45,643 bases of DNA, from contig JAHBZV010000022.1 in NCBI GenBank assembly GCA_019635275.1, forward strand, positions 1-45,643, read 5' to 3'. Positions 1-45,643 of this stretch are shown in pieces. The stretch is from Burkholderiaceae bacterium. Its GTDB lineage: Bacteria; Pseudomonadota; Gammaproteobacteria; Burkholderiales; Burkholderiaceae_E. The notes beneath the pieces were generated by a model. It ran no database searches and was not told where the DNA came from. It worked only from the letters and a program-made list of their open reading frames with translations. How positions within the stretch are numbered: the stretch's first letter is position 1; each line of letters opens with the position of its first letter. The translations under genes were made by a program, and so were the position numbers.

Positions 1-52
1 CGCAACACTCCCCTTGCGACACGGGAGGCGTCCATATAAGCAGCGGAGGGAA

Positions 53-71
53 GTCGGTGCGCAGCACCGAC
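53..71 (-). terminator. possible hairpin downstream of yejF
   Basis: A perfect 8-bp inverted repeat (GTCGGTGC / GCACCGAC) with a 3-base loop lies about 100 bases beyond the yejF stop codon. On the minus strand it is followed by TTCCCTCC rather than a T run, so it is at best a weak intrinsic terminator or an mRNA 3' end structure. The rest of positions 1-173 is GC-rich and shows no gene I can support. Confidence 0.25.
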
Positions 72-173
72 CGCCGTCGTCATCGCGCCGCCCGGCGGGG
101 CCCCGCGCGCCGGCGCTGCGGCCGACGGGGCCCGCCCCCACCGGCGCACCCCGGCCCGCCGCCGCCTGCCGCG

Positions 174-1808
174 TCAGCGCGCGCCGGGCACGGGCAGGTC
201 CGGCAACGAGGCCGCCAGCAGCTCGCGCGTATAGGCCTCGCGGGGCGCGGCGAACAGCGCACCGGTCTCGCCGGCCTCGACGATCCGGCCGTCCTTCATC
301 ACGATGACGCGGTGCGCCATTGCGCGCACCACGGCGAGGTCGTGCGTGATGAACACGTAGGCCATCGCGTGGCGGCGCTGCAGCGCCGCCAGCAGGTCGA
401 GCACCTGTCGCTGAACCGACACGTCCAGCGCCGACGTCGGCTCGTCGAGCACGAGCAGCGCCGGCTGGAGGATCACTGCGCGCGCGATCGAGATGCGCTG
501 GCGCTGCCCGCCGGAGAACTCGTGCGGATAGCGGTCGAGCGCGCCGGCGTCGAGCCCGACCTCGTCGAGCATGGCGACGACCGCATCGCGCCGCGCCGAC
601 GCGTCGAGTTGCGGGCGATGCAGCGCAAGCCCCTCCTCGACGATCTGCAGCACGGTGCGGCGCGGCGACAGCGAATTGAACGGGTCCTGGAAGACGATCT
701 GCATGTCGCGCCGCAGGGGTCGCAGCGCGCGCTGGCCCAGCGCGTCGATGCGCCGGCCCTCGAACACGACCTCGCCCGAAGTGTCGCCCTGCGCGAGCCG
801 CAGCAGCGTGAGGCCGAGCGTGCTCTTGCCCGAGCCGGACTCGCCGACGATGCCGAGCGTCTCGCCGCGCGCCAGCCGCAGGTCGACGTCGCGCACCGCG
901 TCGAACGCACGCGCGCCGAACCAGCCGCGTCGCAGCCGGAAGCTGCAGCCGACGCCGCGGCCTTCGAGGAGCGGCGGCGCACCGGCCGGCACGTCGGCCA
1001 CCGAGCGGCGCGGCCGGCTGTCGACCAGCATTCGCGTGTACTGGTCGCGCGGCTGCTCGAACACCTGCCGGGTCGGGCCCTGCTCGACGATGCGACCGTC
1101 CTTCATGACCGCCACGCGATCGGCGAACGAGCGGACCAGCGGCAGGTCGTGCGTGATCAGCAGCACCGACATGCCGGTGGCGCGCTGCAACTCGTCGAGC
1201 AGGCCGACGATCTGGCGCTGGACCGTGACGTCGAGCGCCGTGGTCGGTTCGTCGGCAATCAGCAGCTTCGGATTGCAGGCCAGCGCCATGGCGATCATCG
1301 CGCGCTGGCGCTGCCCCCCGGAGAGCTGGTGCGGATAGCTGCCGAAGCGCCGCTGCGGCTCGGGAACGTGCGTGCGCTCGAGCAGTTCGATCGCGCGACG
1401 CGCGGCCTGCCTCCGCGTGAGCCCTTCGTGCAGCTCGAGCGCCTCGCAGATCTGGTCGCCGATCGGGTACAGCGGGTTGAGCGCAGTCATCGGCTCCTGG
1501 AAGATCATCGCGATCTCGCCGCCGCGCACGGCGCGCAGCTCGCGCTCGCTGCAGCCGAGCAGGTCCCGGCCTTCGAACGCGATGCGCCCGCCGTAGCGCG
1601 CGTCGGCGTTCAGGCGCAGCACCGACAGCGCGGTCACCGTCTTGCCCGAGCCGGATTCGCCGACCAGCGCGAACTTCTCGCCGCGGCCGATCGCGAAGCC
1701 GACGCCGTCGACGACGCGCGCATCGCCGCTGGCGGTCGAGAACTCGACCGTCAGGCCCTCGACCGACAGCAGCGGCGCGGGAGCGACGGCGTGGGCTGGC
1801 GCGTTCAC
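174..1808 (-). CDS. yejF: peptide ABC transporter, double ATPase subunit (YejF-like)
   Basis: This is the energising subunit of a peptide importer, acting at the inner face of the membrane. The 544-residue protein carries two complete ABC modules in tandem. Each has a Walker A GESGSGK[TS], a signature SGGQRQR, a Walker B ending in DEPT[TS]ALD, and an ITHDL switch region. The length matches YejF, which fuses the two ATPases that are separate proteins (DppD/DppF, OppD/OppF) in related systems. The start is GTG at 1808, three bases after the yejE stop, which puts it last in the yejA-B-E-F operon. The substrate is inferred from family and operon order only; YejABEF systems import short peptides, including microcin C-like ones. 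Confidence 0.9.
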   Translation of the reverse strand: MNAPAHAVAPAPLLSVEGLTVEFSTASGDARVVDGVGFAIGRGEKFALVGESGSGKTVTALSVLRLNADARYGGRIAFEGRDLLGCSERELRAVRGGEIAMIFQEPMTALNPLYPIGDQICEALELHEGLTRRQAARRAIELLERTHVPEPQRRFGSYPHQLSGGQRQRAMIAMALACNPKLLIADEPTTALDVTVQRQIVGLLDELQRATGMSVLLITHDLPLVRSFADRVAVMKDGRIVEQGPTRQVFEQPRDQYTRMLVDSRPRRSVADVPAGAPPLLEGRGVGCSFRLRRGWFGARAFDAVRDVDLRLARGETLGIVGESGSGKSTLGLTLLRLAQGDTSGEVVFEGRRIDALGQRALRPLRRDMQIVFQDPFNSLSPRRTVLQIVEEGLALHRPQLDASARRDAVVAMLDEVGLDAGALDRYPHEFSGGQRQRISIARAVILQPALLVLDEPTSALDVSVQRQVLDLLAALQRRHAMAYVFITHDLAVVRAMAHRVIVMKDGRIVEAGETGALFAAPREAYTRELLAASLPDLPVPGAR

Positions 1809-1811
1809 GTG

Positions 1812-2846
1812 TCAGCCCTTGCGCGTGTCCAGCGCGTCGCGCAGCGCCTCGCCGATGAAGATCAGCAGCATCAGCGTGCCGACCAGCACCCCGAAGGTGC
1901 CGAGCGAGATCCACCACGCGTCGAGGTTCGCCTTGCCCTGCGCGAGCAGCTCGCCGAGGCTCGGCGTCGACGGCGGCACCCCCAGGCCCAGGAAGTCGAG
2001 GCTGGTGAGCGCGACGATCGCGGCGCTCATCCTGAACGGCAGGAACGCGATCACCGGCGTCAGCGAGTTCGGCAGCACGTGACGCCGGATGATCTGCAGG
2101 CTCGACAGGCCGAGCGCCCGCGCGGCCGTCACGTACTCGAGCTGGCGGTTGCGCAGGAATTCCGCGCGCACGTAGTCCGACAGCCCCATCCAGCTGAACA
2201 GCGACAGGATCGCGAGCAGGATCCAGATGCTCGGCTCGAAGATCGACGCGAGGATCAGCAGCAGGTAGAGCTCGGGGATCGATCCCCAGATCTCGGTCAG
2301 GCGCTGCAGCGCGAGGTCGACGCGCCCGCCGAAATAGCCCTGCACCGCGCCCGCGGCAATGCCGAAGAGCATGCCGACCGCCGTCAGCGCCATGCCGAAC
2401 AGCACCGAGATCCTGAAGCCGTAGAGCAGCCGCGCGAGCACGTCGCGCCCCTGGTCGTCGGTGCCGAGCACGTTCTGCGCCGACGGCGGCGCCGGATTCG
2501 GGCTCGGCGCGAAGTAGTTGATCGTGTCGAACCGGTACGGGTTCGGCGGAAAGATCGCCCAGTTACCGTCCTGCGACAGGCGCTGCCGGATGAACGGGTC
2601 GAGATAGTCGGTCGCAGTGCGGAAGTCCCCGCCGAAGGTCGTCTCGGGGTATTGCCGGAACAGCGGCCAATAGAGGTGCCCCTCGTAGCGCGCGACGATC
2701 GGGCGGTCGTTCGACAGCACCTCGGCGACCAGGCTCAGGCCGAAGACGACGGCGAAGATCCACAGGCTCCAGTAGCCGCGCCGGTTGGACCGGAAGCGCA
2801 GCCAGGCGCGGCGGCCCGGGGACAGCGAGCGGCGCGCCGTCGCCAT
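1812..2846 (-). CDS. yejE: peptide ABC transporter permease (YejE-like)
   Basis: Inner-membrane permease of the same importer, 344 residues. It has an N-terminal transmembrane helix, then a long periplasmic stretch typical of YejE (about residues 45-125, with the segment NVLGTDDQGRDVLARLLYGF near its end), then the binding-protein-dependent transport domain with about five further helices. The cytoplasmic EAA loop that docks to the ATPase is visible as EYVTAARALGLS followed by IIRRHVLPN. The ATG overlaps the yejB stop by one base (TGATG), which argues for coupled translation. It pairs with YejB to form the channel. Confidence 0.9.
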   Translation of the reverse strand: MATARRSLSPGRRAWLRFRSNRRGYWSLWIFAVVFGLSLVAEVLSNDRPIVARYEGHLYWPLFRQYPETTFGGDFRTATDYLDPFIRQRLSQDGNWAIFPPNPYRFDTINYFAPSPNPAPPSAQNVLGTDDQGRDVLARLLYGFRISVLFGMALTAVGMLFGIAAGAVQGYFGGRVDLALQRLTEIWGSIPELYLLLILASIFEPSIWILLAILSLFSWMGLSDYVRAEFLRNRQLEYVTAARALGLSSLQIIRRHVLPNSLTPVIAFLPFRMSAAIVALTSLDFLGLGVPPSTPSLGELLAQGKANLDAWWISLGTFGVLVGTLMLLIFIGEALRDALDTRKG

Positions 2847-3892
2847 CAGCGGGCCGCCCCGAACTTCACGCGCGGGTCGACCCAGGTGTAGGCGAGGTCG
2901 GTGACCAGCCGGGTCAGCAGGCCGATCAGCGAGAACACGTACAGCGATCCGAGCACCACCGGGTAGTCGCGGCGGATCACCGCCTCGTACGACAGCAACC
3001 CCAGGCCGTCGAGCGAGAACAGCGTCTCGATCAGCAGCGAGCCGGCGAAGAAGGCGCCGACGAAAGCGGCCGGGAAGGCCGTGACCAGCGGGATCAGCGC
3101 GTTGCGGAACACGTGCCGGTAGAAGACCCTGCCTTCGGCCAGGCCCTTGGCGCGCGCGGTCAACACGTACTGCTTGCGGATCTCCTCGAGGAACGTGTTC
3201 TTGGTGAGCATGGTGGTCACGGCGAAGCTGCCCACCGTCAGGCAGGCGAGCGGCATCGCGAGGTGCCAGAAGTAGTCGAGCACCTTGCCGGCCAGCGACA
3301 ACTCGGCGAAGTTGTCCGACGTCAGCCCCCGCAACGGGAACAGCTGCCAGAAGGTGCCACCGCCGAACAGCACCAGCAGTGCGACGCCGAGCACGAAGCC
3401 GGGAATCGCGTAGCCGACCAGGATCGCGATCGACGTCCACAGGTCGAACCGGCTGCCGTGGCGCACCGCCTTGGCGATGCCCAGCGGGATCGACACCGCG
3501 TAGACGAGCAGGAAGCTCCACACGCCCAGGCTGATCGACACGGGCAGCTTCTCGACCATCAGCTGCCAGACGCCCTTGTGGTGCAGGTAGCTGCTTCCGA
3601 GGTCGAACACCGCGTAGCGCCTCAGCATCTCGAGGAAGCGCTCGTGCGCGGGGCGATCGAACCCGTACATCTTGCGGAACTCGGCGATGCGTTCGGGCTC
3701 GACCCCCTGCGCGCCGCGGTACACGCCGCCGGTCGCGGCGACCTCTCCGCCGACGCCGCCGCCGCGCAATTCGCGCACCAGCTGTTCGACCGGGCCGCCC
3801 GGAACGAACTGGATGATGACGAACGAGACGAACAGGATCCCGACCAGGGTCGGGATCATCAGCAGCAGTCGCTTGGCGACGTAGGCCAGCAT
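2846..3892 (-). CDS. yejB: peptide ABC transporter permease (YejB-like)
   Basis: Inner-membrane permease, 348 residues, of the DppB/OppB/YejB type. The N-terminus [20 protein letters not shown] is the family's first helix. A periplasmic insertion with glycine-rich sequence (about residues 42-62) follows, then the transport domain with the EAA motif near YVLTARAKGLAEG and the pair RHVFRNALIP. It overlaps yejA upstream and yejE downstream by a single base each, so the three are probably translated in a coupled way. It forms the translocation channel with YejE. Only the exact peptide specificity is uncertain. Confidence 0.9.
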   Translation of the reverse strand: MLAYVAKRLLLMIPTLVGILFVSFVIIQFVPGGPVEQLVRELRGGGVGGEVAATGGVYRGAQGVEPERIAEFRKMYGFDRPAHERFLEMLRRYAVFDLGSSYLHHKGVWQLMVEKLPVSISLGVWSFLLVYAVSIPLGIAKAVRHGSRFDLWTSIAILVGYAIPGFVLGVALLVLFGGGTFWQLFPLRGLTSDNFAELSLAGKVLDYFWHLAMPLACLTVGSFAVTTMLTKNTFLEEIRKQYVLTARAKGLAEGRVFYRHVFRNALIPLVTAFPAAFVGAFFAGSLLIETLFSLDGLGLLSYEAVIRRDYPVVLGSLYVFSLIGLLTRLVTDLAYTWVDPRVKFGAAR

Positions 3893-5685
3893 CAGCGCTT
3901 CTCCCACCAGGTCTTGAGCAGCCAGGTCTCCGCCGCGTAGTAGAGCGGAAGCCGGTCCGGGTGCGCGAGCCGCGCGCGCCAGGCCACCCGGTGCGACGGC
4001 GCATAGAAATGCGGCACCAGGTACCAGCCCGCGCGAAGCACGCGATCGAGGGCGCGCGCCGCCGTGACCAGCTCGGCGCGCGTGCGGCTGCCCAACAGCC
4101 GCTGCACGATCGCGTCGACCGCCGGATCGCGGATCCCGGCGAGGTTGTCCGACCCCTTCTCGTCGGCGGCCGCGGACGTGAAACGCTCGAGCAGCTCGTT
4201 GCCCGGCGTCTGGCTCGCCGCGTAGAGGTGGATCGCGACGTCGAAGTCGAACTCGTCGGTCCGCTTCTGGTAGAGCGCGGGATCGGTGACGCGCAGGTGC
4301 GCAGCGATACCCAGCTTCTCGAGGTTGCGCGCCCAGGGCACGGCGACGCGCTCCAGGCCCTTCGAGTAAGTGAGGATCTCGAAATCGAACGCCTGGCCCT
4401 GCGCGTTGCGCAGCACGCCGTCGTCGTCGACGTTCCAGCCGGCCTGCGCGAGCAGCGCAAGCGCCCGGCGCAGGTTCTCGCGCAGGCTCGACGGCGGATC
4501 GGTCGTGGGCGGCATCACGGCCTCGCCGAACACGGCAGGGTCGAGCTTCGCGCGCAACGGCTCGAGCAACGCCAGTTCGGCCGGCGAAGGCAATCCCTTC
4601 GCCTCCATCTCGCCGTTCGTGAAGTAGCTGCGGGTGCGCACGTACTGGCCGTAGAAGACCTGCCGGTTCATCCACTCGAAGTCCATCGCCAGCGCGAGCG
4701 CGTGCCGCACGCGCACGTCGGCGAACTCCGGGCGCCGCGTGTTGAGCACGAAGCCCTGCATCCCGGCGGAGTTCGAGTGGCGGAACTCCTGCTTGAGGAT
4801 CTCGCCCGAGTCGTAGTGGCGGCCGACGTGGCCGCGCGCCCAGTTCTTCGCCGAGTTCTCGGCCACCCAGTCGAACTCGCCGGCCTTGAATCCCTCGAGC
4901 CGCGCCGTTTCGTCCTTGAAGTACTTGTAGACGACACGGTCGAAGTTGAACATTCCCCGCCGCACGTTCAGGTCGCGCGCCCAATAGGTCGGGTCGCGCC
5001 GGTACGCGATCACCTTGCCCCAGTCGAAGCGCTCGATCCGGTAGGGGCCGCTGGTCAGCGGCTCGTCCTGCACCACGCGGTCGAACGGCAGCGGCCCGCC
5101 CCACTTGCGCGAGAACACCGGCAACTGCATGCCGATGATCATGTGCAACTCGTGGTTGCGGCGGCGGAACTCGAAACGCACCGTCGCGGGATCGACGACG
5201 ACCGCGCGCGCGACGTCGGCGAAGTATTGCCTGAAGCGCGGATGAGCCAGCTTGCCGGTGAGCACCTCGAACGAGTGGCGGACGTCCTCGGCGGTGACGG
5301 GGTCGCCGTTCCAGAAGCGCGCGCGGGGGTTCAGGTGGAAGGTGATCGACAGGCCGTCGTCGGCGAAGCGGATGTCGTCGGCGAGCAGCCCGTACATCGA
5401 GAACGGCTCGTCGTCGCTGGCCTCGGCGAGCGTCTCGAACATCAGCGTGCCCAGGCCCGCGGCGGGCAACCCGCGCAACGTGAACGGATTGAGCTTGTCG
5501 AACGAGCCGTAGCCGGCCAGGTTCAGCGTGCCGCCCTTCGGTGCGTCCGGGTTCACGTAGTCGAAGTGCGCGAAGCCGGGCGGGTACTTGGGCGTGTCGC
5601 CCCACGCGAGGCCATGGGCGGCGAGCGCCGGGCCGGCCAGGGCGCCCAGCGTCAGCGCCAGAGCAACGCGTGCGACAATCGTCAT
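3892..5685 (-). CDS. yejA: extracellular solute-binding protein, family 5 (YejA-like)
   Basis: Periplasmic peptide-binding protein of the importer, 597 residues from the chosen ATG at 5685. That start gives a clear signal peptide (basic MTIVAR, hydrophobic core, cleavage near GPALAAHG). A start 24 bases further upstream (5709) is open but would put a non-signal-like extension in front and intrude on the fabI leader. The mature part opens with [20 protein letters not shown] and contains [11 protein letters not shown], both characteristic of YejA-type family 5 binding proteins. It is first in the operon and divergent from fabI with only 29 bases between the two start codons. Confidence 0.9.
5671..5679 (+). 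promoter_or_regulatory. candidate extended -10 box for fabI
   Basis: TGCGACAAT (TG-n-GACAAT) lies 36 bases before the fabI ATG, inside the first codons of the divergent yejA. It would give a leader of about 30 bases containing the likely ribosome site GGAG at 5702-5705. No good -35 box is seen at the usual distance. The 29-base gap between yejA and fabI forces the promoters of both genes to overlap coding sequence. Confidence 0.3.
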
Positions 5686-5714
5686 CGTCGAAGATTCTAG
5701 CGGAGACACCCCGT

Positions 5715-6500
5715 ATGGGATTCCTGACCGGAAAGCGCATCCTGATCACCGGCCTGCTGTCGAACCGCTCGATCGCCTACGGGATCGCGCGGGCCTGCCG
5801 CGACCAGGGCGCGGAGCTCGCCTTCACCTACCAGAACGAGCGCTTCCAGGGCCGCGTGACCGACATGGCGGCCGATTTCGGCTCGTCGCTGGTCTTTCCT
5901 TGCGACGTCGCCGAGGACGCCCAGATCGACGCGCTGTTCGCGTCGCTGCGCCAGAGCTGGGACGGGCTGGACGGCCTGGTCCACGCGATCGCGTTCGCGC
6001 CGCGCGAGGCGATCGCCGGCGCGTTCCTCGACGGCGCGAGTCGCGAGGCGTTCCGTGTGTCGCACGACGTCTCGGCGTTCAGCCTGGTCGCGCTGGCGAA
6101 GGCCGCGCAGCCGATGATGCACGGACGCGCGGGCGCGATGCTCACGCTGAGCTACCTCGGCGCCGTGCGCGTGCTGCCGCACTACAACATGATGGGGCTG
6201 GCCAAGGCCAGCCTCGAGGCCGCGGTGCGCTACCTGGCCAACGACCTCGGCCCTCAGGGCATCCGCGTCAACGGCATCTCGGCGGGGCCGATCCGCACGC
6301 TTGCGGCCAGCGGCATCAAGGATTTCTCGCGCATCCTCGATTTCGTCGGCAGCCATGCGCCGCTGCGGCGAAACGTCACGATCGAGGACGTCGGCAACGC
6401 GGCGGCGTTCCTGCTGTCCGACCTCGCGGCCGGCATCACGGCCGAGATCACCTACGTCGACGGCGGCTTCAGCCAGGTCGTCGGCGGGATGGAGGTCTAG
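5715..6500 (+). CDS. fabI: enoyl-[acyl-carrier-protein] reductase (NADH), FabI
   Basis: Catalyses the last, NAD(P)H-dependent reduction of each fatty-acid elongation cycle in the cytoplasm. The 261-residue length and the sequence are classic FabI. The N-terminus [20 protein letters not shown] is the FabI-type nucleotide-binding opening, where the GxxxxxSI pattern replaces the usual SDR glycine motif. The active-site set is Tyr147, Tyr157 and Lys164 (Y-x6-K), and the C-terminal [14 protein letters not shown] is typical. This is the enzyme class targeted by triclosan and isoniazid-like inhibitors. It is followed after 43 bases by senB on the same strand and may be cotranscribed, though no functional link is evident. 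Confidence 0.96.
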
Positions 6501-6543
6501 CGCGGGTCCACGCTCCGAACGGCCCGCCACAGGCGGCGCCCCG

Positions 6544-7545
6544 ATGGCGCGCATCCTGATCGTGTCGCCGACGCTGGCCGACGCCAACACCGGCAACTGG
6601 CAGACCGCGCGCCGCTGGGCGCGCTTCCTGCGGCGCGACTTCCGCGTGCGGGTGGCCAGCGGCTGGAACGGCGAGCCCGACGACGCGATGATCGCGCTGC
6701 ACGCGCGGCGCTCGGCGGCGGCGATCGCCGCTTTCGCCGCGACCGGCCGGCCGGTTGCGCTGGTGCTCACCGGCACCGACCTGTACCGCGACATCCGTGG
6801 CGATCGCAGCGCACGGCGCTCGCTCGAGCTGGCGAGGCGGCTGGTGGTGCTGCAGGCGCAAGGCCTCGAGGAACTCGCGCCGCCGCTGCGCGAGAAGACG
6901 TCGGTGATCGAGCAGTCGGCCCGGCCCATGACGCCGGGCAGGCCGCGCCAGCGCACGTTCGACCTGCTGCTGGTCGGCCACCTGCGACCCGAGAAAGACC
7001 CGCTGACGGCAGTGCGGGCGCTCGGCAGGCTCGTCGATCCGCCCTCGCGGCGCCTGCGCCTGGTCCAAGTCGGCGGCGCGCTCGATGACGCGCTCGCGCG
7101 GCAGGTGCGCGACGCGGCGCGGCGCGACGCTCGCATCGAGTTGCGCGGCCCGCTGCCGCACGCGGCCACGCGCGCACTGATCCGCCGCGGCCGCGTACTG
7201 CTGCTGCCGTCGCGGATCGAGGGCGGCGCCAACGTGCTGATCGAGGCGGTGACGGCCGGCGTGCCGGTGCTCGCGTCGCGGATCGGCGGCTCGGTCGGGC
7301 TGCTGGGCGACGACTACGCCGGGTTCTTCCCGGCCGGCGACGACGCTGCGCTGGCGGCACTGATCCGCCGCTGCCGCGACGAGCCGGCGTTCCTCGAGCG
7401 CCTGCGGGCGCAGTGCGCGCGGCGGGCACGCCGCCTCACCCCCGCGCGGGAGGGGGCGGCCGTGCTCGCGCTGGCGCATAATCTGCTCCCCGGCGGGCGC
7501 GCGCGGCGCGCGCCCGGCCCCTCCTCCCGGAAAACCGAACGATGA
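6544..7545 (+). CDS. senB: selenosugar synthase SenB (GT-B glycosyltransferase-like)
   Basis: A 333-residue GT-B fold protein. It opens with ARILIVSPTLADANTGNWQT, has a central GHLRPEKDPLTAVRAL, and carries the nucleotide-sugar motif RIEGGANVLIEA with Glu226 and Glu234 spaced as E-x7-E. Its stop overlaps the selD start by four bases (ATGA). This gene pair is the hallmark of the family once named only as a SelD-adjacent glycosyltransferase and later shown in selenoneine biosynthesis to use selenophosphate and a UDP-sugar to make a 1-seleno sugar. The function here is inferred from that family and the overlap with selD. The third pathway gene, senA (an EgtB-like enzyme), is not in the window. 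The start at 6544 follows a 43-base gap after fabI. Confidence 0.82.
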   Translation: MARILIVSPTLADANTGNWQTARRWARFLRRDFRVRVASGWNGEPDDAMIALHARRSAAAIAAFAATGRPVALVLTGTDLYRDIRGDRSARRSLELARRLVVLQAQGLEELAPPLREKTSVIEQSARPMTPGRPRQRTFDLLLVGHLRPEKDPLTAVRALGRLVDPPSRRLRLVQVGGALDDALARQVRDAARRDARIELRGPLPHAATRALIRRGRVLLLPSRIEGGANVLIEAVTAGVPVLASRIGGSVGLLGDDYAGFFPAGDDAALAALIRRCRDEPAFLERLRAQCARRARRLTPAREGAAVLALAHNLLPGGRARRAPGPSSRKTER

Positions 7546-8603
7546 ACGCACCCGATATCGCGCCGGCGCCGCGACTGACCTCCTTTTCCCACGGCGGCGG
7601 CTGCGGCTGCAAGATCGCCCCGGGCGTGCTGTCGGAAATCCTTCAGGGCGCGTCGCGTCTGCCGGTCCCGCCCGAGTTGCTCGTGGGCATCGAGAGCTCC
7701 GACGACGCCGCGGTCTACCGGCTCAACGACGAGCAGGCGCTGATCGCGACCACCGACTTCTTCATGCCGATCGTCGACGACCCGTTCGACTTCGGGCGCA
7801 TCGCCGCGACCAACGCGATTTCCGACGTCTACGCGATGGGCGGCACGCCGATCATGGCGCTCGCGCTGGTGGCCATGCCGATCGAACGGCTGCCGCTCGA
7901 CGTGATCCGGCGCATCCTCGAAGGCGGCGAGTCGGTGTGCGCGGCCGCCGGCATCCCGATCGCCGGCGGCCACACGATCGATTCGGTCGAGCCGATCTAC
8001 GGGCTGGTCGTGCTCGGCCTCGCGCATCCCGACCGCATCAAGCGCAACACGGGCGCGCGCCCCGGCGACCGGCTGGTCCTGGGCAAGCCGCTCGGCGTCG
8101 GCGTGCTGTCGGCGGCGCTGAAGAAGGGCGAGCTGTCCGACCAGGGCTACGCCGCGATGGTCGCCAGCACGACGAAGCTGAACACCCCCGGGCAGGCGCT
8201 GTCGAAGCTCGAGGCGGTGCATGCACTGACCGACGTCACCGGCTTCGGCCTGCTCGGCCACCTGCTCGAGATCTGCCACGGCGCGCGGCTGTCGGCGCGC
8301 GTGTCCGCGACGGCGCTGCCCCGGATCGCCGGCGTCGACGACCTCATCGCCCGCGGCTTCGCCACCGGCGCCTCGGGGCGCAACTGGGCCGGCTACGGCC
8401 ACGAGGTGCGCCTCGCCGCCGGCGTCGACGAACGCCAGCGCACACTGCTCACCGATCCGCAGACCTCGGGCGGGCTGCTGGTGGCCTGCGCGCCGCACGC
8501 AGTCGACGAAGTACTCGCGATCTTCCGTCGCGACGGCTTCGACGCCGCGTGCGAGATCGGCGAGCTCGGCGTCGGCGAACCCGGCGTCGACGTCGTCGCC
8601 TGA
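7542..8603 (+). CDS. selD: selenide, water dikinase (selenophosphate synthase)
   Basis: Makes selenophosphate from selenide and ATP, the selenium donor for selenocysteine, selenouridine or selenosugars. The 353-residue protein has the N-terminal active-site motif SHGGGCGCKIAP, in which Cys21 and Lys24 match the catalytic Cys and Lys of characterised SelD. A Cys rather than a selenocysteine codon is used. The AIRS-type ATP-binding features GIESSDDAAVY, AISDVYAMGG and GGHTIDS are intact. The ATGA overlap with senB suggests it is dedicated to, or at least coexpressed with, selenosugar synthesis (the role called SenC in selenoneine clusters). No selenocysteine-machinery gene is visible nearby. 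Confidence 0.93.
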   Translation: MNAPDIAPAPRLTSFSHGGGCGCKIAPGVLSEILQGASRLPVPPELLVGIESSDDAAVYRLNDEQALIATTDFFMPIVDDPFDFGRIAATNAISDVYAMGGTPIMALALVAMPIERLPLDVIRRILEGGESVCAAAGIPIAGGHTIDSVEPIYGLVVLGLAHPDRIKRNTGARPGDRLVLGKPLGVGVLSAALKKGELSDQGYAAMVASTTKLNTPGQALSKLEAVHALTDVTGFGLLGHLLEICHGARLSARVSATALPRIAGVDDLIARGFATGASGRNWAGYGHEVRLAAGVDERQRTLLTDPQTSGGLLVACAPHAVDEVLAIFRRDGFDAACEIGELGVGEPGVDVVA

Positions 8604-8646
8604 GCCGGCGCGAGCGTCGGCGCTTGCGCGGCCTCGCGCTCGACCC

Positions 8647-9339
8647 TTGTCCACACCGACGACTCCGGCGGTCGAGCTGACCGACGTCTGCAAGGCGTTC
8701 GGCGGGCGCGTCGTGCTGAACGGCGTCTGCATGCGGGTGGCGCCCGGCGAGCGCGTGGCGCTGCTCGGCGAATCGGGAAGCGGCAAGTCGACGCTGCTCA
8801 ACGTGATCGCCGGGCTCGAGCCGGTCGACGCGGGCACCGTTCGCGTCTCGGGCACGATGGTGTCCGCGCTCGACGCCGACCAGGCCGCGCTGTTGCGTCG
8901 CGCCTCGATCGGCTTCGTGTTCCAGGCGTTCCACCTGTTGCCGCACCTCGACGCGGTGCGCAACGTCGCCGTGCCGCTGCTGCTCAGCGGCATCGCGGCA
9001 GGCGCGGCGCTCGAGCAGGCGGCAGCGATGCTCGAGCGCGTCGGGCTCGGCGGGCGAGCCGACGCCTGGCCGCGGCAGCTCTCGGGCGGCGAGCAGCAGC
9101 GCGTCGCGCTGGCGCGCGCGCTGGTGCACCGGCCCTCGCTGGTGCTTGCCGACGAGCCCACCGGCAACCTCGACCCGGTCACCGCCGCCCAGGCGCTCGC
9201 GCTGATCGCATCGCTGGTCGACGCCAGCGGCGCAGCGCTCGTGATGGTCACGCATTCGGCGCAAGCCGCGGCGATCGCGCACCGCCGCCTGCGCCTCGAC
9301 GCGCGCGGCCTGCACGCCGACGACGAGGGGCCTGCGTGA
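8647..9339 (+). CDS. ABC transporter ATPase, LolD/MacB type
   Basis: A 230-residue single ABC domain of the LolD/MacB/FtsE type. It shows Walker A GESGSGKST, the Q-loop VFQAFHLLP, the signature LSGGEQQR, Walker B LVLADEPTGNLD and the switch MVTHS. The apparent start is TTG at 8647; no ATG or GTG gives a better N-terminus before the conserved VELTDVCKAF. Its stop overlaps the start of the large permease by four bases (GTGA). Such ATPases power mechanotransmission through FtsX-type permeases rather than simple import. With the next two genes it forms an AttE-H-like export unit. Confidence 0.88.
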   Translation: MSTPTTPAVELTDVCKAFGGRVVLNGVCMRVAPGERVALLGESGSGKSTLLNVIAGLEPVDAGTVRVSGTMVSALDADQAALLRRASIGFVFQAFHLLPHLDAVRNVAVPLLLSGIAAGAALEQAAAMLERVGLGGRADAWPRQLSGGEQQRVALARALVHRPSLVLADEPTGNLDPVTAAQALALIASLVDASGAALVMVTHSAQAAAIAHRRLRLDARGLHADDEGPA

Positions 9340-11942
9340 CCGGGTCCTCCGTCACCGGGGTCGCCTCGGCGCGCGCGCGTCCCGGCGACGGCCGGCTCGC
9401 GCTGCTCGGCTGGCTGTGGCGCGCGCAGGCCCACGCGCAACCCGGGCGGGCGTTGACGGCGGTCTTCGCGATCGCCGTCGGCGTCGCGCTGGCGCTCGCG
9501 ATTCACCTGGTCAACCGGTCGGCGCTCGAGGAGTTCGCGACGGCGATGTCGACCGTCAACGGCGAGGCGCAAGCGCAGGTCGCCGCGCGCGCCGGCAGCT
9601 TCGACGAAGCGCTGTATGCGCGGCTGGCCGCCGACGCGGGCGGCGCGTCGGTGAGCCCGGTGATCGACGCGACGTTCGCGATCGCCGACCGACCCGCCGC
9701 GACGCTGCGCGTGATCGGGCTCGACGTGTTCCGCGCTGCCGACGTGACGCCGGCGCTGCTGCCGGCCGCGAGCGCGACCGAAAACGCCGGCGCCGCATCG
9801 CCGCTCTTTGCCGACGACACGGTCTTCCTGTCGAACGCCGCGCTGTCGACGCTCGGCCTCGCCGAAGGCGACACGCTGAGGCTGCGCGTCGGCACCCGCG
9901 TAGTCGCGCTGCGCATCGCGGGCAACCTGCCCGGAGTCGCGGCCGGACAACGGCTCGCCGTCATGGACCTCGGCGCGATGCAGTGGCGCCTGGGCTGGCT
10001 CGGCCGTCTTTCGCGGCTCGACCTGCGCTTTCCCGACGGCAGCGATCTGTCGCGCATCCGCGCTCGCTGGGAGGCCCGCCTGCCGCCGGACGCCGCCTGG
10101 ACCGCGCCCGACGCGAGCCGCCAGCGCATGTCGAACCTCTCGCGCGCGTATCGCGTGAACCTGAGCATGCTCGCGCTGGTCGCGCTGTTCACCGGCGGCT
10201 TCATCGTCTACGCGACGCTGGCGCTCGGCGTCGCCCGCCAGCAGCGCGAACTGGCGCTGTTGGGCGTGCTCGGCGCGCGCTCGCGGCTCGTCGTCGCGCA
10301 GGTGCTCGGCCAGGGGTTGCTGCTAGGGGCCGCCGGCGCGGCGCTCGGCGCGCTCGCAGGCATCGGCCTGGCCCGCGCGCTGCTGGCGTGGGTCGGCGGC
10401 GACCTCGGCGGCGGCTACTTCGCGGGCAGCCGTCCTGCGCTGGCGATCGACGCACCGTCGCTGCTCGCCTTCTTCTCCGCCGGCGTGTTCACCGCGCTGC
10501 TGGGCGCGCTGGTGCCGGCGCTCGCGGTGAGCCGCATGCCGGGCGCCCGCGCGCTGCGCGCAGGCAGCGTCGAGGAAACGCTTCGGGTACGAGGCGGCCT
10601 GGCCGGGGTGGCGTGGCCGATCGCGTGCTTCGCACTGGGCGCGGTGGCGCTGGCCCTGCCACCGGTCGACGGCCTGCCCTGGCCTTCCTACGCGGCGATC
10701 GCCGCCTGGCTCACTGGCGGCATCGCACTGGTACCGCGGGTCGTGGCGGCGTGCTCGCGCGTCCTCGCGCGGATCGCCTCGACGCGTGCCGCCGGGCCGA
10801 TCGCGTGGCTGGCCGCGCACCGGCTGCACGGCGCACCCGCGAGCGCGTCGGCCGCGATGTCTGGGATCGTCGCGAGCGTCGCGCTGGCGAGCGCGATGGC
10901 AATCATGGTGTCGAGCTTTCGCGACTCGGTCGACCGCTGGCTCGCCGTCGTGCTTCCCGCCGATGCCTACCTGCGCATCGCCAGCGGCGCGGCCAGCGCG
11001 GCAATCGATCCCGCACTCCGGGAACGGCTCGCCCGCGCGCCGGGCGTCGCGCGCGCCGAGTTCTCCAGGAATCTCGAACTGACGCTGGACACGTCGCGCC
11101 CGCCGCTGGTGCTGATCGCGCGCCCGCTGGACCCGCAGCACCCCGAGCGGCGGCTGGCGATCACCGGCGAGCTGCACGCGACGCCGCCCGGCGAGGTCGC
11201 GGTCTACGTGAGCGAGGCAGCGTCCGACCTGCATGGCTGGGCTCCGGGGCGTCGCATCGAGCTTCCTCTGCCGTCGGCGGCGACGCAGCGCTTCTTCGTC
11301 GCCGGGGTCTGGCGCGACTACGCGCGCCAGCACGGTGCGGTGGTGCTCGACGCGGCCGACTATCGCGCACTGACCGGCGACACGTCGGCCAGCGACGTCG
11401 CGCTGTGGTTCGACGGGACGCAGCCGCCCGCCGCGGCGATCGCGCGGCTGCGCGACTCGCTGTCGGACGTCGCGGGGCTCGAGCTGCGCGCCACCGGCGA
11501 GCTGCGCGCGCTGTCGCTGCGAATCTTCGATCGGAGCTTCGCGGTCACCTACGCGCTCGAGGCGATCGCGATCCTGGTCGCGCTGTTCGGCGTCGCGTCG
11601 GCATGGGCCGCGGAGGGGCTGGCGCGCGCGCGCGAGTTCGGCGTGCTGCGCCACCTCGGGCTTCGCAGGCGCGAGGTGGCGTCGCTGTTCGCCGTCGAAG
11701 CGACGCTTCAGATCGGCATCGCGACCGCCTGGGGAACGCTGCTCGGGGCGACGATCGCGATGGTCCTGATCCACCGCGTCAATCCGCAGTCGTTCCACTG
11801 GACCATGGAGGTCTCCTGGCCGGGGGGCCTGCTGGCGCTCGCGGCGACAGCGCTGCTCGCGCTCGGCGTCGGCGCAGCAGTGCTCGCGGCGCGCTCGGCG
11901 ATGTCCGACGCGCCGGTGCGCGCGCTGCGGGAGGACTGGTGA
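9336..11942 (+). CDS. ABC transporter permease with two FtsX domains
   Basis: An 868-residue inner-membrane protein starting at GTG 9336. It has an N-terminal helix (about residues 38-56), a MacB-like periplasmic domain, a three-helix FtsX domain (about residues 270-405), further helices and a second periplasmic domain, then a second FtsX domain (about 735-860). The motif VARQQRELALLGVLGARSR in the first half and ARAREFGVLRHLGLRRREVA in the second are the paired cytoplasmic coupling loops. It overlaps the ATPase upstream and the lipocalin-like gene downstream by four bases each. Homologues move lipids, lipoproteins or peptides across or out of the inner membrane; the substrate here is unknown. 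Confidence 0.87.
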   Translation: MTGSSVTGVASARARPGDGRLALLGWLWRAQAHAQPGRALTAVFAIAVGVALALAIHLVNRSALEEFATAMSTVNGEAQAQVAARAGSFDEALYARLAADAGGASVSPVIDATFAIADRPAATLRVIGLDVFRAADVTPALLPAASATENAGAASPLFADDTVFLSNAALSTLGLAEGDTLRLRVGTRVVALRIAGNLPGVAAGQRLAVMDLGAMQWRLGWLGRLSRLDLRFPDGSDLSRIRARWEARLPPDAAWTAPDASRQRMSNLSRAYRVNLSMLALVALFTGGFIVYATLALGVARQQRELALLGVLGARSRLVVAQVLGQGLLLGAAGAALGALAGIGLARALLAWVGGDLGGGYFAGSRPALAIDAPSLLAFFSAGVFTALLGALVPALAVSRMPGARALRAGSVEETLRVRGGLAGVAWPIACFALGAVALALPPVDGLPWPSYAAIAAWLTGGIALVPRVVAACSRVLARIASTRAAGPIAWLAAHRLHGAPASASAAMSGIVASVALASAMAIMVSSFRDSVDRWLAVVLPADAYLRIASGAASAAIDPALRERLARAPGVARAEFSRNLELTLDTSRPPLVLIARPLDPQHPERRLAITGELHATPPGEVAVYVSEAASDLHGWAPGRRIELPLPSAATQRFFVAGVWRDYARQHGAVVLDAADYRALTGDTSASDVALWFDGTQPPAAAIARLRDSLSDVAGLELRATGELRALSLRIFDRSFAVTYALEAIAILVALFGVASAWAAEGLARAREFGVLRHLGLRRREVASLFAVEATLQIGIATAWGTLLGATIAMVLIHRVNPQSFHWTMEVSWPGGLLALAATALLALGVGAAVLAARSAMSDAPVRALREDW

Positions 11943-13072
11943 GCGCGCTCGCGAACGCTGCGCGCAGGCACCTGCTCGCGGCGCTGGCGCTGTGCGTGGG
12001 CACCGCACGCGCGGGTGGTGCAACGCGCCCGACCGGCGCGGCCGCCGACGCTGCCTTCTATCCGCCCATCGAGCGGGGCGCGGCGCTCGTCTTTCCGCGC
12101 GACCACGGCGCGCACCCCGCCTGGCGCACCGAGTGGTGGTACCTGACCGGCTGGCTTCGCCGCCTCGACGGCCCGCATCGCGGGCAAGCGCTCGGCGTGC
12201 AGGTCACCTTCTTCCGTTCGCGCACGCGCCACGACGCCGCGAACCCCAGCCGCTTCGCGCCGACCCAGCTGCTGCTCGCACACGCCACGCTCGCCTTGCC
12301 CGAACGCGGGCGGCTGCTGCACGCGCAGCGCGCCGCGCGCGAGGGGTTCGGGCTGGCCGGCGCGTCGGTGCACGACACCGACGTGCACGTCGGACGGTGG
12401 TCGCTCGGGCGCGACGCCGACGATCGCTACCGCGCCCGCATCGAAGACCGGCAGTTCTCGCTGGCGCTCGAGGCCGCGCCCCAGGGCCCGCCGGCGCTGC
12501 AGGGCGATCGGGGCTTCTCGCGCAAGGGCCCGGCCGAGCGGCAGGCGAGCCGGTACTACAGCCGGCCGCAGCTGCGCACGACCGGCGAGTTCCGCATCGA
12601 CGGCGCGCGCGTCGGCGTCGAGGGTGTCGCCTGGCTCGACCACGAGTGGTCCAGCGAGATCCTCGATGCCGCCGCCGACGGATGGGACTGGGTCGGCCTG
12701 AACCTCGACGACGGCTCGGCGCTGGCCGCGTTCAGGATCCGGCGCCGCGACGGCGGTGTCGCGTGGTCGTATGCGCGCTGGTTCGCGCCGGGCGGTGCGG
12801 CGCCCTCCATGCCCGATCCGGCCGTGCGCTTCGTGCCGTCGCGCAGCTGGACCTCGCCGCGCACGGGCGCGCGCTATCCGGTGGCGATGCGGCTCGAGGT
12901 GGGGGCGCGCACGCTCGAGCTCGAGCCGCTCTTCGACGACCAGGAGCTCGACGCGCGCGCCAGCACCGGCACGATCTACTGGGAGGGTGCGGTGCGCGTG
13001 CTCGAGGCCGGCCGCGAGGTCGGGCGAGGCTACCTCGAGCTGACCGGCTACGCGGGCGCGCTGCGCCTGTAG
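11939..13072 (+). CDS. AttH/CrtC-like lipocalin-fold exported protein
   Basis: A 377-residue protein from a GTG start at 11939, overlapping the permease stop by four bases. Residues 1-25 look like a signal peptide (MSALANAARRHLLAALALCV, then GTARAG). The family signatures of AttH/hydroxyneurosporene-synthase-like proteins are present: RTEWWYLTG at residues 63-71 and AWLDHEWSSE at 231-240, the latter with the acidic and His residues thought to be catalytic in carotenoid 1,2-hydratases. Known members sit beside an FtsX permease and ATPase, as here. A carotenoid role is unlikely because no carotenoid genes are seen. I infer a periplasmic or outer-membrane protein acting on a lipid-like molecule handled by the transporter. 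Confidence 0.8.
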   Translation: MSALANAARRHLLAALALCVGTARAGGATRPTGAAADAAFYPPIERGAALVFPRDHGAHPAWRTEWWYLTGWLRRLDGPHRGQALGVQVTFFRSRTRHDAANPSRFAPTQLLLAHATLALPERGRLLHAQRAAREGFGLAGASVHDTDVHVGRWSLGRDADDRYRARIEDRQFSLALEAAPQGPPALQGDRGFSRKGPAERQASRYYSRPQLRTTGEFRIDGARVGVEGVAWLDHEWSSEILDAAADGWDWVGLNLDDGSALAAFRIRRRDGGVAWSYARWFAPGGAAPSMPDPAVRFVPSRSWTSPRTGARYPVAMRLEVGARTLELEPLFDDQELDARASTGTIYWEGAVRVLEAGREVGRGYLELTGYAGALRL

Positions 13073-13102
13073 CGCCGACCCTCGTTCGCAGGCTGACTCG
13101 AG

Positions 13103-14308
13103 CTATCGACCCTCGACCGCCGCCACCCGCGCCCCCGGCCACGCCAGCAGCGCGGCCCCCGCGAGGCTCGCGAGGCCCGCGAACGCCCCCACCGCGGGAA
13201 ACCCGAAGCGCTCGAACAGCAGCACCGCCGGCGGCGAGAACAGCGTGACGCCGAGGTAGGTCGCGCCGCTCAACATCGCGGTCACCACGCCGCGCAGCTC
13301 GGGGATCTGCTCGGTGGCGAGCGACGTGATCGCGGTGAAGAACACGCCCTGCACGCATCCCCAGGCGATCACGCCGGGCACCAGCAGCGCCGGCGTGCCG
13401 ACCAGCCACGGCAGCCCCGACAGCACAAGGCCCAGCGCGGCCAGCGAGGCGACGGCGCTGCGCGTCTTGCCGAAGCGATCGATCAGGCGCCCGTTCAGCG
13501 TGACGATCAGCAGGCCCACGCCGTACGCGGCGATGGCAAGGCCGGCCGGTGCTGCGCCCCAGTCGTTGGCGCGGCGCATCTCGCTGCCGAGGAACGCGTA
13601 GACGGCATAGAAGGCGCCCATGTCGATGCCGTTGACGGCCAGCACGACCAGCGTCGCGCGGTGCGACGCGACGCGACGCAGGCTGGGGCCCACCGGAAGC
13701 TCGGCGGCCGCCGAGCTGTCCGCGCCAGCGCCGGGCCTGGGCGCGAACGCCAGCAGCGCTGCCGTGAGCAGCGCCGCCGCAGCCAGTGCGCCGAACGCGG
13801 CCTGCCACCCGATCGTTTGCGACGCGATCGCCATCAGCGGCACCACCAGCAGGATCGCGATCGACCAGCCGCTGACGATCCGGCCCATCACCTGCCCGCG
13901 ATGCGCGAAGCTCGACAGGTCGCCCGCATACGCGTAGGTGGCAGGGATCACCGCGCCGGTCGCCGCGCCGGCGAGCAGCGTGAGCGCGAGCAGCGCGTCG
14001 AAGCGACGCGTCCACCCGGCCAGCAGCCAGACCAGCGCGAACAGCAGCAACCCGGCAACGATCACGCGCGCCCGCGGCAGGCGCCGCGCGAGCAGCCCGA
14101 CCGTCGGCGCCACGATGGCCATCGACAGGCTGTAGACGCCGATCAGCCGTCCCGCGCGCGCCGGCGCGATGCCGAAGGCCGCCGCGATGTCCGACAGCAG
14201 CGGCGAGATCGCGAAGATGGTCGCACCCACCGTCGCGACGGCTGCGGTCAGGCCGGCGAGCAGCAGCGGATACCGGTCGGCGCTGGTCGAGCCGGCTGCG
14301 CCGGGCAT
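13103..14308 (-). CDS. MFS transporter (drug/arabinose-efflux-like)
   Basis: A 401-residue major facilitator with about twelve hydrophobic helices and a short central loop (about residues 195-212). The loop between helices 2 and 3 carries the MFS signature in the form GLLARRLPRARVIVAG, and a related GRLIDRFGKTRS appears in the second half. It lies 25 bases downstream of gspF on the same strand, so it may be read through from the secretion operon, but no role in secretion is implied. It converges on the AttH-like gene with a 30-base gap. The substrate cannot be told from sequence. Confidence 0.8.
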   Translation of the reverse strand: MPGAAGSTSADRYPLLLAGLTAAVATVGATIFAISPLLSDIAAAFGIAPARAGRLIGVYSLSMAIVAPTVGLLARRLPRARVIVAGLLLFALVWLLAGWTRRFDALLALTLLAGAATGAVIPATYAYAGDLSSFAHRGQVMGRIVSGWSIAILLVVPLMAIASQTIGWQAAFGALAAAALLTAALLAFAPRPGAGADSSAAAELPVGPSLRRVASHRATLVVLAVNGIDMGAFYAVYAFLGSEMRRANDWGAAPAGLAIAAYGVGLLIVTLNGRLIDRFGKTRSAVASLAALGLVLSGLPWLVGTPALLVPGVIAWGCVQGVFFTAITSLATEQIPELRGVVTAMLSGATYLGVTLFSPPAVLLFERFGFPAVGAFAGLASLAGAALLAWPGARVAAVEGR

Positions 14309-14333
14309 CGCGTTCTCCTCGTGAGCGGCGCGC

Positions 14334-15545
14334 TCAGCGCACCAGCTGGTTGATCTCGATGATCGGCAGCATCACCGCGAGGACGATGACGAGCACGACC
14401 GCGCCCATCAGCAGGATGAGCAGCGGCTCGAGCAGGCTGGTGAGCGTGAGCGCGCGCCGCTCGGTCTCCTGCGACAGCGTGGTCGCGGTCCGCTCGAGCA
14501 TCTGCGGCAGCTCGCCGGTAGCCTCGCCGCTGGCGATCATGTGGATCATCATCGGCGGGAACTGCCCGCCCGCCTTCAGCGCGCGCGACAGCGGCGACCC
14601 TTCCCTCACCCGCGAGATCGCGTCCTGCACGTTCGTCTTCATCGACTCGTTCGACAGCGTGCGCGCGCCGGCCTCGAGCGCGCGGATCAGCGGTACGCCG
14701 CTGTTCGTGAGGATGCCCAGGGTCGACGCGAAGCGCGCGGTGTTCAGGCCGCGGATCAGCCTGCCGGCGATCGGCATCGCCAGCATCCGGCGATCCCAGG
14801 ACAGGCGGAACGTCGGCGCGCGCAGCGCGAGGCGGAAGGCGACGAAGGCCGCGACCAGCAGCGCAAGGAGCCACAGCCCCCACTCGCGCACGAAGTCCGA
14901 CGTGGCGATCAGCGCGACGGTGAGGAAAGGCAGCTGCTGGCGGGTTTGCGTGAACACGCCGACCACCTGCGGCACGACGTAGGTGAGCAGTGCGATGATC
15001 ACCAGCGTCGCCACCACGGTGACGATCGCCGGATACGTGAACGCGAGCATGATCCGCTGCGACAGCGCGGTACGCGACTCGACGTAGTCGGCCAGCCGGT
15101 TCATCACCAGCGCCAGGTCGCCCGACTGCTCGCCCGCCGCGACCAGCGCCCGGTAGACGTCGGGGAAGTCGCGCGGATACTTCGCCAGCGCCTGCGCGAG
15201 CGTCTGCCCGCCGATCACTTCGCTGCGCACCGCCGCGAAGCGGTCGCGCACCGTGTTGCGGTCGGCCTGCTCGACCACGGCGTTGAGCGCCTGCTCGATC
15301 GGCAGGCGCGCCGACAGCAGGCTCGCCAACTGGCGCGTGGCGAGCGCGAGTTCCGCCGCCCCCAGCTTGCCGGTGAGCACGCGCAAGCCCGCGCTCGCGC
15401 CGCTCGGCTGGACCGGGCTCAGCTCGAGCGGCGTGAGCCCGCGCTCGCGCAGCAGGTTTCGCGCGTGCCGGGGCGAATCGGCGTCGATGATTCCGCGCGC
15501 GAGCTGGCCCGAAGGCTCGGCGGCTTCGTAGCGGTAGGCCGGCAC
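14334..15545 (-). CDS. gspF: type II secretion inner-membrane platform protein GspF
   Basis: Polytopic platform protein of the type II secretion system, 403 residues, the usual length. The N-terminal MPAYRYEAAEPSGQLARGII and the two repeated GspF domains, each with a transmembrane hairpin, are clear. Conserved segments include LARQLA-type TRQLASLLSARLPIEQAL in the first repeat and RFASTLGILTNSGVPLIRAL in the second, with the C-terminal PLLILLMGAVV helix. It sits at the end of the gsp run, 24 bases after gspE, and contacts GspE and GspL in the assembled machine. Confidence 0.95.
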   Translation of the reverse strand: MPAYRYEAAEPSGQLARGIIDADSPRHARNLLRERGLTPLELSPVQPSGASAGLRVLTGKLGAAELALATRQLASLLSARLPIEQALNAVVEQADRNTVRDRFAAVRSEVIGGQTLAQALAKYPRDFPDVYRALVAAGEQSGDLALVMNRLADYVESRTALSQRIMLAFTYPAIVTVVATLVIIALLTYVVPQVVGVFTQTRQQLPFLTVALIATSDFVREWGLWLLALLVAAFVAFRLALRAPTFRLSWDRRMLAMPIAGRLIRGLNTARFASTLGILTNSGVPLIRALEAGARTLSNESMKTNVQDAISRVREGSPLSRALKAGGQFPPMMIHMIASGEATGELPQMLERTATTLSQETERRALTLTSLLEPLLILLMGAVVLVIVLAVMLPIIEINQLVR

Positions 15546-15569
15546 GATGCGTGGGGGGCGGCCGCGCGG

Positions 15570-17009
15570 TCAGTCGCGCGTCACGCGCACGACCTCGTCG
15601 GCCGACGTGACACCGGCCTCGACCCAGCGGCGACCGTCGTCGCGCATCGACAGCATGCCGCCGCGCAGCGCCGCCGCGCGGATCTCGGTCTCGGCCGCGT
15701 TGCGGTGAATGAGTCCGCGGATCTCGTCATCGACGGTGAACAGTTCGTAGATGCCGGTGCGGCCCTGGAAGCCGGTCCGGTTGCATGATAGGCAGCCCAC
15801 CGCGCGCCAGCCGCCGGTGACCGGATCGGGTTGCCGGCATTGCGTGCACAGCTTGCGCACCAGCCGCTGCGCGACCACGCCGAGCAGCGACGACGACAGC
15901 AGGAACGGCTCGATCCCCATGTCGATCAGCCGGGTGACCGCCGAGACGGCGTCGTTCGTGTGCAGCGTAGCCAGCACGAGGTGGCCGGTCAGCGACGCCT
16001 GCACTGCGATCTGCGCGGTCTCGAGGTCGCGGATCTCGCCGATCATCACGACGTCGGGATCCTGCCGCAGGATCGAGCGCAGCGCCTTCGCGAAGGTCAT
16101 GTCGATGCGCGCGTTGACCTGCGTCTGGCCGATGCCCTCGAGGTCGTACTCGATCGGATCCTCGACCGTGAGGATGTTGGTCGTCGACGAGTCGAGCCGC
16201 CCGAGCGCGGCGTACAGGGTGGTGGTCTTGCCCGAGCCGGTCGGCCCGGTCACGAGCACGATGCCGTGCGGCTGGTGGACGAGCCGGTCGAATGCCGTCA
16301 GCGTGCCGGGGCTCATGCCCAGCTTGGCGAGGTCGAGCCGGCCGGCTTCCTTGTCGAGCAGCCGCAGCACCGCACGCTCGCCGTGCCCGGTCGGCAGCGT
16401 CGAGACGCGCACGTCCATCGGCCGCCCGCCGATGCGCAGCGTGATGCGGCCGTCCTGGGGCAAGCGCTTCTCGGCGATGTCGAGCTGCGCCATGATCTTG
16501 ATCCGCGAGATGAGCGCCGCGTGCAACTCGCGGCGCGGACGGACCACGTCGCGCAGCGTACCGTCGATGCGGAAGCGCACCAGCGAGGTCGTCTCGAACG
16601 GCTCGATGTGGATGTCCGACGCGCCGTCGCGGCTCGCCTGCGTGAGCAGCGCGTTGATCATCCGGATGATCGGCGCGTCGTCCTCGGCCTCGAGCAGGTC
16701 CTCGATCTTCGGGATGTCCTGCAGCAGGCGCGAGAGGTCGAGATCGCTCTCCACCTCGTCGACCACCGACGCGGCCGACCCCTCCTGCTGCGAATATGCA
16801 CGCGAGATCGCCGCGGCGAGTTCGGCTTCGGGCTTGTGCACGGTGACCAGCCGCAGCGGCAGCGTGCGCGAGAGCTCGGCCAGCGCCTGGCGCGGCGTTC
16901 GATCGCCGATCCACACCTCGACCGCGTCGCCCGACACGCCGGTGACGAGCACCTGGTGCGTGCGGGCGAATCCGTAGGGAACGTAGCGGGCCGGCGAGAC
17001 GGTGGCCAT
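15570..17009 (-). CDS. gspE: type II secretion ATPase GspE
   Basis: Cytoplasmic hexameric ATPase that drives pseudopilus assembly, 479 residues from ATG 17009, which lies 11 bases after the gspD stop. The N1/N2 domains precede Walker A GPTGSGKTTT, the Asp box near TVEDPIEYDLEGIGQ, Walker B VMIGEIRDLETA and the His box ATLHTNDA. A zinc-binding element is present as CTQC then CLSC, but the span between the two pairs is short (about 14 residues against about 30 in many GspE), so the zinc subdomain is compact here. Confidence 0.95.
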   Translation of the reverse strand: MATVSPARYVPYGFARTHQVLVTGVSGDAVEVWIGDRTPRQALAELSRTLPLRLVTVHKPEAELAAAISRAYSQQEGSAASVVDEVESDLDLSRLLQDIPKIEDLLEAEDDAPIIRMINALLTQASRDGASDIHIEPFETTSLVRFRIDGTLRDVVRPRRELHAALISRIKIMAQLDIAEKRLPQDGRITLRIGGRPMDVRVSTLPTGHGERAVLRLLDKEAGRLDLAKLGMSPGTLTAFDRLVHQPHGIVLVTGPTGSGKTTTLYAALGRLDSSTTNILTVEDPIEYDLEGIGQTQVNARIDMTFAKALRSILRQDPDVVMIGEIRDLETAQIAVQASLTGHLVLATLHTNDAVSAVTRLIDMGIEPFLLSSSLLGVVAQRLVRKLCTQCRQPDPVTGGWRAVGCLSCNRTGFQGRTGIYELFTVDDEIRGLIHRNAAETEIRAAALRGGMLSMRDDGRRWVEAGVTSADEVVRVTRD

Positions 17010-17020
17010 GGGGTCGGCGC

Positions 17021-19429
17021 TCAGTCGCTGCGCGCGGGGACCAGCGACGTGCCAGGACGCAGCGGCACGACGACCTCGTTCGGCGCGGTCTGGATGACGG
17101 TGCTGGGCCGCGATGCCGACACCGGCGCCGGCGCCTGCGTCGCCAGTTCGGCAGCCGCCGGAGCGACCGGACCCTGCGGAGCGGTCGAACCCTGCGGAGC
17201 GGCCGGGCCCGCCGGGGCCGGGCCCGCGGGCGCCTTGGGCGCGCGCGCCGGCGGCGACGGCATCGGCGGCATCGGATCGGGCTTCATGTCGGGAAGCGCC
17301 CAGTGCGACGGCAGCGCCGAGTCGCCGCGCACGCCACGGATGTAGTCGTAGCGATCCGCGGTGATGCCGTGCGCGTCGGCGCCGTCGCGAACGATGACCG
17401 GCCGCAGGAACACCAGCAGGTTGGTCTTGACGCGCCTGCGCGAGTCGTAGCGGAACAGCTGTCCGACGACCGGCACGTCGCCGAGTCCCGGCACCTTGTC
17501 CTCGTTGCCCTCGATCTTCTCCTCGATCAGGCCGCCGAGCACGATGATCTGCCCGTCGTCGACCAGCACGTTGGACTCGATCGCGCGCCGGTTCGTGATG
17601 ATGCCCGCCGATAGCGTCGTGCTCTGGACGCTGGAGACCTCCTGGAAGATCTGCAGCTTGACGGTGCCCGATTCGGACACCTGCGGCTTGACGCGCAGCG
17701 TCGTGCCGACGTCCTTGCGTTCGATCGTCTGGAACGCGTTGAGCGACGCGCCGGTGGTCGCGTTCGTCGAGTACTGGCCGGTCACGAAGGGCACGTTCTG
17801 GCCGATGACGATGCGCGCCTCCTCGTTGTCGAGGGTGAGCAGGTTGGGCGTGGCCAGGATGTTCGCGTTGGCGCCGCTCTGCAGCGCCCGCGCGAGAAAG
17901 CCGAGGTTGAGGATCTCGCCCACGCCGGGGACGTTGATCGTGCCGCGCACCACGCCTAGGTTCAGGCCGGTGCCGACCGAGCCGACGTTGGCGGCGACAT
18001 CGAGGATGTTCGAGCCGGTGCCGCGCGCCGGCAGGTTGGTGCCGCCGATGACCCGCGTCGAGCCCTGCGGCGATCCCAGGAATTGCCACTGCACGCCGAG
18101 CTCGGCGGCCTTCTCGGCGCTGATCTCGACGATCAGCGACTCGATGAACACCTGCGCACGCCGCGCGTCGAGCTTGTCGATCACGGCGCGCAGGTTGCGG
18201 TAGACCGGCTCGGGCGCGGTGATGATCAGCGAGTTCGTCGCCGGATCGGCCGCGATGATCGCGCCGCCTGCATTCACGGTGACCGGCGCGTTGCTCGAGG
18301 GCTGAAGCGGCGACGTGGCCGCGGTCTGCCCCTGGGTGCCCGTCGGGCCGGTCTGCAGCGCCGAGCCCTGCGGCATCTGCGACGGCGGCGTCTGCGAGGT
18401 CGTCAGCGGGCCGGACGAGCCGCCGCCCCCGCCCTCGCCGCCCAGCACGCCGCGCAGCGTCTGCGCGAGCTTCACCGCCTCGGCGTTGCGCAGGTAGACC
18501 ACGTTGATGTTCCCGGGCCTGGCGCTCGGCTGGTCGAGTCGTGCGATCAGGCTCTTGGCCAGGTTCAGCCTAGCCGGGCTGGCAGCGCGGATCAGGATGG
18601 AGTTCAGCCGCGGATCGGCGAGCACCGCGACCCGCTGGCCCGGGTCGACCTGTGCGCCCGGGCCGCCGCGCGAGGCATCCTCGAGCAGGCGCGACACCGC
18701 GACCGCGATGTCGCTGGCCACCGCGTACTCGACCGGCACGACCTCGACTTCGCCGGTCGACGGGCTGTCGAGCGTCGCGACGATCCGCGCGATGCGCTGC
18801 AGGTTGGCCGCGTAATCGGTGACGACCAGCGAGTTGTTGTTCGGGTACGCGACGATCGTGTTGTTGGGCGAGATCAGCGGCCGCAGCACGGGCACCAGGT
18901 TGGTGGCCGACTCGTAGTTGAGCCGGAAGATCTGCGTCACGACCTGGTCGCCGGCCGCCGACGGGGCCCGGCCGGCGGTCACCGGCGTCGCCTGCAGCTT
19001 CGCGTCGGCCTCCGGAACGATCTTCGTGAGCGTCCCGGTCTCGACGACCGCGAAGCCCTGCGAACGCAGCGCCGACTGCAGCAGTTGCCACGCCTGCGCG
19101 CGCGTCACCGGGCGCGGCGTCTCGAGGGTCATCTTGCCGCGCACGCGCGGATCGATGACGAACGTGCGGTTGAGCAGGTGCCCGAACGCGCCGACCACGG
19201 AATCGACGTCGGCATCCTTGAAGTTCAGCGTGACGGTGTCGTTCGCCGCGCTGCCGTTCGCGGGCGCTGCCGCCGGCTGGGCCTGGGCGGGCGCCATGCC
19301 GACCGCGCAGGCCAGCGCCAGCGCGCCGCCTGCGGCGACACGCCGCGCGAGCGCGCGGATCCGTCGCAGCGGCAGGCCGCCGACCGGCGGATGCGCGGGC
19401 CTGTGCCCGCCTCGGTTATGCACGCTCAT
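17021..19429 (-). CDS. gspD: type II secretion secretin GspD
   Basis: Outer-membrane channel of the system, 802 residues. A long arginine-rich leader precedes the signal sequence core (cleavage near APAQAQPA). The N0 domain (VTLNFKDADVDSVVGAFGHLL) and N1-N3 domains follow, with a Gly/Ser/Gln-rich linker in N3 (about residues 330-390). The secretin domain ends with VPGLGDVPVVGQLF and TNLLVFLRPVIV. Beyond it is a tail of about 90 residues rich in Pro and Ala with repeated APQG and APAGPA units, longer than the usual S-domain. The ATG overlaps the gspN stop by four bases. Confidence 0.95.
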   Translation of the reverse strand: MSVHNRGGHRPAHPPVGGLPLRRIRALARRVAAGGALALACAVGMAPAQAQPAAAPANGSAANDTVTLNFKDADVDSVVGAFGHLLNRTFVIDPRVRGKMTLETPRPVTRAQAWQLLQSALRSQGFAVVETGTLTKIVPEADAKLQATPVTAGRAPSAAGDQVVTQIFRLNYESATNLVPVLRPLISPNNTIVAYPNNNSLVVTDYAANLQRIARIVATLDSPSTGEVEVVPVEYAVASDIAVAVSRLLEDASRGGPGAQVDPGQRVAVLADPRLNSILIRAASPARLNLAKSLIARLDQPSARPGNINVVYLRNAEAVKLAQTLRGVLGGEGGGGGSSGPLTTSQTPPSQMPQGSALQTGPTGTQGQTAATSPLQPSSNAPVTVNAGGAIIAADPATNSLIITAPEPVYRNLRAVIDKLDARRAQVFIESLIVEISAEKAAELGVQWQFLGSPQGSTRVIGGTNLPARGTGSNILDVAANVGSVGTGLNLGVVRGTINVPGVGEILNLGFLARALQSGANANILATPNLLTLDNEEARIVIGQNVPFVTGQYSTNATTGASLNAFQTIERKDVGTTLRVKPQVSESGTVKLQIFQEVSSVQSTTLSAGIITNRRAIESNVLVDDGQIIVLGGLIEEKIEGNEDKVPGLGDVPVVGQLFRYDSRRRVKTNLLVFLRPVIVRDGADAHGITADRYDYIRGVRGDSALPSHWALPDMKPDPMPPMPSPPARAPKAPAGPAPAGPAAPQGSTAPQGPVAPAAAELATQAPAPVSASRPSTVIQTAPNEVVVPLRPGTSLVPARSD

Positions 19430-20214
19430 GCCCCTATTTTAATGATCGTCTTCTCGCCATCCCGTCGGCCGATCAAGCCGAGGAACGAATTCAGGCTCGC
19501 CTGGGCCGCCGGGTCGGCGCTGGCCTCGGCGGTGAATCGCAGCCCGCCCTGTGCGCTGAAGGTGCCGCTGCCCTGCAACCGCAGCGGGCCGGCCAGCGTC
19601 TGGATGCCGAGGTCGGCCTGCCCGCCCCGGCCGATGATCTCGACGCGGTAGCTGCCGAGCGGCCGGACCGGAGTCATCGCCGACGAGGCGTCGCGCAATT
19701 CGATCTGCGCCCGACCTTCAAGCCCACCTTGCTTGAGCGTCAGGTTTTCCCAGCGCAGGCTCAGCGCGCCGGACGGCCGCAAGGTATTCCACGGCGAGCC
19801 CATGCGGCCGAGCTCGACCGAGGGCAGCGCCAGCGAGCCGCCCCCCACCCGGATTTCGCCGTACCCGCCCTGGACCCGAACCGGCTGGGTCATGCCGTCG
19901 ACGCGGATCGACGCGTCGACCTGCCCGATCAGCAGCGGCAACTGGCGCAGTCCCCAGTCTATCCGACCCGGCACCGCGACACCGGGCACGGCTTGCTGCG
20001 CGCCGGACTCGGCGCCGGTATCGACCAGCACCAACCGGCCCGAGCCGCGCCAGATCGTTCCGTCGGTCTCGGCCAGGCGCATCCGCCCACCGGTGGCGCG
20101 CTCGATCGCGCGGTCGGCGAAGCTGGCTGGCGCCGCACCGATCAGCGTCAATGCCGCGCCGACCAGGCCCGCCAACGCATAGGCCACCATCCGCCCGGGT
20201 CGCATCCGCATCAT
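19426..20214 (-). CDS. gspN: type II secretion protein GspN
   Basis: A 262-residue GspN, an accessory protein found in only some type II systems. One N-terminal transmembrane helix (about residues 8-30) anchors a periplasmic beta-rich domain containing the family motifs TDGTIWRGSGRLVL and IDWGLRQLPLLIGQVDA. Both ends overlap neighbours by four bases (ATGA with gspM upstream and with gspD downstream), which places it firmly in the operon. Its exact task is not settled in the family; it is dispensable in several systems. Confidence 0.88.
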   Translation of the reverse strand: MMRMRPGRMVAYALAGLVGAALTLIGAAPASFADRAIERATGGRMRLAETDGTIWRGSGRLVLVDTGAESGAQQAVPGVAVPGRIDWGLRQLPLLIGQVDASIRVDGMTQPVRVQGGYGEIRVGGGSLALPSVELGRMGSPWNTLRPSGALSLRWENLTLKQGGLEGRAQIELRDASSAMTPVRPLGSYRVEIIGRGGQADLGIQTLAGPLRLQGSGTFSAQGGLRFTAEASADPAAQASLNSFLGLIGRRDGEKTIIKIGA

Positions 20215-20711
20215 CGGGCCTCCCGGCGTGGCATTTCGAGCGCCAGGCGCACCGACACCACGCCGATGCCGGTCTCGCGCGTCACCGCGGCGTCGACGAC
20301 GCGCAGGCGGGTCTCGCGTGCCGCCGCATCGAGCCAGGCGAGCCAGGCGGCGTAGGGCACGCTCTTGAAGCGCAGCTCGAACAGGTTGCCGGTGAGCGTG
20401 AGCTGGGCCAGCGCAGGCTTCAGGCCCGCGCCTTCGATCGATTTTTCGAGCTGCGCCTTCACCGCCTGCGGCGAATCACTTCCCGCGGGCACGGCGCCAA
20501 GCCGGCGTGCCTCGTCGGCCATCTGTTCGACCTGCGCCAGCTGCGAGCGCATCGCGGGCAGCTCGGCCTGCAGGCGCTGCCGCGCGGTCCAGGCCGGCTC
20601 GAACAGCAGGAGCCAGAGCGCCGCCGCGACCAGCAGCGCAGCGCCGGCCACCACGATGCGCCGCTCGCGCGGCGTCATCAGTTGCCACCTCTGGAGCAGG
20701 GTCTCGAGCAT
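20211..20711 (-). CDS. gspM: type II secretion protein GspM
   Basis: A 166-residue bitopic inner-membrane protein of the assembly platform. The pattern is typical: short cytoplasmic N-terminus (TPRERRIVVAGAA), one transmembrane helix at about residues 20-37, a coiled-coil-like stretch, then a small ferredoxin-like periplasmic domain ending in VSVRLALEMPRR. It partners GspL, which lies directly upstream in the operon with a 13-base gap. The ATGA overlap with gspN suggests coupled translation. Confidence 0.9.
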   Translation of the reverse strand: MLETLLQRWQLMTPRERRIVVAGAALLVAAALWLLLFEPAWTARQRLQAELPAMRSQLAQVEQMADEARRLGAVPAGSDSPQAVKAQLEKSIEGAGLKPALAQLTLTGNLFELRFKSVPYAAWLAWLDAAARETRLRVVDAAVTRETGIGVVSVRLALEMPRREAR

Positions 20712-20724
20712 CGCCTCGCCCCGC

Positions 20725-22155
20725 TCAGCGCAACAACGCGACGGTCGCGGTCGGCTCGCGCTCGCCGTCGAACTTCACCGACAACCCCTGCCGCTGGCTG
20801 TCGCGCAGCAACAGGTCGCGCACCGAGCGCGCCTCGTAGAAGCCGGGCTGGAACCGTACCCTGAGGCGGCCGTCGCGATACTCGACGCTCGCCAGCGAAT
20901 CGGTGGCCTGCCCGCCCAGCGCGAGCGCAAAGCGGCTCACGAGCGGTACGAAATCCTCGGGTCCGGCCTGGCCCGCGCGGGTGCGCAGGCTGGCGACCTC
21001 GCGCTGCATCTGCAGCAGCGGATCGACGACCAGCTGCGTATTCGGAAACGCCTGCCGGAAACTTCGCTCGATCTGCGCCTTCAGCGCCGCGCGCTCCTGG
21101 GCGAGGGTGCCCCAGTGCAGATTCAGTCCGAGCAAGGCCGCGGCCAGGCTGGCGCCGCCGAGGATCGCCGGCACGCGCCAGGCGCGCCAGTCGATGTCCG
21201 CGAACCACCGGCCCGCGGCATTGCCGCGGCGCGCACCGAGCAGGTCGATGGGCGCCGGCAGCGGAAACGGCAGCGCGCGGATGTCGGCGTCGAATCCGGC
21301 ACGCGAAGCCGCCTTGAGCACCGGCGTCTGCCAGCTCGCGTCCTCGACGAACACCGCCAGGCGACGCCGCAGTCGGGGCGGCTCCGACGGCAGTTCGCGC
21401 GCGGCGAGGCCCACGACGGCGTCGCCATGGGCCGCCCCGGACGTGGCCACAGCAGGCTCGGCAGCGGCGGCCTGCGGCGCGAACGGCGCCGTCGGCGTTC
21501 CGGCGCTCGCCAGCATCGCCACGATCGCCTCGGCGCGAAAGTCGGGGTCGGGCGAGGCTCCCCAGCCGATGCCGTCGAGCAGGCCGGTACGCAACGCCAG
21601 GCCATCGTTCAGGCAGGCGAGCGCCGTCCGATCGGCGCCCACCGGCAGCGCCAGCTGCGCCGGCCACGCGCCCTGGACTGCGATGCCGCGGCGCTCGAAC
21701 GCGCCGACCACGAACTCCAGCCAGCCGCGGTCGATCGCCGCGACCAGCCGGCGTCCCTCGCCGCCCACCCGCGGACCGACCGCATAGGCGCAGGTCTGCG
21801 GGTCCTGCAGCAGCATTTCCTCGACGATGTTGGGCAGCGCCTGCTGAAGCCGCGCCCCGGAAAGCGCCGGGACGGTGACCTGCAGCAGGTTGACGTCGCG
21901 CGCGTCGAAGATCAGCGTGGCCGTCTTGAGCACCGGCAACGCGTCGAGGCTCACGCGGACGTAGCGGGCCGTGCTCGCGCTGCCGAACACGGTGACCGGC
22001 AGTCCGCCGGGGTTCGCCGCACCGCCGACCTTCTCGGACACCCCCACCGGCAACATCGCGAGCAGCACCGGCTCGGTCGCGAACGCCCGCTCGCCGATCG
22101 CGCGCGGCGGCACCCAGACGATCGCCTGGCCCTTTCTCAGTACCTGTGCTGCCAT
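20725..22155 (-). CDS. gspL: type II secretion protein GspL
   Basis: A 476-residue platform protein that recruits GspE to the membrane. The N-terminal part (to about residue 215) is the actin-like cytoplasmic domain, followed by an Ala/Pro-rich linker with insertions (about 215-255). A single transmembrane helix lies at about residues 325-345 (VPAILGGASLAAALLGLN), then a periplasmic GspL-C domain starting near LAQERAALKAQIERSFRQAFP. It begins within the last codons of gspK (19-base overlap) and is followed by its partner gspM. Confidence 0.92.
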   Translation of the reverse strand: MAAQVLRKGQAIVWVPPRAIGERAFATEPVLLAMLPVGVSEKVGGAANPGGLPVTVFGSASTARYVRVSLDALPVLKTATLIFDARDVNLLQVTVPALSGARLQQALPNIVEEMLLQDPQTCAYAVGPRVGGEGRRLVAAIDRGWLEFVVGAFERRGIAVQGAWPAQLALPVGADRTALACLNDGLALRTGLLDGIGWGASPDPDFRAEAIVAMLASAGTPTAPFAPQAAAAEPAVATSGAAHGDAVVGLAARELPSEPPRLRRRLAVFVEDASWQTPVLKAASRAGFDADIRALPFPLPAPIDLLGARRGNAAGRWFADIDWRAWRVPAILGGASLAAALLGLNLHWGTLAQERAALKAQIERSFRQAFPNTQLVVDPLLQMQREVASLRTRAGQAGPEDFVPLVSRFALALGGQATDSLASVEYRDGRLRVRFQPGFYEARSVRDLLLRDSQRQGLSVKFDGEREPTATVALLR

Positions 22156-23126
22156 ATGAGTTCCACGCGGCTGGCGCCGCGGTACAGGAGCGCTTCGCTC
22201 TGCGATTCGACCCGCCCGAAGCGTACCATCCCCCTCACGAGAAAGAAGTCCGAGCCGACGGACAGCAGGTTGGCCGGCAGCACCGGCGCGCCGTCGAAGC
22301 GCGACCGGGCGACGTCCAGGCTCGCGAAGAACGTCCGCGCGCGCACGCCTTCGACGAAGCGCCGCGCCGCCTGCAGGTCGATGTCGACCACCTCGGCGGC
22401 CAGCACCTCGGGGGGCGCGGTATTGATGTTGACCTTCGTGTTCTCGGTGACGAACTCGGCGGCGCCGCTGCGAACCCGCTTGGGCAGGAAGATGACGAAC
22501 GGCTCGAGCGCGGTGATTGTCGCCTCGTCGAAACCGGGCACGGTGCGAAGGTCGGCCAGCTTGAGCAGCGGCAGCGCCGACGCCGGCGCGCGCTTGCCCT
22601 GCACCAGCGGCGGGTACGCCTGCTGCAGCCGCGCCTGCAACAGGCCGGCCAGGTTCTCGGGGCGGCCGACGATCGCCAGCAGCCGCTCGAAGGCCTCGCG
22701 ATGCACGGCCGACGGCAGCCCGTCGATCACCAGGTTGTTCAGGTTCATTCGCGCCTGCGCGTCGAACATCTGGCCCGCCATCCGCGCCTTGGCTCCGGTG
22801 TCCGTCAGTCGCGCGCCGCCGGTCACCGTCTCGTCGAGCACGGTCTCGGCGACCGGCGTCGCCCAGAGTTCGTTCAGGTGATCGACGGCACCGGTGCTGG
22901 CCCGGTCGACCCGCAACACGACCGACGCCCAGTCGAGCACCGCCGTCTCGATCCAGCGCATCTGCGCGAGCGCGAGCCGGTTCTCGACCGATCGCACGGT
23001 GACGTGCTCGCGCCAGAACAGGCTGCTCACGATCAGGGTCGCCAGCGTGATCACCAGCAGCACGCTGATGATCGCCACGCCCGCCTGGGCGGTTCGCGGG
23101 CGGCCGGCCGCAGTGCGCGTGCGCAC
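22137..23126 (-). CDS. gspK: type II secretion minor pseudopilin GspK
   Basis: Large minor pseudopilin that caps the pseudopilus tip, 329 residues from a GTG at 23126, two bases after the gspJ stop. The prepilin site is QAG|VAIISVLLVITLATLIVSSLFW, with Gly16 and a hydrophobic helix. As is usual for GspK, the +5 glutamate is absent. The rest matches the family alpha domain: DAQARMNLNNLV, the helix-hairpin segment DLRTVPGFDEATI and the calcium-site-bearing NINTAPPEVLAAE. The gene ends inside gspL. Confidence 0.92.
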   Translation of the reverse strand: MRTRTAAGRPRTAQAGVAIISVLLVITLATLIVSSLFWREHVTVRSVENRLALAQMRWIETAVLDWASVVLRVDRASTGAVDHLNELWATPVAETVLDETVTGGARLTDTGAKARMAGQMFDAQARMNLNNLVIDGLPSAVHREAFERLLAIVGRPENLAGLLQARLQQAYPPLVQGKRAPASALPLLKLADLRTVPGFDEATITALEPFVIFLPKRVRSGAAEFVTENTKVNINTAPPEVLAAEVVDIDLQAARRFVEGVRARTFFASLDVARSRFDGAPVLPANLLSVGSDFFLVRGMVRFGRVESQSEALLYRGASRVELIWQHRY

Positions 23127-23128
23127 GC

Positions 23129-23791
23129 TCAGTCCGCCACCGCGAAGACGCGCACGATGCGCTCGCCGCGACGCACCAGCGTCAGCTCGACGCCGGTGAG
23201 CTGCGGCACCACGGGACGCACCCCGGCGGGCTGCGCGGCCGCCGCCGCCGGAAGTTGTGCGGCCACCAGCAACGGAGCGAGTGCCGCCGCCGGCAGCCAG
23301 CCGCGGCCGTCGAGCCAGCCGCGAAACTCGATCGCCTGCACGTCGCGCATGATCGGCTGCCAGGTGAACGGCGTGGCCGGCACCTTCTGCGCGCCGTCGG
23401 GGGACGGCGCCGCCCAGAGGCTGAAGCCGCGCTCGAAGACCCCGTCGCGCAGCCGGTAGATCACGCGCTGGACCTGGACCGCGTCCGACCCGCGCGTCTC
23501 GCGAAGCAGCCCGAGCGACGGCGGCTCGCGCTCGCCTGCCATCGAGAACGAGATCGAGGGCTCGGCCAGCCCGAGCAGGCGGATCGGCCACGACCGGCGC
23601 AGGTCCTCCTCCATCTGCGTCATCGCGACCGTGAGCGAACGCAGGTCGTCGGACGTCGAGACGATCCGGTCGCGCCCGCGCAGCACCGAGTCCATTCCGC
23701 GCCACGTGAGCACCGCCAGCACCGACAGCAAGGCGACGGCCACCAGCAGCTCGAGCAGCGTGAAGCCGTGGGCCGAGCGGCGGCGGCTCAC
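23129..23791 (-). CDS. gspJ: type II secretion minor pseudopilin GspJ
   Basis: Minor pseudopilin of 220 residues, starting at a GTG (23791) that overlaps the gspI stop as GTGA. That start gives a short basic leader and the cleavage site HG|FTLLELLVAVALLSVLAV with Gly9 and Glu14. The body shows the family's MTQMEEDLRRS and a long Ala/Pro-rich insertion near the C-terminus (about residues 170-195) that other GspJ proteins mostly lack. It forms the tip complex with GspI, GspK and GspH. Confidence 0.92.
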   Translation of the reverse strand: MSRRRSAHGFTLLELLVAVALLSVLAVLTWRGMDSVLRGRDRIVSTSDDLRSLTVAMTQMEEDLRRSWPIRLLGLAEPSISFSMAGEREPPSLGLLRETRGSDAVQVQRVIYRLRDGVFERGFSLWAAPSPDGAQKVPATPFTWQPIMRDVQAIEFRGWLDGRGWLPAAALAPLLVAAQLPAAAAAQPAGVRPVVPQLTGVELTLVRRGERIVRVFAVAD

Positions 23792-24210
23792 GGCAGCCTC
23801 GTCGAGAACCCGACCAGCCGGGCCAGGCGGAAGGTGCCGTCCTCGTTGAACACGCTCACCTCGACCCGGCGAAACAGCGGGTTGGGCGTCTGGATCACGT
23901 CCTCGCGGCACACCATGACCACGTTCGCCTGGCTGCAGTCGTACTGCCGCCTGCCCGCGTTGGGCCATTCGTGGGCGATGCGGATCTGCGCCAGCCGGTT
24001 CTCGGCGCTCCACTGCGCCAGCGTGCGGCTGCGCAGGTCGGCACTGCTCACGGCCAGCGACGCCGTCGCGCGGATCGCAGCCATCAGCGCGACCGCGGCG
24101 ATCGTCATCGCGATCAGCACCTCGATCAGCGTGAACCCGCGCGCACGCCGGACGTCCTGGCACCCGGCGCCCGGGCGCGCGGCGCGGATTGGAGTGCGCC
24201 GTGCCCGCAT
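23788..24210 (-). CDS. gspI: type II secretion minor pseudopilin GspI
   Basis: A 140-residue minor pseudopilin. After a long basic leader of 25 residues comes the prepilin peptidase site ARG|FTLIEVLIAMTIAAVALMA (Gly25, Glu30), followed by the GspI body with WSAENRLAQIRI and a C-terminal LARLVGF. The long leader comes from the start overlapping the gspH stop by one base. No in-frame methionine occurs nearer the cleavage site. It initiates the pseudopilus tip with GspJ and GspK. Confidence 0.92.
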   Translation of the reverse strand: MRARRTPIRAARPGAGCQDVRRARGFTLIEVLIAMTIAAVALMAAIRATASLAVSSADLRSRTLAQWSAENRLAQIRIAHEWPNAGRRQYDCSQANVVMVCREDVIQTPNPLFRRVEVSVFNEDGTFRLARLVGFSTRLP

Positions 24211-24686
24211 CAGCGCACCTCGAAGGCGCCGAGGCCGTTGGCGACGATCGCCGCGCTCGTGTCACCGCGGCTCAGGTGCAGCACGAATGGCGCGTCGATC
24301 TGGTCGCGACCGAACTCGATCTCGCGCCGGCCGTCGGCACGCTCGACGCGCAGCCGCGTCGGCTGTTCCCAATTGCGCTCGCGCAGGTCGCGATCGTCGA
24401 GCACCGGTTGCCAGCGACGCTCGCGCCAGACGAAGAAGCCATAGCGCTCGTCGTCGGCCTCGAAGCGGATCGGCGCGCCGCGCACCTGCGCTTCCTCGCG
24501 CGCGAGCACCAGCAGTTGCGACAGCCGCTCGGCCTCGAAGCGCAGGCTGCGGTCGAAGCCGCCGATCGACAGCGACACGATGCCGATGAGCACGCCGGCG
24601 ATCACCATCGCGACGAGCAGTTCGAGCAGCGTGAAGCCTGTCTCGCGCGGCCGGGCATCGAAGACCGGCCCGTTCACGCGCTGCAT
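24210..24686 (-). CDS. gspH: type II secretion minor pseudopilin GspH
   Basis: A 158-residue minor pseudopilin with prepilin site ETG|FTLLELLVAMVIAGVLIGIV (Gly17, Glu22). The body has the GspH/FimT pattern: RFEAERLSQLLVLAREEAQVRG, then GFFVWRERRWQPV and a C-terminal beta-rich part. It lies 40 bases after gspG, the widest gap in the gsp run, and is joined to gspI by a one-base overlap. Confidence 0.92.
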   Translation of the reverse strand: MQRVNGPVFDARPRETGFTLLELLVAMVIAGVLIGIVSLSIGGFDRSLRFEAERLSQLLVLAREEAQVRGAPIRFEADDERYGFFVWRERRWQPVLDDRDLRERNWEQPTRLRVERADGRREIEFGRDQIDAPFVLHLSRGDTSAAIVANGLGAFEVR

Positions 24687-24726
24687 GGCCTTCCGCGTCT
24701 TCGTGGGACGCCTTGTGGGGCGCCGG

Positions 24727-25179
24727 CTACCGGTTCAGCGACCAGTTGCCGATGTCTGCGGCAACGCCCTCGCCGCCGGGCTGCCCGTCGGCGCCCAGAC
24801 TGAACACGTCGATCTCGCCGCGCACGCCCGGGTTCAGGTACTGGTAGGGCTTGCCCCAGGGATCGACCGGGGCCTGCTTCAGATAGGCCTTCCAGTTCGG
24901 CGGCAGCGGCTCGACCGTCGGACGCTGCGCGAGCGCGGCCAGCCCCTGGTCGGTGGTCGGGTAACGCTGGTTGTCGAGCCGGTAGAGGTCGAGCGCCTGG
25001 AGAATCTGCGCAATCTCGGTCTGCGCGGCCTTGACCCTCGCTTCGTCCGGCTTGCTCATGATGCGCGGCACGGCGATGGCGGCCAGGACCCCGAGGATCA
25101 CGATGACGACCATGATCTCGATCAGCGTGAAGCCGCGCTGGCGCGCATGCGGCCTTCGATCGGCCGACGGACGGTGCAT
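24727..25179 (-). CDS. gspG: type II secretion major pseudopilin GspG
   Basis: Major pseudopilin, 150 residues, of the length usual for the family. The prepilin site is [21 protein letters not shown] (Gly16, Glu21), followed by the diagnostic segments [16 protein letters not shown] and [13 protein letters not shown] and the calcium-site region near the C-terminus ([18 protein letters not shown]). It is the first gene of the minus-strand gsp operon, divergent from gspC with a 75-base gap. The prepilin peptidase gene (gspO/pilD) is not in the window. Confidence 0.96.
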
Positions 25180-25254
25180 CGATACTCCGGAAAAGTGCCT
25201 TGACGACTCGGGCTATGATACCAGTGGATTTCCGCACCCTCCCCACCCACCGAG
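25180..25254. promoter_or_regulatory. divergent gspG/gspC promoter region
   Basis: The 75-base gap separates two divergent secretion genes, so it should hold a promoter in each direction. The segment GCTATGATACC (25213-25223) offers a -10-like TATGAT on the plus strand. On the minus strand it offers an extended -10, TGGTATCAT. No well-placed -35 box is visible for either. If both are used, the two promoters overlap almost completely, which would keep gspC and gspG-F in step. Confidence 0.35.
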
Positions 25255-25977
25255 ATGCGCTTCAAACGAACGGTCGCCTCGCGCCGATGGACGCCGCTGG
25301 CGGCCTCGCTCGCGATGTTCGCGCTGCTGTGCGCGACGATCGCCTATTGGGCGCTGCAACTGCTCGCTCCGGCGGTTCCGATCGCGCCGGCGGGCTCGCT
25401 GGCCGACCAGCGCGACGCCCCCGACCTCGTCGCGGCAGGCAGGCTGTTCGGCATGCCGGTCGGTGGCCGTGGCGCCGCCCAGGTGGCCGTGGTCTCCAAC
25501 ATCCAGGTACTCGGCGTCGCGGCGAGCGAGGTCCGCGGCAGCGCGGTCCTCGTGGTCGACGGCAAGCCGCCGAAGGCCTACATGGTCGGCGACGCAGTGG
25601 GCGCCGATGCGAAGCTGGTCGAGGTGCGCTCCGACGCTGCGATCATCGAGCGCAACGGCGCGCGGGTCGAGCTGGCCGCGCCGCAGCGCCCGTCGGTCGC
25701 CACGCTCTCGAGCGGACCGGCGCGCTCCGACGCGAGCTCGGCCGCCATCGCGCCGCCGGTGCCCGCTGCGGCGCCCGTGCCGCCCCCGACGGTCGCCGCC
25801 CCGCCGCCCCCGCAGCCCGCCCCCGGCCCGATCAACGGACGCAGCCCCGGGCCGCCCGCGACGACGCCAGCCCCCTCGCAGCCCGAGGCGACCGGCGCCC
25901 CGGTGGCCGAGCAACCCGGCGTGCCGGCGCAGCAGCCCGCGGCGGTCGCCGACCAGCCCGGGCCTGTTTCGCGATGA
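25255..25977 (+). CDS. gspC: type II secretion protein GspC
   Basis: Bitopic inner-membrane protein that links the platform to the secretin, 240 residues. A cytoplasmic N-terminus rich in basic residues is followed by one transmembrane helix (about residues 15-37). The homology region is clear: [42 protein letters not shown] and [15 protein letters not shown]. After about residue 145 the protein becomes a Pro/Ala/Gln-rich low-complexity tail, where many GspC have a PDZ or coiled-coil domain. The gene stands alone opposite the rest of the gsp genes, with thyA 40 bases behind. Confidence 0.9.
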
Positions 25978-26017
25978 ACCCACCTTCCGTCGAACGCACC
26001 GCTACCCGCATCGCGCG

Positions 26018-26812
26018 ATGAGGCAATACCTCGATCTCCTTGACCGGATCCTGCGCGAGGGCGTCGATCGCCCCGACCGCACCGGCACCGGCACCCGCGC
26101 CGTCTTCGGCCACCAGATGCGATTCGACCTCGCCGCAGGCTTTCCGCTGGTCACGACCAAGAAGCTTCACGTCCGCTCGATCGTCTACGAGCTGCTGTGG
26201 TTCCTGAAGGGCGACACCAACGTCCGTTACCTGCACGAGAATCGCGTCAGCATCTGGGACGAGTGGGCCGACGCCAATGGCGATCTCGGCCCGGTCTACG
26301 GCAAGCAATGGCGCGACTGGACGACCGCCGACGGCCGCCACGTCGACCAGATCGCGGAGCTCGTGCGCCAGATCCGGGACGACCCGTGGTCGCGGCGGCA
26401 GATCGTCAGCGCCTGGAACGTCGGCGACCTGCCCGCGATGAAGCTCGCGCCCTGCCACTGCCTGTTCCAGACCGCGGTGATCGGCGGCCGGCTGCACCTG
26501 CAGCTCTACCAGCGTTCGTGCGACGTCTTCCTCGGCGTGCCGTTCAACATCGCCAGCTACGCGCTGCTGCTCGCGATGCTCGCGCACCAGTGCGACCTCG
26601 AGCCGGGCGAGTTCGTCTGGACCGGCGGCGACGTCCATCTGTACAGCAACCATCTCGAGCAGGCACGGCTGCAGCTGCAGCGCGAGCCCCTGCCGCTGCC
26701 GCGCCTCGAGTTCGCGCGCAAGCCGGCGTCGATCGACCAGTACGAGTACGAGGACTTCCGCTTCGTCGGCTACCAGTCGCACCCGCACATCGCGGCGCCG
26801 GTCGCCGTCTAG
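26018..26812 (+). CDS. thyA: thymidylate synthase
   Basis: Makes dTMP from dUMP with methylene-tetrahydrofolate. At 264 residues it is the same length as the E. coli enzyme, and the nucleophile falls at Cys146 in LAPCHCLFQ. Other landmarks are [22 protein letters not shown], the dUMP-binding [20 protein letters not shown] and [11 protein letters not shown]. The ATG at 26018 was chosen because an upstream extension in the same frame lacks family similarity. It may be cotranscribed with gspC. It converges on the Rrf2 gene with only 12 bases between stop codons. Confidence 0.97.
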
Positions 26813-26824
26813 GGCGCATTCACA

Positions 26825-27337
26825 CTAGGGCGCAGCCCCGGCGGCCTTGCGGCCGCGACGCCGGGGAGCGGCCGGCTCGGCAGTCGCCTCCTCTCCGTTC
26901 AGCGGCGCTGCCGGCCCGATCGGCCTGCCCTGCTGGCGCTCGATCAGGCGCAGCATCGTCGCGAGCGTGATCGAGCTGAGCGTCGCCTTGGCGATCTCGT
27001 CGATCTCGGAGAGCACCGCTCCGAGCGCCATGCCCACCGGCGTCGACTCGCTCGGCTCGCGACGCTCGCCCGGCGGCGGGGCAAGGTCCTCGAACAGGCG
27101 AATGACGTCCATCAGCGTGATCCGCCGCGCGTTGCCCGCGAAACGATAGCCGCCGCCCACGCCGCGCACCGACTCCACGATGCCGGTGCGCGCGAGTTCC
27201 GACAGCACCTTCGCGAGGTGATGCGGCGAGACGCCGTACTTCCCGGCGATCTCGGCCGCCGGGATGTGGCGCCCCGGATCGATCGCGAACTCGAGCACGC
27301 TGTACAGCGCGAGCGAAGTGTTCTTCTGCAGCCTCAT
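26825..27337 (-). CDS. Rrf2-family transcriptional regulator without cysteines
   Basis: A 170-residue DNA-binding protein of the Rrf2 family (IscR, NsrR, CymR relatives). The winged helix spans about residues 1-65 with the recognition part AAEIAGKYGVSPHHLAKVLSELARTGIVESVRG and the wing GVGGGYRFA. The dimerisation helix follows. Iron-sulfur Rrf2 proteins hold three Cys in the loop after about residue 90; here that loop reads APPPGERREPSESTP and the whole protein has no Cys, so it cannot bind a cluster in the usual way. The C-terminus is a basic Ala/Pro tail (RRRGRKAAG). It lies 15 bases behind a GNAT gene, likely in one operon, divergent from the liv-pad-hcr run. Its probable operator is at 27928-27943. 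Confidence 0.88.
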   Translation of the reverse strand: MRLQKNTSLALYSVLEFAIDPGRHIPAAEIAGKYGVSPHHLAKVLSELARTGIVESVRGVGGGYRFAGNARRITLMDVIRLFEDLAPPPGERREPSESTPVGMALGAVLSEIDEIAKATLSSITLATMLRLIERQQGRPIGPAAPLNGEEATAEPAAPRRRGRKAAGAAP

Positions 27338-27352
27338 TGCATGCGCTCGCAG

Positions 27353-27886
27353 TCAGGCATCGAGGTCCATCTCCAGCGGTATGAACGGCCCGGTCATCAT
27401 GCCCTGGCTGCGAAAGAACGACAGGATCAGCGTGTTGTCGCGGGCGAGGATCGTGCGCAGCTTGCGCACGCCGAGTCGCCTGAACCCGGCGCGCAGCGCG
27501 TCGAGCATCCGCGTGGCGATGCCCGCCAGCCGGAACTCGGGCGCGACGTCGATCGCGAACACCCAACCGCAGGGCGGCGCGCCGAATTCCCAGTCGCGCA
27601 CTTCGCCGATGATGAATCCGGCGACGCGGCCGTCGGCCTCGGCCACCAGGAAGTGGCGCTCGGGCCGTGCGCCGTCGCCGTAGCGGCGGAACACCGACAA
27701 CCAGTAGGGGCGCTTCTCGACGCCGGTCACCGTCGCGTCGATCGCGATGACCTGGTCGAGGTCCGCGCGCCGCGCGGCGCGGATGACGACCCGATCGCCG
27801 GGCTTGCCCGCGGGCGCGCGAGCGGCCGCCGGACGCCGCCGGGCCCGGGCGCCGCCTGCGCCCGCTCGTGTCGATGCCTTCGTCAT
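27353..27886 (-). CDS. GNAT-family acetyltransferase
   Basis: A 177-residue GNAT protein from ATG 27886. The reading frame stays open further upstream into the operator region, but similarity begins only after this ATG. The first 30 residues are a basic Ala/Arg-rich extension. The fold then runs from VVIRAARRADLDQVIAIDATVTG, through the beta4 region WVFAIDVAP, to the acetyl-CoA loop FRLAGIATRML (about residues 118-128). The start of the domain closely resembles both GNAT domains of the tandem protein at the other end of the aromatic cluster. Being cotranscribed with an Rrf2 regulator, and next to CoA-ligase genes, it may acetylate a protein such as the ligase, but the acceptor is unknown. Confidence 0.85.
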   Translation of the reverse strand: MTKASTRAGAGGARARRRPAAARAPAGKPGDRVVIRAARRADLDQVIAIDATVTGVEKRPYWLSVFRRYGDGARPERHFLVAEADGRVAGFIIGEVRDWEFGAPPCGWVFAIDVAPEFRLAGIATRMLDALRAGFRRLGVRKLRTILARDNTLILSFFRSQGMMTGPFIPLEMDLDA

Positions 27887-27927
27887 CGCTGCCCCGAAAG
27901 TCTGATACAGATCAATTGAATACCCGC

Positions 27928-27943
27928 ATTCTGGTACCAGAAT
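27928..27943. promoter_or_regulatory. perfect 16-bp palindrome, likely Rrf2 operator
   Basis: ATTCTGGTACCAGAAT is its own reverse complement. It lies 42 bases from the GNAT start and about 200 bases before livK, between the divergent units. A TTGAAT that could act as a -35 box for the plus-strand promoter begins 12 bases upstream (27916-27921), so a bound protein would cover the promoter core. A near copy occurs at 44415-44430 upstream of the hemerythrin gene. Length and symmetry suit an Rrf2 dimer, and the nearest regulator gene encodes one. This assignment is inference. Confidence 0.65.
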
Positions 27944-28009
27944 AGGTGTTAATGGGCGCGCTGTAAACGTCTCCGCTGCATCCGACCCGGCTGTCGCCCC
28001 ATGCAGACA

Positions 28010-28045
28010 CCATCGGGCAAGCCCGCTCCGGGGCTTGCCCGATGG
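28010..28045 (+). other. 15-bp perfect stem-loop in the liv operon leader
   Basis: CCATCGGGCAAGCCC (28010-28024) is followed by the loop GCTCCG and the exact complement GGGCTTGCCCGATGG (28031-28045). It lies between the palindromic operator and livK, about 97 bases before the ATG. No T run follows, so a plain intrinsic terminator is unlikely. A smaller hairpin (GGCCGC-CTC-GCGGCC) follows at 28096-28110. Possible roles are mRNA stabilisation, attenuation with a factor, or a REP-like element. Confidence 0.6.
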
Positions 28046-28141
28046 CACCCGTGCCCTGCCTCGCGCAACACGCGCGCGTCGGGGCGATACCGGCAGGCCG
28101 CCTCGCGGCCGCGTCGTCGCAGACAAGAAGAGGAGACTCGA

Positions 28142-29308
28142 ATGAAATTCGTCGCAAGCGCCCGGAACGCGATCCGGCTCGCCGGCACCTTCGCCGCGGC
28201 AGCCCTGATCGGGACCGGGACCGTCGCCGCCCAGGAGCCTATCAGAATCGGTGCCTTCCTCTCGGTCACGGGGCCCGCCGCGTTCCTCGGCGACCCCGAG
28301 CAGAAGACCCTGGAGATGTACGTCGAGCGCATCAATTCGGCCGGCGGCGTGCTCGGCCGCAAGCTGCAGCTGTTCGCCTACGACAGCGGCGGCGACGCCG
28401 AGAAGGCGCGCACGTTCACCAAGCGCCTGATCGAGCAGGACAAGGTCGACGTCATCGTCGGCGGGTCAACCACCGGCGAGACGATGGCCGCGATCCCGCT
28501 GGTCGAACAGGCGCAGGTGCCGTTCATCTCGCTCGCGGGCGCCGTCGTCATCATCGAGCCGGTCAAGAAGTGGGTGTTCAAGACGCCGCACACCGACCGG
28601 ATGGCCTGCGAGAAGATCTTCACCGACATGAACGCGCGCAAGCTCACGAAGCTCGCGCTGATCTCGGGCGCCGGCGGCTTCGACAAGTCGCTGCGCGCCG
28701 AGTGCATCAAGGTCGCGCCCAAGCACGGCATCGAGATCGTCGCCGACGAGAGCTACGGCGCAGCCGACACCGACATGACCGCTCAGCTCACGAAGATCAA
28801 GGGCACCGCCGGCGTTCAGGCGGTGATGAACTGCGGATTCGGCCAGGGACCGGCGATCGTCACCAAGAACTACAAGCAGATCGGGATGACCCTGCCGCTG
28901 TACCAGTCGCACGGTGTCGCGTCCAAGGAGTTCATCAAGCTGGCCGGCGGCGCCGCCGAGGGAGTCCGCCTGCCCGCCGCCGCGCTGCTGGTCGGCAACA
29001 TCCTTCCCGACAGCAATCCGCAGAAGCCGGTCGTGGTCGGCTACAAGAAGGACTACGAGGCCCGTTACAAGTCCGACGTTTCCACGTTCGGCGGCCACGC
29101 GTACGATGGCCTGATGATCGCCGTGGAGGCGATCAAGCGCGCCGGCGGCACCGACCGGGCGAAGGTTCGCGACGAGATCGAGAAGACCAAGGGCTATGTC
29201 GGCACCGGCGGCGTCGTCAACATGTCGCCGTCCGATCACATGGGCCTGGACCTCAGCGCGTTCCAGATGCTCGAGATCCGCAACGGCGACTGGACGCTGG
29301 TGAAATAG
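28142..29308 (+). CDS. livK: branched-chain-amino-acid-type ABC transporter, binding protein
   Basis: Periplasmic binding protein of 388 residues, preceded by a strong ribosome site (AGAGGAG about 8 bases before the ATG). The signal peptide ends near TGTVAAQEP. The mature part starts with IRIGAFLSVTGPAAFLGDPE and contains VDVIVGGSTTGETMAAIPL, KTPHTDRMACEKIF and FGGHAYDGLMIAVEAIKRAGG, all typical of LivK-like family 6 proteins. Relatives in other aromatic-degradation clusters bind aromatic acids rather than leucine. The position at the head of a liv-pad-hcr run supports phenylacetate-type ligands by context only. A 255-base non-coding leader with a palindrome and a hairpin precedes it. Confidence 0.88.
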   Translation: MKFVASARNAIRLAGTFAAAALIGTGTVAAQEPIRIGAFLSVTGPAAFLGDPEQKTLEMYVERINSAGGVLGRKLQLFAYDSGGDAEKARTFTKRLIEQDKVDVIVGGSTTGETMAAIPLVEQAQVPFISLAGAVVIIEPVKKWVFKTPHTDRMACEKIFTDMNARKLTKLALISGAGGFDKSLRAECIKVAPKHGIEIVADESYGAADTDMTAQLTKIKGTAGVQAVMNCGFGQGPAIVTKNYKQIGMTLPLYQSHGVASKEFIKLAGGAAEGVRLPAAALLVGNILPDSNPQKPVVVGYKKDYEARYKSDVSTFGGHAYDGLMIAVEAIKRAGGTDRAKVRDEIEKTKGYVGTGGVVNMSPSDHMGLDLSAFQMLEIRNGDWTLVK

Positions 29309-29345
29309 CGCGAGGCAGCGGCGGCTCGCCGGGCGGGGGCGCACC

Positions 29346-30221
29346 ATGGGCGGACAATGGGTTCAGTTCGTCGCCGGCGGGCTCACCGTCGGCGCGATCT
29401 ACGCCCTGGTGGCGCTCGGCTTCTCGATCATCTTCAACGCCAGCCGGGTGATCAACTTCGCCCAGGGCGAGTTCGTGATGATCGGCGGCATGAGCGCCGT
29501 CTCGCTGGTCGCCGCCGGCGCGCCGATGCCGGTGGCGATCCTCGGGGCCGTCGCCGTCTCGGGCGTCGTCGGCTTGCTGCTCGAGCGGCTCGCGGTCGGC
29601 CAGGCTCGCAACGCCGACGTCGTGACGCTGATCATCATCACCATCGGCGCGTCGATCTTCCTGCGCGGCCTCGCGCAACTCGTCTGGGACAAGCGCATCC
29701 ACCCGCTGCCTGCGCTGTCGGGCGACACCCCGATCTCGATCTTCGGCGCGACGATCGTGCCGCAGAGCCTGTGGGTGATCGGCGTCACGGTGGTGATCGT
29801 GGCGCTGCTGTCGTGGTTCTTCAACCGCACGCTGGCCGGCAAGGCGATGCTGGCCACCTCGTACAATCGGTTCGCCGCCCAACTGGTCGGCATCGAGGTC
29901 CGCAGGGTCCTGTTCGCCAGCTTCGGGCTCGCAGCGGCGCTGGGCGCGATCGCCGGCGTGCTGATCGCGCCGATCACCTTCACCTCGTACGACACCGGCA
30001 TCATGCTCGGCCTGAAGGGATTCGCCGCGGCGATCCTCGGCGGCCTGGGCAACTTTGCCGGCGCCATCGCAGGCGGGCTGGTGCTCGGCCTGCTCGAGAG
30101 CCTGGGCGCCGGCTACGTGTCGTCGGCGTACAAGGACGTGATCGCGTTCGTGATCATCCTCGCCGTGCTGTTCGTCCGCCCCGATGGAATCCTTGGTGCA
30201 GTCAAGAGCGAACGCGTCTGA
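29346..30221 (+). CDS. livH: ABC transporter permease, LivH type
   Basis: Inner-membrane permease of 291 residues with about eight helices. Landmarks are FVAGGLTVGAIYALVALGFSIIFNASRVINFAQGEF at the N-terminus, a central region with TSYNRFAAQLVGIEVRRVLF, and GLKGFAAAILGGLGNFAGAIAGGL, the ATPase-coupling segment. It starts 37 bases after livK. Its last 38 bases overlap the start chosen for livM. Confidence 0.92.
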   Translation: MGGQWVQFVAGGLTVGAIYALVALGFSIIFNASRVINFAQGEFVMIGGMSAVSLVAAGAPMPVAILGAVAVSGVVGLLLERLAVGQARNADVVTLIIITIGASIFLRGLAQLVWDKRIHPLPALSGDTPISIFGATIVPQSLWVIGVTVVIVALLSWFFNRTLAGKAMLATSYNRFAAQLVGIEVRRVLFASFGLAAALGAIAGVLIAPITFTSYDTGIMLGLKGFAAAILGGLGNFAGAIAGGLVLGLLESLGAGYVSSAYKDVIAFVIILAVLFVRPDGILGAVKSERV

Positions 30222-31182
30222 GCGCCACGCGCCGGCCGCGCAGTGGTGGGCCTCGCCGCGCACCGGCGGCCTGGCGACGCTCGCGCTGGCGATCGCACTC
30301 GCGCCGCTGGTGCTGGCCAACGACTATTTCTACGACGTCGCGATCCTCGTCGGGCTGAACGCGATCGTCTGCGTCGGGCTGAACCTGCTGATCGGCTACG
30401 CCGGGCAGATCAGCCTCGGCCACGCCGGCTTCTTCGGGCTCGGCGCCTACGGGTCGGCGCTGCTCACTTCGCGCTACGGCGTGCCGCCGCTGGCCGCGCT
30501 CGCCGTCGCGACGGCGGGCGTGGGCCTGATGGCCTTCGTCGTCGGGCGCCCGATCCTGCGCCTGAAGGGGCACTACCTCGCGATGGCCACGCTCGGACTG
30601 GGCGTGATCGTGTCGATCGTGCTCGCGAACGAAGACCGCGTCACCGGCGGGCCCGACGGCATGGCGGTTCCGCCGTTCACCGTGCTCGGCCACGCCATCC
30701 AGGGCGAACAGGTCTGGTACTGGATCGTTGGCGCGTGCCTGCTGCTCGCGGTATGGCTGGCGCTGAACCTGATCGAGTCGCCGACCGGGCGCGCGTTGCG
30801 CGCGCTGCACACCTCCGAGGTGGCCGCGGAGGTCGTCGGCATCGACAGCGCGCGGCAGAAACTGATGGTCTTCGTCGTGTCGGCCGTGTTTGCGGCGGTG
30901 GCCGGCGGGCTCACCGCCTTCTACAGCGGCTTCATCACGCCGGCGAAGGCGTCGTTCATGCACTCGGTCGAACTGGTGACGATGGTCGTCTTCGGTGGCA
31001 TGGCGTCGACCTTCGGCGCCGTCGTCGGGGCGGCCGTGCTCACGGTGCTTCCGCAGGCACTCACGGTGGTCAAGGAGTACGAGATGGTCGTGCTCGGCGC
31101 CATCATGATGGCCACGATGATCTTCCTGCCGCGCGGGGCAGTGCCCACGCTCGCCGGCTGGCTGCGCCGCGGGCGCAGGTGA
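30184..31182 (+). CDS. livM: ABC transporter permease, LivM type
   Basis: Inner-membrane permease of up to 332 residues. The first hydrophobic helix begins near residue 28, followed by LNAIVCVGLNLLIGYAGQISLGHAGFFGLGAYG, which is diagnostic of LivM, and later VGIDSARQKLMVFVVSAVFAAVAGGL. The ATG at 30184 gives a 38-base overlap with livH; a GTG at 30196 is an equally possible start, and the protein family does not decide between them. The gene ends in a four-base GTGA overlap with livG. Confidence 0.9.
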   Translation: MESLVQSRANASERHAPAAQWWASPRTGGLATLALAIALAPLVLANDYFYDVAILVGLNAIVCVGLNLLIGYAGQISLGHAGFFGLGAYGSALLTSRYGVPPLAALAVATAGVGLMAFVVGRPILRLKGHYLAMATLGLGVIVSIVLANEDRVTGGPDGMAVPPFTVLGHAIQGEQVWYWIVGACLLLAVWLALNLIESPTGRALRALHTSEVAAEVVGIDSARQKLMVFVVSAVFAAVAGGLTAFYSGFITPAKASFMHSVELVTMVVFGGMASTFGAVVGAAVLTVLPQALTVVKEYEMVVLGAIMMATMIFLPRGAVPTLAGWLRRGRR

Positions 31183-32024
31183 ACGTGGCGGAGTCGATCG
31201 TGAACCGGCCTACCGCGAGCGCGAACGCGCCGGCGTCCACGTCCGGCGGGCTGCTGGTCGAGGGGCTGTCGAAGGAGTTCGGCGGCATCCACGCGGTGCA
31301 GGATCTCTCCTTCTCGATCGGCGAGGGCAAGGTCCACTCGATCATCGGCCCCAATGGCGCCGGCAAGACGACGCTACTGAACCTGCTGACTGGCGTCTAC
31401 GTCCCCACCGCCGGCCGCATCCGCCTCGGCGGCCGAGACCTCACCGGCCAGCCCGCGCACGCGTTCGCCGCCGCCGGCATCGGGCGCACGTTCCAGAACC
31501 TGCAGATCTTCTTCAACATGAGCGCGCTCGAGAACGTGATGACCGGGCGCCACCTGCGCGAGCGCTGCGGCCTGATCGCCACGCTGTTGCGCGCGCCGCA
31601 GCTGGCGCGCGCTGAGCGCGACTGCCGCAGCCGCGCGATCGAGCTGTTGCGCTTCGTCGGCCTCGCCGCCCATGCCGGATCGAGCGCCGATTCGATGCCC
31701 TATGGCGCGCTCAAGCGACTCGAGATCGCGCGCGCGCTGGCAGGCGACCCGAAGATCCTGCTGCTCGACGAGCCGGCGGCGGGCCTGAACCCGACCGAAT
31801 CGCAGGAGATCGCCGCGCTCATCCGTCGGCTCGCCGAAGCCGGGACGACCGTCGTGCTGGTCGAACACAACATGCGCCTGGTGATGGGCGTCTCGGACCA
31901 CATCCTGGTGCTCGACTACGGCCGCAAGCTCGCCGAGGGCAACGCCGAGCAGGTGCGCAACGATCCGCGGGTAATCGAGGCCTATCTCGGCGCAGCAGGC
32001 GAGCCGGAGCACGCGCATGCTTGA
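31179..32024 (+). CDS. livG: ABC transporter ATPase, LivG type
   Basis: ATPase of 281 residues. The start is taken at GTG 31179, overlapping the livM stop; GTG codons at 31185 and 31200 are alternatives. The first 24 residues are an Ala/Ser/Thr-rich lead-in before LLVEGLSKEFGGIHAVQDLS. Walker A is GPNGAGKTT, the signature region reads MPYGALKRLEIARAL in the manner of LivG proteins, and Walker B is ILLLDEPAAGLNPTE. It forms the ATPase pair with LivF, which overlaps its end by eight bases. Confidence 0.92.
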   Translation: MNVAESIVNRPTASANAPASTSGGLLVEGLSKEFGGIHAVQDLSFSIGEGKVHSIIGPNGAGKTTLLNLLTGVYVPTAGRIRLGGRDLTGQPAHAFAAAGIGRTFQNLQIFFNMSALENVMTGRHLRERCGLIATLLRAPQLARAERDCRSRAIELLRFVGLAAHAGSSADSMPYGALKRLEIARALAGDPKILLLDEPAAGLNPTESQEIAALIRRLAEAGTTVVLVEHNMRLVMGVSDHILVLDYGRKLAEGNAEQVRNDPRVIEAYLGAAGEPEHAHA

Positions 32025-32718
32025 AGTCGAGGCACTGTCGAGCCGCTACGGCCGGATCACCGCGCTCGATTCGGTCAGCCTGCGCGTCGATCGCGGCGAG
32101 CTCGTCGCGCTGGTCGGCGCCAACGGCGCAGGCAAGTCGACGCTGCTGCGCGCGCTCTCCGGCGTCCAGCCTGCGGCAGCCGGCAGCGTGCGCTTCGAAG
32201 GCGCCGACGTGACCCGCGCCTCCGCCAGATCGCGCGTGCGCATGGGCATCGTGCAGGTGCCCGAAGGACGACAGGTATTCGGCCCGCTGACGGTCGAGGA
32301 CAACCTGATGCTGGGCGCCTACCTGCGCCCGCCCGGCGAAATTCGTCCGGGCCTCGAGCAGGTCTACGCGCTGTTTCCGATCCTCGCGTCGAAGCGCAAC
32401 GACGCGGCCGGCACCCTGTCGGGCGGCCAGCAGCAGATGCTCGCGATGGGCCGCGCGCTGATGGCGCGGCCGAAGTTGCTGTTGCTCGACGAACCGAGCA
32501 TGGGGCTGGCGCCGCGCCTCGTCGCCGAGATCTTCGCCACCATCCGCTCGCTGAAGGACGCCGCCACGACGATCCTGCTGGTCGACCAGAACGCCCGCGC
32601 CGCGCTGTCGGTGGCCGATCGCGCCTACGTGCTGGAAGTGGGCCGCATCGCGCTGTCTGGTCGCGGCACCGAGCTGCTCGACGACCCTGCGGTCCAGCAG
32701 GCGTACCTCGGGCTATAG
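32017..32718 (+). CDS. livF: ABC transporter ATPase, LivF type
   Basis: ATPase of 233 residues, the usual LivF length. It opens LEVEALSSRYGRITALDSVSL, has Walker A GANGAGKST, the LivF-specific GIVQVPEGRQVFGPLTVEDNL, the signature LSGGQQQMLAMGRALM and Walker B LLLLDEPSMGLAP. It completes the five-gene transporter. The 44-base gap that follows, before the thioesterase gene, is the longest in the run up to 44379 and shows no terminator hairpin. Confidence 0.93.
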   Translation: MLEVEALSSRYGRITALDSVSLRVDRGELVALVGANGAGKSTLLRALSGVQPAAAGSVRFEGADVTRASARSRVRMGIVQVPEGRQVFGPLTVEDNLMLGAYLRPPGEIRPGLEQVYALFPILASKRNDAAGTLSGGQQQMLAMGRALMARPKLLLLDEPSMGLAPRLVAEIFATIRSLKDAATTILLVDQNARAALSVADRAYVLEVGRIALSGRGTELLDDPAVQQAYLGL

Positions 32719-32762
32719 CGCGACCCCCACCTCCCTTCCCCGAACCGAACCCGGAGAACCCG

Positions 32763-33170
32763 ATGAAAGCCTCCCTCGCCCCCGGCGTCACCCGCACCAG
32801 CCAGCTCACCGTCGACCGTGACCGCACCATCGGATTCATGGGCGAGAATGCCCGCGTCTACGCCACGCCGATGCTGGTGCAGGACATCGAGATCGCCTGC
32901 CGCGAGCTGCTGCTCGAGCACCTCGACGCCGGCGAAGACTCGGTCGGCACGCGCGTCGAACTCGACCACCTCGCCGCAACGCTGCTGGGCATGCCGGTCG
33001 AGTTGAAGGTGACGATCGCCGAGGTCAAGGGCCGCGCGGTCACTTTCGACATCGAGGGCCGCGACAGCGTCGACACGATCTGCCGCGGCCGGCACGGCCG
33101 CTTCGTCGTCGACGTCGAGGGCACGGCCGCGCGGCTGGCGGCCAAGGCCAAGAAGGCGGGCCTGGCATGA
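32763..33170 (+). CDS. FlK-like hot-dog thioesterase
   Basis: A 135-residue hot-dog protein. The family segments are YATPMLVQDIEIACRELL, VGTRVELDHLAATLLGMPV and GRHGRFVVD. Thr35, Glu43 and His69 fall at the same mutual spacing (8 and 26) as the catalytic Thr, Glu and His of fluoroacetyl-CoA thioesterase FlK, so it is probably active on an acyl-CoA with a polar alpha-position. Its stop overlaps the padB start by four bases (ATGA), tying it to phenylacetyl-CoA oxidation. I infer that it cleaves phenylglyoxylyl-CoA or a related 2-oxoacyl-CoA, or recovers CoA from dead-end esters. A ribosome site CCGGAGAA lies just upstream. Confidence 0.8.
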   Translation: MKASLAPGVTRTSQLTVDRDRTIGFMGENARVYATPMLVQDIEIACRELLLEHLDAGEDSVGTRVELDHLAATLLGMPVELKVTIAEVKGRAVTFDIEGRDSVDTICRGRHGRFVVDVEGTAARLAAKAKKAGLA

Positions 33171-35929
33171 ACTTCCCTGCCGCGGCCGCGAGCGCAGGGC
33201 GCGCCGACGCGCCCTCAGCGGGCACGCGACGCATCCCGACCTATTGCTACCAGTGCGTGGCCGGTCCCGACCTGCTCACCGTCAAGGTCGTCGACGGCGT
33301 GGCCACCGAGGTCGAGCCCAATTTCTGCGCCGAGAAGATCCACCCCGGCGGCGGCAAGGTCTGCGTAAAGGCCTACGGGCTGGTCCAGAAGACCTACAAC
33401 CCGAACCGGGTCCTCACGCCGATGAAGCGGACCAACCCGAAGAAGGGCCGCGACCAGGATCCGGGCTTCGTGCCGATCTCGTGGGACGAGGCGTTCGACA
33501 CGATTGCCGAACGCCTGAACCGCATCCGCGAGCAGGGACTGACCGACGAATCGGGCTATCCGCGGCTGGCGGCCAGCTTCGGCGGCGGCGGCACGCCGCA
33601 GTTCTACATGGGCACCTTCCCGGCGTTCCTCGCGGCCTGGGGGCCGGTCGACATGGGCTTCGGCTCGGGCCAGGGCGTCAAGTGCGACCACTCCGAGCAC
33701 CTGTACGGCGAGTTCTGGCATCGCGCGTTCATCGTCGCGGCCGACACGCCCAACTGCAACTACCTGATCTCCTGCGGCTCGAACATCGAGGCCTCGGGCG
33801 GCGTGGTCGGCGTCTGGCGGCATTCGCACGCGCGCGTGCGCGGCATGAAACGGGTACAGGTCGAGCCGCACCTGTCGGTGACCGGCGCCTGCTCGGCGCA
33901 GTGGGTGCCGATCAAGCCGAAGACCGACGCGGCGTTCCTCTACGCGCTCATTCATGTGCTGCTGCACGACGTACCGCGCGAGCGGCTCGACCTGCCGTTT
34001 CTCGCCAAGCGCACCGCGTCGGCCTACCTCGTGGGCCCGAACGGCTACTACCTGCGCGACCGCGCGACCCGCAAGCCGCTGGTCTGGGACGCCAACGCCG
34101 GCCGCGCGCGCGTGCACGACAGCGAGGGGCTCGACGAGGCGCTGCACGCGCAGGTCGAGGTCGACGCGATCGAGATCGGCGCCGACGACGAGGTGCTCGC
34201 CGACGGCGTGCTGGCGGGCCGCACCGCCTTCGACGCGCTGGTCGCGCACATGCAACCCTACTCGCCCGAATGGGCGGCCGGCATCTGCGACGTTCCCGCC
34301 GACACGATGCGCGCAATCGCGCGCGAGTACGTCGAGCAGGCATGCGTCGGCCAGACGATCGAGATCGAGGGGCAGCGGCTGCCGTACCGGCCGGTCGCGG
34401 TCACGCTCGGCAAGACGATCAACAACGGCTGGGGCGGCTACGAGTGCTGCTGGGCGCGAACGATGCTCGCCTCGCTGGTCGGGGCGCTCGAAGTCCCCGG
34501 GGGCACCATCGGCACCACGGTGCGCCTGGTGCGCCCGATGTCGGAGCGGCTCGAAAGCGCGAAGCCGGGCCCGGACGGCTTCATGGCGTATCCGCTCAAT
34601 CCGACCGATCGCGAGAACTGGTCGCCACGCCCGAACATCCGCAACGCCTACCGCACGATGGTGCCGCTGGTCGGCAACGGAGCGTGGAGCCAGGCACTCG
34701 GGCCGACGCACTTCTCGTGGATGTTCCTCGACGAGACGCCGAAGGGGCTGCCGAAGGTCACCTACCCCGACGTCTGGTTCGTCTACCGGACGAACCCTGC
34801 GATCTCGTTCTGGGACACGCTGGCGGTCGCCGACAAGATCTCCCGCTTCCCGTTCGTCGTCGCGCTCGCCTATACCCGCGACGAGACCAACCACTTCGCC
34901 GACATCCTGTTGCCCGACGCCACCGACCTCGAAGGCCTGCAGCTGATCCGCATCGGCGCGACCAAGTACGTCGAGCAGTTCTGGGACCACGAGGGCTTCG
35001 CGCTTCGCCAGCCGGCGGTCGCGATGCGCGGCGACGCACGCGACTTCACCGACATCGCCACCGAGCTCGCGCGGCGCAGCGGCATCCTCGACCGGTACAA
35101 CGCCGCGATCAACAAGGGCGCCTGCGGCGTTCCCCTGAAGGGCGCGCACGGCGACTACTCGCTGCGGCCCGACCGCGCGTACACGCGCGAAGAGATCTGG
35201 GATGCCGCCTGCCGGTCGGCCAGCGCGGAGTTGACCGACGGGGCGCAGGCCAACGGGCTGGACTGGTGGAAGGAGAACGGGCTGGCGACCAGGCCATTCC
35301 CGCGGCTCGCCTGGTACCTCTACCCGACGATGGTCGAACGCGGCCTGCGCTTCGAACTGCCCTACCAGGAACGCCTCAAGCGCGTCGGCGCCGAGCTCGG
35401 GCGGCGCCTTCACGAGCACGACATGCGCTGGTGGGACAAGCAGATGACCGAGTACCAGGCGCTGCCGCCCTGGAAGGATTTTCCCGGCCTCTGGGAAGGC
35501 ATCGTCACCGCCGCCGGTGCGCGCGCCGAAGACTATCCGTTCTGGCTGCTCACGTCGCGCAGCATGCAGTACGCCTGGGGCGGCAACGTCGGCGTCCAGA
35601 TGATCCGCGAGGTGGCCGAGAACGTCGCCGGGCACCGCGGCGTGATCGTCAATCCGCAGGCTGCAGCGAAGCTCGGCATCGAGGACGGCGACGAGATCGA
35701 GATCGCGACGCCGAAGCGCAGCGTGCGCGGGCGCGCGGTGCTGCGCCAGGGCATCCGCCCCGACACGCTGCTGCTGATCGGCCAGTTCGACCACTGGGCC
35801 ACGCCGTTCGCGAAGGACTTCGGCGTGCCCAGCCTGAACACGCTGGCCAGCATGTCGATGGACCTGACCGACGCGACCGGATCGAGCGCCGACATCGTGC
35901 GGGTGCGCATCGCGAGGGCCGCGACATGA
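33167..35929 (+). CDS. padB: phenylacetyl-CoA:acceptor oxidoreductase, molybdopterin subunit PadB
   Basis: Catalytic subunit of 920 residues in the DMSO-reductase family. PadBCD oxidises phenylacetyl-CoA at the alpha carbon to phenylglyoxylate with a quinone-level acceptor. The N-terminal cluster region reads TYCYQCVAGPDLL with Cys27 and Cys30, then Cys54 and Cys66; the usual third Cys of a CxxCxxxC motif is a Pro here. Cys173 in VKCDHSEHLYGE is the probable molybdenum ligand. The C-terminal cofactor-binding domain (ARAEDYPFWLLTSRS; NPQAAAKLGIEDGDEIEIATPKRSVRGRA) is intact. There is no twin-arginine signal, so the enzyme faces the cytoplasm. The start overlaps the thioesterase stop, and the end overlaps padC. 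Confidence 0.88.
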   Translation: MNFPAAAASAGRADAPSAGTRRIPTYCYQCVAGPDLLTVKVVDGVATEVEPNFCAEKIHPGGGKVCVKAYGLVQKTYNPNRVLTPMKRTNPKKGRDQDPGFVPISWDEAFDTIAERLNRIREQGLTDESGYPRLAASFGGGGTPQFYMGTFPAFLAAWGPVDMGFGSGQGVKCDHSEHLYGEFWHRAFIVAADTPNCNYLISCGSNIEASGGVVGVWRHSHARVRGMKRVQVEPHLSVTGACSAQWVPIKPKTDAAFLYALIHVLLHDVPRERLDLPFLAKRTASAYLVGPNGYYLRDRATRKPLVWDANAGRARVHDSEGLDEALHAQVEVDAIEIGADDEVLADGVLAGRTAFDALVAHMQPYSPEWAAGICDVPADTMRAIAREYVEQACVGQTIEIEGQRLPYRPVAVTLGKTINNGWGGYECCWARTMLASLVGALEVPGGTIGTTVRLVRPMSERLESAKPGPDGFMAYPLNPTDRENWSPRPNIRNAYRTMVPLVGNGAWSQALGPTHFSWMFLDETPKGLPKVTYPDVWFVYRTNPAISFWDTLAVADKISRFPFVVALAYTRDETNHFADILLPDATDLEGLQLIRIGATKYVEQFWDHEGFALRQPAVAMRGDARDFTDIATELARRSGILDRYNAAINKGACGVPLKGAHGDYSLRPDRAYTREEIWDAACRSASAELTDGAQANGLDWWKENGLATRPFPRLAWYLYPTMVERGLRFELPYQERLKRVGAELGRRLHEHDMRWWDKQMTEYQALPPWKDFPGLWEGIVTAAGARAEDYPFWLLTSRSMQYAWGGNVGVQMIREVAENVAGHRGVIVNPQAAAKLGIEDGDEIEIATPKRSVRGRAVLRQGIRPDTLLLIGQFDHWATPFAKDFGVPSLNTLASMSMDLTDATGSSADIVRVRIARAAT

Positions 35930-36594
35930 CGCGCTGGGCCATGATCGCCGACCTGCGTCGCTGCGTCGGCTGCCAGACCTGCACCGCGTCGTGCAAGCAC
36001 GCGAACGCGACGCCGCCGGGGGTCCAGTGGCGCCGCGTGCTCGACATGGAGTTCGGCGAGTACCCGAACGTGCAGCGCGCGTTCGTACCGACCGGTTGCC
36101 AGCACTGCGACGACCCGCCGTGCATGGAGGTCTGCCCGACCACCGCGACCCGCAAGCGCGCCGACGGCATCGTCACGATCGACTACGACCTGTGCATCGG
36201 CTGCGCCTATTGCGCGGTCGCCTGCCCGTACCAGGCCCGCTACAAGACCCAGCGGCCGAGCTTCGCCTACGGGACGCCCACCGACAACGAGGCCAAGCGG
36301 CGCGACGACGCCCGCCTCGGCGTGGCCACGAAGTGCACGTTCTGCGTCGAGCGGATCGACGCGGGCCTCGAGAAGGGCCAGACGCCCGGCGTCGACCCCG
36401 AGGCGACGCCGGCCTGCGTGAACGCGTGCATCGCGAAGGCGCTCGCGTTCGGCGACCTCGACGACCCCGCCAGCAACGTGTCGCAGCTGCTCGCCGAGAA
36501 CCAGCACTTCCGCATGCACGAGGAACTCGGCACCGGCCCCGGCTTCTACTACCTGTGGGACAAGGGGCCGACCACGACGGAATCGGCAACATGA
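35926..36594 (+). CDS. padC: phenylacetyl-CoA:acceptor oxidoreductase, iron-sulfur subunit PadC
   Basis: Electron-transfer subunit of 222 residues with sixteen cluster cysteines arranged for four [4Fe-4S] clusters. They are CVGCQTCTASC (from residue 13), CQHCDDPPCMEVC, CIGCAYCAVAC, and CTFC paired with CVNAC. The layout is that of DmsB/NrfC-type four-cluster subunits. It takes electrons from PadB to the membrane subunit PadD. ATGA overlaps at both ends (with padB and padD) indicate stoichiometric translation of the complex. Confidence 0.92.
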   Translation: MTRWAMIADLRRCVGCQTCTASCKHANATPPGVQWRRVLDMEFGEYPNVQRAFVPTGCQHCDDPPCMEVCPTTATRKRADGIVTIDYDLCIGCAYCAVACPYQARYKTQRPSFAYGTPTDNEAKRRDDARLGVATKCTFCVERIDAGLEKGQTPGVDPEATPACVNACIAKALAFGDLDDPASNVSQLLAENQHFRMHEELGTGPGFYYLWDKGPTTTESAT

Positions 36595-37436
36595 GCTACG
36601 GTCCGAACCCCTGGCAGCAGGCGCACTGGGACTGGCGCGCCGCAGGCAATTTCGTCTGCGGCGGCGCCGGCAGCGGGTTGCTGGTGTTCACCGCGCTGTC
36701 GGGCGCGCGCGGCGCCGCCGGCACACTGCTGGTGCTGGCCGCGCTCGCGCTGGTCGGCCTCGGCCTGCTGTGCGTCTGGCTCGAGATCGGCCGGCCGATG
36801 CGCGCGATTCACGTCTTCTTCAATCCGCGCACCTCGTGGATGACCCGGGAAGGCTTCGTGGCCGCCCTGCTCTTCCCGACCGGGCTGGCCGCCGCGGCCG
36901 GCCTCTCCGGCGCCGTCTGGGTCGCCGCGCTGCTCGCACTCGCGTTCGTGTACTGCCAGGGGCGCATCCTGCGGGCGGCCCGGGGCATCCCGGCCTGGCG
37001 CGAGCCGCTCGTGGTGCCGCTGATCGTCACGACCGGCCTGGCGGAAGGCGGCGGTCTGTTCCTGTTCTCGAACCCGCTGCACGGCGTTTCGAGCCAGGCG
37101 CTGATGGCCCTCTTCGGCGCGCTGCTGGCCGCGCGCTGGCTGGCCTGGCTGGCGTATCGCCGCCGCCTCGCGCCGACCGCCGCGCCGCGCGCGCTGTCCG
37201 CGCTCGACCGTGCAGGCGGCACGCTGGAGACGATCGGCACCTGGCTGGCCCTGGCACTGGTCGCCCCCGCCGGCATCGGGCTGGTCGGAGGATCGGGCGC
37301 TGCGGTGCTTGCAGCACTGGCCGGGATCCTGGCCGCCGGTGCGGGCGCCTGGCTCAAGTACACGCTGGTCACGCGGGCCGCGTTCAACCAGGGCTTCGCG
37401 CTGTCGAAGCTGCCGGTGCGCGGCGCGCGTCCATGA
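36591..37436 (+). CDS. padD: phenylacetyl-CoA:acceptor oxidoreductase, membrane anchor PadD
   Basis: Integral membrane subunit of 281 residues with about eight helices, related to NrfD/DmsC-type quinone-interacting anchors. The N-terminal NPWQQAHWDWRAAGNFVCGGAGSG and the loop LEIGRPMRAIHVFFNPRTSWMTREGF are the recognisable family parts. It would pass electrons from PadC to the quinone pool, which explains how a reaction at the potential of phenylacetyl-CoA is coupled to respiration. It overlaps padC by four bases. A possible alternative start of the ligase gene also overlaps its stop. Confidence 0.88.
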   Translation: MSYGPNPWQQAHWDWRAAGNFVCGGAGSGLLVFTALSGARGAAGTLLVLAALALVGLGLLCVWLEIGRPMRAIHVFFNPRTSWMTREGFVAALLFPTGLAAAAGLSGAVWVAALLALAFVYCQGRILRAARGIPAWREPLVVPLIVTTGLAEGGGLFLFSNPLHGVSSQALMALFGALLAARWLAWLAYRRRLAPTAAPRALSALDRAGGTLETIGTWLALALVAPAGIGLVGGSGAAVLAALAGILAAGAGAWLKYTLVTRAAFNQGFALSKLPVRGARP

Positions 37437-37468
37437 CGACGGCGTCCACGCAAATACGAGGAGAACAC

Positions 37469-38821
37469 ATGGGCACGAGCACTTCGACCAAACCGGGCTC
37501 CGCCGCGAAGGCCGCCGACGGGCGCTACCTGCACGCGGCGGTGGAAACCATGCCGCGCGAGCAGCTCCAGGCGCTGCAACTCGCCCGGCTGCGCGACACG
37601 GTCAGGAACGCCTGGGAGAACGTGCCGCTGCACCGCTCGCGCCTGGACGCGGCGGGCGTGAGGCCCGAGGACATCGGCTCGCTCGACGACGTCCAGCGGC
37701 TGCCGTTCACGCTGAAGACCGACCTGCGCGACCACTATCCGTTCGGCATGTTCGCGCGACCGCTCGGCGAACTCGCGCGGCTGCACGCGTCGTCGGGGAC
37801 GACCGGCAAGCCGACGGTCGTCGGCTACACGCAGGGCGACCTCGACCACTGGGCCGACCTGATGGCGCGCTCGCTGTACTCGGGCGGCGCCCGGCGCGGC
37901 GACGTGGTCCACAACGCGTACGGCTACGGACTGTTCACCGGCGGGCTGGGCGCGCACTACGGCGCCGAGCGCCTCGGCGGCGTCGTGGTACCGATGTCGG
38001 GGGGCTCCACCGAGCGGCAGGTCTCGCTGATCATGGACTTCAAGGCGCGCGTGCTGTGCTCGACGCCTTCCTACGCGCTGGCGATCGCCGAGCTGGCCGA
38101 GCAGCAGGGCGTCGACCTGGCGAAGGACTCGGCGCTCGCGGTCGGCATGTTCGGCGCCGAGCCCTGGAGCGACGCGATGCGCCGCGAGATCCAGGCGCGC
38201 CTGGGCATCCGCGCGGTCGACATCTACGGGCTGTCCGAGATCATGGGCCCGGGCGTGGCCTGCGAATGCGAGCACCACGCCGGGCTGCATGGCTGGGAGG
38301 ACCACTTCCTGTTCGAGGTCATCGATCCCGACACCGGGCGCCGGATGCCCGAGGGCGAGGCCGGCGAACTGGTGATCACCACCCTCACCAAGGAAGCGCT
38401 GCCGATGCTGCGCTACCGCACACGCGACATCACCCGGATCACGACCGCGCCGTGCGAGTGCGGGCGCACGCACGTGCGGATCCTGCGCGTCACCGGACGC
38501 AACGACGACATGCTGATCATCCGCGGCGTCAACGTCTATCCGTCGCAGGTCGAAGCGGTGCTGGTCGGCCTGCAGAACATCGCCCCGCACTACCAGCTCG
38601 TCGTCGAGCGCCACGGAAGCCTCGACCACGTGACGGTGGAGACCGAGGCGCAGCCCGGCGTCGATGCCGCCGACTACGAGCGCATCGCGCGGCAGGTGGC
38701 GCACCAGATCAAGTCGCTGCTCGGCATCACCACCGACGTCGTCGTCAAGCGCCCGGGCGAGATCCCACGCTCGCAGGGCAAGGCGGTGCGCGTGCGCGAC
38801 CTGCGACCCAAAGGAGCCTGA
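37469..38821 (+). CDS. paaK: phenylacetate-CoA ligase (PaaK/PadJ-like)
   Basis: AMP-forming ligase of 450 residues that activates an aryl acetate with ATP and CoA. The P-loop is SSGTTGKPTVVGYT (about residues 108-121). Later motifs are YGLSEIMGPGVACEC, RYRTRDITRI, the zinc-like CECGRTH typical of PaaK, and the C-terminal GEIPRSQGKAVRV with Lys438 as the probable catalytic lysine. ATG 37469 has a strong ribosome site (GAGGAG). An in-frame ATG at 37433 overlapping the padD stop would add 12 residues. In anaerobic clusters this gene is padJ. The position between pad and hcr genes suggests use of both phenylacetate and 4-hydroxyphenylacetate. Confidence 0.92.
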   Translation: MGTSTSTKPGSAAKAADGRYLHAAVETMPREQLQALQLARLRDTVRNAWENVPLHRSRLDAAGVRPEDIGSLDDVQRLPFTLKTDLRDHYPFGMFARPLGELARLHASSGTTGKPTVVGYTQGDLDHWADLMARSLYSGGARRGDVVHNAYGYGLFTGGLGAHYGAERLGGVVVPMSGGSTERQVSLIMDFKARVLCSTPSYALAIAELAEQQGVDLAKDSALAVGMFGAEPWSDAMRREIQARLGIRAVDIYGLSEIMGPGVACECEHHAGLHGWEDHFLFEVIDPDTGRRMPEGEAGELVITTLTKEALPMLRYRTRDITRITTAPCECGRTHVRILRVTGRNDDMLIIRGVNVYPSQVEAVLVGLQNIAPHYQLVVERHGSLDHVTVETEAQPGVDAADYERIARQVAHQIKSLLGITTDVVVKRPGEIPRSQGKAVRVRDLRPKGA

Positions 38822-38825
38822 CATC

Positions 38826-39290
38826 ATGGCAAAGCGGCTGTTGACATTGACGGTAAACGGGCGCCCCCGCGAGGACGCGGTCGCCGACCACGCGCTGCTC
38901 ATCGACTACCTGCGCGACACGGTCGGCCTGACCGGCACCAAGCAGGGGTGCGACGGCGGCGAGTGCGGCGCCTGCACGGTGCTGGTCGACGGCGAGACGC
39001 GGCTCGCGTGCATCACGCTGGCCGCGAGCTGCGAGGGCAAGCGCGTCGAGACGATCGAAAGCCTCGCCGCGGGGGGACGCATGAGCCGGCTGCAGCAGGC
39101 CTTCCACGAGAAGCTGGGCACGCAGTGCGGTTTTTGCACGCCGGGGATGATCATGGCCTCGGAAGCGCTGCTGCGCCGCAATCCCAATCCGGGCGACGGC
39201 GAAATCCGCGACGCCCTGTCAGGCAACCTGTGCCGCTGCACCGGTTACGTCAAGATCATCGAATCGGTGAAAGCCGCCGCAGGGGAGTGA
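38826..39290 (+). CDS. hcrC: 4-hydroxybenzoyl-CoA reductase, small [2Fe-2S] subunit HcrC
   Basis: A 154-residue xanthine-oxidase-family small subunit carrying two [2Fe-2S] clusters. The plant-ferredoxin-type site is CDGGECGAC plus a downstream Cys in LACIT. The second is CGFCTPGM with CRCTGY. It starts four bases after the ligase stop and is followed directly by hcrA. By itself the sequence only says aerobic or anaerobic molybdenum hydroxylase; the identity as HcrC comes from the neighbouring HcrB-type flavin subunit. Confidence 0.9.
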   Translation: MAKRLLTLTVNGRPREDAVADHALLIDYLRDTVGLTGTKQGCDGGECGACTVLVDGETRLACITLAASCEGKRVETIESLAAGGRMSRLQQAFHEKLGTQCGFCTPGMIMASEALLRRNPNPGDGEIRDALSGNLCRCTGYVKIIESVKAAAGE

Positions 39291-39294
39291 GAGC

Positions 39295-41736
39295 ATGAAT
39301 CCGACCGCCACCCTGGACGCCGGCGCCTCGTCGGCCGAGCTTCGCGGCGCGGGTCGCGGCGAGCATCCGGTCGGCCAGCGCACCCCGCTGATCGACGGCA
39401 TCGAGAAGGTGACCGGACGCGCGCGCTATACCGCCGACATCCCGTTCGGCGAGACGCTGGTAGGCAAGATCCTGCGCAGCCCGATCGCACACGGCGTGAT
39501 CCGCGGGATCGACACCGCCAGGGCGCGCGCGATGCCCGGCGTACGCGCCGTCGTCACCGGCGAGGACTTCGCGGCGCCCTACGGCGTGATCCCGATCGCG
39601 CAGAACGAATGGCCGCTCGCGCGCGGCAAGGTTCGCTATCGCGGCGAGCCGGTGGTCGCGGTGGCGGCGATCGACGAAGCGACCGCCGAGGCCGCGCTGG
39701 CGGCGATCGTGCTCGACATCGAACCGCTTCCGGCGTACTTCAGCGCGGCCGACGCCCGAGCGGCCGGCGCGACGCTGCTGCACGAGAAGAAGGCCGGCAA
39801 CGTCGAGCGCGAGGTCGACCACACCTTCGGCGACGTCGACGCGGGCTTCGCCGCGGCCGACCTCGTGCGCGAGCACACGTTCCACTACGCCGAGGTCTCG
39901 CACGGTCAGATCGAGCTCAACGCGGCGGTCGCCGCCTACGAGCCCGAGCGCGACCGCCTGACCACCCACTCGGTCACGCAGGTGCCCTACTACCTGCACC
40001 TGACGCTCGCGCAGTGCCTGGGCATGGACAGCTCGCGTATCCGCGTGGTCAAGCCCTTCGTCGGCGGCGGCTTCGGCCACCGCGTCGAGCCGCTGAACTT
40101 CGAGATGGTGACGGCGGCGCTCGCGCGCGCCGCCGGCGGCACGGTGCGCATCGAGCAGTCTCGCGAAGACAGCTTCCTCACGCACCGCGGCCGGCCCGAG
40201 ACCGACATCCGCCTCAGGATCGGCCTGAAGAAGACCGGCGAGATCACCGCCGTCGACTGCGAGATCGTCCAGCGCGGCGGCGCGTACGGCGGATACGGCC
40301 TCGTCACGATCCTGTACGCCGGCGCGCTGCTTCACGCGATCTACCGCATGGGCGCCGCGAAGTACCGCGGCTACCGCATCTACACCAACACGCCGCCATG
40401 CGGCGCGATGCGCGGGCACGGTGCGGTCGACGCGCGCCACGCGTTCGAGACCCTGCTCGACCGGATGGCCGAGGAGCTCGGGCTCGATCCGTTCGCGGTG
40501 CGGCGCGCCAACCTGATCACCCCGCCCTACCGGACACTGAACGACCTGCAGGTCAATTCGTACGGCATCCCGCAGTGCCTCGACTGGGTCGAGCAGGCCT
40601 CGGGCTGGAAGGCGCGGCACGGCAAGCTACCGCGCGGGCGCGGCCTGGGCATGGCCTGCTCGCACTACGTGTCGGGATCGGCCAAGCCGGTGCACTGGAG
40701 CGGCGAGCCGCACGCAGTCATCAACCTGAAGCTCGACTTCGACGGCGGCATCACGATCCTCACGGGCGCCTCCGACATCGGGCAGGGCTCGTCCACGCTG
40801 CTCACGCAGATCGTCGCCGAGGTGCTGGCGCTGCCGCTGGCGCGCGTGCGCGTCGTCGCCACGGACAGCGCCCTCACGCCGAAGGACAACGGCTCGTATT
40901 CGTCGCGCGTGTCGTTCATGGTCGGCAACGCGGCGCTGCGGGCCGCGCAGGCGATGAAGCGCACGCTGATGGAGGCGGCCGCGAAGCGGCTCGAGGTCAG
41001 CGTCGACGACGTCGAATGGGAAGGCGAGCACTGCCGGGTCGCGGGTACCGATCGCGTGCTCGGGTTCGAGCAGGTGGTCGAAGCGGCGCTGGCCGACAGC
41101 GGAACGCTGACGATCAAGGGCGCCTGGTCCACCCCGCCCGAGACGCAGGGCGGCAAGTTCCGCGGTGCGGCGGTCGGCTCTTCGGCCGGCTTCTCGTATG
41201 CGGCGCAGGTCGTCGAGGTCTCGGTCGACGAGGACACCGGCGTGGTCAACGTGGAGCGCGTCTGGGTCGCGCACGATTGCGGCCGCGCGATCAATCCGCT
41301 GGCGGTCGAGGGGCAGGTGCAGGGCGCCGTCTGGATGGGCATGGGCCAGGCGATGTCGGAGGAGAACCAGTACCACGAGGGGCTGCCCATGCGGCCCAAC
41401 ATGCTCGACTACCGGATCCCGACGATCGCCGACTCGCCGCCGATCGAGGTCAAGCTGGTCGAGACGAACGATCCGCTCGGCCCGTTCGGAGCCAAGGAGG
41501 CCAGCGAGGGTGCGCTGCACGGCTTCCCGCCTGCGCTGGCCAACGCGATCTACGACGCGATCGGCATCCGTCTCGACGAACTGCCGATCACGCCCGACCG
41601 GCTGCTCGAAGCGATCCACGCGAAACGCCGCAAGGAGCGGCTGCGCGCGTCCCGGCCCACGTCCGCCAGCGCCGGTGCCGGCGCATCCACGAGCGCCGCG
41701 GCCCGCGGCGCGGCGCCCCAAGCGAACCGGAGCTGA
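39295..41736 (+). CDS. hcrA: 4-hydroxybenzoyl-CoA reductase, molybdenum subunit HcrA
   Basis: Catalytic subunit of 813 residues that binds the molybdenum-pterin cofactor. It removes the para-hydroxyl of 4-hydroxybenzoyl-CoA reductively, giving benzoyl-CoA. Family landmarks are VTGRARYTADIPFGETLVGKILRSP, VGGGFGHRVEPLN, PPCGAMRGHGAVDARHAFE, GASDIGQGSSTLLTQI and the active-site region GPFGAKEASEG (Glu738 the candidate catalytic base). After the last conserved helix (about residue 780) there is an Ser/Ala-rich tail of about 30 residues not expected in the family. A good ribosome site (GGGGAG) precedes the ATG. Confidence 0.9.
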   Translation: MNPTATLDAGASSAELRGAGRGEHPVGQRTPLIDGIEKVTGRARYTADIPFGETLVGKILRSPIAHGVIRGIDTARARAMPGVRAVVTGEDFAAPYGVIPIAQNEWPLARGKVRYRGEPVVAVAAIDEATAEAALAAIVLDIEPLPAYFSAADARAAGATLLHEKKAGNVEREVDHTFGDVDAGFAAADLVREHTFHYAEVSHGQIELNAAVAAYEPERDRLTTHSVTQVPYYLHLTLAQCLGMDSSRIRVVKPFVGGGFGHRVEPLNFEMVTAALARAAGGTVRIEQSREDSFLTHRGRPETDIRLRIGLKKTGEITAVDCEIVQRGGAYGGYGLVTILYAGALLHAIYRMGAAKYRGYRIYTNTPPCGAMRGHGAVDARHAFETLLDRMAEELGLDPFAVRRANLITPPYRTLNDLQVNSYGIPQCLDWVEQASGWKARHGKLPRGRGLGMACSHYVSGSAKPVHWSGEPHAVINLKLDFDGGITILTGASDIGQGSSTLLTQIVAEVLALPLARVRVVATDSALTPKDNGSYSSRVSFMVGNAALRAAQAMKRTLMEAAAKRLEVSVDDVEWEGEHCRVAGTDRVLGFEQVVEAALADSGTLTIKGAWSTPPETQGGKFRGAAVGSSAGFSYAAQVVEVSVDEDTGVVNVERVWVAHDCGRAINPLAVEGQVQGAVWMGMGQAMSEENQYHEGLPMRPNMLDYRIPTIADSPPIEVKLVETNDPLGPFGAKEASEGALHGFPPALANAIYDAIGIRLDELPITPDRLLEAIHAKRRKERLRASRPTSASAGAGASTSAAARGAAPQANRS

Positions 41737-41738
41737 AC

Positions 41739-42737
41739 ATGGACAGCATGCCCGCATTCATCCTGAAGCGGCCGACGAGCGTCGCCGAGGCGGCGGCGCT
41801 GCTGGCCGGCGACCCGCAGGCGCGGCTCATCGCCGGGGGCACCGACCTGATCCCCAACCTGCGTCGCGGCATCGAGCGTCCGCCGGTGCTGGTCGACCTC
41901 GGCGACGTGGCCGGCCTGGACACGATCTCGTTCACGCCCGATGGCACCTGGATCGGCGCAGCGGTCAGGCTGTCGCGCCTTGCGGCCGATGCTTCGATCG
42001 GCGCCGCGTGGCCCGCCCTCGCACAGGCCGCCGGCTCGGTCGCGGGCCCGGGACACCGAACAGTCGCCAGCGTTGGCGGCAACCTGTGCCTGGATACCCG
42101 CTGCGTGTTCTACAACCAGAGCGAGTGGTGGCGCGCCTCCAATCACTACTGCCTGAAGCGTGGCGGCGACACCTGCCACGTCGCGCCGCAAGGCGCGCGC
42201 TGCCACGCCGCCTTCTCCGGTGACCTGGCGCCGGCCTTGCTCGTGCTGGACGCCGAAGTCGAACTGGTGTCGAGCCGCGCCACGCGGCGCATCCCGCTCG
42301 CCGACCTGTACCGCGACGACGGCGCGGCGCACCTGACGATCGCTCGCGACGAGGTCCTCACCCGCGTGTGGGTGCCGGCCGCCGCCAATGGCCGCGCGTC
42401 CGGCTATCGCAAGGCGCGCGCGCGCGCCGCGATGGACTTCCCGCTGGCGGGCGTCGCCTGCTCGGTCGCCGTCGGCGACGACGGCTCGATCCGTACGCTG
42501 CGCGTGGCGCTCACCGGCACCAACTCGCACCCGCTCGTGCTCGCCGGCACCGACGCGCTCGCCGGCCGGATCGCCGACGACGAGACGCTCGCCACGCTGG
42601 GCAAACTGGTCCAGAAGCAGGTCAGCCCGATGCGCACCACGGTCACGCAGTCGAACTACCGCCGGCAGGTCGCCGCGGTGCTGGCGCAGAGGCTGCTGCA
42701 ATCGCTGACCCAGCCGGCCGACGCGCCCGTCGCCTGA
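41739..42737 (+). CDS. hcrB: 4-hydroxybenzoyl-CoA reductase, FAD/[4Fe-4S] subunit HcrB
   Basis: Flavin subunit of 332 residues. The FAD-binding motif is IAGGTDLIPNLRRG and the second is VASVGGNLCLDTRC. What identifies the enzyme is an extra loop (about residues 118-158) with Cys122, Cys138, Cys146 and Cys155, which in 4-hydroxybenzoyl-CoA reductases holds a [4Fe-4S] cluster absent from ordinary xanthine-oxidase relatives. That cluster makes the enzyme run in the reductive direction with ferredoxin. It follows hcrA after two bases and precedes the DUF2249 gene by 13. Confidence 0.93.
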   Translation: MDSMPAFILKRPTSVAEAAALLAGDPQARLIAGGTDLIPNLRRGIERPPVLVDLGDVAGLDTISFTPDGTWIGAAVRLSRLAADASIGAAWPALAQAAGSVAGPGHRTVASVGGNLCLDTRCVFYNQSEWWRASNHYCLKRGGDTCHVAPQGARCHAAFSGDLAPALLVLDAEVELVSSRATRRIPLADLYRDDGAAHLTIARDEVLTRVWVPAAANGRASGYRKARARAAMDFPLAGVACSVAVGDDGSIRTLRVALTGTNSHPLVLAGTDALAGRIADDETLATLGKLVQKQVSPMRTTVTQSNYRRQVAAVLAQRLLQSLTQPADAPVA

Positions 42738-42750
42738 GCCGGATCGCGCG

Positions 42751-43047
42751 ATGACGACGCGAAACGGGGAATCGGATCCGGGCGCGCCCGTGGGCGCGCG
42801 CGGTGCCGGCGCGCGCTGGACCGAACCCGACGGCATCCACATCGACGTGCGCGGCCTGCCGGCCCCCGAGCCGCTGGTCGCCATCCTCGAGCTCGTCGGC
42901 TCGATCCGCGATGCGACGCCGGTGATCGTCCACCACGATCGCGACCCGCGGATGCTCTACCCCGAGCTCGCCGAGCTCGGCTGGACCGCCGAGCAGATCG
43001 AGGGCGCGCCGGGCGAAGTGCGCCTGCGGCTCGCCCCGGCGGGCTGA
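42751..43047 (+). CDS. DUF2249 family protein
   Basis: A small protein of 98 residues. The first 25 residues are a Gly/Ala-rich lead. The DUF2249 domain follows: IDVRGLPAPEPLVAILELV, PVIVHHDRDPRMLYPELAELGW and a C-terminal strand. The fold resembles TusA/SirA-like proteins but lacks their active Cys. Family members often sit beside nitric-oxide and denitrification genes or hemerythrins, as here with an NnrS-like gene 21 bases downstream. The biochemical role is unknown. Confidence 0.82.
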   Translation: MTTRNGESDPGAPVGARGAGARWTEPDGIHIDVRGLPAPEPLVAILELVGSIRDATPVIVHHDRDPRMLYPELAELGWTAEQIEGAPGEVRLRLAPAG

Positions 43048-43068
43048 ACCGCTCCAGGCCGACGCGAC

Positions 43069-44379
43069 ATGGCGACCCGGCTCGCAGGCACGTTCCTGGC
43101 AGGCGCGACGAGCCGTCTGCTGCCTGCGTCGATTCCGCTGCGCTTCTTCGGCGCCGCAGTCGCCAGCCACGTGTTCGCCTGGCTCGCGCTGCTCGCCGGC
43201 AGTGGCACGCTGCCGCGATTCGCCGGCGGGCTCGGCTGGACGCTGGCCGCGCTGCACCTGGTCACGCTGGGCGTGCTGGTGATGACCGCCATCGGCGCGA
43301 GCCTCCAGCTGCTGCCGGTCGCGACCCGGCAACCGGTGCGCTCGATGCGCTGGCCCGTGGTCATCTGGTGGCTGTATGCGCCGGGCGTCGCGGCGATCGC
43401 CCTGGGCATGGGGCTCGCGCTGCCGTGGCTCCTCGCGGCGGGCGCGACCGCGGTCATCGCCGCGCTGGTCGTCTACGGCGCGCTGCTCGCGCGCAACCTC
43501 GCCGGCGCCCGCGGAATGCCGATCGTCGTCGCGCACGGCTGGAGCGCGCTCGCGTCGCTGCTGGCCGTCCTGGTCACCGCGTTCTCGCTCGCGTTCACCT
43601 ACGTCGGCCTGCCGCTGATCGACCGTGCGACCGGGCTCGCGCTGCACGTCGCGTTCGCCGCCTACGGCCTGATGGGCATGCTCGCGCTCGGCTTTTCGTA
43701 CATCCTGGTACCGATGTTCGCCCTGTCGGCTGCGCCGCCCGAGCGTCGCGCGCTGGTGTCGTGCGCGCTCGCGGCGCTCGCGCTCGTCCTGGCCGGCGCC
43801 GCTGCGCTCGGGCTCGCGCCGCAAGCCTTGCGCGTGGCCGCCGTGCTCGCCGCGCTCGTGGCAGTCGGGCTGCACCTGCGAATGATGGTCGTCGCCACGA
43901 AAACCGGCATGCGCCGCGAGCTCGGGCGATCGTTCCGGCTGGTACGCATCTCGTGGGTCCTGCTGCCGCTGAGCCTGCTCGCAGCCCTGGCCGTCGCGCT
44001 CGGCGCGCCCTTCGGCGGCATGCCGACCCTGTTCGGTCTCACGCTGATCGGAGGCTGGTTGCTGACGTTCCTGCTCGGCATCCTGCAACGCATCGTTCCG
44101 TTCCTTGCGTCGATGCACAAGCCGCCGGGCAAGTCGGCGCCGCGCACCCCCTCTTCGCTGACCGACGACCGGCCGCTGGCCGTGCACTTCTGGTGCCATC
44201 TCGCAGCGCTGGCATTGCTGGCGCTGGCGATCCTGGCCGACAATGCGTGGATCGCCGCAACCGGCGCTCTGGTGGGTTTCGCCGGCGCGATCGCGTTCTC
44301 GACCTTCTTCGTGATCCTGCTGCTGCGGATGCGACGGCCGCCGCCGGCGCGCGCGACCCGCAATGCCCCTGTTGCTTGA
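43069..44379 (+). CDS. multi-pass membrane protein, NnrS / heme-copper oxidase subunit I-like
   Basis: A 436-residue membrane protein with about twelve hydrophobic helices. Histidines lie at helix positions seen in heme-copper-like or NnrS-like proteins: LRFFGAAVASHVFAW, LHLVTLGVLVMTAIGASLQLLPV, VVAHGWSALAS, LHVAFAAYGLMGMLALGF and VHFWCHLAALALL. It lacks the copper-site motif of true oxidases, so catalysis of oxygen or NO reduction is doubtful. Cotranscribed with a DUF2249 gene and followed by a hemerythrin, it fits a group of accessory proteins for NO stress or respiratory-enzyme maturation. I am sure of the membrane topology class, less so of the family name. Confidence 0.65.
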   Translation: MATRLAGTFLAGATSRLLPASIPLRFFGAAVASHVFAWLALLAGSGTLPRFAGGLGWTLAALHLVTLGVLVMTAIGASLQLLPVATRQPVRSMRWPVVIWWLYAPGVAAIALGMGLALPWLLAAGATAVIAALVVYGALLARNLAGARGMPIVVAHGWSALASLLAVLVTAFSLAFTYVGLPLIDRATGLALHVAFAAYGLMGMLALGFSYILVPMFALSAAPPERRALVSCALAALALVLAGAAALGLAPQALRVAAVLAALVAVGLHLRMMVVATKTGMRRELGRSFRLVRISWVLLPLSLLAALAVALGAPFGGMPTLFGLTLIGGWLLTFLLGILQRIVPFLASMHKPPGKSAPRTPSSLTDDRPLAVHFWCHLAALALLALAILADNAWIAATGALVGFAGAIAFSTFFVILLLRMRRPPPARATRNAPVA

Positions 44380-44411
44380 CCCGCATCAATGGACCGATCC
44401 GGTCTTGATTG

Positions 44412-44433
44412 GGTATTCTAGTATCCGAATACC
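44412..44433. promoter_or_regulatory. second Rrf2-like operator, upstream of hemerythrin gene
   Basis: GGTATTC (44412-44418) and GAATACC (44427-44433) form a 7-bp inverted repeat with 8 bases between. The core ATTCTAGTATCCGAAT (44415-44430) matches the perfect palindrome at 27928-27943 at 13 of 16 positions. A TTGATT at 44405-44410 could serve as a -35 box, again immediately before the element, so the geometry resembles the first site. The ATG of the hemerythrin gene follows 15 bases after the repeat. Confidence 0.6.
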
Positions 44434-44448
44434 ATTATTGGATCGACG

Positions 44449-44943
44449 ATGAACTTCCAGAGACAGGTCAGCCACGCGCTCGACGACGAGCACCGTACCA
44501 ACCTCGACCTGCTCGGGCGCATCGAGCAGGCGTTCGCGCGGGCGCCGCGCACGGGGGCGAGCCGCGACCCCGACCTGGCCAAGGTCGCCGCGAGCTTCGT
44601 GCGCCATCTCGAGCAGGACGTGAACCGGCACTTCGATTTCGAGGAGCGCGAGCTCTTCACGCGGCTCGCCGACGCCGGGGAAGGCGACATCGCCGAGCTG
44701 CTGGCCGAAGAGCACGCCGCGATCCGCGCGGTGGCCGACGAGATGCTGCCGCTCGCACGCGCCGCCGCCGCCGGGTCGCTCGACGACGACGGCTGGAACA
44801 CGCTGAAGGTCGGCGCGCTCGAGATGGTCGAACGCCAGGTCTCCCACATCCAGAAAGAGACCATGGCGCTGCTGCCGATGCTCGAAGACCTGCTCGACGA
44901 CGACACCGACCGCGAGCTCGCGTTCGCCTACGCCGCTGCCTGA
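44449..44943 (+). CDS. hemerythrin HHE-domain protein
   Basis: A 164-residue four-helix-bundle protein predicted to bind a di-iron centre. The ligand pattern is present: His15 (DDEHRTN), His61 and Glu65 (NRHFDFEE), His89 (EEHAAIR), and His133 with Glu137 (VSHIQKE). Proteins of this size sense or bind oxygen, NO or nitrite-derived species, or protect iron-sulfur enzymes. The very short leader carries an operator-like inverted repeat also found beside the Rrf2 gene, so expression probably responds to the same regulator as the aromatic operon. A tandem GNAT gene follows after 32 bases. Confidence 0.9.
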   Translation: MNFQRQVSHALDDEHRTNLDLLGRIEQAFARAPRTGASRDPDLAKVAASFVRHLEQDVNRHFDFEERELFTRLADAGEGDIAELLAEEHAAIRAVADEMLPLARAAAAGSLDDDGWNTLKVGALEMVERQVSHIQKETMALLPMLEDLLDDDTDRELAFAYAAA

Positions 44944-44975
44944 AGCACCACCGCAACCCACCCGAGGCCACACCC

Positions 44976-45643
44976 ATGCAAGCCGCCACCGCGCCCGCCA
45001 TCGTCATCCGCCCGCTCGCGCGTGGCGACCTCGACGCCGTCGTGGCCATCGACAGCGCAATCGAGGGCCGATCGCGCCGCGCGTATTTCGAGCGCCGGCT
45101 TGCGGCGGCGCTGCGCGAGCCCGGCTCGCACGCGCAATTCGCCGCCTGCGACGACAAGGGACTGCTCGGACACATCCAGGCGCGCGTCACCGAAGGCGAG
45201 TTCGGCCGCAGCGGCCGCGACCTGCGGCTCGAAGCGCTCGGCGTGCGCGCCGACGCCCAGGGCCGCGGCATCGGCCGGCAGCTGTTCGCCGCGCTGTCGC
45301 AGTGGGCCGCCCGCCACGGCATCGGCGAGCTGCGCACCCAGGCCGCGTGGAACAACCACCGGATGATGGGCTGGCTCGACAGCGCCGGCTTCACGCTGGC
45401 ACCGAACCACGTCGTCGACTGCCCGGTGCGCGGCGGCGAGTACGTACAGGAGCGCGATGACCCGGTGTCGATGCCGGTAGGCGAAGGACCCGCCCATGAG
45501 GTCAACTTCGGCGGCAAGGAAGGCAACGACTTCGAGCGGCTGGCGCGCGACAACGCCGACATCCGGCCGATGAGCGCCGCCGACCTGGCCGACATCGTGC
45601 GCATCGATCGCGGCATCACGGGCCGCGATCGCCACGACTACAT
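44976..45643 (+). CDS. tandem GNAT acetyltransferase, cut by window end
   Basis: The reading frame is open for 222 codons to the edge, so the C-terminus is missing. Residues 8-145 form one complete GNAT domain: IVIRPLARGDLDAVVAIDSAIEG at its start and the acetyl-CoA loop VRADAQGRGIGRQL at about 90-103. A linker with FGGKEGNDFERLARDN follows, and from about residue 196 a second domain starts with DIRPMSAADLADIVRIDRGITGRDR. The two openings, and that of the GNAT beside the Rrf2 gene, share the pattern IR-x5-DL-x2-[VI]-x-ID-x4-G. It is cotranscribed with the hemerythrin gene. Substrates are unknown; protein acetylation is one option. Confidence 0.85.
   Translation, partial: MQAATAPAIVIRPLARGDLDAVVAIDSAIEGRSRRAYFERRLAAALREPGSHAQFAACDDKGLLGHIQARVTEGEFGRSGRDLRLEALGVRADAQGRGIGRQLFAALSQWAARHGIGELRTQAAWNNHRMMGWLDSAGFTLAPNHVVDCPVRGGEYVQERDDPVSMPVGEGPAHEVNFGGKEGNDFERLARDNADIRPMSAADLADIVRIDRGITGRDRHDY

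Follow-up and report, generated by a model that had tools for sequence, protein, structure and literature searches.

Two matching palindromes stand at the two ends of an aromatic-acid locus in a 45,643-base stretch of DNA from a Burkholderiaceae bacterium (the window, analysed at its full length), which raises the question of what regulator reads them and which other genes that regulator commands. The first-pass annotation had proposed a compact regulon of one dimeric regulator, most simply the Rrf2 protein encoded beside the first site.

Two palindromes in the window

The features of the window are as follows.

26825..27337, minus strand: Rrf2-family regulator (P0001), BadM-like; Pfam Rrf2, 91.7 bits (cut-off 30)
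27353..27886, minus strand: GNAT acetyltransferase, BadL-like; Pfam Acetyltransf_1
27902-27915, plus strand: FNR/DNR-type box CTGATACAGATCAA, 27 bp centre to centre from operator 1, with the same spacing in many relatives
27925..27946, no strand assigned: predicted operator 1, a 22-bp dyad with core ATTCTGGTACCAGAAT at 27928-27943; matrix ranks, conserved upstream of GNAT-Rrf2 in relatives
27938..27943, plus strand: CAGAAT, probably the -10 element of the promoter for liv-pad-hcr, within the right half of operator 1
28142..29308, plus strand: livK-type substrate-binding protein, encoded first in liv-pad-hcr; Pfam Peripla_BP_6
29346..32718, plus strand: liv-type permease and ATPase genes (livHMGF); family matches
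32763..33170, plus strand: FlK-type acyl-CoA thioesterase; family match
33167..35929, plus strand: molybdopterin oxidoreductase, which we take to be PadB-like, no model naming PadB; Pfam Molybdopterin
38664..42737, plus strand: hcrC-hcrA-hcrB, 4-hydroxybenzoyl-CoA reductase; NCBIfam TIGR03193, TIGR03194 and TIGR03195, all above cut-off
42751..43047, plus strand: DUF2249 protein; family match
43069..44379, plus strand: membrane protein, presumably NnrS-like; no Pfam match
44376-44389, plus strand: FNR/DNR-type box TTGACCCGCATCAA, 40 bp centre to centre from operator 2
44412..44433, no strand assigned: predicted operator 2, GGTATTCTAGTATCCGAATACC; matrix ranks, at least 18 bits in 10 of 11 same-genus relatives
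44449..44943, plus strand: hemerythrin-domain protein; Pfam Hemerythrin
44976..45643, plus strand: second GNAT protein, truncated where the window ends; Pfam Acetyltransf_1

Two frames between 35930 and 38663 gave no family match, and padC and padD were thus not seen there.

The two 16-mers, ATTCTGGTACCAGAAT and ATTCTAGTATCCGAAT (44415-44430), agree at 13 of 16 positions. No third copy with up to three mismatches was found in the 45,643 bases, and 100 dinucleotide shuffles of the window gave no match at this threshold. Both elements are wider than the 16-mer, forming 22-bp dyads, CGCATTCTGGTACCAGAATAGG and GGTATTCTAGTATCCGAATACC, the second of which has perfect outer arms (GGTATTC/GAATACC). 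A matrix was trained without 14 loci matched to same-genus genomes and 3 loci in which the region upstream of GNAT was too short or could not be located; of 114 regions tried, 68 held a site at up to two mismatches, and 55 distinct sites were used. This matrix ranked the two palindromes first and second in the window (site 2, 26.7; site 1, 24.6), compared with 5.0 for the next window score, 8.1 for the best of 20 Markov-simulated windows and 3.9 for the reversed window. A matrix from the distant set only, in an analysis of 127 regions (51 distant and 76 named), again placed them first and second, with scores of 22.8 and 16.0; the next score, 5.7, overlapped site 2. The first-pass description of two palindromes without a third copy was therefore borne out by the window scan, the shuffles and the independently trained matrices. 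Operator 2 was missing in one of the 11 same-genus relatives (L181).

The operator and the GNAT-Rrf2 pair in other genomes

Conservation was followed in a named set of 80 loci, judged by record title to be mostly from Betaproteobacteria and including none from Rhodopseudomonas palustris, out of 192 found in a scan of genome contigs (two of them, L104 and L143, lie on one contig). Within 1500 bases upstream of Rrf2, the form ATTCNNGTACNNGAAT was found at up to two mismatches in 55 of the 80 loci and at up to one in 37, counts that include related, non-independent genomes. Over the whole 1.30 Mb of these loci, 39 matches at up to one mismatch were obtained, versus none for the reversed pattern. 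In 25 loci no site within two mismatches was found; three of them hold fewer than 620 bases before Rrf2, and several of the rest show more divergent dyads.

In the distant family f97, GTA-N5-GTAC-N5-TAC at up to one mismatch lies upstream of GNAT in 29 of 30 loci, and the reversed pattern gave no match in 99.7 kb. The core is also found in distant genomes upstream of had (L307, L304 and L199), of hemerythrin (L297 and L298) and of bcrC, exactly in L301 and L303 and with one mismatch in L305 and L306 (assigned by position only). No dyad was seen in L302 and L308, and that of L301, L303 and L305 precedes bcrC rather than the GNAT-Rrf2 pair, at about 3.2 kb from GNAT. The unified core of the predicted operator is GTA-N5-GTAC-N5-TAC.

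Other matches were noted: an exact one downstream of Rrf2 in L297 and L198, and, in L309 and L310, matches at a distance of 2 kb from bcrC. Other candidates were set aside as chance. One, in L311, resembles a random match in GC-rich DNA. In G451 and G454 (L271 and L272), the matches precede a decarboxylase-like gene and lie within a hairpin-like repeat, and in these genomes the reversed pattern gave 8 and 6 matches versus 2 and 2 for the pattern itself. The match at C96:7196, in L173, has three mismatches, and no 22-mer of L173 scored above 1.0; it was set aside although an FNR-type box lies nearby.

The expectation that matches would track the Rrf2 gene proved dependent on stringency. Raw matches to ATTCNNGTACNNGAAT at one mismatch were equally dense in 20 genomes with an Rrf2 orthologue (56, about 2.8 each; reversed control, 4) and in 41 without (120, 2.9 each; reversed control, 62), whereas strict matches and the downstream genes do track it. 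Of 101 relatives, 20 carry both a BcrB-family protein and a close orthologue of Rrf2, 4 have Rrf2 only, 1 has BcrB only, and 76 have neither.

Membership of P0001 in the Rrf2 family is supported by a score of 96.1 against rrf2_super (cut-off 73.3). GNAT and Rrf2 are direct neighbours with a shared orientation in the window, in 131 of 133 loci and in 79 of the 80 named loci. The segment presumed from the Rrf2 family to be the recognition helix is nearly fixed: its 15 commonest forms, which account for 101 of the 133 Rrf2 proteins, all conform to S-x-[HN]HLAKV. An operator before the GNAT-Rrf2 pair would fit equally a gene that is merely a target of some different, unlinked regulator. This reading is improbable: the motif and the pair occur together in two classes (the distant genomes, which we infer to be Alphaproteobacteria, are classified as the same phylum), the presumed helix is nearly invariant, and the motif lies at benzoyl-CoA reductase genes in distant genomes. 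The promoter of such genes is bound by BadM in Rhodopseudomonas palustris (PMC6191541).

A nitric-oxide regulator of the NsrR type was also considered as the reader of both sites, as the hemerythrin, NnrS-like and DUF2249 neighbours hint at nitric-oxide stress and P0001 scored weakly against the NsrR equivalog model (44 bits; cut-off 182). NsrR and IscR share the Rrf2 family and its DNA-binding domain, and bind Fe-S clusters through cysteines. P0001 contains no cysteine, and the motif C-x(4-8)-C-x(4-8)-C was absent from the first 140 residues of all 133 Rrf2 orthologues, 25 of which hold one or two cysteines. Compared by eye, the sites are unlike the NsrR motif, gATGyAT-N5-ATrCATc, as given in PMC1274295, and the downstream genes belong mostly to the benzoyl-CoA pathway. 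The NsrR reading was rejected on the motif and the missing cysteines, and is very unlikely. Both palindromes are very likely operators of the Rrf2 protein at 26825-27337.

The predicted regulon and its partner element

The 20-base form GYATTNNNGTAYNNNAATRC, with one mismatch allowed, occurs at five places in the source genome, and all five are upstream of pathway or companion genes: liv-pad-hcr (with GNAT-Rrf2), hemerythrin, had/kor, a reductase-like operon and a padB paralogue. The first four recur in G005, G006 and G014 at up to one mismatch on the better strand. One further place in G005 (C1:2284842) is unexplained, and tandem-repeat matches are also present in that genome. The had site shares its contig and strand with a true bcrB, and the subunits of the reductase-like operon (C152) score below the benzoyl-CoA reductase cut-offs. 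The predicted regulon thus comprises liv uptake, the PadB-like enzyme, 4-hydroxybenzoyl-CoA reductase, had and kor with the benzoyl-CoA reductase genes of the same contig, the reductase-like operon with its ferredoxin and hemerythrin, the padB paralogue, and the hemerythrin-GNAT2 unit. Seven weaker places have two mismatches, and only that before an etfB-like gene (C88) is claimed, this gene being probably a member. Several of the others are also present in G006, a very similar genome; recurrence among close relatives therefore proves little by itself. The one-regulon proposal of the first-pass annotation is thus supported by the operator upstream of the GNAT-Rrf2 pair and by the five pathway sites, but the regulon extends beyond two sites.

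The TTGAWT hexamers once noted beside each palindrome do exist (TTGAAT, 27917-27922; TTGATT, 44405-44410), but they are not kept in the relatives compared; the partner element kept in the genus is instead an FNR/DNR-type box, TTGAT-N4-ATCAA. Such a box at -41.5 makes CAGAAT the probable -10 element. Whereas the left half of operator 1 varies, L084, L092 and L094 retain TACCAGAAT, and L140 retains ACCAGAAT. The coincidence of CAGAAT with the right half of operator 1, together with FNR-type boxes at five of six sites in the source genome, might suggest that the palindromes are selected promoter or FNR-dependent elements only, with no repressor, a reading with hardly any probability left: the dyad persists while the distance to the box varies (27, 40, 46, 60 and 82 bp, with no box at the padB paralogue), and in distant genomes it mostly stands without one (outside the class, 1 of 13 tested sites has a box at up to one mismatch).

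A probable BadM-type switch

The GNAT-Rrf2 pair is likely a pair of the BadL/BadM type, because family, pairing and targets match. In R. palustris, as described in PMC6191541, BadM represses the benzoyl-CoA reductase genes and is released from DNA by acetamidobenzoates from BadL. Shared with that system are the pairing of an Rrf2 regulator with a GNAT acetyltransferase, benzoyl-CoA reductase genes as predicted target, and co-control by a Crp-type activator (AadR in R. palustris, an FNR/DNR-type protein proposed here; PMC6191541). Unlike it, the present system belongs to a betaproteobacterium, and its predicted regulon adds uptake, peripheral pathways, electron supply and hemerythrin.

A repressor of a different protein family, BzdR, provides a second comparison. 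At the PN promoter of Azoarcus sp. CIB, an FNR-type activator (AcpR) binds at -41.5 and BzdR covers -10/+1 (PMC6678401), the same logic of activator plus repressor at an anaerobic benzoyl-CoA pathway promoter. BzdR differs in having TGCA-type operators, unlike the present sites, and benzoyl-CoA as inducer (PMC6678401).

Sites, positions, conservation and neighbours were read directly from the sequence, and a BadM-type repressor regulon of anaerobic aromatic degradation is a strongly favoured explanation for them. An Rrf2 dimer would read GTA-N5-GTAC-N5-TAC; at low oxygen, an FNR/DNR-type activator bound upstream would switch the promoters of the predicted operons on, and the repressor, lying over the -10 and start region, would hold them off until an aromatic signal arrives. 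That signal may be an acetylated aminobenzoate made by GNAT, by analogy with R. palustris; the chances that acetamidobenzoate is the ligand are about even. The joint reading, somewhat favoured, is that alpha- and betaproteobacteria share a BadM-type repressor which, through this operator, serves as master switch for anaerobic aromatic degradation, and that in the latter it forms with FNR an AND gate requiring both the absence of oxygen and an aromatic signal, with two hemerythrin genes included and the adjoining acetyltransferase making the signal. The two hemerythrins under this command may protect the oxygen-sensitive reductases.

An operator that recurs at base level across classes would make the regulon readable from genomes, and it predicts new members, namely hemerythrins, ETF and Kor. 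It also makes testable the odd idea that acetylation of a small molecule by a bacterium unlocks ring reduction.

Palindromic sites in the window and their neighboring genes

The first-pass annotation had proposed two matching 16-mers at the ends of the aromatic-acid locus, and both were found where it placed them, with identity at 13/16 positions. Its claim that a third copy is absent also held, as a scan of the window allowing up to 3 mismatches gave no further match (100 shuffles gave 0). On widening of the 16-mers, 22-bp dyads were seen at 27925-27946 and 44412-44433 (predicted operators 1 and 2). The TTGAWT boxes described beside them do exist, as TTGAAT and TTGATT, but their sequence changes in the relatives shown; kept near both sites in their place is a TTGAT-N4-ATCAA box of the FNR/DNR type, centered 27 bp from the center of site 1 and 40 bp from that of site 2.

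Genes around the two sites
Rrf2: cysteine-free protein of 170 aa, encoded in the same direction as the GNAT gene
Opposite direction to GNAT-Rrf2: liv-type transporter, FlK-type thioesterase, PadB-like molybdoenzyme, 4-hydroxybenzoyl-CoA reductase (Hcr)
Downstream of site 2: hemerythrin-domain gene and second GNAT gene

The Hcr subunits exceed the NCBIfam cut-offs. The leader from operator 1 to livK contains a strong inverted repeat, CATCGGGCAAGCCC-N6-GGGCTTGCCCGATG (28011-28044), and an inverted repeat of different sequence occupies roughly the same place in two related loci (L076, L077). DUF2249 and NnrS-like genes (42751-44379) lie between hcr and the hemerythrin gene; they remain with the cluster in 10/11 same-genus stretches (that of L184 does not reach them) and in some distant ones. 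Loci L118, L132, L154, L199, L297, and L298, some of them in distant genomes, also have a hemerythrin-GNAT2 pair close to GNAT-Rrf2.

Predicted operator copies in the genome and in same-genus relatives

The window comes from a draft genome (G000) of 3.69 Mb, 86.8% complete. The whole-genome scan suggested in the first-pass annotation, using the 16-mer with up to 3 mismatches, matched 6 places, versus 2 for the reversed pattern, and ATTC-N8-GAAT occurred in 13 places versus 0 reversed, with GTAC or GTAT at the center in 4/13. GYATTNNNGTAYNNNAATRC was found in 5 places with at most 1 mismatch, two of them being the window sites; all 5 lie before pathway or companion genes, in line with the expectation of hits before pad/hcr/bcr-type and hemerythrin genes. 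Exactly 2 mismatches gave 7 additional places (control, 2 per strand).

Predicted sites on other contigs of the genome (contig:position)
C137:9861: operator between had and a pyruvate/2-oxoacid:ferredoxin-oxidoreductase-type gene; GYATTNNNGTAYNNNAATRC, up to 1 mismatch
C152:45866: operator before reductase-like subunits, ferredoxin, and hemerythrin; GYATTNNNGTAYNNNAATRC, up to 1 mismatch
C119:57541: operator before a paralogue of the window's PadB-like protein (61% identity); GYATTNNNGTAYNNNAATRC, up to 1 mismatch
C88:9726: weaker site (2 mismatches) before an ETF-domain (etfB-like) gene, with a perfect FNR-type box

The had gene beside C137:9861 scores 579 bits with TIGR03201 (cut-off 339), and contig C137 also carries a true bcrB (772 bits, cut-off 487). 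The C152 operon is named only "reductase-like", because its subunits fall under the benzoyl-CoA reductase cut-offs; it may possibly encode a reductase for another aryl-CoA. In this operon (3656-8840 of stretch L170), the benzoyl-CoA-reductase-like subunits are accompanied by an FdxA-type ferredoxin and another hemerythrin. Further overlapping ATTC/GAAT half sites lie beside the padB-paralogue operator at C119:57541 (stretch L171), near which no FNR-type box was found.

Three of the relatives assigned to the same genus by the search tool (G005, G006, G014) again have the sites at GNAT-Rrf2/liv, hemerythrin, had/kor, and the reductase-like operon, as well as the C88 site, at 2 mismatches. Because the pattern is asymmetric, the mismatch count of the hemerythrin site in these genomes depends on the strand read (1 or 2). 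Operator 2 scored at least 18 bits in 10/11 same-genus relatives, and 2.9 in L181. Its FNR-type box lies at 40 bp in 8/11, at 53 in L178, and at 38 in L181; the L184 stretch does not cover the box.

Conservation of the dyad with the GNAT-Rrf2 pair

In the named loci, the best 80 of 192 relatives found, GNAT directly precedes Rrf2 in 79/80. Within the 1500 bases preceding Rrf2, 55/80 of these loci carry ATTCNNGTACNNGAAT with up to 2 mismatches and 37/80 with up to 1. Across their 1.30 Mb, ATTCNNGTACNNGAAT with up to 1 mismatch gave 39 matches and the reversed pattern none; all but 2 of the matches lie upstream of Rrf2, the exceptions being an overlapping pair in L102. An FNR-type box (up to 1 mismatch) stood near the best site at 27 bp (n=17), 22 bp (n=10), 28 bp (n=2), or 23 bp (n=1) in these loci, and none was found in 50/80.

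The core GTA-N5-GTAC-N5-TAC, with up to 2 mismatches, was present in 41/51 upstream regions from outside the window's class (reversed, 4/51) and in 39/76 named-set regions (reversed, 5/76); 3 mismatches gave 67/76 versus 36/76 reversed in the named set. Matrices built from one set detected sites of at least 12 bits in the other in 50/76 and 41/51 regions, compared with 1 and 0 for reversed sequence. The Rrf2 protein is present in 22/385 genomes of a class-wide sample and in 69/75 genomes of the distant family f97, whose best 30 loci contain GNAT in 30/30 and the dyad (up to 1 mismatch) in 29/30. Sixteen new regions plus L199 yielded 19 dyads with up to 1 mismatch, versus 4 reversed, and none was found in L302 and L308. 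The dyad is directly followed by bcrC in L301, L303, L305, and L306 (BcrC and BcrB exceed the cut-offs in L301 and L306, the two loci whose proteins were scanned), and it also precedes a hemerythrin gene in L297 and L298 and had in L304, L307, and L199. On Agrobacterium tumefaciens plasmid NZ_CP123840.1 (L046), GNAT-Rrf2 adjoins a liv transporter, a gene of the benzoate-CoA ligase family, and a molybdopterin-binding enzyme, with GGTTATTTAGTACGGTTTTACC upstream of GNAT.

Co-occurrence with the Rrf2 gene and predicted promoter geometry

The motif had been expected to track the Rrf2 gene. Loose matches to ATTCNNGTACNNGAAT (1 mismatch), found in 55/61 genomes scanned, do not: 56 occurred in 20 genomes with an orthologue (control 4) and 120 in 41 without (control 62), and therefore only the excess over control tracks the gene. 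The exact core GTA-N5-GTAC-N5-TAC was absent from all four relatives without an orthologue in which it was sought (G011, G019, G022, G031), and also from G288, which carries one. With orthologues counted from 150 bits (lowest 154, next match 56) and BcrB-family proteins at E <= 1e-40, 101 genomes comprised 20 with both, 4 with Rrf2 only (G007, G017, G029, G047), 1 with BcrB only (G098), and 76 with neither (Fisher p = 3e-16, kinship ignored).

Work on R. palustris describes repression of badDEFGAB by BadM and activation by the Crp-type AadR, acetylation of aminobenzoates by BadL homologues, and a block of BadM binding in vitro by 10 mM 2-acetamidobenzoate, with weaker effects of the 3- and 4-forms (PMC6191541). 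The literature search, whose reach did not extend to two primary BadM papers, found no published BadM consensus, and the operator is not claimed to be unpublished. The Azoarcus bzd promoter is controlled by BzdR, which covers -10/+1, and by an FNR-type activator positioned at -41.5 (PMC6678401). A simple -10 overlap is predicted at site 1, where an FNR-type box at -41.5 would set the CAGAAT of the operator at -10; the larger spacings of 60 bp at had and 82 bp at C88 do not match that geometry.
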